DNA from: Membranipora membranacea
Taxonomy: Eukaryota; Bryozoa; Gymnolaemata; Cheilostomatida; Membraniporidae
DNA: 64,000 bases
Direction of reading: 5' to 3'
NCBI GenBank assembly: GCA_914767715.1
Contig: OU612074.1
Span: 12,138,062-12,202,061, forward strand
Both the position numbers and the translations under genes were made by a program. This document shows positions 1 through 64,000 of this stretch, piece after piece; the stretch's first letter is position 1; every line of letters starts with the position of its first letter. Below the pieces are notes generated by a model. That model was not told the origin of the DNA and ran no database searches. It worked only from the letters and a program-made list of their open reading frames with translations.

Positions 1-36
1 GGGGCTAACATTTCACATCACATCTATGAACATCGA

Positions 37-341
37 CTATTTTCTAGCCCTGAAATTTTGCTTAGTATCTTGTCTAACAAAAACATGTGTTGAGTTAGTT
101 TTGACTACTTGCTTGTAATATAGTCTTTGGTCTAAGATTGACACATCAGTCAGTCTCAGCCGCTTGAGATAAGGGAATATCTCTGTCAGCGGCGGTATGC
201 CACTGCCACAGATGGCCATTTGTGTTACATTGCAGTCTTTCGTGGCCTCCAACAATTCAATAAGAGTGTATATTTCGTAGTTTGGCTCACAAGGAATCTC
301 ATCATTTTCCTCTATATCTTTACTAAACCACACATTGTACT
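37..341 (-). CDS. C-terminal coding exon of an unrecognised gene
   Basis: On the minus strand a long pyrimidine run ending in CAG lies just upstream of position 341, a strong 3' splice site. From there the frame stays open for about 101 codons to a TAG at 37-39. The frame has no usable ATG near its start, consistent with an internal acceptor and a last exon. The peptide is mixed hydrophilic, with an acidic patch (IEENDEIPCEPNYEIY) followed by a leucine-rich stretch (LTEIFPYLKRLRLTD) and a basic end. I see no signal peptide, membrane helix or known domain. The upstream exons of this gene were not identified. The leucine pattern could be a fragment of an LRR-type protein, but that is a guess. 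Confidence 0.5.
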
Positions 342-2785
342 CTGAAAAAAAAAAGGGTCAACTACATTGTTCACACAATGCCTAGCATCTACAGCGGACA
401 TGAGGTACGGTCAACCAATAAAGGTAAATATTAATAATATCTAAGCAGTTTTTAATTTCTATCATATTTTTAGTTTTCTGAACAAACGCTGTAACATATA
501 GAACATTAGGACACAAATTATCCCAGGTTGAAAAGAACCAGCCAGATAACACTTAGTCGCGCTGGGCGTTTTTTGGTTATGCCGCGATAATTGAGTGTAT
601 ACTTCAATCACCCAATGACCAAAGTAAAACAAATATTTACATGTAATGCAATCAATTGTTTACTTAGCCTTGGTATATGTGTAGGATAAAAGGACTGATG
701 TGTCACCGGTTGGTCTGGATAATATTGCCCTACTCTTCCGGCATGAAATTTAGTCATAAATGATACTGAATTTGCATGAGTTTTCTTACTTCTTGGATTG
801 ATTTCTTTCTAAAATGTGGTTCATTTCATTTTCACCTTTGTCAGTTAAATATCAACAACCTAAAAGTTACATGGGGAGGAACAAGGCATGGTATGTGTCT
901 TACTTTCCACAGGTCTGTCATATACGGTTGATCTGCTATCATCCTTCCCTTCAGACCTCTCAGTCTTAAATTTCTTATTGGGAGGCTCGGTGGGCTCCAT
1001 TTATGTCTAATCACAGAAGCTCTCAGGTGAATTCACTTCATAAACTTTCCATTGCCTACAATTTGAAAGGAATTTTGGTTTTCCACATTTGTTTAGGATG
1101 TTTGGAAAAAAGTTTACATACCTTTAGCATCCAGATATCTTTGAATAACGACCAAATGAAATCAAACACTTCAAAGTCAGATCATAAGGCTACAACAGAC
1201 AATATGAGATCAAAGGAAATTGAAACAACAGCAATGATAAGGATGTTATTTACCACTGGATAATTTATTTGGTACGAACCCTTTTCCACTAAAGTAGTAC
1301 CTTTTTGTAGGAAAATGAGTGCGCAATCATATGAGAAAGGCTCCTGGGCACAGTACACCAATCTATAAGATATTATTCCTCATAGATTCTTCTGGTAGGT
1401 AGGTATGAGATGAATTGAAACTGTGCTCTAGACAACAACATTTAGTCAACCGCTTGATTGAATCTCCATTTTGTTGAAACAGTGATCAGTACAAGTCAAA
1501 GAAAGCCTGATATTGTGCATGATACCGATCACAACTCATGAAGCCATGTGTGATAACTCAATATTTACCTGATTTGTTGAACTGTTTAATTTTGTCTGTA
1601 TATTTTGTGTTTTCAGGTGAGACTGTTCCTGGATACTTATGAGGGAAAATTGGATGCTAACTGCAAATAAATGCTCAACATCGGGAGGTAGAGGGAACAA
1701 AGCACTGTCAGACAGTGTGTATAATGTTTGAAGGTATATTCATTGTACAGAGCCACTGTAGACCCACCAAACTAGACTGGGATGTGAGAATATTATAAAA
1801 GCACCTGCCATGGGAAAAATGAAACTGTGCAGTAGACAAATTTTCCATTAGTTGGAAAGTCCAAATAACCAACAGTGATGTGATTTGTCAATTTAATCAT
1901 ACCATACGATCCAAGCCAATGAGAATGTGAGAGTTATGTTTTTACTCCCTCATTGCAGATTTTCAACAAAAGGAGTTTTTGTTAGTATAGAACGGATATA
2001 AACTCATTCATCGTAAAATAATTTCTATGTTGTAATGAAAGATAACTCCCTATTATAGAAAGAACTATCATTAATAATACTAGAATGAAACTGCACACGC
2101 ATTAGAGTATATCCATGTCTCAATACAAATATTTGTATAGCACAGTTTGCTAAGCTGTTTGGCATTTGTAAATGTTTCCCTGCTATAAAGGATCTCAATG
2201 CAACACAGTTTTGCTTCCTTTTGCTTTGTAGAAATGTCATTATCCATAACATCACATGCAGTTAGAATTCTTAATTGTTTTTTTGGATATTCAGTTTAAC
2301 TTGTCAGGAAATGAAGGTCGACTCACAAAGTATCAAAGTTTAGAAAAATGCTACCTAGTGTAGATCCTTCCAATTTAGTTGGATCAAGGTTATTTAGAAA
2401 GCCACTGGCATAAATTGACAATTATATCCTATTTCATCTGTTTTTCCTGAGTGGAGAAAGGGAGGGTCTCCAAGCTTTTAAAAATTGTGTAGGCCATTCA
2501 TCAAAATACTGCAATGTAAAAAGCAGAACGGATCAATGTCAGTCAAGCATTCCAGAATTTTATTTCTTGCAATATCAATTTGGAGATAAAAACATTAGCA
2601 TTATTTTCATGACATCACTTAATTCCTGAGTAACTAGCCAGGGTAATCACAGATTAAAAATGATTGATTGAGTAAAGTGTTGTGATGATAATATGATATG
2701 CTTCCCACATTTCGTACACATGTTCAGAATAGCTGTTTTTGACCAGTATTATTGCATAAATGCCTCTGCAACTTGCCTCAACCCA
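342..2785. other. No supported gene; AT-rich noncoding
   Basis: Short open frames occur on both strands (for example 1003-1263 plus and 2025-2255 minus), but none has splice sites, domain content or paralogues in the window. Part of this stretch may be intron of the minus-strand gene ending at 37. Confidence 0.5.
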
Positions 2786-3196
2786 GTGGCGTATATTAGC
2801 ACTCACGGCCCACGGATTTCCGTGAGTGGCTGAATAGCTCAGTGTGTAGAGCGTCCGCCTTATAATCACTGTTAATAAAATTGTTGTGGGTTCGAATCCC
2901 ATCAAGGTCAGTTTTTTTTCAAATGGGTGCTTTATAACTGGAGAATTTTCACCGTAATCTTCTACTGCTATTGAGTTGTTTTCTGAAAGTAGCCAACAGC
3001 TCAGTGAGCTATTGAAATACCTCTCTGCTTGCACTATTTTGCTACCGATATGCAAAAATTTCCGTGGTGGGAGGGCGCTTAAGCGCCCCTCCCACACCCT
3101 CCCCGCCACGCCTACGGCGTGTGGATCGGGCTGCGCCCGATTATTAGGCTCATCTCTGAAAAGTCAGTGAGTGAAATTTTTTAGAATATACGCCCC
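2786..3196 (+). mobile_element. Nonautonomous element with short TIRs and an internal tRNA-like Pol III promoter
   Basis: The 411-bp unit has ends that are inverted copies of each other (GGCGTATATT at 2788 and AATATACGCC near 3194). It is flanked by a perfect 12-bp direct repeat, TGCCTCAACCCA, at 2774-2785 and 3197-3208. Just inside the left end a 9-bp inverted repeat (CACTCACGG/CCGTGAGTG) forms a hairpin. A tRNA-like segment follows at about 2827-2900 with an A box (TAGCTCAGTGTG) and a canonical B box (GGTTCGAATCC), but its acceptor arms do not pair and the A-to-B spacing is long. The right half (3063-3145) is GC-rich and holds three more hairpins. The combination resembles a SINE captured inside a foldback or MITE-like unit. 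ORFs crossing it are not genes. Confidence 0.65.
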
Positions 3197-3522
3197 TGCC
3201 TCAACCCACAGGATTGATCAAGGTGATTGGAACCTCTGCAAATGCTATAGATGTTATTGTGTCATGCATCTTGTGGCATCAACCTTTATTGAATGTTACT
3301 TTTTTAGCTTGTGGAATCACTCTCTGAGCTTAAAACCGTCAAGAGCATTCTTGACAGCATGCTTGTTGTTTTAACAAATTCTTAACATTCAATCTGAGGC
3401 AAGAAATAATTCTTCTGCTTCTGCTTTCATCATAATATAGACAAGGAACGGATGAATCTATAAGTATTATAAAATCTTTGCTATAGCTTCATTGAGTCAC
3501 GCTTTGTAATTCATGCTTTTAC

Positions 3523-3701
3523 CAGGGATGCTCCATCGAATCTTAACCCAGCACACATATCTGAAGAGATACAGTGAGTACCACACTCTATCAGTGATCT
3601 AGCTTCTGTCTTAGTAAGACTCAGTGCTGAAGTCTTGCAAAAGGTACTGGAATCCTCAACAGCATGGAATCTGTTCTGTGTCTGTGCTGTCTTGTAAAGG
3701 T
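3523..3701 (-). CDS. Candidate PAN/apple-like exon
   Basis: On the minus strand a strong acceptor (TTTTCTTTGCAG) ends just above 3701, and a donor (CTG|GTAAAA) follows 3523. The 179-nt exon is open through both junctions. It encodes a Cys-containing segment with the spacing seen in PAN/apple-like repeats: a Cys near the start, then an S-L-I-E-C-G-T-H-C core, then S-x-x-x-C-A-G-L-R-F. PAN modules are extracellular adhesion or ligand-binding units. Only this exon is visible. The neighbouring minus-strand open frame at 3882-4100 has no matching splice logic and is not joined here. Without the rest of the gene, an isolated exon or pseudogene remains possible. Confidence 0.3.
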
Positions 3702-4183
3702 CTGCAAAGAAAATATTTTCATTTGCTAGAAAGCCCCAATTATAAACTTGTTGCTCTTGGATATCCACAAAAGGCAAAACTAATTACTATTCCCAATCAG
3801 TTTAATTTTAAAGACATTTTATCACAACCAATTATTATTATTTCAATGTTTATCATCCATTGCAAAATTGCATTCTCTTAATTACACCACTGAGACATAA
3901 CCATCGAAAAGCCTAACCACAGCGTCAGCGCGAGTGGCAAATCCATCACTTGCCACAGATTTCAGTATCACGGTGTCCAAGATAACACTAATTGACACTA
4001 TATGGTCGTCTTCAAGACATCTGCTGTTTAAATCACTGACATAAGGGCGTGTCATTATAAATTTTTCTACTCCCGACAGCATCGGCCATTTCAAGTACAT
4101 ATAATGTTATAAGCCAAACTTCTGTGTTGTACTGACATTAAAGACATGACATGGCACTTACATGAAATATTGACATTCTTCTA

Positions 4184-4252
4184 CTGTGAGAATATGCGAA
4201 AAATTGACACAGCCAATAATTGGCTGTGTCAATTTTTCGCATCTTCTCACAG
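4184..4252. repeat. Near-perfect 69-bp palindrome
   Basis: Two arms of about 32 bp are almost perfect reverse complements around a short AT spacer (core arm GACACAGCCA, outer ends CTGTGAG/CTCACAG). As single-stranded DNA or RNA it would fold into one long hairpin. It sits 2 bp from a second, larger palindrome. Confidence 0.8.
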
Positions 4253-4253
4253 A

Positions 4254-4438
4254 CCTTTATAAATTATCTCAAACCATTTTTTACCATGACAAACAAAGTA
4301 TGTTCAAACAAGTATTCATTAACATGTCTTAAAACTCAATAATATTATTGATTTTTAAGACAATCATGTTCATAAATACTTTCTTGAACATACTTTGTTT
4401 ATGATGGTAAGAAAATGGTGTGAGATAACTTATAAAGG
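4254..4438. repeat. 185-bp foldback palindrome
   Basis: The left arm starts CCTTTATAAATTATCTCA and the right arm ends with the near complement TGAGATAACTTATAAAGG. Arms of about 85 bp match with a few mismatches around an AATATTATT centre. It is probably a foldback MITE; no coding capacity. Confidence 0.75.
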
Positions 4439-4627
4439 TTCATGCTACCAAGATATTGTGGTGGAATTTAAGAATTTGTTAATTTTTTATTTCCATTACA
4501 AAAGTACATAATATTATGATATCTCCTTGGTCATATTTTGAATGGCTTATGATGTTGTTTTACTAAGTCATCTTATTCGACAGCAGTTGCTGACACAATG
4601 TGCATTCAGGGATTCCCACTTTGTTGC

Positions 4628-4830
4628 TATTGGTAGAAATCTACCTTACAACTTGTCTTGCAGTTTCCTGTTTACCAGATTTTTATTAGTGGAAATCATC
4701 TTTACAACTTGTCTTGCAGTTTCCTGTTCACTCAGTTTTTATTGGTGGAAATCACCCTTGCAACTTGTCTCGCTATTTCCTGTTTAGGGGTTTTCCTACA
4801 TCCCCACGTTCCTATTGGTGGAAATCTGCA
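4628..4830 (+). repeat. Degenerate tandem repeat, about 56-bp unit, 3-4 copies
   Basis: The block ATTGGTGGAAATC...ACTTGTCTTGCAGTTTCCTG recurs at about 4628, 4684 and 4741, with a partial copy near 4812. The repeats create overlapping open frames (4542-4924) that look like repetitive membrane peptides and are rejected as genes. Confidence 0.6.
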
Positions 4831-5481
4831 TTTTCGTTGGACTAGTGTGTTATCAACAACCATTTTTTACTATAAATACCAGAACTCGCTGGGTTTGGGG
4901 AGGAGAAAAAAAGAGCTAGTCTGATCTCAGTCATACACTTATATAGTGTACTTGAAGAATATCGAATACAAGGAGATATCATTCTAACACCTGTTTGGAC
5001 TGCTGATAATCTCGTGGGATACATAATAATACATCGTCATACTTAAAAATTACAACATGGATAGTCACAGGCTGATCAAAGGACTTTGGTGATATAAAAC
5101 GGGTACATACCTGAGAAGAATTCATGTTGGAGACAGTGTAGATATTCGGTTGAAACCTGTACTTGATCGCACCGGGATAGTCATGACATTATTATTCTCA
5201 GAGAAGAGAAGAGAAGATAATCACACAAACAGTTTAAATCTTTCCACTTCAGTAGGTTATCTTAGTTGGATGGGACTGGAAAGCAAAGCAGTCAAAGCAA
5301 GATTGTAAGGGGATTATCACATGTATAAATGATTACATTATTTCACTGTGAGATGCATAGGTTTGCTCCATTTTATGAAAAATTGTCCAGCGCAGGAGGA
5401 CGCTCAGCCGCCCCTCTCGCACCCACCCCGGCATCAGGTCGTTGTCCTGACAGGGTTGGGGTAAGAAGTATTTCCTCTCAA

Positions 5482-6137
5482 CACCACTGAATACCCCACT
5501 GCTTCATCCATGACTGATTGGACTATATCAATCATCAAGGCGTTGCAGTGGTTACTGAGGTCCTGGATTGTCTAACACAGAACAAACAGTATCTCTGGGC
5601 ATCTGGAGAGGACACCAAGCTCTCAAAAGAGTATTTCCAGGTCTCAATCACTTTGGTTAAGGGTTTGATTTTATCCCTCATCTCCGATCTTAGCCTCTCT
5701 AGTTTGTCTATGATACACGCAGTGAATGTGTCAACTTGGTCCATTGTGACTCTGACCTCTTGACCCCAGTACAGTTTCTGTGCATTGTAGATCGCCTGAA
5801 TCCATCCCTTCTTCCCATAACCATCTAACCTTACTTCACATGAGTTTTACAATGTATGAGCCTGTAGTGATTTCCCTAATCTTTCATGCATTTACTTTTG
5901 AATTCACATAAGAACCCTTTTGTATGCTTGGCATAACCATTTTGGACAACTCATTGTTGAAGTATTTTACATAAATCACCTTCAGCAGGTCAGTCCACTG
6001 TTCTTTTGGATCTATCTCTCCTAGCTGTCTGCAAGCTGAGATAAGTAAGGTATCTGTGCCTTTAAGTTATGCTTCCCTTTCACTTTATAAACTGCTTTAA
6101 ACTTATCTATGAAATCCTTTGACTAAGCCTTAGCCAT
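5482..6137 (-). pseudogene. 5' fragment of a nucleotidyltransferase-TPR paralogue (broken)
   Basis: This minus-strand segment matches both the first exon and the start of the second exon of the intact gene at 11212-14336. The exon 1 equivalent starts with ATG at 6137 and keeps the donor (CTGAAG|GT), but codon 5 is TAG where the intact gene has CAG. The exon 2 equivalent, about 5870 down to 5482, retains motifs such as LRSEMRDKIKPLT and SSPDAQ. It then shifts frame and loses homology before the nucleotidyltransferase motif. With an early stop, a frameshift and truncation it cannot encode the protein. It lies in inverted orientation to the intact copy, with a second fragment at 8230-9200. Confidence 0.8.
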
Positions 6138-6172
6138 TAGTATTATATTGTTTTCTGATGAATATAGTAGAA

Positions 6173-6409
6173 GGGTGGTGTAGTGGCTAGGATTTGAGGT
6201 TCTCAATCTGAGAGTTGCAGGTCCGAATCCCGGTCGCTACCCATTCTGCTGAAGGAGGTGAGCTCTCCGATCAATGGCCTAGCTTGCCCACCCTTACATT
6301 GTACAAGGGTGCGCTAATTAGATGAGTCGTATCATGTATCATCGATCTTATGTCACCATATTCTCACTGGCCCCGAAAGGGGCACTGAATAGGAAATAAA
6401 TTTCATATC
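6173..6409 (+). mobile_element. tRNA-derived SINE, copy 1
   Basis: The head resembles a tRNA, closest by eye to tRNA-Glu: A box GGTGTAGTGGCTAGGAT and B box GCAGGTCCGAATCCCGG. A unique body (GGAGGTGAGCTCTCCG..., CTAGCTTGCCCAC) follows, with a terminal hairpin GCCCCGAAAGGGGC and an AT-rich tail. A diverged copy lies on the minus strand at 47894-48101, which confirms a dispersed family. Confidence 0.8.
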
Positions 6410-6741
6410 ATTTATTATTTTAATTGCGCTTGTCACTTTCAGAGCAAAGAACTCTTACTGTTGCTGACGAACGTAACCCTTTGTTTGTTGTATCATTGTA
6501 GCCCAAGTTTTGCGCTGTTATTACATTCTTACCTGAAGGTGTGAACAAAAATCTCCTCTTGAAATAATTATTTGTACTTGAGCTAAGGCTTTTTATATCA
6601 GTTTTGCTGCAGTACAAAAAACAATCGATAGCAGACAATTAGAAAGGGCTAGGGTGACAATAATATCTATTGTATGATTACTGGGAATGAATCGGGATCT
6701 AAGTTGAAATACAAAGGTATACACAATTATTGTGTTCATTG

Positions 6742-7860
6742 AGTGTAGCCTTGGCAGGCTGTCGTGTAGAGGGTGCGTTGGTGGGGAGGGGGGACAGCCT
6801 GGGTGAATCCAGTTGGTAAGAGAGGACAACTCATAAATGAGTTGCAAAAGTTGTGAATTCGGAATAAAATAAGAGTTGTCCGATTTTACTCGACTGTCCA
6901 TTGGTCATATGAGCACAATATAGAAATAGACTAAGTTGATGTCTGTATATCGATCACGCTTCTGAATTTAGTAAATAGATTTTCTTCACTCCAGCCAGCC
7001 TCTACTAGCTAAGCCTAAGTAAGTAGTATAGTTTAACAAACAGTATGATGCCAAATGAACAGGAAATCACATGGGACAAGAAGGAGAATCAAATGTTAAA
7101 CCAAGAACTACTCCTTGGTCACTGTTTCTGCACTCGAGTGATTTGTGGCAGGATTTACGGAGTTGGTGTTATATTTTGCTCGTAAAACTGAAATAAAAAA
7201 TAACGATTCAATTACTTTGAGAAATCAATTCAAGGTTCGATTACTTTGATTACAGAAGCATAACGATTGGCAAATAGATAATATGGAAAAAGGTGCATCA
7301 AATAAATCGCAAACGCGTAATAGCATATCAAATAAAACAGATGAACAATCATTACAAACATACCTTTCAATCTGTGTCACTCTGATCTGAGTACAAAAAA
7401 CATAATCTTTCTAAGTCATTATTGTTTAATAATTTTTACTCTCACACTTAAAGCTAGGTCATCTGGCCCCAAGCACTGCTTGTATGACTGTGCCCCAAAA
7501 TTATGATGTGGCGATGATGTGGCAGTATGCGCTGTTCCCCAAATATGGTCACGGTATTAACCCTTATTAGGAGACAGCACACACACAAACTAGGTGAATA
7601 GATATGCAAATGAGGGTGAATGATGATAAGTTTGCCAGGGATGGAAAACGCATACAACGCATCACAGAAACAACTCCCTGCAGCTACAGTCACACTAACA
7701 AAGATATTTGTGTTACTTGGCTCTTGATCGTAAAACCGAATTTATAAAAATAGACACGTCTGTGTCGTGGCATTGAAGAGATCGCGACGACTTTACCCAG
7801 GATGTCCCCCCTCCCCACCCATCCCCTCCCCCGACACGACGGCCTGCCCAGGCTACATTG
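6742..7860. repeat. GC-rich inverted repeat pair enclosing about 1 kb
   Basis: Position 6742-6807 (TGTAGCCTTGGCAGGCTGTC ... GGGGACAGCCTGGGTGAA) is an inverted match of 7793-7860. Both arms hold a G-rich/C-rich run in an otherwise AT-rich region. The enclosed DNA has no supported ORF. The clear arms are about 65 bp. Outer boundaries and a target duplication were not found, so this may be a decayed transposon or two independent inverted copies of one repeat. Confidence 0.45.
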
Positions 7861-8229
7861 GGTGTATGAGCAGTTTAGGGTATGAGAAGTAAAAGCAGTT
7901 GCCTACACATGTACAAAGTGAAGGCAACTTGGTTACCGGGAAGTTCAATTGTTATCGCTATGATTGGAGAGCCCTGGTCGGCTCATAAATAAAATGTAAG
8001 AATGAGAAGGTTTTGATAGGGCAGGTGAGGTGAGGAATAGCTTTAGGATAAACAACGGAAAGCATACACCATGGATATAGTTGTCACAATAAAATATGAT
8101 TGAGTCAAAGTAAGAAACAAAAACTTTAAAACTTAAACGACAAAAAACGAAAAAGCGATGCAAAACAGGTTGCAATGACACAGAACCATGGTGGCGAATA
8201 TACTCTTCGGATAGAACAGGAAGACTAGA

Positions 8230-9200
8230 TAAATATTATGGTGAATTTGATTCCCGTAGTTAATTCTGGCAAGACCAAGATACTTCTGCGCATCTAAGAA
8301 ATTCTTTGATTGTAGTGCGATTAAGCTTTTGAGGTGATAAATCAATCCAATCTGAGTATGCTTGTTTCCTGGGCCATATAGCTGCTTAGATAGTGCCAAT
8401 GCTTTCACCATGGTTTTTTCTGTTTTGCTGATTTTCCCAATTCCCATGAAGAATGGACACATGCTCAAAAGGTGATTGACCTTTAACAGCATCGCTACAT
8501 TTGTAGTTGAATGGTCTTCCATAGTCAGTTCATGATACTTGTTTGCCGGAGTCGTTTGCTTGTGCCTACCGTACCAACCTGCCAGCTCGCTATTGTACAA
8601 CATCCGCAAGTCACTGTGCATTGGCAATCTCTCAACTGAAGTAAACAAATCCAGTGCCTGGTCTCCCTTACCGCATGCTTCAAGAGCAGATGCAATGTTA
8701 ACAGTGAGACCACTTATGGCATCCACCGTAGTCTTATAATGAGAGGCAACATATTCCTGAGTATCTGGAGCCGAAGGGTTGCTTCTACATGTGTTTAAAA
8801 TATCTTTGTAAAGTATGAGGCTATCAGAATACTATAAGGTCCTGTTACACGCAGCTGCTAGGATGTGTTTGACGCTGAGGTCCATGTCGCTATGACAAGG
8901 GAACTGTTTCCTGATGCATTGAATAACAGCTTCATCATTTTCAAGAGTGACATAAACTCTAATAGCAGCTTCATATTTGTTAAATATCATGGATTCTCTT
9001 AGTCCATTCTCTTTGTTCAAATTGTTGGAGATGTGCGACTTAACTGGTGAGACAGTGAGACAAATATGGAAATATATAGAATGTGGTATCTGCCAGAATA
9101 ATTTGTCAGTCAACATTATCTCGGTGTCCTTCAGAAGGATCGAGGTTTTTTTTATAACGGGAGTTGTTCCCTCACAGTGTAAAATAGGCCAACTCATAAC
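8230..9200 (-). pseudogene. Middle and TPR fragment of a nucleotidyltransferase-TPR paralogue (broken)
   Basis: Read on the minus strand, about 9200-8832 matches the central part of the 970-aa protein at 11212-14336 (shared ICLT-SPVKSHI, NGLRE and ALIQCI-type motifs). About 8800-8230 matches its TPR region (KYHEL, ISK-EK-M-KAL, KNFLDAQKYL). A stop and frame change separate the two parts near 8830, and homology ends at both sides without start, stop or splice site. The order is collinear with the intact gene, but the 5' piece (5482-6137) lies downstream on this strand. So either two separate partial copies or one rearranged copy is present. Confidence 0.8.
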
Positions 9201-9789
9201 AATATTTTCTACTTCCAACTTATGAATTAGATGTTATGGTAGACAGTGTTTGGGTGTGTGGGAACTGGTGGGAACTCTGAGTTCCTGCAAAAAAATACAG
9301 AGGGAAAACCTTTAGAACACAGTTCCCACTGGATTCTGTTCAAAGACAGTGTCAAGTCTTTTGACCAGATATCAATCATACTATTACAGATCCATATTTC
9401 ATATTTTACTGTAGGTGGTTCACTGAGCCATCATGCACATACTCATGTCTTTGCAAATCCCTTGGTCAATGAAACATTCCAGGCTACTGTAAATCACATG
9501 TAGTATTTATGATTAGGTTTCCATAAAATTTAATGCATAACTATATTGCCCTCACAAGCACTAACTTGACTTGTTAGAAAATAAAGAGCGGCCAACTAAC
9601 AACCCATAGACAAATACGTCATGGTATTTTGGGATCTAACCAGTATTGAAGATTGGTATTTGGCAGGGTTACCTGTGATATGTAAGGATGGTGTTATGAA
9701 ATCCGTATCCTCTCATCAACTAATCACGGCAGACAATAATCACCAATTGGCACCAAATGAGGAAACACGACGTCAGTGGGTTCGAGTTA

Positions 9790-9915
9790 TTGCGGCGTAC
9801 AAAAAATTGCGACATTTGTGGGTTTGCAACAATTAAAAAAATCTATGTTGCGACGTTAATGGGATTGCGACGTTGGTGAAACGCTAGATTGTGACATTTT
9901 TTGTTTGCGACGTTT
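9790..9915 (+). repeat. Short interspersed TTGCGACRTT motif cluster
   Basis: The motif TTGCGAC[AG]TT or a one-base variant recurs about six times between 9800 and 9910, with irregular spacing of roughly 15-40 bp. It looks like a degenerate repeat cluster or part of a transposon end. No gene is supported from 9201 to 11211; a pure G run of about 15 lies near 11052. Confidence 0.4.
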
Positions 9916-11211
9916 GATAGCTGTCGTATAGCCAACAGTTCTCCACCTTTGCTACACCCATTTGTGGGTATACACAATCCACCAACTGCTACAATATGTA
10001 GGAACCACTGGTAAACGATACAGCGCAACTGTACTTTATTTTGTAATGAAACAATTTCGGTGATCTTAGGATTATGAATCAAATCATGCGCTCAGGTGAG
10101 TTTGTGATCTGGCTGACTAGGAGCACTTTTACTACCTCTTGAGTATTTCTGCATTTCTGTATTTTGCACTCATTGTCACCCCTTATTAATGGGAGAATTA
10201 GTTTGCGGTCAGTGTCCATATTGAGAATTCTATTTGTCATTGGGTTTCCCAGGAACACTACTGACTTTTGCTCTCTTGAAGAAAACTTCTATAGCTAGTA
10301 TTATCTCAATTTTTGTTAAGTGTTTTGATGTAATGGCTTGAGAATCCCTGAATGAGTGTAAATAGCGACTTTGCACCAATGAGTTGATGGAAAGCAAACC
10401 TCGCTGCACTGGTTTGGCTAAGAGTATTAGCATGAGAGTGATGGGGCAAAAATTGTTGTACTGAGACAATAAACAGTTGTCAGCCTCCCTGGTTGCTCAA
10501 AGGTGTAAACACACCAATTATGTCTGAATACCGAAACTGACAATATGCATTGAGGGCTGGGAGAGATGGATTGACATGCTCATCAACACACAGCAGTGGC
10601 TTAACGCTGCTGGAGCCGGCCATGAGGAGGCTGTACTAGAGAAGGCTTCGAAACAGCGCCTGAATCATGGTTTCAAGCTGAAGACCTGTGTGGTGTGCTG
10701 TAGTATGCGCACCACTGTACGTGGTATCAATAGCTAATATTAAAAATACATGTCAATAATTCAATTTACAATTCCTCATCTAGACGTATGGAACTATATT
10801 GAGACCAAGCTTTATCGAATTCTGCCCAGTTGTTCTCGACTTATGAACTCGACGAAATCTTATAATTTATGGCAATATTACAAATAGCAATATTACATAA
10901 GTCCTACAACATCAAGTTGTATGACTTACAATTACAACACCTTCGCCTTTCATAATGCCTATTATTGATTCGCTGTTTTGTTCTCATAAAAAGCATAGAC
11001 TATTGATTAATTCCTTAGATCGAATACACACCTTTCAAGAAGAGACTTTTGTGGGGGGGGGGGGGGACGTCAGGTATGAAAATAATAGTAACCCATAACT
11101 CGGGTTAAGAATTTGCATATACTGAAGAAGTGTCAATAATAAAATAGCACCGAGGGCTTAGATCTGAAAGTGACTAGCTTACTTCAGTCTAAACTGATTC
11201 AAGAGTGAGGT

Positions 11212-12424
11212 ATGGCTAATGCTCAGCCGAATGATTTAATTGATGAGTTTAAATTGGTTTACAAAGAGAAAGGGAAAAATGACCTAAAAGCACAGGTACC
11301 CTTCTTATCAAGGCTCGCAAACAAGTACAGGAAGCTTGGAGAGAAAGATCCTACAGAACACTGGACTGATCTGCTGAAGGTAAATCATGGAAATTCTTGG
11401 TAAATGTTTTTTTACCCAACAGCGGCAGTTCTCAGACTATCAAAGGTTCAGGATCTAAATTGCAAAGTAATTGTTTGAAAATCATTTAGGAAAATATTTC
11501 ATCATATGAGTCAGGGCATCGGCAATAATAAACCTGATGTTAGCCCAAACATCACGCTATGTTCAATAGTTGTTGTCTTTTTTCTCACCAGGCTCACACA
11601 TTGTATAACTCATGTGCAGTGCGGTCAGATGTCAAGGACAAAGGGAGATGGATGCAGGCAAGTTATGACATACAGAAACTGTACTGGGGGCAAGAGGTCA
11701 GGGTCACCAAGGAGCAAGTTGAAACATCTACTGCGAATATCAAAGACCAACTAGAAACACTAAGATCAGAGATGAGGGATCTAATCAAACCTTTAACCGA
11801 AGAAATAGAGACCTGGCAATACTCTTTTGCGGTATTGGAGTCCTCTCCAGATGCCCCAGAAATCCCATTTCAACTGTGTGAAAAAATCAAGGATTTCAGT
11901 ACCCACTGCAATGACTCAATGATTGATATAGTCCAATCAGTCATAGGAGAGGCAGTCAGGTTCTGTGGTGAACCACCCTGTATCTTTTCAGCTGTTGCTT
12001 TTGGTTCTTTGGCTAAAGGTGAAGCTACGCCTTATTCAGATCTTGAATATCTTTTCCTCATTGAAGAGAAGTCACCTCACAATATGAAATATTTCCAAAA
12101 ACTGGCTGTGACATCTTACTTCATGGTTGGAAATGTCCAAGAAACCAATCTCAAGTACATGAGTATTGATGAGCTTCGTCAGGACAAATGGTTTGTAGAT
12201 GCAGCTATGAGTGGACTGAAAATTGATGGTCTCTCTGAGAACGCTGGTAATATTCCTACAGGGAATAACCACCCAGGGACACAAAAGAACAGGTTAATAC
12301 TTACACCCTCTGAGTTAGCTAAAAAGTGCAAAGAGCTACTGGACAACCCAGACCCAAATCCAACGCATCCTGGTGACCTCACTGACATGCTCACATATAC
12401 CAGAGAATTCTATAACCACAACAA

Positions 12425-12459
<35 letters not shown>

Positions 12460-14336
12460 ACCTCTTAGTAACTTTTACTGGAATAAAATCTCATCATTCT
12501 CCAAATGAAAGAAGAATGAACGCCTCCATGGAAATGCTTCACGAGGATATCAGGCGTTATGACTTTGTTCCACACGAAAGACATACCTTAGTACACAGCT
12601 GCATCAATTTGAAGACTGACATTTATCGCTATCCCTCCATCTTGATTTATGACCTAAAGATCATTTATGGTATAGAAGAGAGTAACACATGGGAGACGTT
12701 ACAAGCCCTCCTGGACAAGAGGGTCATTTCGCAGGAGCTGTATGATTGTTTATTATTCCTTCTCTGTGCAGCCCAATACATCAGGCTCTCAGCGTACTTA
12801 GATAGAAACTCACAAGAGGACGGCATCTCGATCCTACTGAAAAACACAGATGCTGATAAAACTGCGACTGGAAAGTCATCCTGGCATTTACCACAAGCTC
12901 TATACTTCCGTATTTGTCTTACTATGTCACCTGTTAAGTCACACATTACCACAAATTTAGACAAAGACAATGGTCTACGAGAACCTGTAATATTTGAAAA
13001 ATATGGGGCTGCCATTGGATTTTATGAGACACTGCAAATTCATGAAGCTTTGATTCAGTGCATCAAAAAACAGTATCCTTGTCTGAGGGACTTGAACCTT
13101 GTTTGCAAGTTCAAACTAGCAAAAGCATATGTTGATTGTTTAAAGTTGTTTGACGGCATCACACTTCTCTCAGAGATTTTAGACACAGTGAGAGACAATC
13201 CTTTGACTTCTGATGCTCAGAAGTTTGTCGCAGACTATTTTGGAAATCAGGATACCGCTATTTTTTGTATTACTGTAGATAAGGGGAATTGGCTTGCAAG
13301 CTGTAATAAGACAAAAGAGGCATTAGAAATTTTGAATCCAATTGCTAGTCTACCGGTGCCTGATCAGCATCTCAGAAGGTACTATTCTGCTCTAGCAACG
13401 GTATACAGAAAGCTCGACGAAATATCTCTAGCAGTGAAATACCATAAACTTTCAATTGAAGACACTCCACCAACAGATGAACCAAGATGCGATAGAGTTG
13501 TTAAACTTTTGAACATGTTTTCGCACTACTCAAAGAATGGTGACATTTCTAAAGCAGAAAAGGCAATACTGGAAGCATTGAAGATATTTGAGCAGTTGCA
13601 TGGTGAAGATAGCAATCACATCCATATTGGATTAGTGTGTCACGCACTAAGCAGACTCAAACTACAAACCAAGAACTTCTCTGAAGCAGAGAAGTATCTC
13701 GACCGAGCCAGATGTAACACTGAGGATCCAGCCAGCTTATTTGAGTTTGATGTCACCTCTGCTGAATTGATGATGGCACAAGACGACTATAAAAGTGCCT
13801 GTAGATCCTTTCTCAAGCTGCTGATATCTTGGCCAGCCATAGATGATAAATTATCCGCCAATTTTGTGAATACAGTTCATCTCGAGCTACAGATAGGAAA
13901 ATGTTATCTTTTCTCCGGAGCACTGAATGCTGCAGAGGTAAGGCTCCATCGGGCAAAGGATCTGCATGGCAGGACATATGTACAAGATGGTCCAGAATTG
14001 CGGGTATGTTCTAACATAACGGAAATAGATTATTATATTGCACAGTGTTTATTAGGAAAAGGTCAGGTGAAAGAAGCTCTAGTGGCAATGCGACAATGTT
14101 TAGACTATTCAAGCCAGATAATTAGGCAACCCTCACATATACCCGAATACTTCAGTGATATAGATAGTAGTCTAAGATCCATCATTAGATTATTGAGACA
14201 GAAAGGGGAGTACTCTGGCTGTCATTTATCATCAGCCCGTTCGTGTTTCATGGCATTGAGGAGGATACACAACACGCTTAGAAATGACAAACTAGCATCA
14301 AAGTATTTGAAAGAGGCAGAAAAGTGTGACACATAA
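11212..14336 (+). CDS. Nucleotidyltransferase (DUF294/GlnD-like) - TPR protein, 970 aa
   Basis: Two coding exons join in phase 0: 11212-11379 (ATG to CTGAAG|GTAAAT) and 11592-14336 (after TTTTTTCTCACCAG). Exon 1 gives 56 helical residues. Exon 2 opens with a charged helical segment (residues ~85-125). A Pol-beta-type nucleotidyltransferase signature follows: G194-S195, then ten residues, then D206-L-E208, the metal-binding G[GS]...D-x-[DE] pattern of DUF294/GlnD-like domains. An Asn/Ser microsatellite tract sits near residue 330. The C-terminal half (from ~560) is a run of TPR-like helical pairs (YRKLDEISLAVKYHKLSIED, KNFSEAEKYLDRAR). No signal peptide or membrane helix is visible, so a cytosolic role is likely. 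Substrate is unknown; nucleotidyl transfer guided by TPR protein contacts is inference. Two broken relatives lie at 5.5-9.2 kb. Confidence 0.85.
12417..12462 (+). repeat. Coding AACAGC microsatellite
   Basis: An AAC/AGC trinucleotide mixture repeats in frame within the nucleotidyltransferase-TPR gene and encodes alternating Asn and Ser. Length changes in multiples of three would alter only a linker. Likely polymorphic. Confidence 0.8.
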
Positions 14337-14657
14337 TGAATGACATTTTGCAATCTTTAGTCTCTTCTATTTACTAGTTTCTTTTTCTTCTTTTATCTTC
14401 TTAAATTATATGGTAGACCTATGTTGGATTGATTTCTCAGTGCTACTATATAAACATTCACTTTATGAGAACAAAACGTGTAGTTTTTTTTTTTTTGCAT
14501 TGTGTGCGGCATGTAAAGTTTCAATTGCTGAAATTAAAAAAGTAATAATAAATCGTAGCATCAATTTTGGTTTTAGTCATGCCGACGCTGCACAACTGTC
14601 TTCACAAAAGATTATCCATGCACAAAGACCTGTCTTGATGAGACAATGTATGGGCTG

Positions 14658-14663
14658 AATAAA
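14658..14663 (+). terminator. Candidate poly(A) signal AATAAA
   Basis: First canonical AATAAA downstream of the stop at 14336, about 320 bp into the 3' flank. It is the probable end of the nucleotidyltransferase-TPR transcript. Confidence 0.4.
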
Positions 14664-15880
14664 CAAGCATTATTTTCATTGTGCAACAAACATCTGGATA
14701 ATATTTCTCCTTCGATATCTGTTCTGATTGGAAGTTGCCTTTTCAACATCGAGGGAAGGACAACTCTTTGTCTAATATATGAAGCAGCATAATGCGATGC
14801 GACAAGGGCAGTTTCTTCAATTTTGGATTTTATTAGGAATTTCACTTATTTCTTTGTTGATTTTCCTTTACTGCCAACTGATATTGAAACTCAATGTCTA
14901 GTGTATGCCTGAGGAACATGCAAAGCATAACCTCTACGTTCATTAATCGACCTAACCATACAAGCAACAGTGTAATTTTTTTGGCCGCTGTTACATTGAA
15001 CGATTAGGAAAATCAACCATACCACACAACCTCACTTCCTTGTAAAGCAAAACTCTTGTGGGTGAGCCATTCAAGCATGATATTCACCCCCATGCTGTCC
15101 TAACTTGGGTCGAAGAAGCGGAAATAGGGTTACGTAAAAGCAAATGTTAAATAAAATCAATCATTACAGAAACAAAAAATCTGAAAATAGTAGCACCAAT
15201 TATTTACGTGCACCTTACATTCTTAATAGTCCTGGTGTATGTAAGCTTTAGCTGCTGAATGTTGCATTATTAGCTTATTAGCTCATTGTCATTATAATAT
15301 TATACACTTCTCAGATAGGTTTGGTAACTCAGAATTTCAGCATCATAGTTGCAATCAGTCACATATTTTTCTAAGTGCGAAAATTACAGTTAAATTTTGG
15401 TCATACTAAACTTGTAGAGTCATTCCAACCTGTAGACCAGCCAGAACAACCATACGCAGCTTCTGCAGTTCGGCAAATGGAATATAATGGTGTTACCAAA
15501 CCTCTTCTTCCATATTCCGACCGACTCTGTTGGCGCCAATATATAAACCCAACGCTCCCTCCATTCACCTTGATTGCATTTCTTGAGACCCCTAAGTACA
15601 ACGTGTTCCTACAGAGTACACATGAGTCTGCCTATAACCTGGATCAACCATATATGTAGCACCACCCTGATTACAACACAATCGCAACGCAACTAAGCCT
15701 GGACAAGCTCTAAACTCGGCAAACTAGCAAAATAAATCTAATGACACTTGGCTAAGGGAATCCCTGAGATTGCATGGTGGGAATTATTCATACTGCGCTC
15801 GAATACAGCATTTCGTTTTTCGACAAACATGCTTAACAAATTGGATATTGATGCTTTTATACAGTAAGTGTTGTGCCAAT
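14664..15880. other. Intergenic, no supported gene
   Basis: AT-rich. The open frame at 15375-15659 has no splice context, no domain and no paralogue, and is not called. Confidence 0.5.
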
Positions 15881-16175
15881 CGATATGAATTCATGGATTG
15901 GTGGTGAAATACACAGTATGGCTATTTGTGGAGAAAGTACATAATATATGTTTGTGTCTGTAATTGGATCTAGCTTGAGTTCTGGCAGCTTTGACATTTT
16001 GCATTGACTGAAGTCCCAGTAACTGGCAAGCCACTTGCAAAAGTTAACAAGAGGTCGGCTGTAGCATTACTGTACTTATGGACCAATCACAGCTGAGAAA
16101 ATGTTTCCAGCAACCGTACATAAATTGCCATATGCTTGTTCATGGTCAGATATTTTCCCTAATCCATGAATATAT
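15881..16175 (+). mobile_element. MITE-like repeat, copy 1
   Basis: About 295 bp, beginning ATATGAATTCATGGATT and ending AATCCATGAATATAT, so the termini are inverted repeats. The body (ACACAGTATGGCTAT, GGTCGGCTGTAGCATT, CATATGCTTGTTCA) is shared with 19025-19336 in the same orientation. No coding capacity. Confidence 0.75.
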
Positions 16176-17123
16176 CAGTGGTTGTGCCATTTCGCTCATG
16201 AGGCCAGTGACAGACTTAAAAACTTTCTATTCAACATATGGAACTCAAGTGATTGTGTTTTATGATATTTATTTCAGCTCTGTACATTTATGTACAATGT
16301 ACACAACAAATTTGGACCAGTCCAAAAATAGCTCATCGCTTTTACACATCAGTAAAAGAAAAAAATAGGTACCATTTCAAACTCGAAGAATAAATGGTAC
16401 CAAATCACCTGACAAGTAGTAGAAAAAAGTCAGTAGCAATAATAAAAGAATAAAACCGTAACAGGTAAACAAGTAGGCCTCTGTTATATCATCATCATTT
16501 CATGGTGCATTTCGTTGCTAACTAAGCTAGGAGCTGCTAGGTGGGTGAGGCTCAATTTTCTTCAGCGATGACTTATTTCATACCGACTACTGTCTGTGGA
16601 TGTTATTGGGTGATTTTGATTATTGGACGGCTGGTTCAACTTGATTCCGTGTAGCTATAGCTGATCGCATTACCATAACTTTTTTTTACACACCATGAAT
16701 TTTACTGTTGTTTGTTTTTCTGTTGGATTCGATATCAATTTATACTTTGGAGATTACAAATTAAAAGGATGTTTGATCGAACAAAGTTTCCCCTAGCTTG
16801 GGCCTCAAGCGGGGCAGCAGAGTTTCTCTAGTGGACAATATCAGGTATCATAAGCATTATTCAGATAGGCGCTTTCATTTAAAAATTTCATCCATCAAGC
16901 TTGCAAGCAATGCAATGTTCAAAGCAGCAGACTGCTAATGCTTGTGCACCTGGAGCTAACTATAAGCTACTTCAATATTCAATTTTTAATATTTACAATA
17001 ATACTAGTGTCGGTCACTGCTTCTATAACGAGAGAGTGAGTGAGAGAGAGAGTTAGGTTACATTGTCATTATAGGGCAAACAGGGAGATTGGGCGTGGCC
17101 ACTGAGCTATAAGTGGGCGGAGT

Positions 17124-20100
17124 TTAAGCACTCTGCTCCTCTCCGCCTCCACCAGCGCTGTGATGCTCCTGTGTATTTTCATCATGATGGTGTTCATCGT
17201 GTCCACCTTCGGAGTCATCTCTCCTCCTGCCTCGTCCCCCGCGGTATCCACCACCACGACGTCCTCGGTAACCAAACCTTCGCCTGCCTCCGTATCCTCT
17301 CTGTCCTCTGCCGTACGGAGGAGCTCCTCCGTCGTTATACTGAGGTGAGTATCCTCCCTGGTGAGGTTCTACCATCTGACCCTCCTCATACTGTCCCTAT
17401 AATAACATACAACTTATCATTCACTTTATAATTATCAAGTAATAGTCTTTTCATGTGGCTACTTTTTCTCCCAACGAAAACAAAACAAGTGGACATGTGA
17501 CAAGGCTAATCAGGTGATTTTATCATACAAATTGATGCACAAAACTGACACACATAATCTAACTATCAAGGAATGACAGAATGTGGCACACTCATGTGTT
17601 GTTGGCCTTTGTGTTGTGGAGTGCAAAAATTAACAACCGTGGTCTCTGTTAAGCTCCTTTCTTAATAAACGAAGGTTGCAACCCAAATTGGTAGTCATCT
17701 ACTTATAATCCATGTGCAGATAACTTCCAACTCAGCCAGAAATCATCATTATAATCACTGTTCTGACATCAGGGAGCTTCATCTGGTCCAAACCCCCTGG
17801 TGCCATCACATATCTTATATATATATATTTTCATATAGGTGGGTCATTCAAATACATCAATATATTGCCCTTCTGTTGCCTTTGCCTAACAAGCGAACAA
17901 AGAACTATCCAACACGACAATTCAGAAAGCTCGACCTCTACTAATCTCTCACCTGAGGTCTTGGTGGATAGCCGTAACCTCCACGTCCACCTCGATATCC
18001 TCCACCGCCGCCTCCTCGGCCGCCACCACCTCCGTAGTAGTTACCTCTGTATCCGCCACCTCCTTGGTAGCCCCTGAATCCACCCCTGAATGGACGTCCA
18101 CCCCTGCTTCGTCCTCTGCCTCCCCTACCTCTTCCTCGAGGTACGTAACCTGTAACACAAGAAGAGTGGATATACGTCCAATATGTAAAGACTGGACTTG
18201 ATGTGGAATCAAGGAGTTTAAGTCTTTAACTCCTTGGTGGAATCAATAATTCGACATAATCCAACAGTATGGCATGAACTACATGTCTGGTCATTAATCG
18301 ACCTGCTTTGAAATCCTGCTAACCACATTACAAAAACCATGAAGTTGTCAATTTGAGCACAACAGCAACAAAAATCTTTGAAATACATGCAGCAGCAATA
18401 ATTGATTTGTGAAATACATACATACAATAACACCAATAATGCAAGCCATCTCCTACAGCTGCTGCAGAACACAGGCCTCCTGCAGTTAGTGCAAGTCCAT
18501 TGCCCCAGTGGTCACGAGTAAAGGCCTTGATCACTGAGGCACTCAACCACTGGACCATTGTACTAACTGCAGAATGACTGTGTTGTACAGGTTAGACAGC
18601 AGTATCACACTGATCACGTGATATTATACTACTGCAGTATATCTCTGATCGATTTAGAGTTAACTAATTCCCTTGGCATGAGTCACAAGAAAAATTTGGT
18701 GTGACGACATGAGTTCATTTTCACCGTTTGCGTGGGTACATCTAGTTACTCGTATTAAATTGACTCTTACGAACAGAGATACACATGCAAATAGTGTAGT
18801 CCTGATGTCAGTGAGCAGTAGTAGTATACAAACCTTGGTCGTATCCACCATCTCCTTCACCATCTTCAGGGTGTACTTCCCCTTCTGATGTTCTGTATCC
18901 ACCACCACCTCTACCCCCTCTGTATCCACCACCACCTCTGCCTCGTCGAGGCTTTCTCTCCATCTCTTCTTCTCCACCTTCATACTCCTCTCCACCCTCG
19001 TCTCCGTGCTACAAAATATAATAATCGATATGAATTCATGGATAAGCGGTAAAATACACAGTATGGCTATTCGTTGAGAAATGACAACAGCATATGACTT
19101 TGTGCCAGTAATATGATCTAGCTAAAATTCTGGAAGCCTCCTTGTTATGCATTGATTGACGTCCCAGTAACGATCTTTAAAAACTCAGGCAAGCAATGTG
19201 ACAAAGTTTGCAAGGGGGTCGGCTGTAGCATTCTGTCTGACCAATTAAAGATTAGAAGTTGTTCCCAGCAACCAGACACAAATTGGCATATGCTTGTTCA
19301 GGGTTAGATATGTTCCCCTTATCCATGAATGTATATATATATATCACAGAACATAATTATTGAATGCATATGCAAATCATACCAGAATTAGGTCATGTCA
19401 ACCCAACATTTCAAGGACGGTATCATAGACTTATAGACTCCTAAACTATATTACGTCTATGGGTGGTGCCCTACTTATTGTGGCCAATGAAAACTAGAAA
19501 TATGTCTGGGTATGTTTTACTGAGTTAGAGAATGACGAATGATTATTGGGGCACAGCTCAGACTGGAATTATATCCCAAAAATGTAATCAAGCTGCAGTG
19601 AATAGCAGGCCCAACATATCTACTTTAGTTTGAGCCTTGAGGCGATATCTGTTTTTCATCATATCTTTCCATTCATATAGATCTTCAAGATCTCCAACAA
19701 TTTACAAGCTACACACTGGATATCCCAATCTAGCCTTAACATACCAAGCCACCAGTCAACCACCCTACATCGAATCTCCCACATACGTATTAGAATTTTG
19801 CACACCTTCTCCCCCCCTCCCACATCATGTGTATCTACCCCTCGTCTATTCACATACCTGATATCCACCCCTGTAGGCACCTCTGCCTCCTCTTCCTCGA
19901 CCTCCGCCGCGTCTGTAACCTCTGAAGAATCTTCTAAATCGTCTTCTCTCTGCTGCGTACTTACTTCCCTGGACAGGTTCGCCCTCTAGTTAACAAAAGG
20001 AAGGAGTATGATGATGATATCAAATTTATTTCAACCGTTCAAAACTGCCACATGACAATATTATAAGAACGTGTTTTACAAAGAACAATATTTACTATTG

Positions 20101-23100
20101 AAATTAAGAAAAGAAACATAAAGAATTAAAAATGAGAAAATCTGATTCACACACTGTGCTTATGAAACAATGAGTTTCGCAAAAACTCAGTCCTTTGTGA
20201 TCCTATCAGCCGGTTAGGTAGACACAATGTTACTATAGCATTGGCGTGTGAGAACTAAAGATTTCATATGTGGTTATTTTCCATAACCAGTTGTTCAATG
20301 TTTTCCCTGTAGAATATCTAATATATCGTAAAAACACATTCCGAGCGCTAATGTGGTCGACTAGTGAAAACTTGAGTGGCTATATTACAGTAAGTAAGGT
20401 TTTGGAAGGCCAAAATATTAGGCTACTATCCCCATGTTCACAGACAACAACTTCACCGCTGTTATCAGTGAATTGTGTGATTGTAAACTCACTCGCTGTT
20501 GAATCATGTTAAACAATGCTGATGAAAACAAGCTACACATACCATTATCTTTGTACCTTGAAGCTGGTTTAATGGACATTATTATGTTGAGATCCTTATC
20601 AGGTAAATGGATGTACTTTAACTAAACTATAGAGCAGACCAAACACAAATAAAATGCACATTGTTCCCATATTTACATAAAGTGTTGCTGTTTGAGACTG
20701 TAATAATAATACTAAAAGAGTGTTCTATGGTCGACAAAAAACAATAACACAGAATTCTTTGTCACAATGCATTCTCTGATGTTTTCACAAGACCAGACAC
20801 AAAAATCAGTGAAATTATTTTCATTTCAATAATAGATTTCCTGAAGATGATCTTACTGAAAGAGAACTTTTAAAGATCCAGAACTGGTGCAGAGCAAATA
20901 AGCTTTTATTAAATTTTGAAAAAAACCACAAAATTATTTTTAAAAACCATCAGAAACGACTATAATACGTTAACCATTAGAAGAGGATTATAATGGTTTA
21001 TTATGGTTAAAACTATTATAAACAATTAGAAGATGACGCTTATACCTTGAATAATGTTATTACATCCACGAATTGCAAATTTCTAGGGATCCATCTGGAT
21101 CAACATTTGACATTTCGGACCCAAATCGATAAAGTTTCAGCCAAATTAAATTTCCTTGTTATGATGCTTCGACATCATTCTGTCAAAATATTTAGACCAA
21201 AAATTGATGATCAATGTCTATTATACTTTCATTTACCCCCACATTTTATATGGACTGGAATTCTGGGGTCACGCTTCCGATGCCGCTTTGTTGCAAGTCC
21301 TAATGTGCCAAAAAAGGCACTGAGAGTTATTTTTAAAAAACCACCAAATTCTTCGATTACATATAAATTTCAAGAATCCTATATTATGCCTATAAATATG
21401 CTTTTCAAGTATCGATTAATTATTTTCATGTATAATCTGCTAAAAAATTATGAAAATTTATTGAAAACTCTGAAAATTGACCATGATTTTAATACCAGAA
21501 ACAAATCCAATTTTTTAAACTAAATTGAAACTGAAAAGGGGAGGAGATCGATATTCTACTCTGGTGTCGAGCTGGTATCTGGCTTTGCTCTGGGTATGCT
21601 TGATCTTCCTCTGCAGGCCTTCAAGGGAGCCCTGGCGGCTCGCCTCTGGGATGAAGTATCGACTCCGGCTCCGTGAGGGGCCTGGATCTGCGGTGGCCTG
21701 CGTCGGCCACATAGAGGATGGACTTCTGGAACAGGATTGCCCCATCTCTAGTCTCGGACTATCTGGCACTCCCTTTGTTTTTTTATTGTTTTTCATTTTC
21801 AGTCTAACCTACTAAATTTTAATTAATTAGACAATAAACAGAGAACAAAAAAAACAAAAAAAAAGATTTATTTTTGCAGCGCAATTGAATTCAGTTTATA
21901 AGCAGACTGTGAATCCTTTCTTGTTGTTTAGTGCATTATCACTACAGTGCAACAAGTTAATTTGTTTCAACTTCAGCAGACTTAACTAAACTGAGCTAAG
22001 CACCACAACTAGATGAGTTTAGCATCATATCAGCAGGCCACCCACTCAAATTGTCACTGTCAAATAGGCCCGTCTTGCCTGGATTAGATAAGAAGTCAAA
22101 ACAACCGACCACAAGACAATGGCGATCTTCTATTGTTTTGTGAAGCGGCAGGTGGTGTGCTAGTGTTATGTTCCTACACATTAAATATCATGTATCAGTA
22201 TATTTTCAATAAATGAATGTCAGTAGCTAAGTTTAGCATAGCTATATAACTCATGATTTGCTCTGTATTATTCTTTCAAATACTGTGACAGATATCTATA
22301 TCAATTACATAGTGGACGTTTTTGCCACAAAACAGGTGGCAGGACTATACCAGTTCAGCAGTTTGGGAGTTAAATCAATTAGAGAAAATTTGTGAACTGG
22401 CAATACTCCATGTGTTTTGAGCTGACCTGATCTTGTTAGATAGCTATCCCTTCCCGTACCGCTGATTCGGAACCTTACAAGCAAGGAAGTCACCACCAAA
22501 GTGGCGCGGACTGCTTTAAAAACCATTGTCACTAATTTCTATTGAACCTTTTTTTCGCTGACTGACCGGCGCAAGGTGTCTTAATATCGTTGACACATTT
22601 TTTTTATTAGGTCAACAAGTTGTTATTTTCTTTTGTTTATATCATTTTTATATAGAAGCCTCAATAAAACATAAAATAATGAAACAAGTAGTAAGCTTAC
22701 CTGGACCGGTCACATTGGCCGCCTCGTTTCCTTTCTCTCCTTCAACTACATCAAACTCGACTTTCTCTCCATCTCCCACAGATCTGAGATACTTCTTTGG
22801 ATTGTTTTTGCTTATGGCCGTCTAAAATCAACAAAACACAGTTTCCATAATATAATCTCTCAAAGGCATTCCTGAACACAAATCATTGAGCATCCACAAT
22901 ATATTAAATATTTGATGGGCTTTATTTCATTGCTCAATAATTTAAATAGAAGCGAAAATCTAGTACTAAACTTGAAGATCTTCAGAAAATGTGAGAGCCG
23001 TAACACTACTATAAATGTAAGATTATTTTATCATGTTAATTGTAGGAAACAAGGCATTTTAATTGGAATGTATGGCCGACCAAGCAGTGTACACAAGCTT

Positions 23101-24425
23101 AGTATACATATTTGAGCCCTAAAAATCTTTCGCAAAGAACCCATGGGCATGTGATCTTGTAAGTATGGAACAGATGATACAAGCCCTTGCTAGGATGGAA
23201 ATATTTTAGGATGAAAGTAATTGGGAATCAGGACACAAGCGCAGAGTTGGGGAATGTCTTTTACATCACAACGGTTCCTAGAAAAATTTGCAACAGGGAG
23301 CATAATAATTAATTGCATGCCACCTGAGACAGTTTGAATGGAGTCATCTGTTAGGATATACTTGGATACTGGAGGCAGGAAATAACAAGAAGGGAAAACC
23401 GGAAACAGGCTCTCTGGTGGTGGAGGAGGGAACAATCAGGAGCTTGGTTCTATGGACGACTTGGGAAGGACGTACAAGTATACTCTGTGACCTTATCTGT
23501 GCCATCAGACCATCTATCGATGCCTAACAGTGCCATCTCTAGCCTAAGCCCTAAGGTAAGCCTAATAGCTTAACATCATCAACTAAAAGGAAATCCCTAC
23601 CTGATGTACAAATACATCCTCTTGAGTGTCGTCTCGGTTAATGAAGCCGTAACCATTTCTAACGTTGAACCATTTTACTGTTCCTGATACTTTAGTGGCT
23701 GTAATATACAACAATAAACAGTGAGACTATGACAGGCACGAGTGTTTGACTCTAAATAACTTAATAAATCTACCATGTCATACCTGAGTACAAGTAGTTT
23801 GTTGCCTTTCAATTTTATCAGTCAGCAAAATAAAGCACTGTTTTTTTTAATAGGTTATTTGTGCAAACTCTCAACTCAACTACACAAGGTTGGACATTGG
23901 TCTTAATCCTGAGCCTCATCCCTACAAATTTAACATCCCTGCAGGTTTAGAGCCACTCATCTTTCATTCACAATTACTGGACTTTTTTTATTTCAATTTC
24001 ATTCATTTTCATTCTCTCCCCCCCCCCCCTCCTCCCCAGCATAGATAGATAGATAGTGCACTTGTTTGTCTTGAATTTCTACATACATACATACATAGTC
24101 AGTGATAATGCAGCAGCTTCCTACAGCATAGGATACTGATAGCAATGAAATGCAAACATAATAATTACAGCTGCACTGTATTAAAGGATCATAGTTTTCT
24201 AATTGTCTTTAAATATAATTAAAAATTTAAACAAATTGTTGAATGAATGAATTGAAAGCCTATTAATTAATTCTTCTTCCTCTTCATTCATTGATTGTTG
24301 TATGTTTGCATTCATTCAAACATCAACTGCATGACACCTAATCATCCAACAGGCTTACCAACTATATTTTTGATTGGCCTCTCTTCTTGTTCATTCCCTG
24401 ATTGGACGTTCTCTCCGTCAGACAT
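17124..24425 (-). CDS. Y-box (cold-shock domain) RNA-binding protein with RGG tail, 352 aa
   Basis: Seven exons with consensus splice sites and continuous phase: 24425-24359, 23698-23601, 22821-22701, 19985-19858, 19008-18834, 18149-17953, 17396-17124. Exon 1 gives a short acidic N-terminus ([10 protein letters not shown]). Exons 2-3 give the cold-shock domain: [15 protein letters not shown] carries the RNP1-type motif and DVFVHQTAI the RNP2-type motif, then [13 protein letters not shown], as in animal YBX proteins. Exons 4-7 encode alternating basic Arg/Gly-rich ([11 protein letters not shown]) and acidic segments, ending in a His-rich stretch and EEQSA. The family packages and regulates mRNA and also binds DNA. 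The basic/acidic alternation matches vertebrate YBX tails, but the Gly-Tyr-Arg content is unusually high. Introns 3 and 4 contain a LINE fragment and a MITE. Confidence 0.93.
19025..19336 (+). mobile_element. MITE-like repeat, copy 2, inside a Y-box intron
   Basis: About 312 bp with ends GAATTCATGGATAAG and CTTATCCATGAATGTAT (inverted repeats) and the same body as 15881-16175. It lies antisense in intron 4 of the Y-box gene. Its edge is only about 16 bp from the acceptor of the exon starting at 19008, so branch-point sequence probably lies inside it. Confidence 0.75.
20838..21864 (+). mobile_element. 5'-truncated, dead non-LTR retrotransposon (LINE)
   Basis: The start reads, in frame, [18 protein letters not shown], typical of the reverse-transcriptase thumb region of LINEs. 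After frameshifts, a 158-codon frame (21047-21523) continues with [20 protein letters not shown], ..KKALRVIF.. and ..DFNTRNKSN, the usual C-terminal part of such ORFs. A GC-richer 3' region, AATAAA at 21833 and an A-rich tail follow. The catalytic YADD region and everything 5' are missing, so it is inactive. It is inserted antisense in Y-box intron 3. Confidence 0.75.
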
Positions 24426-25495
24426 ACTGGAATTGCCAGCAAGATGTTAACTACTTCTTACTTTTCCAGATTGTTGACTTTCTTCTCAACAATCGGCGTG
24501 GTGACCTCGACCTTGTCTGCAAAACCTGTCTTTCATTGGCTGGTGAGGAAAACTAACAGTAAGAATTCCATGAGAAATTAATCCCGATTAGCATTCATCT
24601 TGATAGTCACTTACCAATTAATAAAATTCCAGAAGTCATATTTAAAAGTGAACAACAAGAACATATGATAAAAAAATTTTTAATTATAACTTTACTAGTA
24701 AAAGAACATTTATTCTAGGGAGTTGTCTCCTTTTTAACAAGGAGAACATAAGACTTCATGATAATCATATCACTCAGTCAACACAGGGAGTTTGGAGTCT
24801 TAGAGTCTGTCCCAGACTCCCTGGTCAACAAGACCTGCTAGCGATGAACTCCATTCATTGCTGCTAGGCTCTTGCTGAAAAATGGCTTGTTGATGGAACT
24901 ATGCACAAATGAGTGAGCGATTTGGGAAAGATTTGGTCCAAGTAAATCTGCAAGACATAACTGGTCTGTCATATTTTTTTTAAATGGCTGTATTCAAATA
25001 GTCAGAAGGGGGTTATCCATCCAGGATACTTGCCTCAACCTTTTTTTTTCTTCCCAAATCTGTCTAGACAGCAAGGCGTGTTTTTTTCAAGTGATTTCAT
25101 CATTGATATTATACTATTATGAAAAATTACTAAATTATTGTTGCTATTGTCAGAGTAGGATTTACATCGATTCGCTTTTTCAGCAGCGTTCAGCCTTTGA
25201 ATGCAACTTTCATTGTATCGTCGTACTTTCAGTCTTGGCTCTGGTTACTTGGGTTGAGTGAACCAACCCATCTAAAAAGAACCATTGAATTGGCAGTTGA
25301 ATTAGCTCATGAAAGCTCATGATTCGTTACTTGATATAAAAATCCTAGGACAAGTATGTTTGCTTTGATAGCACGTGGCTTTTCCAGTATCACCCTTTTC
25401 TCTCGCACTGACTCTAAAAAGGGGAAAATTATGAAAGTGATGATACTTAATTGAATGAGCGGTCGAATTCAGAGTTTCACCATTTGGTATGGCCA
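24426..25495. other. 5' flank of the Y-box gene; no other gene seen
   Basis: This should hold the 5' UTR and promoter of the minus-strand Y-box gene. I see no clear TATA box. The open frame at 24374-24556 on the plus strand is antisense to Y-box exon 1 and is not called. Confidence 0.4.
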
Positions 25496-25567
25496 GCGTC
25501 TATAGCTCAGTGGTAGAGCGCTGGTCTTGTAAACCAGCGGTTCTGGGATCGACCACCAGTGGACTCT
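25496..25567 (+). tRNA. tRNA-Thr(TGT)-like gene, possibly a pseudogene
   Basis: The 72-nt cloverleaf reads: acceptor GCGTCTA with TGGACTC (one C-T mismatch, one wobble), D arm GCTCAGTGGTAGAGC, anticodon arm CTGGT-CTTGTAA-ACCAG with anticodon TGT, and T arm CTGGG-ATCGACC-ACCAG. The D and anticodon arms are perfect. The T loop lacks the normal TTC start, reading ATCGACC, and its closing pair is G-A, which weakens the B box. A TTTT terminator follows at about 25571. It could be a diverged functional gene or a decaying copy. Confidence 0.6.
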
Positions 25568-26519
25568 ACTTTTATCCTCCCATGTGACAATTCCACTATG
25601 CAGACCAGAAAGAACACAATTCTTTATTCCCTAGGGTTGACAATTGGATGTCAACCAATGCATAACGTAAATGCTGCCAGATGTTTAGCAAAATTCAATC
25701 CTGACACAATATGATAAAATGATGAGATTTTCCTCAACAATATCAATACCGTGAATTCTTTTACTGATCCAAGAATTCATATCAGCGCACACCATCATTA
25801 CAAAAGTCAACTAGGCTGTTTTAGTACAGAGACGAAAATCAGCCAATGGCAAATCACGATTAATCTCATTGGTTGATCGGCGAGAAAACTTAAATACTTG
25901 CCACCCTGATAAGAGGTTTGACGCATTTATAGATAATTTTGTTTCTCGCACCAAGTATTTTATCATCTCAAGAAAAGGAAAAAGTTTCATTTGTTTGTAA
26001 ATTGACAACCAAATCTAAGAAGGTGAATATAAAGCAGCACCGCTTTGTTTCTTACTTCCTCATAGACCACCCTATGATGGTATCAACTTATACAACACTA
26101 ATAAAAATGTTGGATCTCAGCTAGATTTTATAGGCACCTGATTGGTCAACAAACACATTTGCCATCACTAATGGTGGATGGCTGGGGAAGAAGATACTCC
26201 CTACATTTGAGAGCTCATATAACATATAGCTACTGGCTAAATGTTTTGATGCCACAACTCCCTATTTAAATTTTTGACTGGTGGCTCCGCTGGGCATATC
26301 CCAGCTGTGTCAGCAGTGGCTTAAGTTTCTTGTCTGTTGTTGCCTCCAACTTTGAGTATTTATTCGGAACATGGTCAAAAAGAGATGCTGTCATGGGGAC
26401 AAGATAGCAGCAAACTTCCTAATGCATAGCACAGTATCTTCATATACTCCACATACATGAGTGGGTGGGAGTATACAGCTGCAAATACCAACAGCGACCA
26501 TGAGGAAAAGTCGGGTAGC

Positions 26520-26526
26520 TATAAAA
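26520..26526 (+). promoter_or_regulatory. Candidate TATA box of small membrane gene A
   Basis: TATAAAA lies 68 bp upstream of the ATG at 26588. A similarly placed TATAAA precedes paralogue B, which supports a real core promoter. Confidence 0.5.
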
Positions 26527-26587
26527 ACTGAACACCGGTATTACTTTGTCCCATTAATTTAGCAGCAAATTACTTGCAGAAACAGAA

Positions 26588-27575
26588 ATGATAGGACAGG
26601 AGAACTTCAAAACTATTTCCAGTGCAACCTATCGCATGGCGCTTTTTACCATTACTCTTTTGACCTGTCTCTTGATTCTGCAGACAGGTTCGGTTCTCTG
26701 GCTATGGCACTCAGGAAGGTTTGAAACCCAAACAGGAAGTAGAACCTGCAAACTTGACAAGGTAGGGAATTCAGGGCAACTACTAGAATTGCAAGGTATA
26801 GTCACTCAACACAATCCGAAGAATGGGCGGTAAAAATAGTGGGGGCCTTAGGGGCTAGCCTGCTATTTCAGCGCCAATTCGCTCTCAGTTTGTTGGCAGG
26901 TGGGGTCATACATGTCAGTGGACTGCATTCGAACCCACAACCTCCAACATTAGCATGAATGGCGCTCAAACCAACTGAGCCACCTCTCACTCCTTTTTTC
27001 TTTAAACAGAACAAGGTCGTGGAATATCAGATAAACAATTCCAGTATAACCTGCTTTTACTATTGCACTTCTCTCCATTTCCAGCAGAATGATGGAGATA
27101 CAATCATACCCATGGCAAACATAAATAAACGATTTATATCTGATAACTTAAAACAGATGTATCTAAACATCCCTAAAAGTCTTCTACATGAACTGGTAAG
27201 TTATGTTCACATTGATTTTTTCTTAACCAAATAGCCTGCTATCCAAAGTGATGAAAATGTTTGGAGGGAGGATGAGTCATCAGTTGACCAGGAGCAGATA
27301 AATCCGAAAACATGCACTGGATTGTGCATCAAATAAATTTTTTAGATACACATACACATGTGTGCCGATATTCGGATTGCATCTAAGCCTCTAACAAGCA
27401 CACATCCTGCTTTGTAATATCCTTGCTTGATGATGCCATTGCATGTCTTGATATTACAGCTGTGCTCATTTTTCTGTAGGCTGTGGATGGACCTCTGATA
27501 CCAGAGCACTCATTGGCCTCTATCATCAACAGCTGCCCTGTTATATGCACTAGCCGCTGCCATGAGGGTGCGTGA
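26588..27575 (+). CDS. Small type II membrane protein with C-terminal C-x3-C-x3-C, member A (126 aa)
   Basis: Three phase-0 exons: 26588-26761 (58 codons, AAG|GTAGGG), 27085-27195 (acceptor CTCTCCATTTCCAG, donor CTG|GTAAGT) and 27480-27575 (acceptor TTTTTCTGTAG). Exon 1 gives a short N-terminus, one helix (~17-41) and LWLWHSGR just outside. Unlike its relatives, A has Gln instead of the intramembrane Glu and lacks the juxtamembrane Cys. Exon 2 has a dibasic site (NINKR) and a LNIPKSLLHEL end matching IVIPRSCARKIGAQL of member C. Exon 3 ends SCPVICTSRCHEGA, containing the C-x3-C-x3-C motif. Basic residues before the helix predict an outside C-terminus. I do not recognise the family. The shared architecture in five places is the main evidence that these short exons are real. 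Confidence 0.7.
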
Positions 27576-27807
27576 TTCCTAGCTACACTACTGGGGGTCT
27601 CAGAAGAGAACTTACCCTAGAAGGGTAAATCATTCTCAGGAGGAAAAGCTTGCCAATTCGAACAAACTTGCAGCAATAGCTTACATAAGGGCTAGCTTAC
27701 ATAATTTCCCTGCATTTATTTTCTATATATTCAATACCCCTCTGCTACCCAAAATTGAGATTTAAAAAACATTAAGACACCCCCTCCCACTAGCTAAACT
27801 TAATGGC

Positions 27808-28191
27808 TGGTGCACATTGTCCCAGACGACCATCCCAGATAGTCATCCCAGTCAATGTGAACATGAAAACGACACATTCCCAGACTGTCTGGGTTCGTCT
27901 TGGACAGTATCGGGAAAGTTCGTAAGCGTCAAACTTTCCCGATGCTGTCCCAGACTGACCCAGACTCGTTTTACATCTGGGTGCTATGTGAACCAAACAT
28001 TTGGATGATCTGGGATCATCTGGGACAATCTGGGACGATCCTAAACAATGTGAACATTATCAAAGCACTATCCCAGACAAAAACCTAATTGCTAGTCTGG
28101 GATTCATTTGACAATGTGAACATAAGACTGGGACCATCTGGGATAAGCATCTGGGATGGCATCCCAATGACATCTGGGACAATATGTACCA
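27808..28191. mobile_element. Foldback element rich in TCTGGGA/CCCAGA motifs
   Basis: The left end TGGTGCACATTGTCCCAGA is the inverted match of the right end TCTGGGACAATATGTACCA (about 19 bp, two mismatches). The interior carries more than ten TCTGGGA-type motifs in both orientations. It also holds a strong internal hairpin near 27903-27950 (ATCGGGAAAGTT/AACTTTCCCGAT). No target duplication was found. It lies just downstream of gene A; the ORFs crossing it are artefacts. Confidence 0.65.
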
Positions 28192-28791
28192 CCCTTTACT
28201 CTAGCTGGCATCTATCCTCTAGTCTATGGCATACAGTAGCTGTAGAATTATCGCTTCAATACTTGAATTGGTTGTCGTCATAATTCCACTTTTCAATTAT
28301 TTATCAGAAATTTTTACTTATTATTTCTATATAATTTATTTGCATTTATAAAATAAATAACGAAAACTCCAATCATCAACTTATTTCATTCTTCACACGC
28401 CATTGACTGAGTATTGATATTTTATATGAGCATACACTGAATTATCTTGTCAAGACTAAAGGGAGGGTGAAAGTATTGGGCCTGTTCCCAGATAACGGAT
28501 TTTAGACACCTATTATCTTCATAACATAATGTCTCATAGCAAATAAATATTATTAAACGCACACATCCTTGGCATCAGCGAATATATAAATCAGTTAATC
28601 TTGTATTGTCAAGCCCTAAAAACTTAAATTTATTTGCTGTAAGCTTTTCCTTTTCTGTCTCAGCCCCCTCACTCTTGTAATCTTTCAACCAGGTGATAAA
28701 TTCAGATTGAGATCCGTATCAGGCTTCTGTGAACGAACACATGTTAACACATGCGGCAATTAATAGCTGATGATTGGTATACAGTCCTGTT

Positions 28792-28797
28792 TATAAA
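28792..28797 (+). promoter_or_regulatory. Candidate TATA box of small membrane gene B
   Basis: TATAAA lies 69 bp upstream of the chosen ATG (28861), almost the same spacing as gene A. Transcription would start near 28820, so the in-frame ATG at 28816 would sit at or before the cap site. This favours 28861 as start. Confidence 0.5.
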
Positions 28798-28860
28798 ATT
28801 TCATTCAAATCCTAAATGCGCTATTCCTATGACCTATCTATAGCTAAACACAGTAGAGAG

Positions 28861-30118
28861 ATGGAGAAGAGCAATACTGAGTCTGTTTCTGATCGCAAAT
28901 ATGGGATAATAAGTGTACTAGTTTCACTGCTTGTTATACTTCTGCTGCTAGAATCTTCATTTCTCCTGTGGCTTGGGTGTACTGACAGGATTACCTTCGA
29001 CATTACAGACAACACCTCAAATGACAGCGTGAATGTAAGATGACTAAATTCATACTTAGATACCATTTGCAGGGTGTAGACAGTCCCCATGAATCATGAA
29101 TACCAACACTAAAAGTAAAAACTGGATGCAATTTTATAATTGTTATGGATCTTCTTAAGTTTCGATCATGTTGCCATTCTCAAACAATCCTTAAACCATA
29201 ATGAGTCACCTTCCCACATAAACCTTCCTATAAACTTGACTGCGGATTGCCACATGACACACAAATTTAACTCAGCGGTATGTTATATATGGGCCATAAA
29301 TGACATAGGCCATAACAATATAAATTTATAATTAAATGAATGCAAAACACTCTCAAACCAAGCCAAGACCTGGAGAACATTTTGAATATACCCCAGTATG
29401 AAACTAGTTTTTTTTTATATCTTAGGACAAGCAAGCTGTACAACAAAAAAGGTCTTTGGTCTCTCAGTTCAGAAGCGAGCTTATCAACGATAACAAACGC
29501 AGATTTGTGCGTGCTGGAGAGCCAACCACATTCATGGACCTCAAGGTGACTGGCGATTCAGAGAATAAGCGTGCTGTCAAAGTTCCAGATGTATATTGAT
29601 GCCAAGATAAGATTTTCCAACTTAGATAAAGAAGAATTGAAAACATCATTTTGTTTGAGAAATGATTTGGTTAGAAATATTATTCAATTTTGCAGACATT
29701 TATGTAGTAATTTGCTTTGTTGTGCAGGTCGAGCATACAGTAAATGTCATTGCGCTAAAAATGTTTCTATCTAAATACCTACCACATGACACATTGAACA
29801 TAAACACACCCTGTAATACAAAGTCATCAATGCTCCAAAAGCGTTGCATAAGAGAAACCACGTCAGATTTTGTAGCAATGCTGTCACCAAGCAGCTATGT
29901 TAGGAGTATGGATCAAAACTGATGCTCGACAGTAGATTGCCAAAACTAAAGCTATTCCCATTCATTTATATTTTTGGTAGCGAAAGGATGACTTTGAATA
30001 TTATAAGCCTGCAAGTATCAGCGACCTGTGTCCGACAGTGTGTGCACCTAGATGCAAACAGAGCTCACCTTTGTGGGAAATGGCTGCCATCCAGACAAGA
30101 GATGGAATGGACAGCTAA
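28861..30118 (+). CDS. Small type II membrane protein with C-terminal C-x3-C-x3-C, member B (~143 aa)
   Basis: Proposed exons, all phase 0: 28861-29034 (58 codons, AAT|GTAAGA), 29426-29545 (40 codons, acceptor TATATCTTAG, donor AAG|GTGACT) and 29981-30118 (45 codons plus TAA, acceptor TATTTTTGGTAG). Exon 1 encodes a charged N-terminus, one helix (~14-37) with Glu31, then W37-L-G-C40-T-D-R43. Exon 2 is basic with KR and KRR sites (QQKRS, NDNKRRF), possible proprotein cleavage sites. Exon 3 carries LCPTVCAPRCK, the C-x3-C-x3-C motif, followed by a longer tail than in A or C. The exon 2 donor is less certain: reading through it gives a stop after 11 more codons. Function unknown. Confidence 0.6.
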
Positions 30119-31342
30119 GGCAGATCTCACTGACATGTCAAAGTGTAATATTTGTCTATATATTAATAATCGGAGCCAAAAACTTTCCAGATAATCGCGT
30201 TATTCAATGTTGATTCTTGTCTATCTTGTATTGCTTGTACTCGGCTTGCATAGCTTTATGAAATAAATAAAAAGTTGATACCTGTAGTTGCCTTTCTCTC
30301 TAAGTATCTCATTACACCCTCTCTGATATAAAATAAATCATTTTACCTCGGTGTTAAACCTGGACGAGTATATTATTAGCAGGAACCATTCACCCATGAT
30401 TCACACATGTTTGAAATAACCGAAATTATTCCCAGCTAGAATTTATCCACAATCTTTAAATTATATAGACTCTCACCTCAGCTCGCCAAATTTAGGTTAA
30501 CATTAACCATATCCAAACTAGCAATTCTATATACTACAGCTATAATTAATTCCTCAAGGAAAGTTTAAGCATCATAGCCCTAGAAACTGTGAAGATTCCA
30601 CATCACAGTTCCATTCTGCGCATGCTCAGCTCTGGGCATGAGCTGATCTCTGCAAAATTGAGCCTCGGAATTCCGAAGCCATCTGATTGGCTACCTGCTC
30701 TGGTGGCACACTCACAAATGCGTGCGGAATTGTTAGAAAGAGTAATCTTCTATTATCACTATTAGCTAAAGTTGACTGGCAATTTATGCAGGGGGTGTCC
30801 TATCTTCCCAGACCAAAATTGCAATTAGAACCCAGACTAAACTCATTGTTCTTGCACATGCGCAAATTCAAGTCACGCATGATACATACTTAGCCTTACG
30901 ACATTCTCTTTGTGGTAATGATAGCCTAGTTTATCAGTGATCTACATGCCCAGTCAGATCACGAGAGTCAGTATGTCACAGTTCAGTACCTCAGTTAGTT
31001 CTACAAATGTATGCTTCTGATACAACAGATACTGCTAATAATTTTTAATTATAACGATTTATACGGCTCTATAGCAAGTTGTCTGCCCTTTATTAATGAA
31101 AAGGCACCTCTGTGCATGATTTTACGCTGAAGAGGCGGCAGGGGAGGGTGACTTTCAGGTGGCTATTTATGACTTAGGTCGTCATTGTATGAGAAATCAC
31201 ATATGGTGGACCCAACATCAACCATAATCAGTTATAACTACAGGATGAGTGATGAGAAAGGACTCAGTTACATCCAATCTATTCACATTACCCCAGAACT
31301 TCAATATAAATTGATAATTACCTGATTTCACATCTAGAACCG

Positions 31343-32566
31343 CTAGAAAATGACAAACCACAAAGACCATCTAGGAAAGAAATCTTCTTGTTTTCTGTGA
31401 TTGGATTGTTGAAGATACTGGTCCTGTTAGAGACTGTGATTTTCATCTGGCTCTTCTGTACGGATAGAATTGTTTTAGATGCGGATCAGAAAATCAATAG
31501 GGAAGTACTTCTAGAAAAGGTGAAAAATTTATAATGTATTCTATTTATAGTATAATGATATCTCTATTCATATTGCAGAATTAAATTTTAGTTCAACTGA
31601 AATTTAATGCTGGACAGTTTATTGTACACCAGCAAAGTCCTAGTAAGTGACATAGGGAGATATATACACCCGTGGTTGCTGGGGGCTCAAACAATCAACT
31701 TGAAAGCTTTTCCAGTGGGACACATGACTCCTGCGGCGACCATCCCCTGGCAGTAAAAAGCAGGCTTGCTCATCGATTGCACCGAAAAAGAATGGGTTGA
31801 TCAATTAACAAGCACTCTTGCTGTTCACTACTGGGAGTCGTGCATTTGCATCCCATTTGCATTTACATGCCAGTGACAGAAACCTTCTAATCCCATTACA
31901 GAGGAACATAATACCTGATGACTTTGACAACAATGAACTAAAAGTCCCTGTTAGAGAATCAAACTCTCCTGAAGTTGTGATTCCTAAAGATTGTGCCACA
32001 AAGATTCTTGCCCAATTAGTAAGTATGCTCACCATAGATCATCTAAGTGGTGGTGGATATGTTGCTTAAATATAGAGAATATCTATACACCTGTCATATT
32101 ATTATAGATTAGATCAAGCCCTCAAACGGACAAATTGTCATGACTAACCCTCCCCCCCCCCCCGCCCTAACAAATCCAATTGTTGTTAGATTGCATGCCT
32201 AGGAGTAGGAGCCAAGAAAAAACTGCCTACCATCATAATATTATCCTCGGCTCCTTACAGCATTCAGTTGGACTAATTCTGATTGGTTTTTATTTCTCAG
32301 TTCTGAACCACTAAAAGCTTTGCAAGGAGGCAAATCCGACTGAAGAGAAATTCGCTCTGAGATATATTAATTGTGCCCTCCCCACTCAAGCGCTTTCTAT
32401 TCTTTACCTCATAAAAATCTCAATTGTTATGTTTTAGATCAAGAGCCGTACCCTACAGGTACAATTCACCAGTTCCGGTATATGTCCTACTGTATGCTTT
32501 TCTGTCTGTGATCCTGCTAAACAGAATCAAAAGATCCAGCAAACAAAAATTCAGCAAAATCAGTGA
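31343..32566 (+). pseudogene. Small type II membrane gene, member C0, start codon lost
   Basis: Closest paralogue of member C. Exons by homology: 31343-31519 (59 codons, LEK|GTGAAA), 31902-32018 (acceptor ATTACAG, donor TTA|GTAAGT) and 32438-32566 (acceptor GTTTTAG, stop TGA). All are open and phase 0. The helix, Glu, WLFCTDR motif, the VVIPKDCATKILAQL segment and the terminal CPTVCFSVC motif are intact. However, the codon matching C's initiator ATG is CTA, the frame upstream runs to a TAA without an ATG, and the only nearby ATG (31350) is out of frame and stops after 16 codons. The RVKR site of C is RNII here. It is either a recent pseudogene or uses an unseen upstream exon for its start. 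Confidence 0.65.
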
Positions 32567-34941
32567 ATAAAGTGGATAAATAATTAAAATAATAATAAAT
32601 AATCAGTCTGGTGACAAGTATAACCATGTAGTAGTTATTTTATTGCAAAATTAATAAAAAATACAACTCAATATACCTTATTTTTTGTTGTTGATATGTA
32701 GATCAAGGTGTGGTCCATTTACATGCATTTGGAGTTGAAAAGCAGAGGGGGAGCAACTCCGAATACAGATCAATATCAGGTCAGGTACGAAGATCAAACT
32801 TGCCCTAGAGGCAAGGTAATAATATCAAAGACCTACTTATATCCACTGCACAGGAACCTCAGCTTACTTAATAGAGTGCCGCTTTCAAACTATGTGTGGG
32901 TACAACTGATGACAACCACTGCCTAACAAATCTACATATTAGGTCCAATGCCCACTCAGTGACTTACGGTGTTTGAGCTTATAAAGTCGAACGTGCTATG
33001 CTATGGCAGTACCATCCCCTTAAGTTCACGAGTTATAACCCTTCTTTCTCTCATAGCGTTAACATCAATCAAATTTCCAGGACAGTGAGACTTGGACGGA
33101 ATTAATCAAAATGGGCACCCAACAGAGCAAACCCCACATGTCCACAACAGGCACCTTGATGTCCATAGAATGAAATGGTACAGAAATGGCTGGAATACAG
33201 GCAGGTGACGAGAAGCCTTCTTTCCCCATTTTTCTTCAAAACAAACATGATGCCCTTTGGGTTCTGGCTAAAGGGTTGGGAAGTATTTTAATGCTGGACT
33301 GCTATTAATAGCCGCCATCAAGACAGGAGCGAAGAAGGCTTCAGATTAGTCAATGATAAGATAAAATATAATAAGATCAGATTGGGGTATAATAAGATCA
33401 GATTGGATTGTTTGTCTGGCCAGACTGGTAATAATTCGATGATAGTGCTGGTTTTGCTATTTTTTTACATTACTTTATCAAATAAAACTAGCGGTTGGAG
33501 TGTAAAAAAAAAAGTCCAAATTGTGGAATTATCGGTTTTTTTTAACTTCATTGGCCTAACTTACGTTCGGTGGGAATGGTTTTTTTCATAATCATGTATC
33601 AAGAAAAGGAGAAATTAAATAATTCCCAAACTTGATGAAAAAAGTGTCATCAGAAAAATGACGCTTGAGTGATTAATGCTTGATTTTTGAACATGAGATA
33701 AATAGTACTTGCAAACGAATGAGCTACAAAATGAGGGATGCTATATAATATAGTAATAATCTGTGTCCCTGACATCGAAACGCAAACGCTAAACGAGTAA
33801 TTTTCAGTCATAACATTTTTTTCGAGCAGTTAAAAGCTGCAGTAAGTTATGTTTTTTCATTTGAAAGTTCAATATCATATGTAATTAAGGAATTTTACAA
33901 CGGCTGATAAAATTTGTTTTTTTTACACTTGTTTTGAATGAAGTCAGCTTTTTAAGTAGATGTAGAATATTATTCTCTAATCTACTGAGTGTTCATAAAT
34001 TGAATGAATAACTGCATAGATTAAGCAAACAAATCTAAATTAAAATTGAAAAAAGTAACCAGGTTGACCGGTGTTTTCTACCCATATCATACTGGGAAAA
34101 AAAATGATAGTTTATTCGTTACTCATTTGCCACGGAATTGGACCAAATTTAACCAAACCACAGCCCTAGCATTTGCACATGCAAAAACAAAATTTATAAA
34201 ATTAACGTGACCATTTTTTTGTCAAGTAACCTGTCCACAAGGGCTGTGAATGGACTAGACACAGGTATCATACCATTCAAAGTTATTTTTTGAGTCAGTG
34301 ACTTGACTCACTATTGGGTCGCGCCTATTAGGGTGAGCAGTAATTATATTAATACACTAATCTTTTCGGGTCTTTTTGAAAATATTCTGTTTCAAAATCA
34401 CAAGACTTACATCAACTTGTTGACGTTACGAATATATGATTAACAACTAAGCGTCCACATGTGGGCAATCAATCGTACAGGAAGACTGGAGTTAAATTCA
34501 CTAATGATTAAAAAAAACAATTGATCATTGACGTTGTTATGTTAATAAACATGGCTTTACATTGAGTAGGTTGGAATTTACAGCTAATTACTACGATATG
34601 AAGCTATGTGGAAATCATATTGATTGGCCTATGATGATTTGCCAAATGTCTCCTGAACGGTTTTTAATCATTGTAGGTTGGTCCAAAACTCCACCCTGTG
34701 GGGAGGGTCTGGTGGGTCATCATTTATTTTGAGTACAACCATATGTATGGCACCATTACAACATCTTTTATCTGTACAAGGAAGTATGGAACATTTATAA
34801 ACAGGGAACAGTGATAAAAAAACTCACACAACCTGATAAGGTTTTGATAGCTCAAATAAAACTGTTAGATGCTTAAAGAAATTTCTAATTAACATACAAT
34901 AATTGATGATCTCTTAGTTTTACTACGACAACTGCTGAAAA
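32567..34941. other. Intergenic, no supported gene
   Basis: Very AT-rich, with a short direct repeat (ATAATAAGATCAGATTGG twice, 33367-33406). The open frame at 32708-32926 shares no family features. A TTATAAA near 34794 is a weak promoter candidate for gene C. Confidence 0.4.
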
Positions 34942-36458
34942 ATGGAGGGAAATAAACCACAAAGAACATTAAGAAAAGAAATCATCCTGTTTTTTGTGAT
35001 CGGTTTGCTGACGATTCTGTTACTGGTGGAAACCTTGACCTCTGCCTGGCTGTTCTGTTCAGATAGAAGTGTTTTAGGCCTGGACCAGAAAACAGATAGA
35101 GAAGTACTTCCAGAAAAGGTATAATAGCATTAGTAAAATATTTATATATATATTTATATTTTTTTCATGTAGCAATTTGGATCAGAAAATAGTCAATCTC
35201 AGAAAGGTATAAATCGTTACATTGTTCATATTATATAGCCTTAGCTGTTAATTGACATTGTATTATATTAATTATGTCATTAATCATTAATTCAAATTCA
35301 ATTTTTTTATATATGGCATTGTATTTTAAAACAGTTAGAACAAAATCTGATAAATCTGTGACTTAATGTACACTCCCCCCCCCCCCAGTTGTATGGTGTT
35401 GTAATAAAGCCCAAATTAATTGGTATTCAGTGAGGATTGGATATGAATTATATTGTCAGCATTGAAGAGTTGAGCATTTATGAGTATCAAAGTGATAACT
35501 CCTGATTCTAGTCTCTAACACATATTAACTATCTTTCTGATAGGGTAGAGCCAGGCTGTGGTCAAAGGTTCAGGCCAGCTAAATTATTGTGATGTAGTAA
35601 TGACCAATGATCTTATTTTACAGAGAGTCAAACGTAGTGAATTCCTCACAGGACCTAAATCTATAGCTAAAGATCTCTACAATGATGAACTTGAAATACA
35701 AGCAGCAGCTGGCCTTACTGGTTATCCTGAAATCGTCATCCCTAGAAGTTGTGCAAGAAAGATAGGTGCTCAACTGGTTAGTGAAACTCACCACTGACAG
35801 ATTTATAATCTATGACTGAACACAACGTTTGCTAAAATTATAACAAAATTTTACACTTCATCCAACAATTAATAAAAGTAAAATATATATTTTCAATTTA
35901 GCTTCTCTGTTTTCTTCCTTTCTAAGCATGGGATATAGCATGATTCTTATTTCTTGTATCAATGTAAGGTACGTTACCTTATTTTTCACAATCAATTTCA
36001 ATCATAGACTTGATTATTAAGTCTATAATCTCGATCCTTTTAGTCTGACAGGTAAATTTTAATGGTCTGCTACGGAAAACATTGTAATTCTAAATGAGCA
36101 TTGCACCCTGTGATAAATAATGAGATTGCAGATTGCAGACTGTATAGCGTATAAAAAACATATCGGTTGAGATTTCCAATCATTTTATATTGTCTATATA
36201 TGTGTCTCTATTCCTGCGCTGATGTGATATATACATACTTTTATTGGCAACCACAGTCATCTCATTAGAAATGTTTTGCATTCAGTGCCAGAAAAATTAA
36301 GCGTTAGGTGAGGCATTTACATATTAAATACCACAATATGTTATGTTTTAATTTTTCAGAAAAAGAGGCCAGATGCTAACAAAGGTACTGCCAGAGCTAA
36401 GTTCACACATATCTGTCACAATGTCTGCATGCCTGTCTGCTACGAGCCAGCTAGATAA
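34942..36458 (+). CDS. Small type II membrane protein with furin site and C-x3-C-x3-C, member C (142 aa)
   Basis: Three phase-0 exons: 34942-35118 (59 codons, AAG|GTATAA), 35624-35776 (51 codons, acceptor TTATTTTACAG, donor CTG|GTTAGT) and 36360-36458 (32 codons plus TAA, acceptor AATTTTTCAG). The N-terminus is basic (NKPQRTLRKE), with one helix (~14-37) carrying Glu30, then W36-L-F-C39-S-D-R42. Exon 2 opens with RVKR (residues 60-63), a textbook R-x-[KR]-R proprotein-convertase site. It continues to PEIVIPRSCARKIGAQL, shared with C0. Exon 3 begins KKR and ends CHNVCMPVCYEPAR. Cleavage at RVKR would free a roughly 79-residue C-terminal product with four Cys (one in exon 2, three in the motif). 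Secretion and cleavage are inference. Confidence 0.75.
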
Positions 36459-36960
36459 GGGAATACACAGTTAATTAAATGCGCTATCATTGCAAATGGT
36501 TAACATATATAATTTTTTTTCTTTCAATTATTTCCAGTCCTGCTTCAGCTAAGCACACCAACTTTCAACGAAATCTTCCCAGCCACTTACTCTTGAAGGC
36601 GACTTTTTTGAATTATGGACAAACTATGGAAAACATCTCTTAAAACTAATTTTTCCAGATTTTTCCAGATTTTAGGGCTGCGCCAACACTAAAATCTTAT
36701 TCCGCTCATATTGTGCAAGTCACTCAAAATTCAAAGAACAATGCTTATATACGTTTGGACGATAACTTTAATAACCAACAAATTATGAATGAGTCTCAAT
36801 TCGATTTCGTTTCAAAATGTTATGCTCAGCCCTAATCATGGGGAAAAGAAAAGAAAATTTTAATTCACTGAGTATTGACAATAAGTACTTTTCCATTAGC
36901 CTTGACCCGCGGCCAAGAAAAGTGGCCGCTTGACAAGGTCTCTTCACCGTCATTTTTGAA

Positions 36961-37080
36961 TCACAGCCAGCCGTAGATCGCGGCCGTAGTCGGTTGTTAA
37001 GGGGATGGCCACCCACCCCCTTAACGACCGCCTACAGACGCGATCGCCATCCCGAACGCTTTTAAGGGCTGGCTGTGCTA
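36961..37080. repeat. GC-rich stem-loop element
   Basis: The outer arms CACAGCCAGCC and GGCTGGCTGTG pair, and the inner arms GGTTGTTAAGGGGATGG and CCACCCCCTTAACGACC pair with few mismatches. The GC content contrasts sharply with the flanks. Probably a small foldback element; the two antiparallel ORFs across it are not genes. Confidence 0.6.
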
Positions 37081-37374
37081 CAAGTGAGAATCAAATATCT
37101 ATTTTAATATTAATTATCAGATTTTGCTCAGTATTATTTTCATATTGTTCCATATTGGTTCCAATTACAGTATTTCAGTATTACAGTATTCCAGTACAGT
37201 ATTATGATTTCTGCAAAAAGAAACAACTCCATTATTTAATAACAACTATTCAATAAGCGAATATGTTTGACATATGGTCCAAATAAATAGAAATATGAAT
37301 TAGTGAAAGCTTCCACAGTGCAGATAATTTGCATGGATGATTGCCTTTTTTACAGATCACAATTTTTTTGTTAT

Positions 37375-37380
37375 TTTATT
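37375..37380 (-). terminator. Candidate poly(A) signal of the ankyrin-caspase gene
   Basis: TTTATT on the plus strand reads AATAAA on the minus strand, about 450 bp past the stop at 37830. Nearer candidates are absent or weaker. Confidence 0.3.
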
Positions 37381-37829
37381 ATCAATTGAGCGCAGCCCGT
37401 ACATTATCACACTTCAAGACATTTACAAGTCAATTACAGAGAATAAAATAAAATAATACCATAAAAACCACAAATAAAAACTTAAAATTAGCAAGTGAGA
37501 GATTTAGATTCTAACAGAGAGATTACATCTGGCAGGGTAGTCCTCCGCAAATGTGTTATGTAATGAGTAGAACTAATTGATTTATCGATCTATCCGAACC
37601 AGTTCGGCAACACATCACAACCTGGTCTTAGGGTACAGCATAACAAGCATAGCTACGCCTGAAAATCTGAAAGTATTTGCCACTCCCCTTTTGATATGAT
37701 GTTCATTGAATATTATAAAACAAATATAATATAATATTATACATATCATAACATAACAATAACATAATATAATATAATTTAAAAAAAGTTATCTCATTCA
37801 CACACACATAGTCGCTTAAACAGCCAGCT

Positions 37830-40816
37830 TCAGTCTTGTGTAACAGAATGATTAATGGCAGGTGGAAGTATGAGAGTTTTATCTAGAGTCATCCTGAATT
37901 CAGGACACTGTTCTCTGCAGGCTGGATCTGTTACAGCATGTATATACATACTACAGATATCCTTCTTACCATCAGCCTCTCTGAACTCATTAGCGATGGC
38001 TCCTGTAAATGCCCCTCTGTATGCTAAACCGCCTGTTACTGTGGCCATTAGGAGTGCTGTGTGACGTCTTCTCAGAACTATGTGTTTGTTCTGATGGGGG
38101 TCAAGTACACTGCTGGGTGTTGCTGGGTCTGACTCACAGTCGTCTGCAGGTGGCAGCATACCGTGTGTAGAGAACACTTGACAAGCCTGAATAACCATTA
38201 TCTGAAACAGTAAAGATATATATAATAGGTGGGGTCATTGCAAGAGTATCCGGAAGGTTTTTGTTTGGAACTACTCATTACTCTTAGCTTCGGCTGTTTT
38301 TTAGAGTACACCGACAACTTTATATGGTGTATCAGGTGAAGAGAAGATGACTCTCTATTTTAAAACTTGTCGTACAATTCTAGCAGAACAAATTGAGTAC
38401 ACTAGATAGTTCATGATATATTTTGTCTCTACTATTCCCATATCGTCTAGGAATTAGCAATAACCAGGAGTGTCTGAGAATACTACATTAATGTTCTATA
38501 TTTTACACTTGGCCTTCAATATTGATTCAAGAGAATTGCATTGTGGGTTATGTAGGTACAAATATACAAAAGGTTTTGGGTAACAATATATCTGAATTTG
38601 GCTATGATGAGACTCAGATTTCAAGGCAGTTCACTTAATTCAAACCTCTGGGATGACAAAAATTTATCTTAAGTAAGCAGAGTCTGAATTAAGTGACATG
38701 ATTTGGTGGAAGGGACCAAATTTCCTTGCTTGGCTGAATTAACAGGAGTTCTGGAGTACAGTGTAGTATAGTAAGGTATTCTTACAAGTGGTATAGATTC
38801 AGGCAGAGTGTAGGTGAACTGGTGAAGAATATCATTAACTGCAATCTCTTCTCCTCCTTGTCCCTTCAGTACACCTCTAGAGCCATGGGACATCAAACAC
38901 ACAATCAACAGTGAGCAGTCACCGACAATTCTATCCATAGCACTGTCAATCATACACTGAAGTTCCCTAGCCTCATACCACTCCATTTTCATCACCTCAC
39001 AACCCTCTGCCTCCAAAGCCTGCTCCAGATCATCTGCTTCTGCTGCTGCTCCAGACCTGTTAGCAGAGCTGAACAGTATCAGTCCGTATCTCTTACTTTT
39101 CACTTGCATGTATGGGACGATGTACTGTGCGCTGAGAGGAGACAACACCTGTATCTGATCTACAGTTAGAGACTCTGTCTCTGTGATGTTCTGTATCTGA
39201 GTGATCTGATCTATAAAATAGAAGGTAAAGGTCAGATGATCACAATCAGTGTAACCTGGTTAATTCAGACCGTATATTTCAGAAACTCAGACAGGAAAAA
39301 TTGGTGCCTTCGGCCTTTAGCAAGATATCAATGCATTCTAATGACACTTAATTTAGACTCTGATTAATAAGCTGCACTGTATTTCATTCTGTTGGTTTAT
39401 ATCACTGATGTTTAAAATTCTGTGCGATGAGTAACAGACTCATGACTGCATGCTGAACAAAGAAGTATTCTATTGCAGGGCCGTAGTTTAGAAACAATGG
39501 TAGGGGAGGCAAATGTCCAAAGCATCACCAGGAGGGGTGCTGTAAGCTCCTCCCCAAGCAATTTAAGGCGTATAATTAGCAATGGAAATCCCAGAGGAGC
39601 CATTTATATATTATTCTTATACACTCAATTAGCGTTTTTGGGCCACTGTATTAAGCTTTCTAGGGGAACCAGTGACTCCCTGCCTTCCCTAGAACTACGA
39701 TCCTGTATTGATAATGGTGGTCACCACTATTAAAAGGTAATTTGTCAATAACTTGGATCAAATCAATTTAGGTCATTTCAGAACACCATTCATGCATAGC
39801 TGCTGTGGCTCATTTATTGAACATTGAAAGCTATGCAAACATAATCTCTGCACCAAATGCACCAATGCATTGCATAAGACACAATTTTACAAATATTATC
39901 AACTCAAAAAATTAGAGTCCCTCCTAGGAAATAGTAGCCTACCTTTTCGATCAGTTTCACGTAGAGCCTTTTGAGTTTTTGCAGTAGCCCTAAAATCATT
40001 GATCCACCTGGTGGCTTGTCTGAATTTGTCTTCATCATAAATATATGCCAAATCTAATGGTGGTTGAGGGGTGGAGAGTAACTCCAGCCAATCATCATTA
40101 GTTACACTGTCTCTTATTGCTTGCATTGGTTGGTCATCATTCCAATATGCTGCTATGTGTAGAGTTGTATATCCTCTACGAGACTTCAACTGTACAAGAT
40201 CAATCCACTGCTGCTCTGTTACCGATTCCTGTATTATATTCAAGGTATGAGTGAAACCATTCAGTACTATACAGTGTAGTGGATTACAACCATGATAGTC
40301 CATGATCTGCAGTAGAGCGTACCTCATATCCTGATTAACACTCTCCATAATCAACCTCACTGAGTCCTTGTGACCATCGTAGATACAAGCTACTTGGAGA
40401 GGTGTCCATTTGAGCCAGTTGTTCTTCTTAAGCAGAAGTTGGTAACTTTCCTCTTCATTTACACAGTCCAGTATCAGCTTCATCAAATCAATTCGTTTGT
40501 AATACCCACAATAATGCAGCGCTGTGGAGCCGGCAGTATCCTCAAGACTGAACAGTCTCATCAAGTGATCATGTGAAATGCACATAAATATGACCTCAAA
40601 CATCTCAGCAGCTGTATCTCGGATAGCATGTTTCCAGATTAGTGGCTGGACACTCAAAAGCTGAGCAATCTGCTGATTTACTCTCGGTACATCGTCTTGG
40701 TTATAATTGAGTTCATGCACGAGGTGATACTCTAGTCCAGTCTGATCATAGTAGAGTTGATTATCGTGTCCCAACCACACTGGGTACTGCATTGTTACTG
40801 GTGCTCCCTCTGCCAT
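37830..40816 (-). CDS. Ankyrin-repeat caspase-like protein, 556 aa
   Basis: Three exons with continuous phase: 40816-39943, 39210-38786, 38201-37830. I start at ATG 40816 (MAEGAPVTMQYPV); the frame upstream has no other ATG. Residues ~90-270 contain four or five ankyrin-like repeats (GSTALHYCGYY, WTPLQVACIYDGH, CNPLHCIVLNG, YTTLHIAAYWN). Exon 2 carries a caspase large-subunit fold with the catalytic His in CLMSHGSRG (~His400). Exon 3 carries the Cys pentapeptide as QACQV (~Cys440; the family norm is QAC[RQG]G). A small-subunit-like region follows, with AYRGAFTGAIANEF in the place of the SWR...GSWF segment. Ankyrin at the N-terminus instead of CARD or DED is unusual. It is probably a cytosolic protease triggered through the ankyrin region. 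The altered pentapeptide makes activity uncertain. Confidence 0.88.
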
Positions 40817-40849
40817 TATTACCGATGATCTGAATGAACTGAACAAACA

Positions 40850-42409
40850 TGCCTCGATGGAAATGGAGCTATCCAGTTACTCATAGAAAAAAATGGATTT
40901 TCCCTATACGACCCAATAACAACCTTGACTACAGTAAAGTGATAGAAAAACCAAATTAAAGATATGTTACCATGTCAACCATCATAATTGTTATTTGATG
41001 TAATGTGATGTGATTGGTACACAGGACCATCTGTATGGAGTAGAAGGCTAATACCAATATAGTATATTTAAACATACAAACAGATTAGGATTAATGAGCC
41101 ATTTCATTGCATAACGCACCTGTCAGCTGATATAAAGTTATGAAAATTTCAGGTTTTCTCTTTTTTGGAGAAGGTGGAAAACATTGTCCGGGTTTTCCAG
41201 AAAAGGCGGAAAAAGGTTTTTCACCTTGAATTTGGTGATGGCGATAAGAAAAGTAACACATTTAGAATCACGGAAAATATTGTTCACCTAAAAAATTTAG
41301 TTTTATTCAGTTCATAATTTCTCTTTCTTAAACAAAATATTGCACCAGGGATGAGATTTTGGAAAACCCAGAAAAGTGTTTTCAGCCTTTGGATATTTAT
41401 CTTGATGAAAGCTTGAATGGAGAGAATTGCAGCGCTCAGATGAAACAGTAGACTTTGTACTCCAAGTTTATATTGTGCATAATCCGCAACACCAAAGCAA
41501 CACCAAAGCAACACCAAAGGGTCAGATTGGAAAGAGTGTTCATATAGTTATGTTACCACGATTAGAGAGAAGATAACTCCTGTCATAGAGAAACCCTAAC
41601 TGTCGACAACACTGAAAAAAGTTATGGAGATAATCCCACTGGATTTGGATTTTGTGTTGTTATAGAGAAATATCAAAATGAGTAAGTTTGCTAGGAAGAT
41701 GTGTACTGGGAGAAAGCAAAGATTTATTGTTCTGCTCAATGAACGCATGTTGAATTATGATGGTGGTTCAAATAATTTTCTGTCCTGACTGACTGACTGA
41801 CTGTATGTTTGCAGCTATAAAAACATAATTATGTTCTTTGAATAATCTTAAAGCAAGGAGGCCCGCGGATCAGCATATTCAAATTATAACATTAGTCATG
41901 ACATTGGTTACATCCTTTCAGCGTAAATTATGTCAATCGGCTGGAAATGTGTTAATAAGCATTTTATGATTCACTAGGAGGGTTGCGGTAGTCTTTGATG
42001 AATGGATTGGTGAACGCTCGAACAAAAAAAAATTCTCATTTTTAAATTTTGCTGCCTTTTCCGTGTACTCTGCTAACTGGAGGTCTCAATGTGTTTATGA
42101 CTATATTGATTGTTTTGTGGTGAGAGGCTCACAGTGGCCATAAGAGACAATAACCATTGAGGTATTTTGAAACTGCAGTATGTTAAAAATATACAAGTCT
42201 TTATTCACATTCAGCCTGGAGTCTTCTCATTTCAGCATATTTCAGGCAAGGTAACGGCTTATAACATTGAAAGGAGAAGAGTTGTTGTAGTTAAATTCTT
42301 CATCATGAAACAAGAGATGTTGACAAAATGAATCTTCTGTCAAGTCATTAATATCAGGGCCTGAGAGGGCCTTTTCCTTTTATGTAAAATACCGGTGTAA
42401 AAAAGAAAG
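40850..42409. other. Intergenic between divergent genes; no gene seen
   Basis: It separates the minus-strand caspase-like gene from plus-strand member D. It has a small tandem repeat (CAACACCAAAG units, about 41490-41520) and a GACT run near 41785. No domain-bearing ORF. Confidence 0.4.
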
Positions 42410-42660
42410 CTTATCAATCAGTCCGCAGGTTTGTTTGTGCGGTCAAATTGCCGTGTACAATGTCGCCCTCTCCATCCAATCATGTATTAATTGGCAACAT
42501 ATATCGGAAGAGTACTTTGCACAGGGCAAAATCCGCTGAGAAATCACATCTGCTATGACCTGCACGCCATATTAAAGGTTATAGAATACGTGTAGTAGTT
42601 ATACAACAATAGTTATATGATACAATTTATGACACATTCGGCATAAACTGAAGCAAAACG
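42410..42660 (+). promoter_or_regulatory. Conserved upstream region of member D
   Basis: About 250 bp immediately upstream of the D start is shared with the region upstream of E (61405-61649) and, more weakly, with 46260-46444. Shared blocks are TATCAATCAG, TTGGCAACATATA/CGGCAACAAATA, CGGAAGA and GAAGCAAAA just before the ATG. The promoter was duplicated with the gene and may be under constraint. Confidence 0.55.
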
Positions 42661-43765
42661 ATGGATGAGAACATCAAACGCTCGCAAGTTAAGAATGCTG
42701 TCATATATACAGTACTGACACTGACGGTGATACTGCTGATTGCAGAGACATCGTTTGTAGTCTGGTTGTTCTGCACAGATAGAGTCAACCTGGATAACCA
42801 AATTGTTCCAGTGTGTACAGAACCGATGCACGCACAACAGGTGAGACTGTTTTATATGAAACTAGCCTTAACCGAGTCGCTATCATTTGGAAATATGACA
42901 TCTTCTATTTTGATTTTGTGGTAGGCGTTCAGCGGGTTGCAGATAGGTCAGACTTCCCGTTAGTCTTTTTTTTTCTTTCCTTATACGCTAGGTTCTACGA
43001 CCGCCCTATTCAAGTTAGTGTGGCTTTTGTGAGGTCGTGACCCTATACTGTTACCCTCCTTAGCTTGGCTGCACTTTGTCAGCAGGGCAGAGTTGGATCT
43101 TTACACAGCATGTTGGGGGGTTGTGCTAACACACAGTGGACCTCTTGCATATATGGCCCTGCATTATATTCATCGATTCAAACATAGCAATCTTCTCGAA
43201 AAAATGTTGATTTAACGAATCTGAATAATACCGAATTTAAGTTTCTTCTTAAACATAATTATTGATATTTCGATATGTCTATAAAATGAATTGAATCAAT
43301 AATAAAAATATTGTGAATAGAAAAATAGCTGAGTACAATAAAAAACTTCATTGTGTAGGGTAGCCTAAATGGTGCAGTTCTTAAAAAAATGCGCCAAACT
43401 CAACGGAAAGGAGTAGGACCAGAACAAAATTAATCCGTTGTAGCTCTCACCATGTGGATACAATCGGTCCAACGAAAATGTTTTACTAATACACTATCCT
43501 CATGTCTAATTGCTAATATGGAGTTGAAGCTTAAAAAATTGCACAACTTGACAAAAGAGTGAGTTTATATAATAAAAGACTTGAAACAACACAACAGTGA
43601 ACAAAGTGTGGATGATATATAAAGCTGTTGGAACACAATGATACTTTATAGTTTTAGGACGAGTGGCTACAATTTGAAAGACGAAAGATTGATTTACAAA
43701 ACTTGGAAGCAGTAGGACAAAGCATGGCTGGTAAATGCAGCTTTAGCTGTTCAACAAAATGCTGA
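42661..43765 (+). CDS. Small type II membrane protein with C-x3-C-x3-C, member D (95 aa)
   Basis: Two coding exons in phase 0: 42661-42840 (60 codons, CAG|GTGAGA) and 43658-43765 (35 codons plus TGA, acceptor TTATAGTTTTAG). The N-terminus is basic (MDENIKRSQVKN), with one helix (~13-36) carrying Glu29, then W35-L-F-C38-T-D-R41. The terminal exon has a dibasic site (QFERRKID) and ends with KCSFSCSTKC, the C-x3-C-x3-C motif at the very C-terminus. The middle exon present in A-C appears to be missing. The stop is followed 6 nt later by a donor (AAG|GTTAGT) that would splice to a 3' UTR exon at 44548, an arrangement shared with E. No role is known. Confidence 0.7.
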
Positions 43766-44547
43766 TAGCAAGGTTAGTAAGGTGTTATACCCGTGAGTGA
43801 AGGTCAGTGTGGTAATTTTGGCGCCCCCTCCCCTGACTCTGGTCTGGGAGCTAGCTGGTAAATGCTGCATGTGACCTTAATCAGTGTATTGGTATGATAT
43901 CTTAATGTGATCCAGGGGCTGACAGTGTTGGTTATAATAGCTGTTTGGTGCTGTTTAGTGCTGATTTCTAGACTGTGAGTCAACACATTATGCAAACACA
44001 CTACCTCCATCATTACACCTACATTTACAACCTGGGTTTAACCCAATTTTAAGTGACTTGATTTCTTTGACCACTGTCTTAATATTTTTTGTTCACCGCA
44101 GCTGCTCTGGTGTTTTCGCTGTCCTTTTTTAGACAGCCAGATGGACAAAAATATCAACAATTCTTAATCCGCTGTGAAATTTTGAATTTAGAGTTAAAAT
44201 GTTAAAATGTTTAAAAACTTCTATACCCCTTTAAAGGAGCTATTATCGGAGATTTTTAGAAACATGATGTGTTTTTTAAATAATGGTGTAATTTTAGTCC
44301 AATCAAAAATTATATTAGCATTATCTCGGAATTAGGACAAACATTCATTATTGAGTTCATGGGAGAATCAAAACATGCGATAATAAAGTCTATACAATAA
44401 TAGTGAAAACATTAATGTTATACATTTTTTAAATCAGCGTACAGACAATTTTGCCTCCACCTGGACAGGAAAAGACTAATTTCATTTGTTGACTAATACG
44501 TCATAAAAATGTCAAGGTCAACTGATATGTTTTTTTTTTCATTGCAG

Positions 44548-44846
44548 ATTAGAATAGCACAGAACAGTGAAGAAGATATGTAGCTAAATATTGCTTGTTG
44601 ACTGTTTATATCATTGTACTATAGCTTGCCCTGAACTGCAAGTGTCTGAGTATCTGACTTTGAAGGTCGTTTAAAATACTATCTATTTTATCAATCAGGC
44701 CATGAGTACATATACTAAATTTTCAGGGCGGGTCTTGAGCGTTTTGAGGGGTAACTGATTCCAGCGTGACTTATAGAAAAGTAAGCACTGAACACAAAGA
44801 TTAGAACTGCTTGCAGTAATATCGTTGCTTAAAGTCCTGAAATAAA
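44548..44846 (+). other. Predicted 3' UTR (or alternative last) exon of member D
   Basis: An acceptor (TTTTTTTTTCATTGCAG) precedes 44548, and AATAAA is at 44841. The sequence is homologous to 63081-63525 downstream of E. Joined to the stop-containing exon it is 3' UTR. Joined directly to exon 1 it would add IRIAQNSEEDM and stop. Confidence 0.5.
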
Positions 44847-46259
44847 AATAAAAAACTGTTGCTTTGAAACCAGCTTTAAGTAACTAGGCTTCTTGCGTAG
44901 AGACCAGATTAATCATGGTTCAGGTAATTCCCTACCGATTTAAAACAATCAAACCTGGTTTTATCCAGAAGGGTGGGACACCTACCCTCTCTGGTTTGAT
45001 GTTATCCTGAAATATAGACTTCTAGGAGTTATCCTCTTAATATCAATGAATAGACGACTCTGTAATGCTCCATCAACTTTTGAGTGTCGTATTTTTGCTC
45101 ATAAAAAATTTTCGATATGCAGATTAGCAAAACTTGAATCCCAACGCAAATTTGCAGGCTTGGGAGATAACTTGATATACTGTTTATGTCAATAACATAG
45201 ATCTTCAACCGAACAAAAAAGTAATAGATGTGAAACAAGTAAATCAAATCCTAAAAAATGTAAATTGTCAAATCCGATCAATGAAGTAGTGTTTTAGGCA
45301 TCTCTAATTGTATGCTGTTAGATTATAAGGCAAATTGTATTAGGCCTAGGCGACTATACGTTCTCATCTAATTTTGAAGACGATTGATCAGCTGAAATTT
45401 CTTCTGGTCACTAGCTGCTTTAAAAGCGCTGGGGATTAGAGGCATGTCAGTTTCATGGAATAGATAGTTTAAAAGCAAACATCTGCTTTGTACCTTTCAA
45501 ACAGACTGCATGCAATTAGGTAGTTGAGTAAAATAAAAGGGTTTGTTGGAATTAAATAACACACATGGTAATTAGTTCCATTCTCTTGACCTGGCCGGTG
45601 GACTAAATATACCTCAAATAATAATAATCAATGACAACTTATGTAATATGCTCTGTAATACGCTTACTCACACTAAGTGAATACATCGCTACTCAATCTG
45701 TCTGGTTGGCCCTATACTTTATGATGGGGTCTTTTTATAAACAAATCATGAAAAATGACATGAGAAGTACATTTATCACTGTTATTCTTGCACGCTTGCA
45801 CAAAACCTATTATTATGCCGCAACTGTGTTCGAGGGGTGACTACAATTTGTCTGTAAAACGTCAACCATTGGGTTTAGCAGTATGATATTTTCCCAAAAA
45901 CTACTCAAGATATGCATGATATTGATAAAAAAAATTCAATGACACTGCTTCATTCTATGAACTTTGCCAAGAGAAGTTAAATTGCAAAAAACGCCCTTTT
46001 AACCCCCTTTTTCGTGTTTCTTACTTGGATTCGCCCCTTTTTGCCCCATTTGTGAAATGGTACATATGCGTCATCAGAACGGCCATAAAAAACTACACCA
46101 GATACAGTCTTCAATTTCCTCTGTTCAAGACACTTACACAGATGTAATTTTTAGAGCCTTTTATGTATAGCCGCTGCTGGCCTACTAGTCATATCTTGTG
46201 AGGTGAGAAATTATGCCTACCCGAGGAGAATACGGAGGAAAATATTTTTAGCAAATTAT

Positions 46260-46498
46260 ATCAATCAGTCAGTAAGTTCAATCTCGTGGTTAGATTTACC
46301 CATGTATATTGTCTCCTGATCTATCTAATCATATTGGCAACATATACCATAAGGTTAGCTATGTTCAGGCCATCATAAGCTGAGATAGCACATTAAGTAT
46401 TTAGCTGAACATCAAAAGAATTTACACACTATTTGTACTGGGACATGATGAACTATGATATGATAAATATGCTGTCGTATATATGCCGAGAGCAGTAG
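46260..46498 (+). pseudogene. Decayed remnant of a D/E-type gene start
   Basis: The upstream blocks (TATCAATCAGTCAG, ATATTGGCAACATATACC, GCTGAGA) align with the D and E promoters. At 46445 a frame begins ATGATGAACTATGATATG and continues with a match to the D/E codons for NAVIY (ATGCTGTCGTATATA). It hits TAG at 46496 before any transmembrane helix. The rest of the gene is not recognisable nearby. Confidence 0.5.
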
Positions 46499-46499
46499 C

Positions 46500-47010
46500 A
46501 CCACTTGCTGACATTTGCCTATGTCTCTCCGCTTACAGCCGTTTATACTTATCTTTACGCTTCCTGTAATGTATACTCTATTTTATTTGGCAGACAATAT
46601 CTTCCTGGATAGATGTTTTCCAAAAAAACTACGGCAAAGGTTTGGGGAAACAAAAGTGAAAAAATGATAATGTTTTGTGTTTGGAGAATTGATTGGTATA
46701 CCATATTATAATGCATTAACAACATTAGTAATATTAAATAATAAAAGATATTTGAGCAAAATTTTCAGTGAGGGTTTTGAAATATGTCAAGGTTATATCA
46801 AGGCTAAGGTTAGTACTCTTTGTCCACCTTCATTCAAATGTCTTGCCTTATTTTACAGATCGGCGTTAGCATGCATGTATAAGAAAATACGCAGATAAAT
46901 AAAGCCACAGTAATTTTTTTAATTATAGGCTACATCCATTTTTTTCTAATTTTGAATTTTATCAGTCAAATTCGTCAAGTTTGATCTGGATCAACATCAT
47001 AATACTGTCT
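46500..47010. other. No supported gene
   Basis: AT-rich. The open frame 46677-46898 lacks family features or splice logic. Confidence 0.35.
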
Positions 47011-47090
47011 GAGGTGCCCCCTCCCTGAGGTCTCCCCTCCCTGAGGACCCCCCTCCCTGAGGTCCCCCCTCCCTGAGGTCCCCCTCCCTA
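47011..47090 (+). repeat. Minisatellite, about 18-bp unit, 5 copies
   Basis: CCCTCCCTGAGGTCCCCC-type units repeat in tandem with small changes, ending at CCCTCCCTAG. It is C-rich on the plus strand, G-rich on the minus. Confidence 0.8.
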
Positions 47091-47893
47091 GTTTTAAACT
47101 GAGTCCTCCGTTAATCAGATACATTGACTCCTAACGGATTATCTGCATTGGTGTGACAAGAAATATTGATGCAATTCAGAGGTAAATAATTAAATTTTCC
47201 AAGTTTGAAAGTTTGTATTATTGTCCTTTTTGAAAATCCGTCCTAATTGCTGGTCGATTGTGAAATGAAGGCAAAGAATCAAAAAAACCTAAACATAAAA
47301 AGTCTAAGATGATTCAGTGGAAGAAAAGTAATATTTTGGAATGAAATTCAAATGAGTTGGTATGTGTGTGTTTATACAAACATCTTTGTGACCAACTCGA
47401 CTCAACTCAATGCACAGCAACTCCTCCATCTGGCCTCAATCTATGGCTTCTTCATTTAATTATTCACGTTCGATCAGCCAGCTGAATTGACCAGCAGCAT
47501 TGCATAAAATTAATAATGTCAATTGTAAGATGTCCTAAAACAAAGGTGATACCCCCAAACTCAATGCACAATTTACAATCCTAGATTCTAAGGCTAACCA
47601 AAATGCTGTTCAATAAAGCTGATGAATAGCACACTGCCTTCGTAAACTATTGAACAGCGTAGTAAGAAGGGGAATCCCCATTACTGAACTAATCAGTTAC
47701 AAAGCCGTGGCTTCTCAGTATTTATAGATGGTAGTAGTAGTGTTAAGTAGTTTTGTGGCTTGACAAGTTTATTTATTAATGCTCAGTGGTAAGTTGTTGT
47801 TGCTGATAAACTAGCTAGGCTATAATACAGGCTGATTTGAGTTGTTGGAGCATACAAAACAGGTATAATATTATCAACTTTATTGCTATTCAA

Positions 47894-48101
47894 GACCCCT
47901 TTAAGGGCAAATGAGAATATGCTTACAGTATATATAAGATTTATCACATCTATTTAGCGCACTCCTGTACAAGGTAGGAGTGGGCAAGCTAGGCTATTGT
48001 CCGGAGAGCTCACCTCCTTTAGCAGCATGGGTAGTGACCGGGATTCGAACCTGCTACTTTCAGATTGAGAGGCTCGAATCCTGACCACTACGCCACCCTG
48101 C
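47894..48101 (-). mobile_element. tRNA-derived SINE, copy 2
   Basis: Read on the minus strand, it starts CAGGGTGGCGTAGTGGTCAG (A box) with B box GCAGGTTCGAATCCCGG. It has the same body as 6173-6409 (GGAGGTGAGCTCTCCGG, CTAGCTTGCCCAC, TGCGCTAA) and an end hairpin near CCCTTAAAGGGG. Confidence 0.8.
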
Positions 48102-48488
48102 CTGTGTTAGCTTAGCCTTGTCACCTTGGTCACATCAATGAAGGAGAGGAAATTCATTGGTCACAGGGCTAGTTTTTTGTTTTGGAGGTTACCCCCAAAA
48201 CAACAAAGGAGCCACATAACAAGGCTGGTGTTAGCTGTTGTGCACAAGGCCCAAAACACTACATAATTTCTGTCTGTTGATATAATTGATAGGCATTCAT
48301 TCTGTGAAGGTAGTCAGTGGAGAGATGCATTCTCTAAGTTCGGCGCTAATAGGAAATTATCATCACTTTAAACCAAAAAATAGACATGGCAGTGCAGCAG
48401 ACTTTCAGTTTTGCTACAATCATGACCATTGTTTGCAACCATATGTAACCCTCATTTGTAGATAAAGCTGTAACTTACCCTCATAACC

Positions 48489-51400
48489 ATGGAGTGTGCT
48501 GCTACAACAGATCAGTTGGGATGCACCCACTGTCTGCAGCCCCTGAATGAGATGAAAGACCCCAGAGAGCTTCCCTGCATGCATGTTGCCTGTATTTCTT
48601 GTTTGGAGAGCGATAGGGAGCTAACTGAAAAAGGTTGCCGTGCCTGCAGGTAATAAGTTGTAAAACAAGATGCTCAACTCTAATCATTGTTGTTGTAAGA
48701 ACTTGAATACAATTTGAGGTCTGTAGACTGTCACCTACGGTTGATTTTATAGTTTTGCATTTGAGGGGATGGCTCTGCATTGAAATATTATCAAATGCCT
48801 GAACAATACTGTACTGCGGGCTCATAGTTTTACGCGAGGCAGGAAGACACTAGAATGATGCTCAATAGATACACTATAATTGAATGTTTTATGTCAGAAT
48901 CTGCTCACTCGGGACTTATAATATTATCTGCTGTTTATGTCATTAAAATACTTTTGAAGTTGGTTAGTTGTCCCAGACCACCCTTGAGGACCTTTCAATA
49001 CTCCCCCTACTGTTTTTTTCTCTAAACTACGGTACTGCTGCACTGCGATGCATAAAAAGAGAGTTTGACGTATGTTTTGTCCGATCTCTGTACCTACTAA
49101 ATACTCTACAGGCCATGTTCAAATCATTCAACTTTTTAAGTGAGCCTATTGATGTCAAGCATCTCCAATCTTTCACACCTGTGACAACCTCGGCAGAAAC
49201 AGCATCAGATAGAAGTGACACATCATCCACCGAGCTGTGTTGCAGTGTCTGTGAAGACAACAAACCTGCTGTCAGCTACTGCAATCAGTGTGAGAAGAAG
49301 ATGTGTAACACTCATGAACAGGTAGGCCCACAATACAACTTTGGCAGCTATAACAGCTATGCAAGGGATGGGCCTTTAAATAGAATTTTTGAGCCATAAT
49401 CCTTGCAAGCGCTTTTCTAATTCATAAACAATTACCACAGTATGTCAATTTGTTTGAAATTTGATTGAAATACCCTGCTGAATAACAACAGCTATGTCAA
49501 TTTCCCTATCAAGTACTATTTGTTGTGCGTAGAACAAATACCAAAATAAACAGTGATAAACTACGATCACACTCAGATTTGTTTGGATGGGCAGATTTTT
49601 AAATGAAAGCGCATGTATATTTCCCTGTATTCTTGTGTCATTTTCAGAACCATAGAGCTTTTTTCAAGGATGAACACAAACTGATATCTATTCAAAAGTA
49701 TTCAGAAAAGCCAAACTTTTACTTCAAACCTAAATGCAGTGCTCATCCACAAAGCCCTATTATAATGGCCTGCCAGAGTTGCCAGCAGTTACTCTGCTCT
49801 TGCTGTACATCCAAGAAATGTGACAACGGTAAGTATCGTCCTACTTTCAGAAAACTCTGGGTCTTTTGCTTCTTCATCCTGGGATTTCCAAACTGTTGAG
49901 ACATTAGGTTTATGGACATTATGCAAGATTTAAATCCATGGATAGCTGTTATTCAGTTCGAAAAGTAGGACTTGCAAATTCTGACAAATGTCCTCTACTT
50001 TTAATCCCGGAGACCATGACTGCAACCTAGTAAAATTATTTTTGGCATTTCATCATTGAAAACCAGGGAGACTCACTTATTATTTGGCTTGCTCAAGTAC
50101 ACTTCATGAGTCTGAGCATCCCCCCTCCCCCAAACTCATCAATACACACTCATGGTTCTTTATAAAGGTTCAGAGCATAGATGTTTCTCAGTTGAGGTAG
50201 TTGCGGCAGACATCAAGTCCAAACTGGAACAAATGATGACGCAGTGTTCTGATAAAGTAATCAAGTTTCGTCAGTTGGAGAAACAGACTTGGCAGTTTGT
50301 TGACTCGCTCACAGATAAGTGTGAAGCAATGATTGATCAAGTTGAAAAGACAGCTGAACGACAGGTTAGTAATTGATTTGTTGATCGGTTCAAGCAGTAA
50401 ATGGTCCGCTCTTTCTGAGGCCCCAAATTTGTAAACCGTTGCTTTCCACTTTTTTAGAGTGTTCCACTAGCAGCCCAACCATAGCTTTCCTAAACTAGCC
50501 GAAACCTATACCCTGTATTGGAATCAGTCCTTTTCATCACAATCCAATTTATGTTATGGTTCAACTTAACAGCCAAGGCTAGCAGGTAGGTCTGTGAGGA
50601 TTTGCTCTCATCCATCTAACTTTGAAAGTGTGCATTGTGTGACCTATGACTTGGCAGTCTGAAAAATTTCAGTATTTTTCCACAGATCACCGAGATAAGG
50701 ACCAAATCACAGTCATTAAAGCAGCAGGTTATAGATTACGAGAATGGACGTCTCGATGAAGTAGGACAGTTCATAACAGATCTACATGCCATAGTAAACG
50801 ACCTAGAAGGAGTCCAGGCGCAAACCCGCTTGTTTTTGCTTCAGAACAATCCTTCAAATGTAGTTCAAAAACAAGATGAGAAATTTTCAGAACTTAAAGC
50901 AGCCGCTGATAAAGATATCAACACTACATATGATGATGCAGGCCAAGATAGAATTCTACTCTCCAAAGGTAGGCGTGTTACAATAGTTTGAGATTCATTT
51001 GCAAAGAATTTTCATCCACTTTTATTACATACCTGTCACAAAGGCGATCCATTTTAAAACCCTGCACTGCATAATCCGTTATTGAGAGCTAGAATGCTCC
51101 ACTTAAACGATCGATAGGTGACACTTCTGCAAATGATAGGCCCATGCGTGATTGGTCCCTGACCAAGATTATCTCTTTATGACACAGTGACTAGTCTTGT
51201 TGGATTGTTTTGTGTGATAGCCTAACATTACATTACCTAACATTAAACTTCAACCCAGTATACCCACTGCTACCCAGGCTACAGGCTGCATCTGGTAATC
51301 ATTCCTGAATTTATTTGGTAGGTGAATTCCGTGGACTTCAGCTTTACTTCACTCGCATCGTTCCAGAGGCTGTCACATTTATGCGCAAAGTGATATGTCC

Positions 51401-54400
51401 GCAAGGAACCTTTTGTCGCTCAGTTGAGTTCGACAGTTATGGAACACTCCTTGTTGCTTGCAGTAAATATGCAGTACTATTAGACTCCGATTCATATGAG
51501 GTCTCCCAATGGTGCTTAATGTCGCACAACCTTCACGGTCTTTCACATTCAACAGAACATCAAATTTATATGCTCGATGATGATAACGTTGTCTACAAAT
51601 CAGGAAAAAACTTACAAAACTGCACGTTATATGCTAAAATTCCGGCAGCTAACACAAGCCACAAATCTAAGCTGCGAGTTTCTCAAAGATACGTAGTCCT
51701 CACAAACTGTTCAACACACTTGCATATTGGAAATCATGAAAACGCAGTTGTTGGTAAATACAACCTTCCTAGTGCTAGCTGGATTAAATCACTTTGCTTC
51801 CATCGTGATGGCAACCTAGTAACTCTTGACTCTGAGAAGGGAAATATTAGCAAATATCAACTTTCTGAGGCTGCTGAACCCAAGTTAATTTGGACCTGTG
51901 ACCAGTTCAAGGGAGCATATGCTGTATGCAGTGACTACGGAACTGGTCTAATATATGTGACCAGTCAAGGGAAGACTCTTCACATTCTGTCACCTGAAGG
52001 TATGAAGAATGATCATTTTCTTGGCAGCAAAACTGCCTGTCATGATGAAACAGTTCAGATGAATCAAATTCGCTTGCTGTTTTGATTGATGAGTAATCAA
52101 GCAAAATTTAATCCAGTCAAACTATTCTGCCTGGTCATTAAAGTGTTTGTAAAGGAACAGGGTTCTTGGTATCATTTTTGAGCTTGAGATGAGATTAAGA
52201 CAGCTATCACACATGCATTTGCATGAAAAATAAGTCTTCAGGGTTACTTGGTCTGGTAGGTTTGGGGGTTATAAGTTAACACTATCGAGTTGCCTACACA
52301 TGCACAGCCCAACTTGTCCAGGCGATTTGTAATGAGCCTATTACGGGGGAAATACAGTAATATTAGTGACTATTGTGGTTAGATATCAACTTTTGCAAAT
52401 ACATGACAAAGTCACTCACAAGTCTGTCGATGACATAAAAGTTCAAATTTAATGAGTTGAGACCCGCTAATCAAAACAACCTTCATTTCTGTTATGAGCC
52501 CATGTAGAAGATGAGATTAGAAGAACCACTGTACCAAAGATTATAAATACTGACTGTACATTACAATCAATGACTATGACCCATTCCCTGTCCACAGCTT
52601 TTCAAGCGAGTGATTTTCATTTTGCAAACAGCTGCGCTTGCTCTGTTTGAATAAGATTACACTGGAGCAATGTATTCTTCCTGCTGACAAAGCCTTGCTT
52701 ATTTCAGATTTACCTAAAAATGGTCCATACAATGCTTTATGGTTAGTACCAAATCTTGCGATAATATCCAACACTAGCCACCCAAATAAGATCCATACTG
52801 ATGAAATAACTCAAAAACTCGACAAATTAGTTTCCTATGTGACTGATGTGTGCTTTGACATAGGTTCTCATATGGCCTGCTGCACTCAGTCAGTAATATT
52901 GATAGTCCATGTTTAGATGTGCTGAGTATCTGTGATGCACAGATGGACAATATCTGATGTAAAATAATATAGAAAGTTTCTCAAGGTATTACACTGCTTA
53001 CACGATTATCAATACTCCTCTCTTTAGGAGGCAGTCAAATTCATTTACATTTTTCATCACCCTGAAGTCCGAAATAACTAGATGACAATTTTATTTACTT
53101 CAATTTACTTTGTGACTTGTAAATTCCAGTTTTTTATGTAAACAACAAAGTTTACCCGAGAAAATCTTGTGAGTCCAAACATCAGAATATTTGGAAAAAT
53201 TGTTGTAAAGATTCTCAAAACTTCAAATCACTCAGTATTAATCATCGCATGCTTTGGATTTTTACATCATCCTTATGCCTGAAATGTCGAGATTTAAAAA
53301 CAAATTATTTTAGACTTTTGTGCAAATTAGAAAAACATCCAGTATACATGTGTAAATTTAGTATCTTCCATTGATATTCTATTGAAAGCCACTAATCATG
53401 AAGCATAACGGCTGAAGACAGAGTTTGATTGGAATGTCATATCTTAGTATTTATAATCTTCAATACAATCCATGCAGCCACAATCTCATTTATTCATCAA
53501 ATAAATATAAACAAAACCTTGAAATACTTAGCGATGTATTGATCTGCCTTTATATTGCCTATTTCTATCTCGAGCAGTAACCATGGTTAACAGAAAATGC
53601 ACTGTGGGTTATTTCAAGTGGCCGAAATCATACAGATTTAAACTTGAGTGGTGTGACTACCTCAGGGACATTTTCCCCACGATAATCACATGGACTCAAC
53701 GTCGATTTGCTACAATTGCCTCCTGAATGATATTCAATCTCGCTCTCACTGGATCTGTTAATCTCCCTATAATCTTCACTCTCGCTGTCGGATGAGCTAG
53801 AGCTGTAATTTTTGCCGTGCTTGATTTCGATCGTTTGCTTTGTCATTCAATTACGAAATTTTATACACTATCTCATTTTACCAGCTAAGCCACATAACAC
53901 GGGACAGATTAACTTTGCATTGTATTCACTCATTCATTCAATAGATAAATTCTGTGTGGTTTAATATTGTATGCAGGGAATATCAAAACCACTGTGTCAT
54001 AACAAAAAGTCTTATTTACGAGATACTGTATATTCCCATTATAATCTAAGGTACTAAAAAGGTACTATTTTCTACAAGTGATCACAACTCCAAAGGAGAA
54101 TTATAGTACCTTTTTAGTACCTTCTCATCCCAACTTTGAGTGAAAATAATTCTTAACTGGGCCACAGGCTGCTTTTGGACATAGGATAATGTTCTAAACT
54201 AGACTGAGAGCTCTAGAATGATACCAAAAACCTGTTCCCTTTACAAGCACTTTAAGAGAGCAATTTACAAAGTTGTCTATTGAAAGAGGTGTGCATCCTA
54301 TGAACCTGCTTCGTTTATTTTTCTAGGAGAAATATTGAAGACCATAGTATGTGCTGCCCTTCCGTTCGATGATACTCCTGATGCTGAATTATGTGACATA

Positions 54401-54475
54401 GCTGTTTCTGATGGTAAGCTGATAACAACACAATATAAGTCCAAGGCTCTCAAGGTTTTCAAACTGTGTTTTTGA
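48489..54475 (+). CDS. TRIM-type RING/B-box/coiled-coil/propeller protein, 609 aa
   Basis: Seven exons with continuous phase: 48489-48649, 49141-49321, 49648-49828, 50168-50364, 50686-50968, 51322-51999, 54327-54475. Exon 1 is a complete C3HC4 RING (C12, C15, C30, H32, C35, C38, C50, C53), so E3 ubiquitin ligase activity is expected. Exons 2-3 hold two B-boxes (CCSVCEDNKPAVSYCNQC; CSAHPQ...CQSCQQLLC). Exons 4-5 are a helical coiled coil (KSKLEQMMTQCSDKVIKF onward). Exon 6 is an NHL-like propeller (VEFDSYGTLLVACSKY, CFHRDGNLVTLD). The last exon is 2.3 kb away: joining GAAG|GTATGA to TTTTTCTAG|GA gives LSPEGEILKTIV..., a normal propeller strand, ending KVFKLCF. Read-through instead gives 26 extra residues and a stop at 52085. 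Confidence 0.85.
52605..52916 (+). other. Unexplained open frame in the last TRIM intron
   Basis: The frame, open from about 52605 to a TAG at 52914, encodes a peptide with no recognised domain (CILPADKALLISDLPKNG). It follows a possible acceptor (TTTTGCAAACAG). No donor or start was identified. It could be an alternative exon, a remnant, or chance. Confidence 0.2.
54048..54123. repeat. Perfect 20-bp inverted repeat
   Basis: AAGGTACTAAAAAGGTACTA at 54048 and its exact reverse complement ending at 54123 are separated by about 36 bp. Each arm itself contains two GGTACT units. It lies in the last intron of the TRIM gene; a MITE-like remnant or stem-loop. Confidence 0.7.
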
Positions 54476-55359
54476 TTCTTTGATTTTCTTGTCTTAACAT
54501 TACCATCTGCCATTTGTAATATCTATAGATATATAAAAATTCAATTTAGCCAATTCACCATGGCAGTCTCCTAATCGTTGATCGTTCAGTTTGTTCAATC
54601 AGCAGTTGCTATATATAAGTTGGAATTCATTGACCACTTAACCTAACCCTAAATATTTGTCGCGTTAGTTTGGTGTGCCGTATTAGCTGTTTGTAGGATT
54701 TGAGCCTATGACTATGACTTAGGGCTATTTATGATCAAAAATTATCTCGTTAGAAATGTGAGAAAATATAATCCAATTTTTCACCAAATCTTTTTTCAAT
54801 TAGATCAATATGCAATAAATACTTGAATAAAAACAATACATAATATAATGCAATAAGATATGTAAAGAGAGGTACAGTTTTCTTCCATCAGTGAAAATTT
54901 TGATCATCAATGCAGTCTGCCCAGTACAAGTGTTTGAATATTTTTCTGCTAGCTCAGGACTTTGCTTGCTCACTCTTCCCTGAACCTGTGAAATGTGGGT
55001 GCCAAGAAAACCCCTGCCTCTGCCCTGCCCTTGAAATCCCCTACCTTCTGCCTTAGAAAACCCCTGCCATCAAATTGGTTTCTGCAGAAATTTTCCAATC
55101 AGGTCTTATGCTTTATAGATCATGTTGAAGAGGCAACTCCCTCTAAGGTGTGGGAGAGTGTCTCTTGCAAATCACAACAATAAGTTACAACATGGAATTT
55201 AGGGCAAAACCCCGGGTTACAACCTGCAGGCTTATTAATTCATTTTTAGCACTGGTTGTTGGTGAATTTACTTGCTGTGTCTATATTGGTGGTTGTCTCA
55301 AGGCTTGTATGGACTGGGAAGACTATTTTATCAGAGAGCAACTTGTTTCAGCAATGACA
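54476..55359. other. No supported gene
   Basis: It includes a short CCCCTGCC/AAATCCCCTACC repeat near 55008-55070. The open frames at 54995-55416 are repeat-derived or run into the transposon end. Confidence 0.4.
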
Positions 55360-55367
55360 ATATACGC

Positions 55368-56138
55368 CATAGACTTAATATACTACCTAGACAGGACAAT
55401 GCTTATGCTTCACTGATCATAATGTGTCCCACTTAAATAGCACGACATGACGTAATTAGTTTGTGCTGTGAGGCATAGTTTACTATATACCATTCAATGA
55501 AATAATGTGAAAAATCAAGGGACGCCGCGCATGATATCAGCTCTTGTCCGGCCCCTAATTATTTAAACACAGAGAAAATTTGTGAGTTTGTGTAAAAGAC
55601 CGTTCCGCACGAGATGGTATAAAAATTGACTCCTTAGGCGAATCTAGAGCGAGAACAGACCTGATAAGTTACAATCATTAGCCAATAAATACTGAAACAA
55701 ATACAGCCATCTACCACTACTATTCAAATGCACAGAATACCCACAACACAGTATCACAAATATTTTGTTGGATGAGCCAGATCAAAGCACCACCACCATC
55801 ATCATAGATTTTTGCATAAATATTCCTAGTCATGACTGAGCACAACCTGCTCAGCTTGGATACCTTGTTACAAGTTTTTACTGCAATTTTTTTGTCGCTT
55901 CATGAGGAAGAATAGATCTGTGCTGGAAATTGAGTATGCCAACTCCAGGTATGTATGTATGTATCATGAAGCTAGGGTACGTGGCACATATATATATATA
56001 TATTAAGTCTATGGACATCTCTCATCAATGAAATAATATAGTAAATCAAGGCACGCAGGGTATAATACCAGCCAAATTATATTAGATCTGTTTTAATTTA
56101 TGAGATACAAATTATCAAAACAAATACAGCCCTGTACT
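55368..56138 (+). repeat. Left terminal inverted repeat of the P-like element
   Basis: 771 bp, inverted match to 57774-58541. Within the arm, a block with TCAATGAAATAAT...AATCAAGG.ACGC and CAAATACAGCC occurs twice (about 55490-55720 and 56025-56138), so the long arm appears to have grown by internal duplication. Confidence 0.85.
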
Positions 56139-56364
56139 GAAACAGAAGATGAAAGATACTATGTAAACAAAGTGGTTACTGGTTTTAATATTCATCCTTT
56201 TTGAGATTATTTATTTATATAACATGAACCTGCAGCCTGCTGTCTCATCTTCACAAGTAAGCCCAGCTGCAATTTTACTATCATCAGTTGCGAGATACAA
56301 GGCAAACATAGAAGTTCTGGATATAATACCCACGCCGCTCAGTTTATAGGAAAACTATTTTTAA

Positions 56365-57321
56365 ATGAGCCTACAGCCTGCTACCTCGTCTTCACAAGAT
56401 GATAATCTGGCTGCCTCATCTTCACAAGATGATAATCTTGCTGCCTCATCTTCACAAGATGAAAATCCTGCTGCTACCACTTCACAAGATGATAAAGTAA
56501 GAAACAGCCCAGTGGTGGCTCTCATGTATGCATTGTCATATTTCCGTCTTTATTGGATTGAATTTTTTGGCATAATTTCTGCTTGTCCCATCCATCTAAG
56601 ATCTAAATCAATTAAATATTGTCATATAATAATACCCACATCCTTCTATACATGCACATAAATTTAAGGCTATAGACATAGTAAATAATAATCGATGGGT
56701 GTGATAAAATTTGAATGTAAGAAAAAAAAGGTGGAACGATAGTGATGGGGCGGGGGGGGGGGGCTGGAGGGAAACTATTTGAGATGACAATTCTGATTTA
56801 CTCCCGAAATATCTAACTCAGAACTGGCACAGCAGTCAAAAAGTGTGAGTAGACTTAATCGGTGATCTCGCAAATCTTTCTTGGCCATGCTGATGCTCCT
56901 ATGAAATTGATTTTACAATTTCTGTTTATCATATCAAAAGCTGTAGTTTAATGATAATTATTTGTATATGTTATCATTTGTGATGCTTTTAAAAAAGTCA
57001 TCTAGAAACTGGTGTGCTGCCTACGGCTGTGGAAATACCCCGGCAGGAAATCCTAATTTAAGCTTCCACGCCTTCCCCAGAAATAACGAGGAGAGACTAA
57101 AGGTATGGGTTTCGGCCGTTAAACGCAAGAACTGGACTCCATCCAAATATGCTGTTCTATGTAGCGAACATTTGAAACGAGATACATTTAGAAGGCCTCC
57201 TGGTGTGGGTGGGAGAGCTTTGCTCAAAAAGGATGCTATCCCAACAATTTTCCAATCCTTCCAACACTATCTACAAACCCCTAAAAGTGAAGAGATATAC
57301 GCTGGTCAGAATACACCATGA
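56365..57321 (+). CDS. THAP-domain protein of the P-like element
   Basis: The THAP domain (about 57005-57265) has the C2CH pattern (CAAYGC ... CSEH), with HAFP, W-x-x-x-V-x-R, NWTPSKYAVLCSEH and a KKDAIPTIF end, all diagnostic. It is a DNA-binding zinc module. The frame stops at 57321 (GQNTP) soon after the domain. A possible upstream exon (56365-56494) encodes MSLQPATSSSQDDN and a 10-residue SSSQDDNLAA-type repeat. It could join in phase 0 through GATAAA|GTAAGA and an acceptor before TCATCTAG (SSRNWC). Alternatively translation starts at ATG 56983. A degenerate copy of the first exon lies at 56224. A THAP-only product resembles the truncated repressor forms of Drosophila P elements. Confidence 0.65.
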
Positions 57322-57384
57322 AACAACCAAACTCGCAGCAAACACTGGCAATAAGCGCTCCAAACTGAGCAGGCTTATTGTGTT

Positions 57385-57740
57385 CAGTGACTCAGTCATA
57401 TCTAATTTTCAGCGATCGCTGATAGTGATAGTGTCTCGTTTGGAAATTTTGCAGCAATCACCGATAGTGGTAGTTTTCTAGTCTTTGACCCATCCGCAAA
57501 ATTCAGTATAATCCCACAGTATATATTTTTTTTGATAAGTAAGTGTAAGAAGTGGTTAGCTTACATTGCTCTACTAATTTGATTAATTTTAACGTATACT
57601 GCAACCAGTCATATCTAACTTTGCAATGCTCGCTGATAGTGGTAGTATTTTTAATTTTTGTCGTGCCCACAACAGCAATAGTGGTAGCCGTTAGCCTTGG
57701 TCGTGCCCTCATAAATTAGTATAATCCCGCAGTAACAGCC
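57385..57740 (+). repeat. Internal direct repeats of the P-like element
   Basis: TCATATCTAA, CGCTGATAGTGGTAG and AGTATAATCCC(G/A)CAGTA recur two or three times next to the right TIR. Subterminal repeats of this type often bind transposase, which is inference here. Confidence 0.5.
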
Positions 57741-57773
57741 CTCTGTTTTGTCATGTAGTGATAAAAGTGGTTA

Positions 57774-58541
57774 AGTACAGGGCTGTATTTGTTTTGATAA
57801 TTTTTATGTCATAAATTAAAACAGATCTAATATAATTTGGCTGGTATTATACCCTGCGTGTCTTGTTTTACTATATTATTTCATGGATGAGAGATTACCA
57901 AAGACTTTATATATATATATATGTCACTTACCCTAGCTTCATCATACATACATATCTGGAGTTGGCATACTCAATTTACAGCACAGATCTATTCTTCCTC
58001 ATGAAGCGACAATAAAATTTGCAGTAAAATCTTTTAACAAGGAATCCAAGCTGAGCAGGTTGTGCTCAGTCATGACTAGGAATATTTATGCAAAAATCTA
58101 TGATGATGGTGGTGGTGCTTTGATCTGGCTCATCCAACAAAATATTTGTGATACTGTGTTATGGGTATTCTGTGCATTTGAATAGTAGTGGTAGAAGTGT
58201 TAAGAGTAGTCGGCTGTATTTGTTTCAATATTTATTGGCTAATGATTGTAACTTATCAGGTCTGTTCTCGCTTTGGATTCGCCTAAGGAGTCAATTTTTT
58301 ATACCATCTCGTGCGGAAAGGTCTTTTACATAAACTCACAAATTTTCTCTGTGTTTAAATAATTAGGGGCCGGACAAGAGCTGATATCATGCGCGGCGTC
58401 CCTTGATTCTTCACATTATTTCATTGAATGGTATATAGTAAACTATGGCTCACAGCACAAACTAATTACGTCATGTCGTGCTATTTAAGTGGGACAGTAT
58501 TGAATGCTATTGGCCTGTCTAGGTAGTATATTAAGTCTATG
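57774..58541 (-). repeat. Right terminal inverted repeat of the P-like element
   Basis: 768 bp, inverted match to 55368-56138 with scattered substitutions and small indels (for example different TA-run and poly-T lengths). The divergence shows the arms have aged independently since insertion or were not recently homogenised. Confidence 0.85.
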
Positions 58542-58549
58542 ATATACGC

Positions 58550-60424
58550 TCAAACTATTCTAGTTAGTAATATTAAGACGTAGGGCTCAATTCTTTTTGA
58601 TGTTTTGAAAAAAGACCAATAGACCCGCAGCCCGAAATGAGGAAAGACAAACATTTTAATCAACCTCATACTTGCTGTATCTGTGATTCCCCTTGAGAAC
58701 CCAAGTGTGGGTTTATATCCAGCAAGTTTGCCGGCTTTGCACTGATGTAGCACAGGAGAAACTGAAACCACTGTATCTGTTTTAATCGAGAACAGCATAG
58801 GTTCTCAGTGCCATATTGAACTTTGTTTGACAAACAAGACCAATGTGGTTTTATCCCATTTACTTTGTAACATTTTAATTTGGCTGAAATTAATGGTTTT
58901 ACAAAGTGAAGTACAAAGTAAGACATACACAAAAATTGGGAACCATCACCTTTGCAACTTAGAAAACCAAGTATAAAATTGCAGCACGGCAACAGCTTCA
59001 GGGCCATAGTACGTACTCAAAAAGATTTCAATTATATGGGCTATCTAGGTGTTTATCAGTATTACTTTGCAGATATTTTATACAAAACACGATAGCTACC
59101 TATTGTCTGAACACAAATTGGTAGATGCAGCAGAGCTGGTAAAAAACCGGATCTGGATCAGTATTACTATAAACTATAAAGTTATGAAACTATTATAAAG
59201 CTATACAAACAATAACAACAGCTTCCATTTTTTTCTTTGTTTTCTGTTTTTTTCTGTAGTTATCCTTATCGGGCTGGGATTTTCAAAGGCAGGGCAGAGG
59301 CAGGGAAGATGTAGAGTAGATCCAATTTGAGTGTATTTCCCCCACAAAAGCAGTCAGGGGCTTACCAGTAATCGACTCCAATCGCACGATTGTAACAACC
59401 TTTTTTTAAGATGACCATTCCGAGCCCAAGACTGCATATGTGAGCGCATTGCCTTAATCTTGAATCAAACACAGACTTCAATCATTGTGATGAACCATCA
59501 AGAGTACTTACTGAGGATACCTCTTCCATTTCACGCTGCTCAATACTAGTGCTAGCCATCCCTTCAGAATTCCATTACCTTTTTATGTCATGATTTATTT
59601 TTCCTAAATTTGATACACAGATCTGCACACATTCTGCCGTTAGGCGCTGGAAAAGTCTGGTGCAATGCTGCCAACATCAAAATTAGCTTACAGTATTACA
59701 TATCTACTCATTGTGGGTAGTGTGACACGGTCTCTATGACAGGCATGTTCAAGAAAGGCAGCGAGCCTATTACTTCACAGGTGTATGGAAACCTCAATTA
59801 TGGCTACACCATCATGCAATATTCATACATACATACGTGAGTAATAAAGAAAACCTAGCCATGCAATCAGTTTGTTCCATGATTTTACATTTGATGGTTA
59901 ACCTGACCTGTCGGCTAAGGTTTAAGGATAGGCGCATAGTGTTTTATAGATCAAATATTTAATTTACTCGATTTCAATAGCTCCAATTGGTGTCCAACTC
60001 ACATTCAAAGCATGAGTTGACGATCAGCAGATCTGCAGGGTTGGAGTGGATAATCCTAAAAGGCGCAGGCGTTGGGTTGTTGGCGCCCCTGAGGGCCGTG
60101 TTGTTGCTAGCACCTGTATTAATGTTGGTTCGTAAGTCCTACAGTGCACTTTTTTGAGGTTGTATTGCCTATACAGACTGATACGATAATACAATAATCA
60201 TATGATTTGTTTACAATCTCACAAAATAAGGTGGAATTGTTTTTTTATTTTAAGCATGAAAATTGTTTTGGCAATTTTTTTTGTTACTGATACAACTCTT
60301 TATGTATTAAAATAACAACAAATACAAGAAATCTGGTGTTTTTTATACAAAAAATGTATCGTTTTATCATGAATATAGTTATTTTAGAGTATTCAATCAC
60401 TTCCCGCTGCTACTTTTTGGAACC
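58550..60424. other. No supported gene
   Basis: The open frames on the minus strand near 58550-59007 overlap one another in different frames and lack domain content. A short GC-rich hairpin-like stretch (GGCGCCCCTGAGGGCC) lies near 60082. Confidence 0.4.
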
Positions 60425-60556
60425 ATGGCAGAGCCATCAGCATATGCCTTCACGCCTAGAAGGAAAAGGGATATTGGTGATGTTGAGTACCCTGATCTCA
60501 GTGATACATTTAGTGAGGAAGATGAAGAAGAAGCAATTCTTTTTTCACGTGTATAA
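60425..60556 (+). CDS. Short acidic ORF, possible first exon
   Basis: The ATG at 60425 is in a near-ideal context (GAACCATGGCA). The 43-codon frame reads MAEPSAYAFTPRRKRDIGDV and then an acidic run with SEEDEEE before TAA at 60554. A weak donor (CGT|GTATAA) just before the stop suggests it could be a first exon. A possible following exon near 60947 (GVVDVVELDPYLIRSIHLHG) was not confirmed. Acidic N-termini like this are common in transposase genes. No function can be assigned. Confidence 0.25.
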   Translation: MAEPSAYAFTPRRKRDIGDVEYPDLSDTFSEEDEEEAILFSRV

Positions 60557-61404
60557 AATATTGTTTGTGTAATTTCTAATGATGGCTGGTATGATACGAG
60601 TCGAAGGACTTCATTACAGATGGGAATCTGAGGCTGGGCGTACTGCAATCAATATCCCGAAACGCATTGACCAGCTCAGTTTGTGCCCGATGACCTGCAT
60701 ACCACTGGTCAGCAGATCTCCACAAGCTGACTAATGATGCCGTTAATTGACAGGAGGATATGTTTTGTACAATAGGATTCTTTGCATTCATTCTTTGCAT
60801 TTTTCCTTTTTTTTACAGTGTCATTTCCATGGCTTTTTGGGGAAATGATTTTTTGGGGTATCCTTGCGTCATATGAGTAAAATACCATTTTTGTTTTTAC
60901 AACAACTCGCCCAAATACACTGGTTTTGTTGCTTATTAGGGGTTGTAGATGTTGTTGAGCTTGATCCCTACTTGATCAGATCCATTCATCTTCATGGCTA
61001 TGACTCATCATACAGAGGAAGGACGCACCAATGTCATTGTGATGCTGATGATCTGTCTCCCTCTTAACAGCTTCTACAATCTCCTAAACAGATATCGAAA
61101 CAGTTCGATTACAGATGTTATTAAAACACACATGTGACGAAATTGAGGATTATTCTATTAGCTATCTTCTTTAAATTTGCATCATCCACACTTGTTAATC
61201 ATTCAGCTAGCAACCTCCATTAACTGTAGAAAATAATTCCTCAGCTTTACGGGCATAGAACATCAGTGGGTAAATCAAATTTGTTGCCGACCGCAAACTT
61301 ACACTTCCTTCCTAGAAAAATCATTCTCAAGTAACAGCTCTGAGGCTGGTGCATGAAGCTTCATCGGTTGAGGTAAATACAAGAGGTAAAATATACTCAG
61401 GGAG

Positions 61405-61649
61405 TCTTATCAATCAGACAGTAGATTTGGTTGTCTGGTTTAATGTAAATATGTACAATGTTGCCCTCTTAATCGAATCTTAAATCGGCAACAAATACCG
61501 GAAGACTATTCTACACAGGATATGATTGATCCGATGAGAAAACACATCTGGTATGTAGCTGCATACCCCAAGTATCAATACAATAAGGGTAGCACAACAA
61601 ATAATAGTATGATACACTGAATAACACATTTTGCGTAAAGTGAAGCAAA
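61405..61649 (+). promoter_or_regulatory. Conserved upstream region of member E
   Basis: Aligns along about 240 bp with 42410-42660 upstream of D, including TATCAATCAG, GTACAATGT.GCCCTCT, the CGGAAGA block and GTAAAGTGAAGCAAAATG at the start. Confidence 0.55.
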
Positions 61650-62512
61650 ATGATGGATGAGAACATCAAGCGCTCACAAGCTAAGAATGCTGTCATATAC
61701 ACAGTATTGACACTGGCTGTGATTCTTTTGATTATGGAGTCATCGTTTGTAGTCTGGTTGTTCTGCACAGATAGGGTCGACTTACATGATCGGATTATTT
61801 CAGCAAGTACAGACCTGCCCACACCGAAGGTAAGATCTTATCATAAGAATGAGTTTAAACTAGATCTGCCTGTTATGTAGTTTAAGCGCTCAAAGCCAAG
61901 TCCTGCAACCTGTTTCCATGTGGAGCGAGTGGAAATACGTAAGTATTAATTAAATCACCAGCCCTGTTTCTGCGGTTAAAAATTCCATTTGTCGCCTTAT
62001 AAGGTATCATACAAATCGCTTGGTAACGTCTCTCCATTTGAGAAGTAGTGCCTGTGACTTTTCTTTCACAGACCAAAATACTTCCACAGACTTGACTTAT
62101 GATTAAGTAAACACTTATGTTATATCTGCTCGCACCATATGGAAGCAGTTTTCTCGGTCTGAATAATTATTATTTTTAAATGTAATAGTGTTTATGGTTT
62201 TGTCAACTTAGACATGTGAAAATGAGAGGCTAATTCTTTTTTCATAGGCTCATACAAAAGACATAGGGATAAGATAATTTTCTCAATATTGTTTTCATAA
62301 CTATGAAACAAAAGTTTTGATGATTCAGCTTTTGATAATTGAGTATTTTATTATGTCAATGCATGCGGGTCAGTATATTTTTCTAGGAGAAGACCTTAAA
62401 ACTACAAAGAAGAGTGATTACATCAGCAATAGCTGGCAAAAAAAGGAACGAGCCAGCTTCAGCATCGCAGATAAAGAGTCTGTGCAAAACTTCTTGCCTT
62501 GTAAAATGTTGA
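61650..62512 (+). CDS. Small type II membrane protein with C-x3-C-x3-C, member E (101 aa)
   Basis: Two phase-0 coding exons: 61650-61829 (60 codons, AAG|GTAAGA) and 62387-62512 (41 codons plus TGA, acceptor TATATTTTTCTAG). Exon 1 is nearly identical to that of D (MDENIKRSQAKNAVIYTVLT; the start here is MM, and the second Met matches D), with an intramembrane Glu and WLFCTDR after the helix. The terminal exon is very different from D. It has two basic sites (KLQRRVIT and AGKKRNEP) and ends SLCKTSCLVKC, the C-x3-C-x3-C motif at the C-terminus. As in D, a donor lies 6 nt after the stop (GCAG|GTGAGG), giving a 3' UTR exon at 63081. High exon 1 and low exon 2 similarity suggests a fixed anchor with a fast-changing ectodomain. 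Confidence 0.7.
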
Positions 62513-63080
62513 TTGCAGGTGAGGCAAGTTATTCTGCATTGCAGCGATTTCAATTTCTAGCGCTGTCAAATCTTAGTGAGCTATGAAAAACTTGATTATG
62601 TAAGACCTGACAAAGACTCTTCTAACTTGTGTTCAGCTTTGATTCGATACGCTTTCACCTTCCACGTCAGATTCTATTTTAGCCATTACCCAACAAACAT
62701 CACACCCCATCTCCATTTTGATTGTATAGAGATCTCCAAGTTCTTACAAAGTCCATGGACCACAGGATGGGACATGAGTACGTATAGTTTAAGTTTTACA
62801 AATAATATTGTACACTTGAGGTGCTCAAAAGTATTAGGATAGTTATTTATTGCCTCATAATCTCCCCTGTGCTTCCAGCGGTACCCACAGAGTCAGCGCC
62901 CTCACTCTGGATGTGTAAGCTGTCGTGTGTGCCCCAGTGAAGCAGGCATCTTTGTACAAATTTCTTTGGGTCGGTTATATTGGCCTAAGATTGGGTTTTT
63001 CGGTCCATGTGAACACACAGATTAGAAAAATTTGACAAAACATGTCAAGGTGACCTGAAATTTCATTTCTTCCATTACAG

Positions 63081-63525
63081 ATCAGAATAACACAGAACTA
63101 TGGAGAAATTTGACGACTACTTTGATTATTGTATTTATAACCAATCCTGAGCTGCACATGCTAGAGTATCTGGCTTTGAAGATTGATTTGAAATACATCC
63201 ATTTTACTAATAAAGAAATGAATAGACATATTCAATTTCAGGGTTTAAATATTCAAACTTGTGATAACAAAATACAAGGTGATTCAAGCTTGACCGCTAT
63301 GCTGAATTGATAGAAAGGCTAGCAGGGAACACAAATAACACAAAGACTAAAATGCCTTCCAGTTATATCAAAATTCAGAGTCCTGAAGTCTAAACAAAAA
63401 TATCCATGTAGCATTTCAGTGCTGGTTTGAAACCTTTGAACCTTGCTAAGTTGCTTGTAAAGGAGCCTGAGTCTGGGTTGAGCGACAGCTATCCAAAGGT
63501 TGGTTTTATGTTGTTATGAAATAAA
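63081..63525 (+). other. Predicted 3' UTR (or alternative last) exon of member E
   Basis: Acceptor TTCTTCCATTACAG precedes 63081, and AATAAA lies at 63520. Homologous to 44548-44846. If joined directly to exon 1 it would encode IRITQNYGEI and stop. The open frame at 63110-63310 lies inside it and is not called. Confidence 0.5.
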
Positions 63526-64000
63526 GAGTTACAGGAGTTATCCCCTTAATATCAATGAGAAGACAACTCAACACTTCATCAGTATATTTCTGTTGCCTTT
63601 TGGCTCGTCATAGATTTAAATTGCAAAAAATGACTACCATTGCCAAATTTATAGTGTGGGAGATAACATAATACAATTTGTGAGCCAATAACATAGGTCT
63701 AATAATCAAAGAGAAAAAATGTAACAAAATAATTACAACCAAAACAAAATGCTATTATTATTGGGTATTATCATAATGGTCCCTGAGTGAAAACATTGTC
63801 ATCCTGTCTGTCTGTTGAGCCCTGAAACATCTGAATATGACTTCTCTCTATGTCCGCATCGATGACATGATATACTATTGCATGTAAATCTCTGATCGAT
63901 AGAGAGTGAATCAATTTTCTTAACATGAGTACCATCACAAGGAATTTGGTGTGACAACCCGAGTTCAATTTTACTAATTAGGGGCGGGTACATGTTAAGA
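63526..64000. other. Duplicated 3' flank, no gene
   Basis: 63526-63700 is still recognisably similar to 45020-45215 (GAGTTATCC.CTTAATATCAATGA), so the D/E duplication extended past the poly(A) signal. The remaining sequence has no supported gene. Confidence 0.45.

Follow-up and report, generated by a model that had tools for sequence, protein, structure and literature searches.

A cluster of seven tiny genes predicted to encode membrane-anchored proteins with a cysteine tail

What do seven related tiny genes, clustered on one chromosome, encode, and do they form one family? Six of them, labelled A, B, P, C, D and E, lie in the window, the whole 64-kb stretch of DNA analysed here, and have a homologous exon 1, followed in each copy, at most 1.5 kb downstream, by a phase-0, acceptor-preceded exon bearing C-x3-C-x3-C. 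These two shared features bear out the claim of an earlier note that the array is one family with one design, and the best reading of the cluster is a family produced by local duplication. Genes A–E, P and a remnant R, which the note had placed inside the window, are all found there, but the array runs on: exon 1 of a seventh copy, F, is at C10:12202454-12202633, 0.4 kb beyond the window end.

Gene models were picked by eye and the resulting set of 17 exons was tested for frame and splice sites. All 17 have a length divisible by three, AG precedes each internal exon and GT follows each non-terminal exon; because the models were picked by eye, this agreement is consistency, not proof. The phase-0 junctions described earlier hold for the coding junctions in the models. 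Coding exons number two in D, E and F, three in A, C and P, and four in B, all window copies being on the + strand. In A, exon 1 (26588..26761) encodes an N-terminal tail, a helix with Gln and a stalk, exon 2 (27085..27195) has an alternative longer start at 27010 that is likewise in frame, and the terminal exon (27480..27575) carries CPVICTSRC. B consists of exon 1 (28861..29034), exon 2 with KR and KRR sites (29426..29545), exon 3 (29728..29898), which is the weakest model, with donor TAT|gttagg, and a terminal exon with CPTVCAPRC (29981..30118). P has exons at 31343..31519, 31902..32018 and 32438..32566, the last with CPTVCFSVC, and C has exon 1 at 34942..35118, exon 2 with an RVKR site at 35624..35776 and a terminal exon with CHNVCMPVC at 36360..36458. 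D and E each pair an exon 1 (42661..42840 and 61650..61829) with a terminal coding exon (43658..43765 and 62387..62512) that has RR at residues 8–9 and closes with CSFSCSTKC and CKTSCLVKC, respectively, then a stop; in D, E and F, a donor-like GT lies 6–14 bases past the stop codon.

Comparison of exon 1 by tblastn joins D with E at 4.5e-24, C with P at about 1e-20 and A with B at 8e-4, the weakest pair being P with A (E 0.14–0.35). Exon-1 profiles built with one copy left out recover the omitted copy at 5.2e-5 (A), 2.4e-13 (B), 1.3e-17 (C), 3.6e-19 (P), 1.4e-22 (D) and 1.5e-23 (E), with all remaining frames of the window at E of at least 0.15. To count as a Cys site, a C-x3-C-x3-C had to end no more than 30 residues from a stop and to have an AG upstream in its own frame; this criterion was set only once the genes had been seen. 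The + strand of the 64 kb contains six such sites, one for the terminal exon of each of A, B, P, C, D and E, and eight if the AG condition is dropped; the − strand contains two with AG and eight without, and of these eight, six come from a single poly-Cys stretch read in overlapping ways. Across 200 Markov-shuffled windows, the + strand averages 0.495 sites with a maximum of three, and no shuffle places a site within 1.5 kb of more than one of the six genes, the mean being 0.05. Searches of the 339-Mb genome gave no convincing copy outside the cluster; the same searches also missed the known copy A, so distant copies may escape detection. One match on C8 to the B query (E 3.8) was inspected and judged spurious. 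The host is an animal, possibly a sponge; a TPR protein encoded elsewhere in the window (11544–14336) gave at least 105 hits among the 7,994 candidates scored, at up to 55% identity, and the hits that carry an organism name belong to the bryozoans Watersipora and Bugula.

Several copies deviate from the common plan. P was described as start-less, and CTA indeed stands at the position of the ATG of C; the frame upstream of it has no ATG as far back as the stop that precedes 31310. The remnant reported near 46260 (46223..46393, + strand) has a 5′ flank that matches those of D and E at 67–68%, with no recognizable exon-1 frame downstream of it; a fragment of the tail of a minus-strand neighbour gene, with an internal stop, lies in the same unit (46479..46565, − strand). 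The C-x3-C-x3-C tail, taken earlier as common to the design, is kept in six of the seven copies, but F has C-x3-Y-x3-C, with Tyr replacing the middle Cys. For E, a stretch at about 62880 that reads C-K-L-S-C-V-P-Q then TGA was first taken for a UGA-coded third residue. We rejected this since E has its own exon with all three Cys, and since 62845–62933 is antisense to the tail of a minus-strand gene, a tail that the neighbour of F shares; the corresponding tail fragment in the E unit is at 62850..62933 (− strand).

The protein encoded by exon 1 has a hydrophobic core of 21 residues, with the N side more positively charged in five of the six copies scored. All seven copies have an acidic or amide residue within the helix, Glu except for the Gln of A, an observation new beyond the earlier note, and six have a Cys immediately outside the helix. 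Exon 1 is more conserved than the ectodomain, as the note had held: the ratio of ectodomain to exon-1 dN is 5.7 for D/E (bootstrap 95% 3.0–12.4) and 1.8 for C/P (1.07–3.3). Exon-1 dN/dS by NG86 is 0.25–0.47 for four pairs, and dN in the first 41 codons of D/E is 0.06. For C/P exon 1, YN00, run with warnings, gives dN 0.378 and dS 0.271, against 0.22 and 0.889 by NG86; the YN00 value argues against exon-1 constraint, and the dN/dS readings here rest on NG86. The description of the family as diversifying is supported in part, by the faster change of the ectodomain relative to exon 1. No ectodomain dN/dS by NG86 exceeds 1, however: the values are 0.71 (D/E), 0.43 (D/F), 0.26 (E/F) and about 0.17 (C/P), at dS of 1.2–2.4, which is near or at saturation. 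Ectodomain dN over exon-1 dS is 1.6 (0.69–4.0) for D/E and 0.44 (0.19–0.95) for C/P.

A second new observation is a KR or RR site at a kept position in the stalk, 20–32 residues outside the membrane in all seven models (spread 12 residues). In D, E and F, RR at exon-2 residues 8–9 is aligned, whereas the remainder of the exon diverges; a full R-x-K-R occurs in C only. The site was noticed post hoc. Its spread is matched in 0 of 10,000 shuffles for six copies and likewise for seven, in 2–20 of 10,000 for sets of four that take a single copy from each subgroup, and in 0–15 of 10,000 when shuffles keep local composition. Three-copy sets without A are equalled by 41–126 of 10,000 shuffles, and a site within the first 40 residues of B, C and D by 234 of 10,000. 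With the longer exon 2 of A, the alignment breaks and the spread is 37 (4 of 10,000 for six copies, 81 of 10,000 for four); among nine other dipeptide classes, one, [DE][KR], has a raw spread of 13.

The reading that we tentatively prefer, at somewhat below an even chance, is that the genes encode a type II precursor, anchored in the membrane, from which cleavage at KR/RR releases a short disulfide-prone peptide. Exon 1 would form an uncleaved, single-pass signal anchor with its N terminus inside, and the Glu or Gln of the helix may pair chains or bind a partner. A proprotein convertase would then cut 20–32 residues beyond the membrane, freeing a peptide of 22–133 residues (22–32 in D, E and F) whose Cys tail could form disulfides within or between chains, and which, once free, might serve as a ligand or in defence. 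This reading is supported by the exon-1 homology, the Cys exon of each copy, the hydrophobic core with more positive charge on its N side in five of six copies, the positioning of KR/RR, the alignment of RR in D, E and F, and the six catalytically complete convertases, including furin and PC7, of one sponge that has been studied (PMC6850559). Against a cleaved precursor count the single full R-x-K-R, the low ectodomain dN/dS of E/F and C/P, the weaker shuffle results without A or with its longer exon 2, the [DE][KR] spread and the post hoc notice of the site.

A possible though unlikely alternative is that the chain is not cut but remains tethered at the cell surface, a short protein for recognition or adhesion, linked to other chains by the membrane-edge Cys and the Cys tail; that Cys in six copies and the helix Glu/Gln in seven would both suit stable dimers, and the fast-changing ectodomain fits as well, but KR/RR is positioned in all models. 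It is rather improbable that the product is a small membrane subunit or regulator, its conserved helix using the Glu to act on a channel, pump or receptor as partner, with the outer part loosely constrained: exon 1 is the conserved part, by both dN/dS and the D/E codons, yet the Cys tail is retained amid diverging surroundings, and a tail with a passive role would have no need of that. Secreted peptide families usually combine a conserved leader with a diverging, Cys-bearing mature part. That layout favours exon 1 as a cleaved signal peptide of a plainly secreted Cys-tailed peptide, but the hydrophobic stretch runs for about 25 residues and every one of the seven copies keeps W-L up to the outer end of it; we consider this reading rather improbable. 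A broader reading is similarly a long shot: an unrecognized animal signalling or self-recognition locus of diverging, convertase-released three-Cys anchored ligands, part of which was once co-duplicated with the tail end of a mucin-like gene in convergent orientation, a possible source of the partner. Decay of the array with little or no function, to which the start-less P, the remnant and the missing Cys of F would point, is very improbable; against it stand the NG86 exon-1 ratios of the four pairs and the modelled exons of the seven copies, all of which have open frames and plausible splice sites.

The note could not name a known family with this architecture, which agrees with our searches. 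Pfam gave nothing above cut-off for six sequences (A, B, P, C, D and one exon of gene E; best E-value 0.11), and solved structures in the PDB gave no family match (best E 2.6). The profile search that the note had proposed matched no described family in the protein database: one of 3,254 whole-protein candidates was a hit, the 65-residue fragment P0001, 94% identical to C exon 2, and none of 190 exon-1 candidates was, in a search that requires shared exact 5-residue words, so that distant relatives can escape. Viral contigs (three queries) and bacterial and archaeal genome contigs (one query) gave none, records near the window's own genome being possibly excluded, and titles and abstract openings in the open-licence literature describe no such family.

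A fixed anchor joined to a fast-changing, Cys-tailed outer part is a possible basis for early-animal peptide signalling, recognition or defence, and the compact cluster makes concrete predictions, a cut at the positioned dibasic site and disulfide linkage through the tail. If the genes are silent or the proteins uncut, this would be another lineage-specific orphan family.

Among known systems, the Cys-rich domains of cnidarian nematocyst minicollagens likewise have C-terminal Cys at three-residue spacing, fit for disulfide cross-links; the canonical domain contains six of them, CX3CX3CX3CX3CC, and is accompanied by collagen repeats and polyproline (PMC4195985, PMC4863159). The array proteins differ in having three Cys (two in F) and an anchor helix; the six-Cys domain is absent from all seven models, whose terminal motifs hold at most three Cys, and the translated models lack Gly-X-Y repeats and polyproline. 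Conotoxins and mussel CRP-I share local duplicates, a conserved first exon and a faster part with Cys retained, but the array leader resembles an uncleaved anchor and the tail is a single three-Cys one; the likeness considered here is one of layout. EDA and BAFF are type II ligands that furin-like enzymes release from the membrane. Although Pfam detected no TNF-type domain in the six sequences and the predicted freed part is short, at only 22–133 residues, the array proteins are predicted to share with these ligands an N-in anchor, a dibasic site in the stalk and a C-terminal part that is set free.

The window (C10:12138062-12202061, from a 339-Mb, 18-contig genome) holds six copies of one small gene on the + strand between 26588 and 62512, hereafter labelled A, B, P (start-less), C, D and E. 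A remnant of an array gene, R, lies at ~46.2–46.6 kb, and a seventh copy, F, begins 0.4 kb beyond the window end, in the stretch L007 (L007:455-634 and 1448-1540). Exon 1, which encodes the N-tail and a single helix, gives pairwise matches among copies down to E 4.5e-24, and leave-one-out exon-1 profiles recover 6/6 omitted copies (A at 5e-5, the other five at 2e-13 or better). Scanning the whole + strand for C-x3-C-x3-C motifs that lie no more than 30 residues from a stop and are preceded by an in-frame AG yielded six sites, all of them terminal exons of A, B, P, C, D and E; in 200 shuffled windows there were on average 0.5 such sites, and at most 1 of the 6 genes had one ≤1.5 kb away. Each of the 17 coding exons modelled here within the window has a length divisible by three. 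The Cys tail that the earlier note described as shared is complete in 6 of the 7 copies, with Tyr at the middle Cys position in F.

Genome searches with exon 1 returned B, P, C, D, E and F as the only 6 matches of the C query (E up to 1) and of the E query (E up to 10), and as six of 7 for the B query (E up to 10); the seventh, on contig C8 (E 3.8), was judged spurious. These copies are confined to ~36 kb of contig 10, and the cluster reaches ~39 kb once A and the second exon of F are counted. None of the three queries found A, so copies as diverged as A could escape detection. In the flanking DNA (10 kb on the upstream side of the window, 20 kb on the downstream side), an exon-1 profile gave no further copy besides F (cut-off E 1; the next-best match scored 0.51).

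Every model (7/7) carries KR or RR 20–32 residues outside the helix (32 in A, 26 in B, 20 in C and P, 30 in D and F, 29 in E), the RR of D, E and F being exon-2 residues 8-9. The pattern was spotted post hoc. In shuffles, a spread this small arose in 0 of 10000 for the six-copy set, 0 of 10000 for the seven-copy set, 1 of 10000 for five copies without A, 2–20 of 10000 for four-copy sets and 41–108 of 10000 for three-copy sets without A (126 for B, C and F); composition-preserving local shuffles gave 0–15 of 10000 for six- and four-copy sets. The favoured, still tentative, reading is a membrane-anchored precursor that would be cleaved at the dibasic stalk site, setting free a small peptide with the Cys tail. 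One studied sponge has 6 catalytically complete convertases, furin and PC7 among them (PMC6850559), so convertase cleavage could take place in an animal of this kind. Against this reading, among A, B, P, C, D and E, the copies scanned for it, a full R-x-K-R occurs in C only; the longer exon 2 of A displaces its site, for a spread of 37 (4 and 81 of 10000 shuffles); a looser test on B, C and D was reached by 234 of 10000; and 1 of 9 control dipeptide classes, [DE][KR], was almost equally tight (spread 13). A surface chain left uncut at the stalk is conceivable, if rather unlikely.

The N-tail places 11–18 residues ahead of the best hydrophobic window in the six copies scored, and charge is more positive N-terminal than C-terminal to the helix in 5 of these 6, with a tie in A. 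The hydrophobic stretch of ~25 residues has at its outer edge W-L-F-C-[ST]-D-R in C, P, D, E and F, W-L-G-C-T-D-R in B and W-L-W-H-S-G-R in A. Within the helix lies Glu in 6/7 copies and Gln in A, followed by Ser/Thr in six copies and Pro in F. That the proteins are small membrane subunits is improbable, as is a plainly secreted peptide. Middle exons number one in A, C and P, two in B and none in D, E and F. The last three have a donor-like GT 6–14 bases 3′ of the stop, and a segment further 3′, possibly a 3′UTR exon, is 69% identical between D (44505-44728) and E (63038-63243).

D and E align at ~70–75% across ~250 bases of 5′ flank, 75–90% across most of exon 1, near background in the intron and 55–60% in exon 2. 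For exon 1, NG86 dN and dS are 0.157 and 0.541 (D/E), 0.22 and 0.889 (C/P), 0.241 and 0.91 (D/F), and 0.221 and 0.469 (E/F), values that indicate constraint but are contradicted by the single YN00 estimate (C/P, dN 0.378, dS 0.271, run with warnings, the only pair yielding a value). Ectodomain values are 0.873 and 1.223 (D/E), 0.624 and 1.443 (D/F), and 0.487 and 1.84 (E/F), and for C/P 0.40 and 2.41 in exon 2 and 0.40 and 2.25 in exon 3. The proposed faster amino-acid change in the ectodomain than in exon 1 is borne out (dN ratio 5.7 for D/E and 1.8 for C/P, the bootstrap interval lying above 1 in each case), but diversification in the sense of selection for change is unsupported, ectodomain dN over exon-1 dS being 1.6 (0.69–4.0) for D/E and 0.44 (0.19–0.95) for C/P. 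An array in decay is very improbable.

Directly beyond the window and convergent to F, the minus strand (L007:3600-9924) encodes a mucin-like Ser/Thr-rich open frame of 538 aa 3′ of F (L007:6227-7843) and, closer to F, a charged tail terminating at a stop (L007:3782-3600), which we infer to be one gene. Fragments of the charged tail recur in the E unit (62933-62850, 59% over 32 aa) and the R unit (46565-46479, 66% over 32, containing a stop), and therefore part of the array was formerly a convergent pair; none was seen at D. A Pfam scan of six minus-strand frames near F gave no match at E up to 0.1. A Cys-bearing minus-strand frame (L007:9487-9924) is similar by eye to one in another stretch (L008:2910-3215).

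Elsewhere in the window, caspase, ankyrin and THAP domain matches are animal-like, and a sponge is a plausible host. Between C and D, the minus strand (37830-40876) has a caspase-domain frame (38669-39259) and an ankyrin frame (39899-40876). A THAP-domain frame (56947-57321, E 2.8e-16) lies between ~780-bp inverted repeats (55368-56144 and 57768-58541, 91% identical), and a candidate 8-base repeat flanks the 55360-58549 element, which looks like a copy of a P-element-type transposon. A TPR protein of 930 codons (11544-14336, plus strand) has a second, partial copy on the minus strand (5482-9233), 79% identical across 385 bases (5482-5864 and 11970-11589). A repeat pair on opposite strands (6172-6407 and 48099-47872, 79% identical) looks tRNA-derived by eye. 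Gly/Arg-rich (RGG-type) frames, of a type that occurs in RNA-binding proteins, lie on the minus strand at 17000-20000, and a tRNA-Thr (TGT) gene at 25495-25569.

The earlier note held the family to be unrecognised, and a search of titles and abstract openings of open-licence papers found no description of such a family. Type II ligands that are shed by furin have their layout in common with the array proteins, but not their domain. The six Cys and the collagen of minicollagen are missing from the array proteins, whose Cys spacing nevertheless resembles part of the minicollagen domain spacing, CX3CX3CX3CX3CC, as given in PMC4195985 and PMC4863159.
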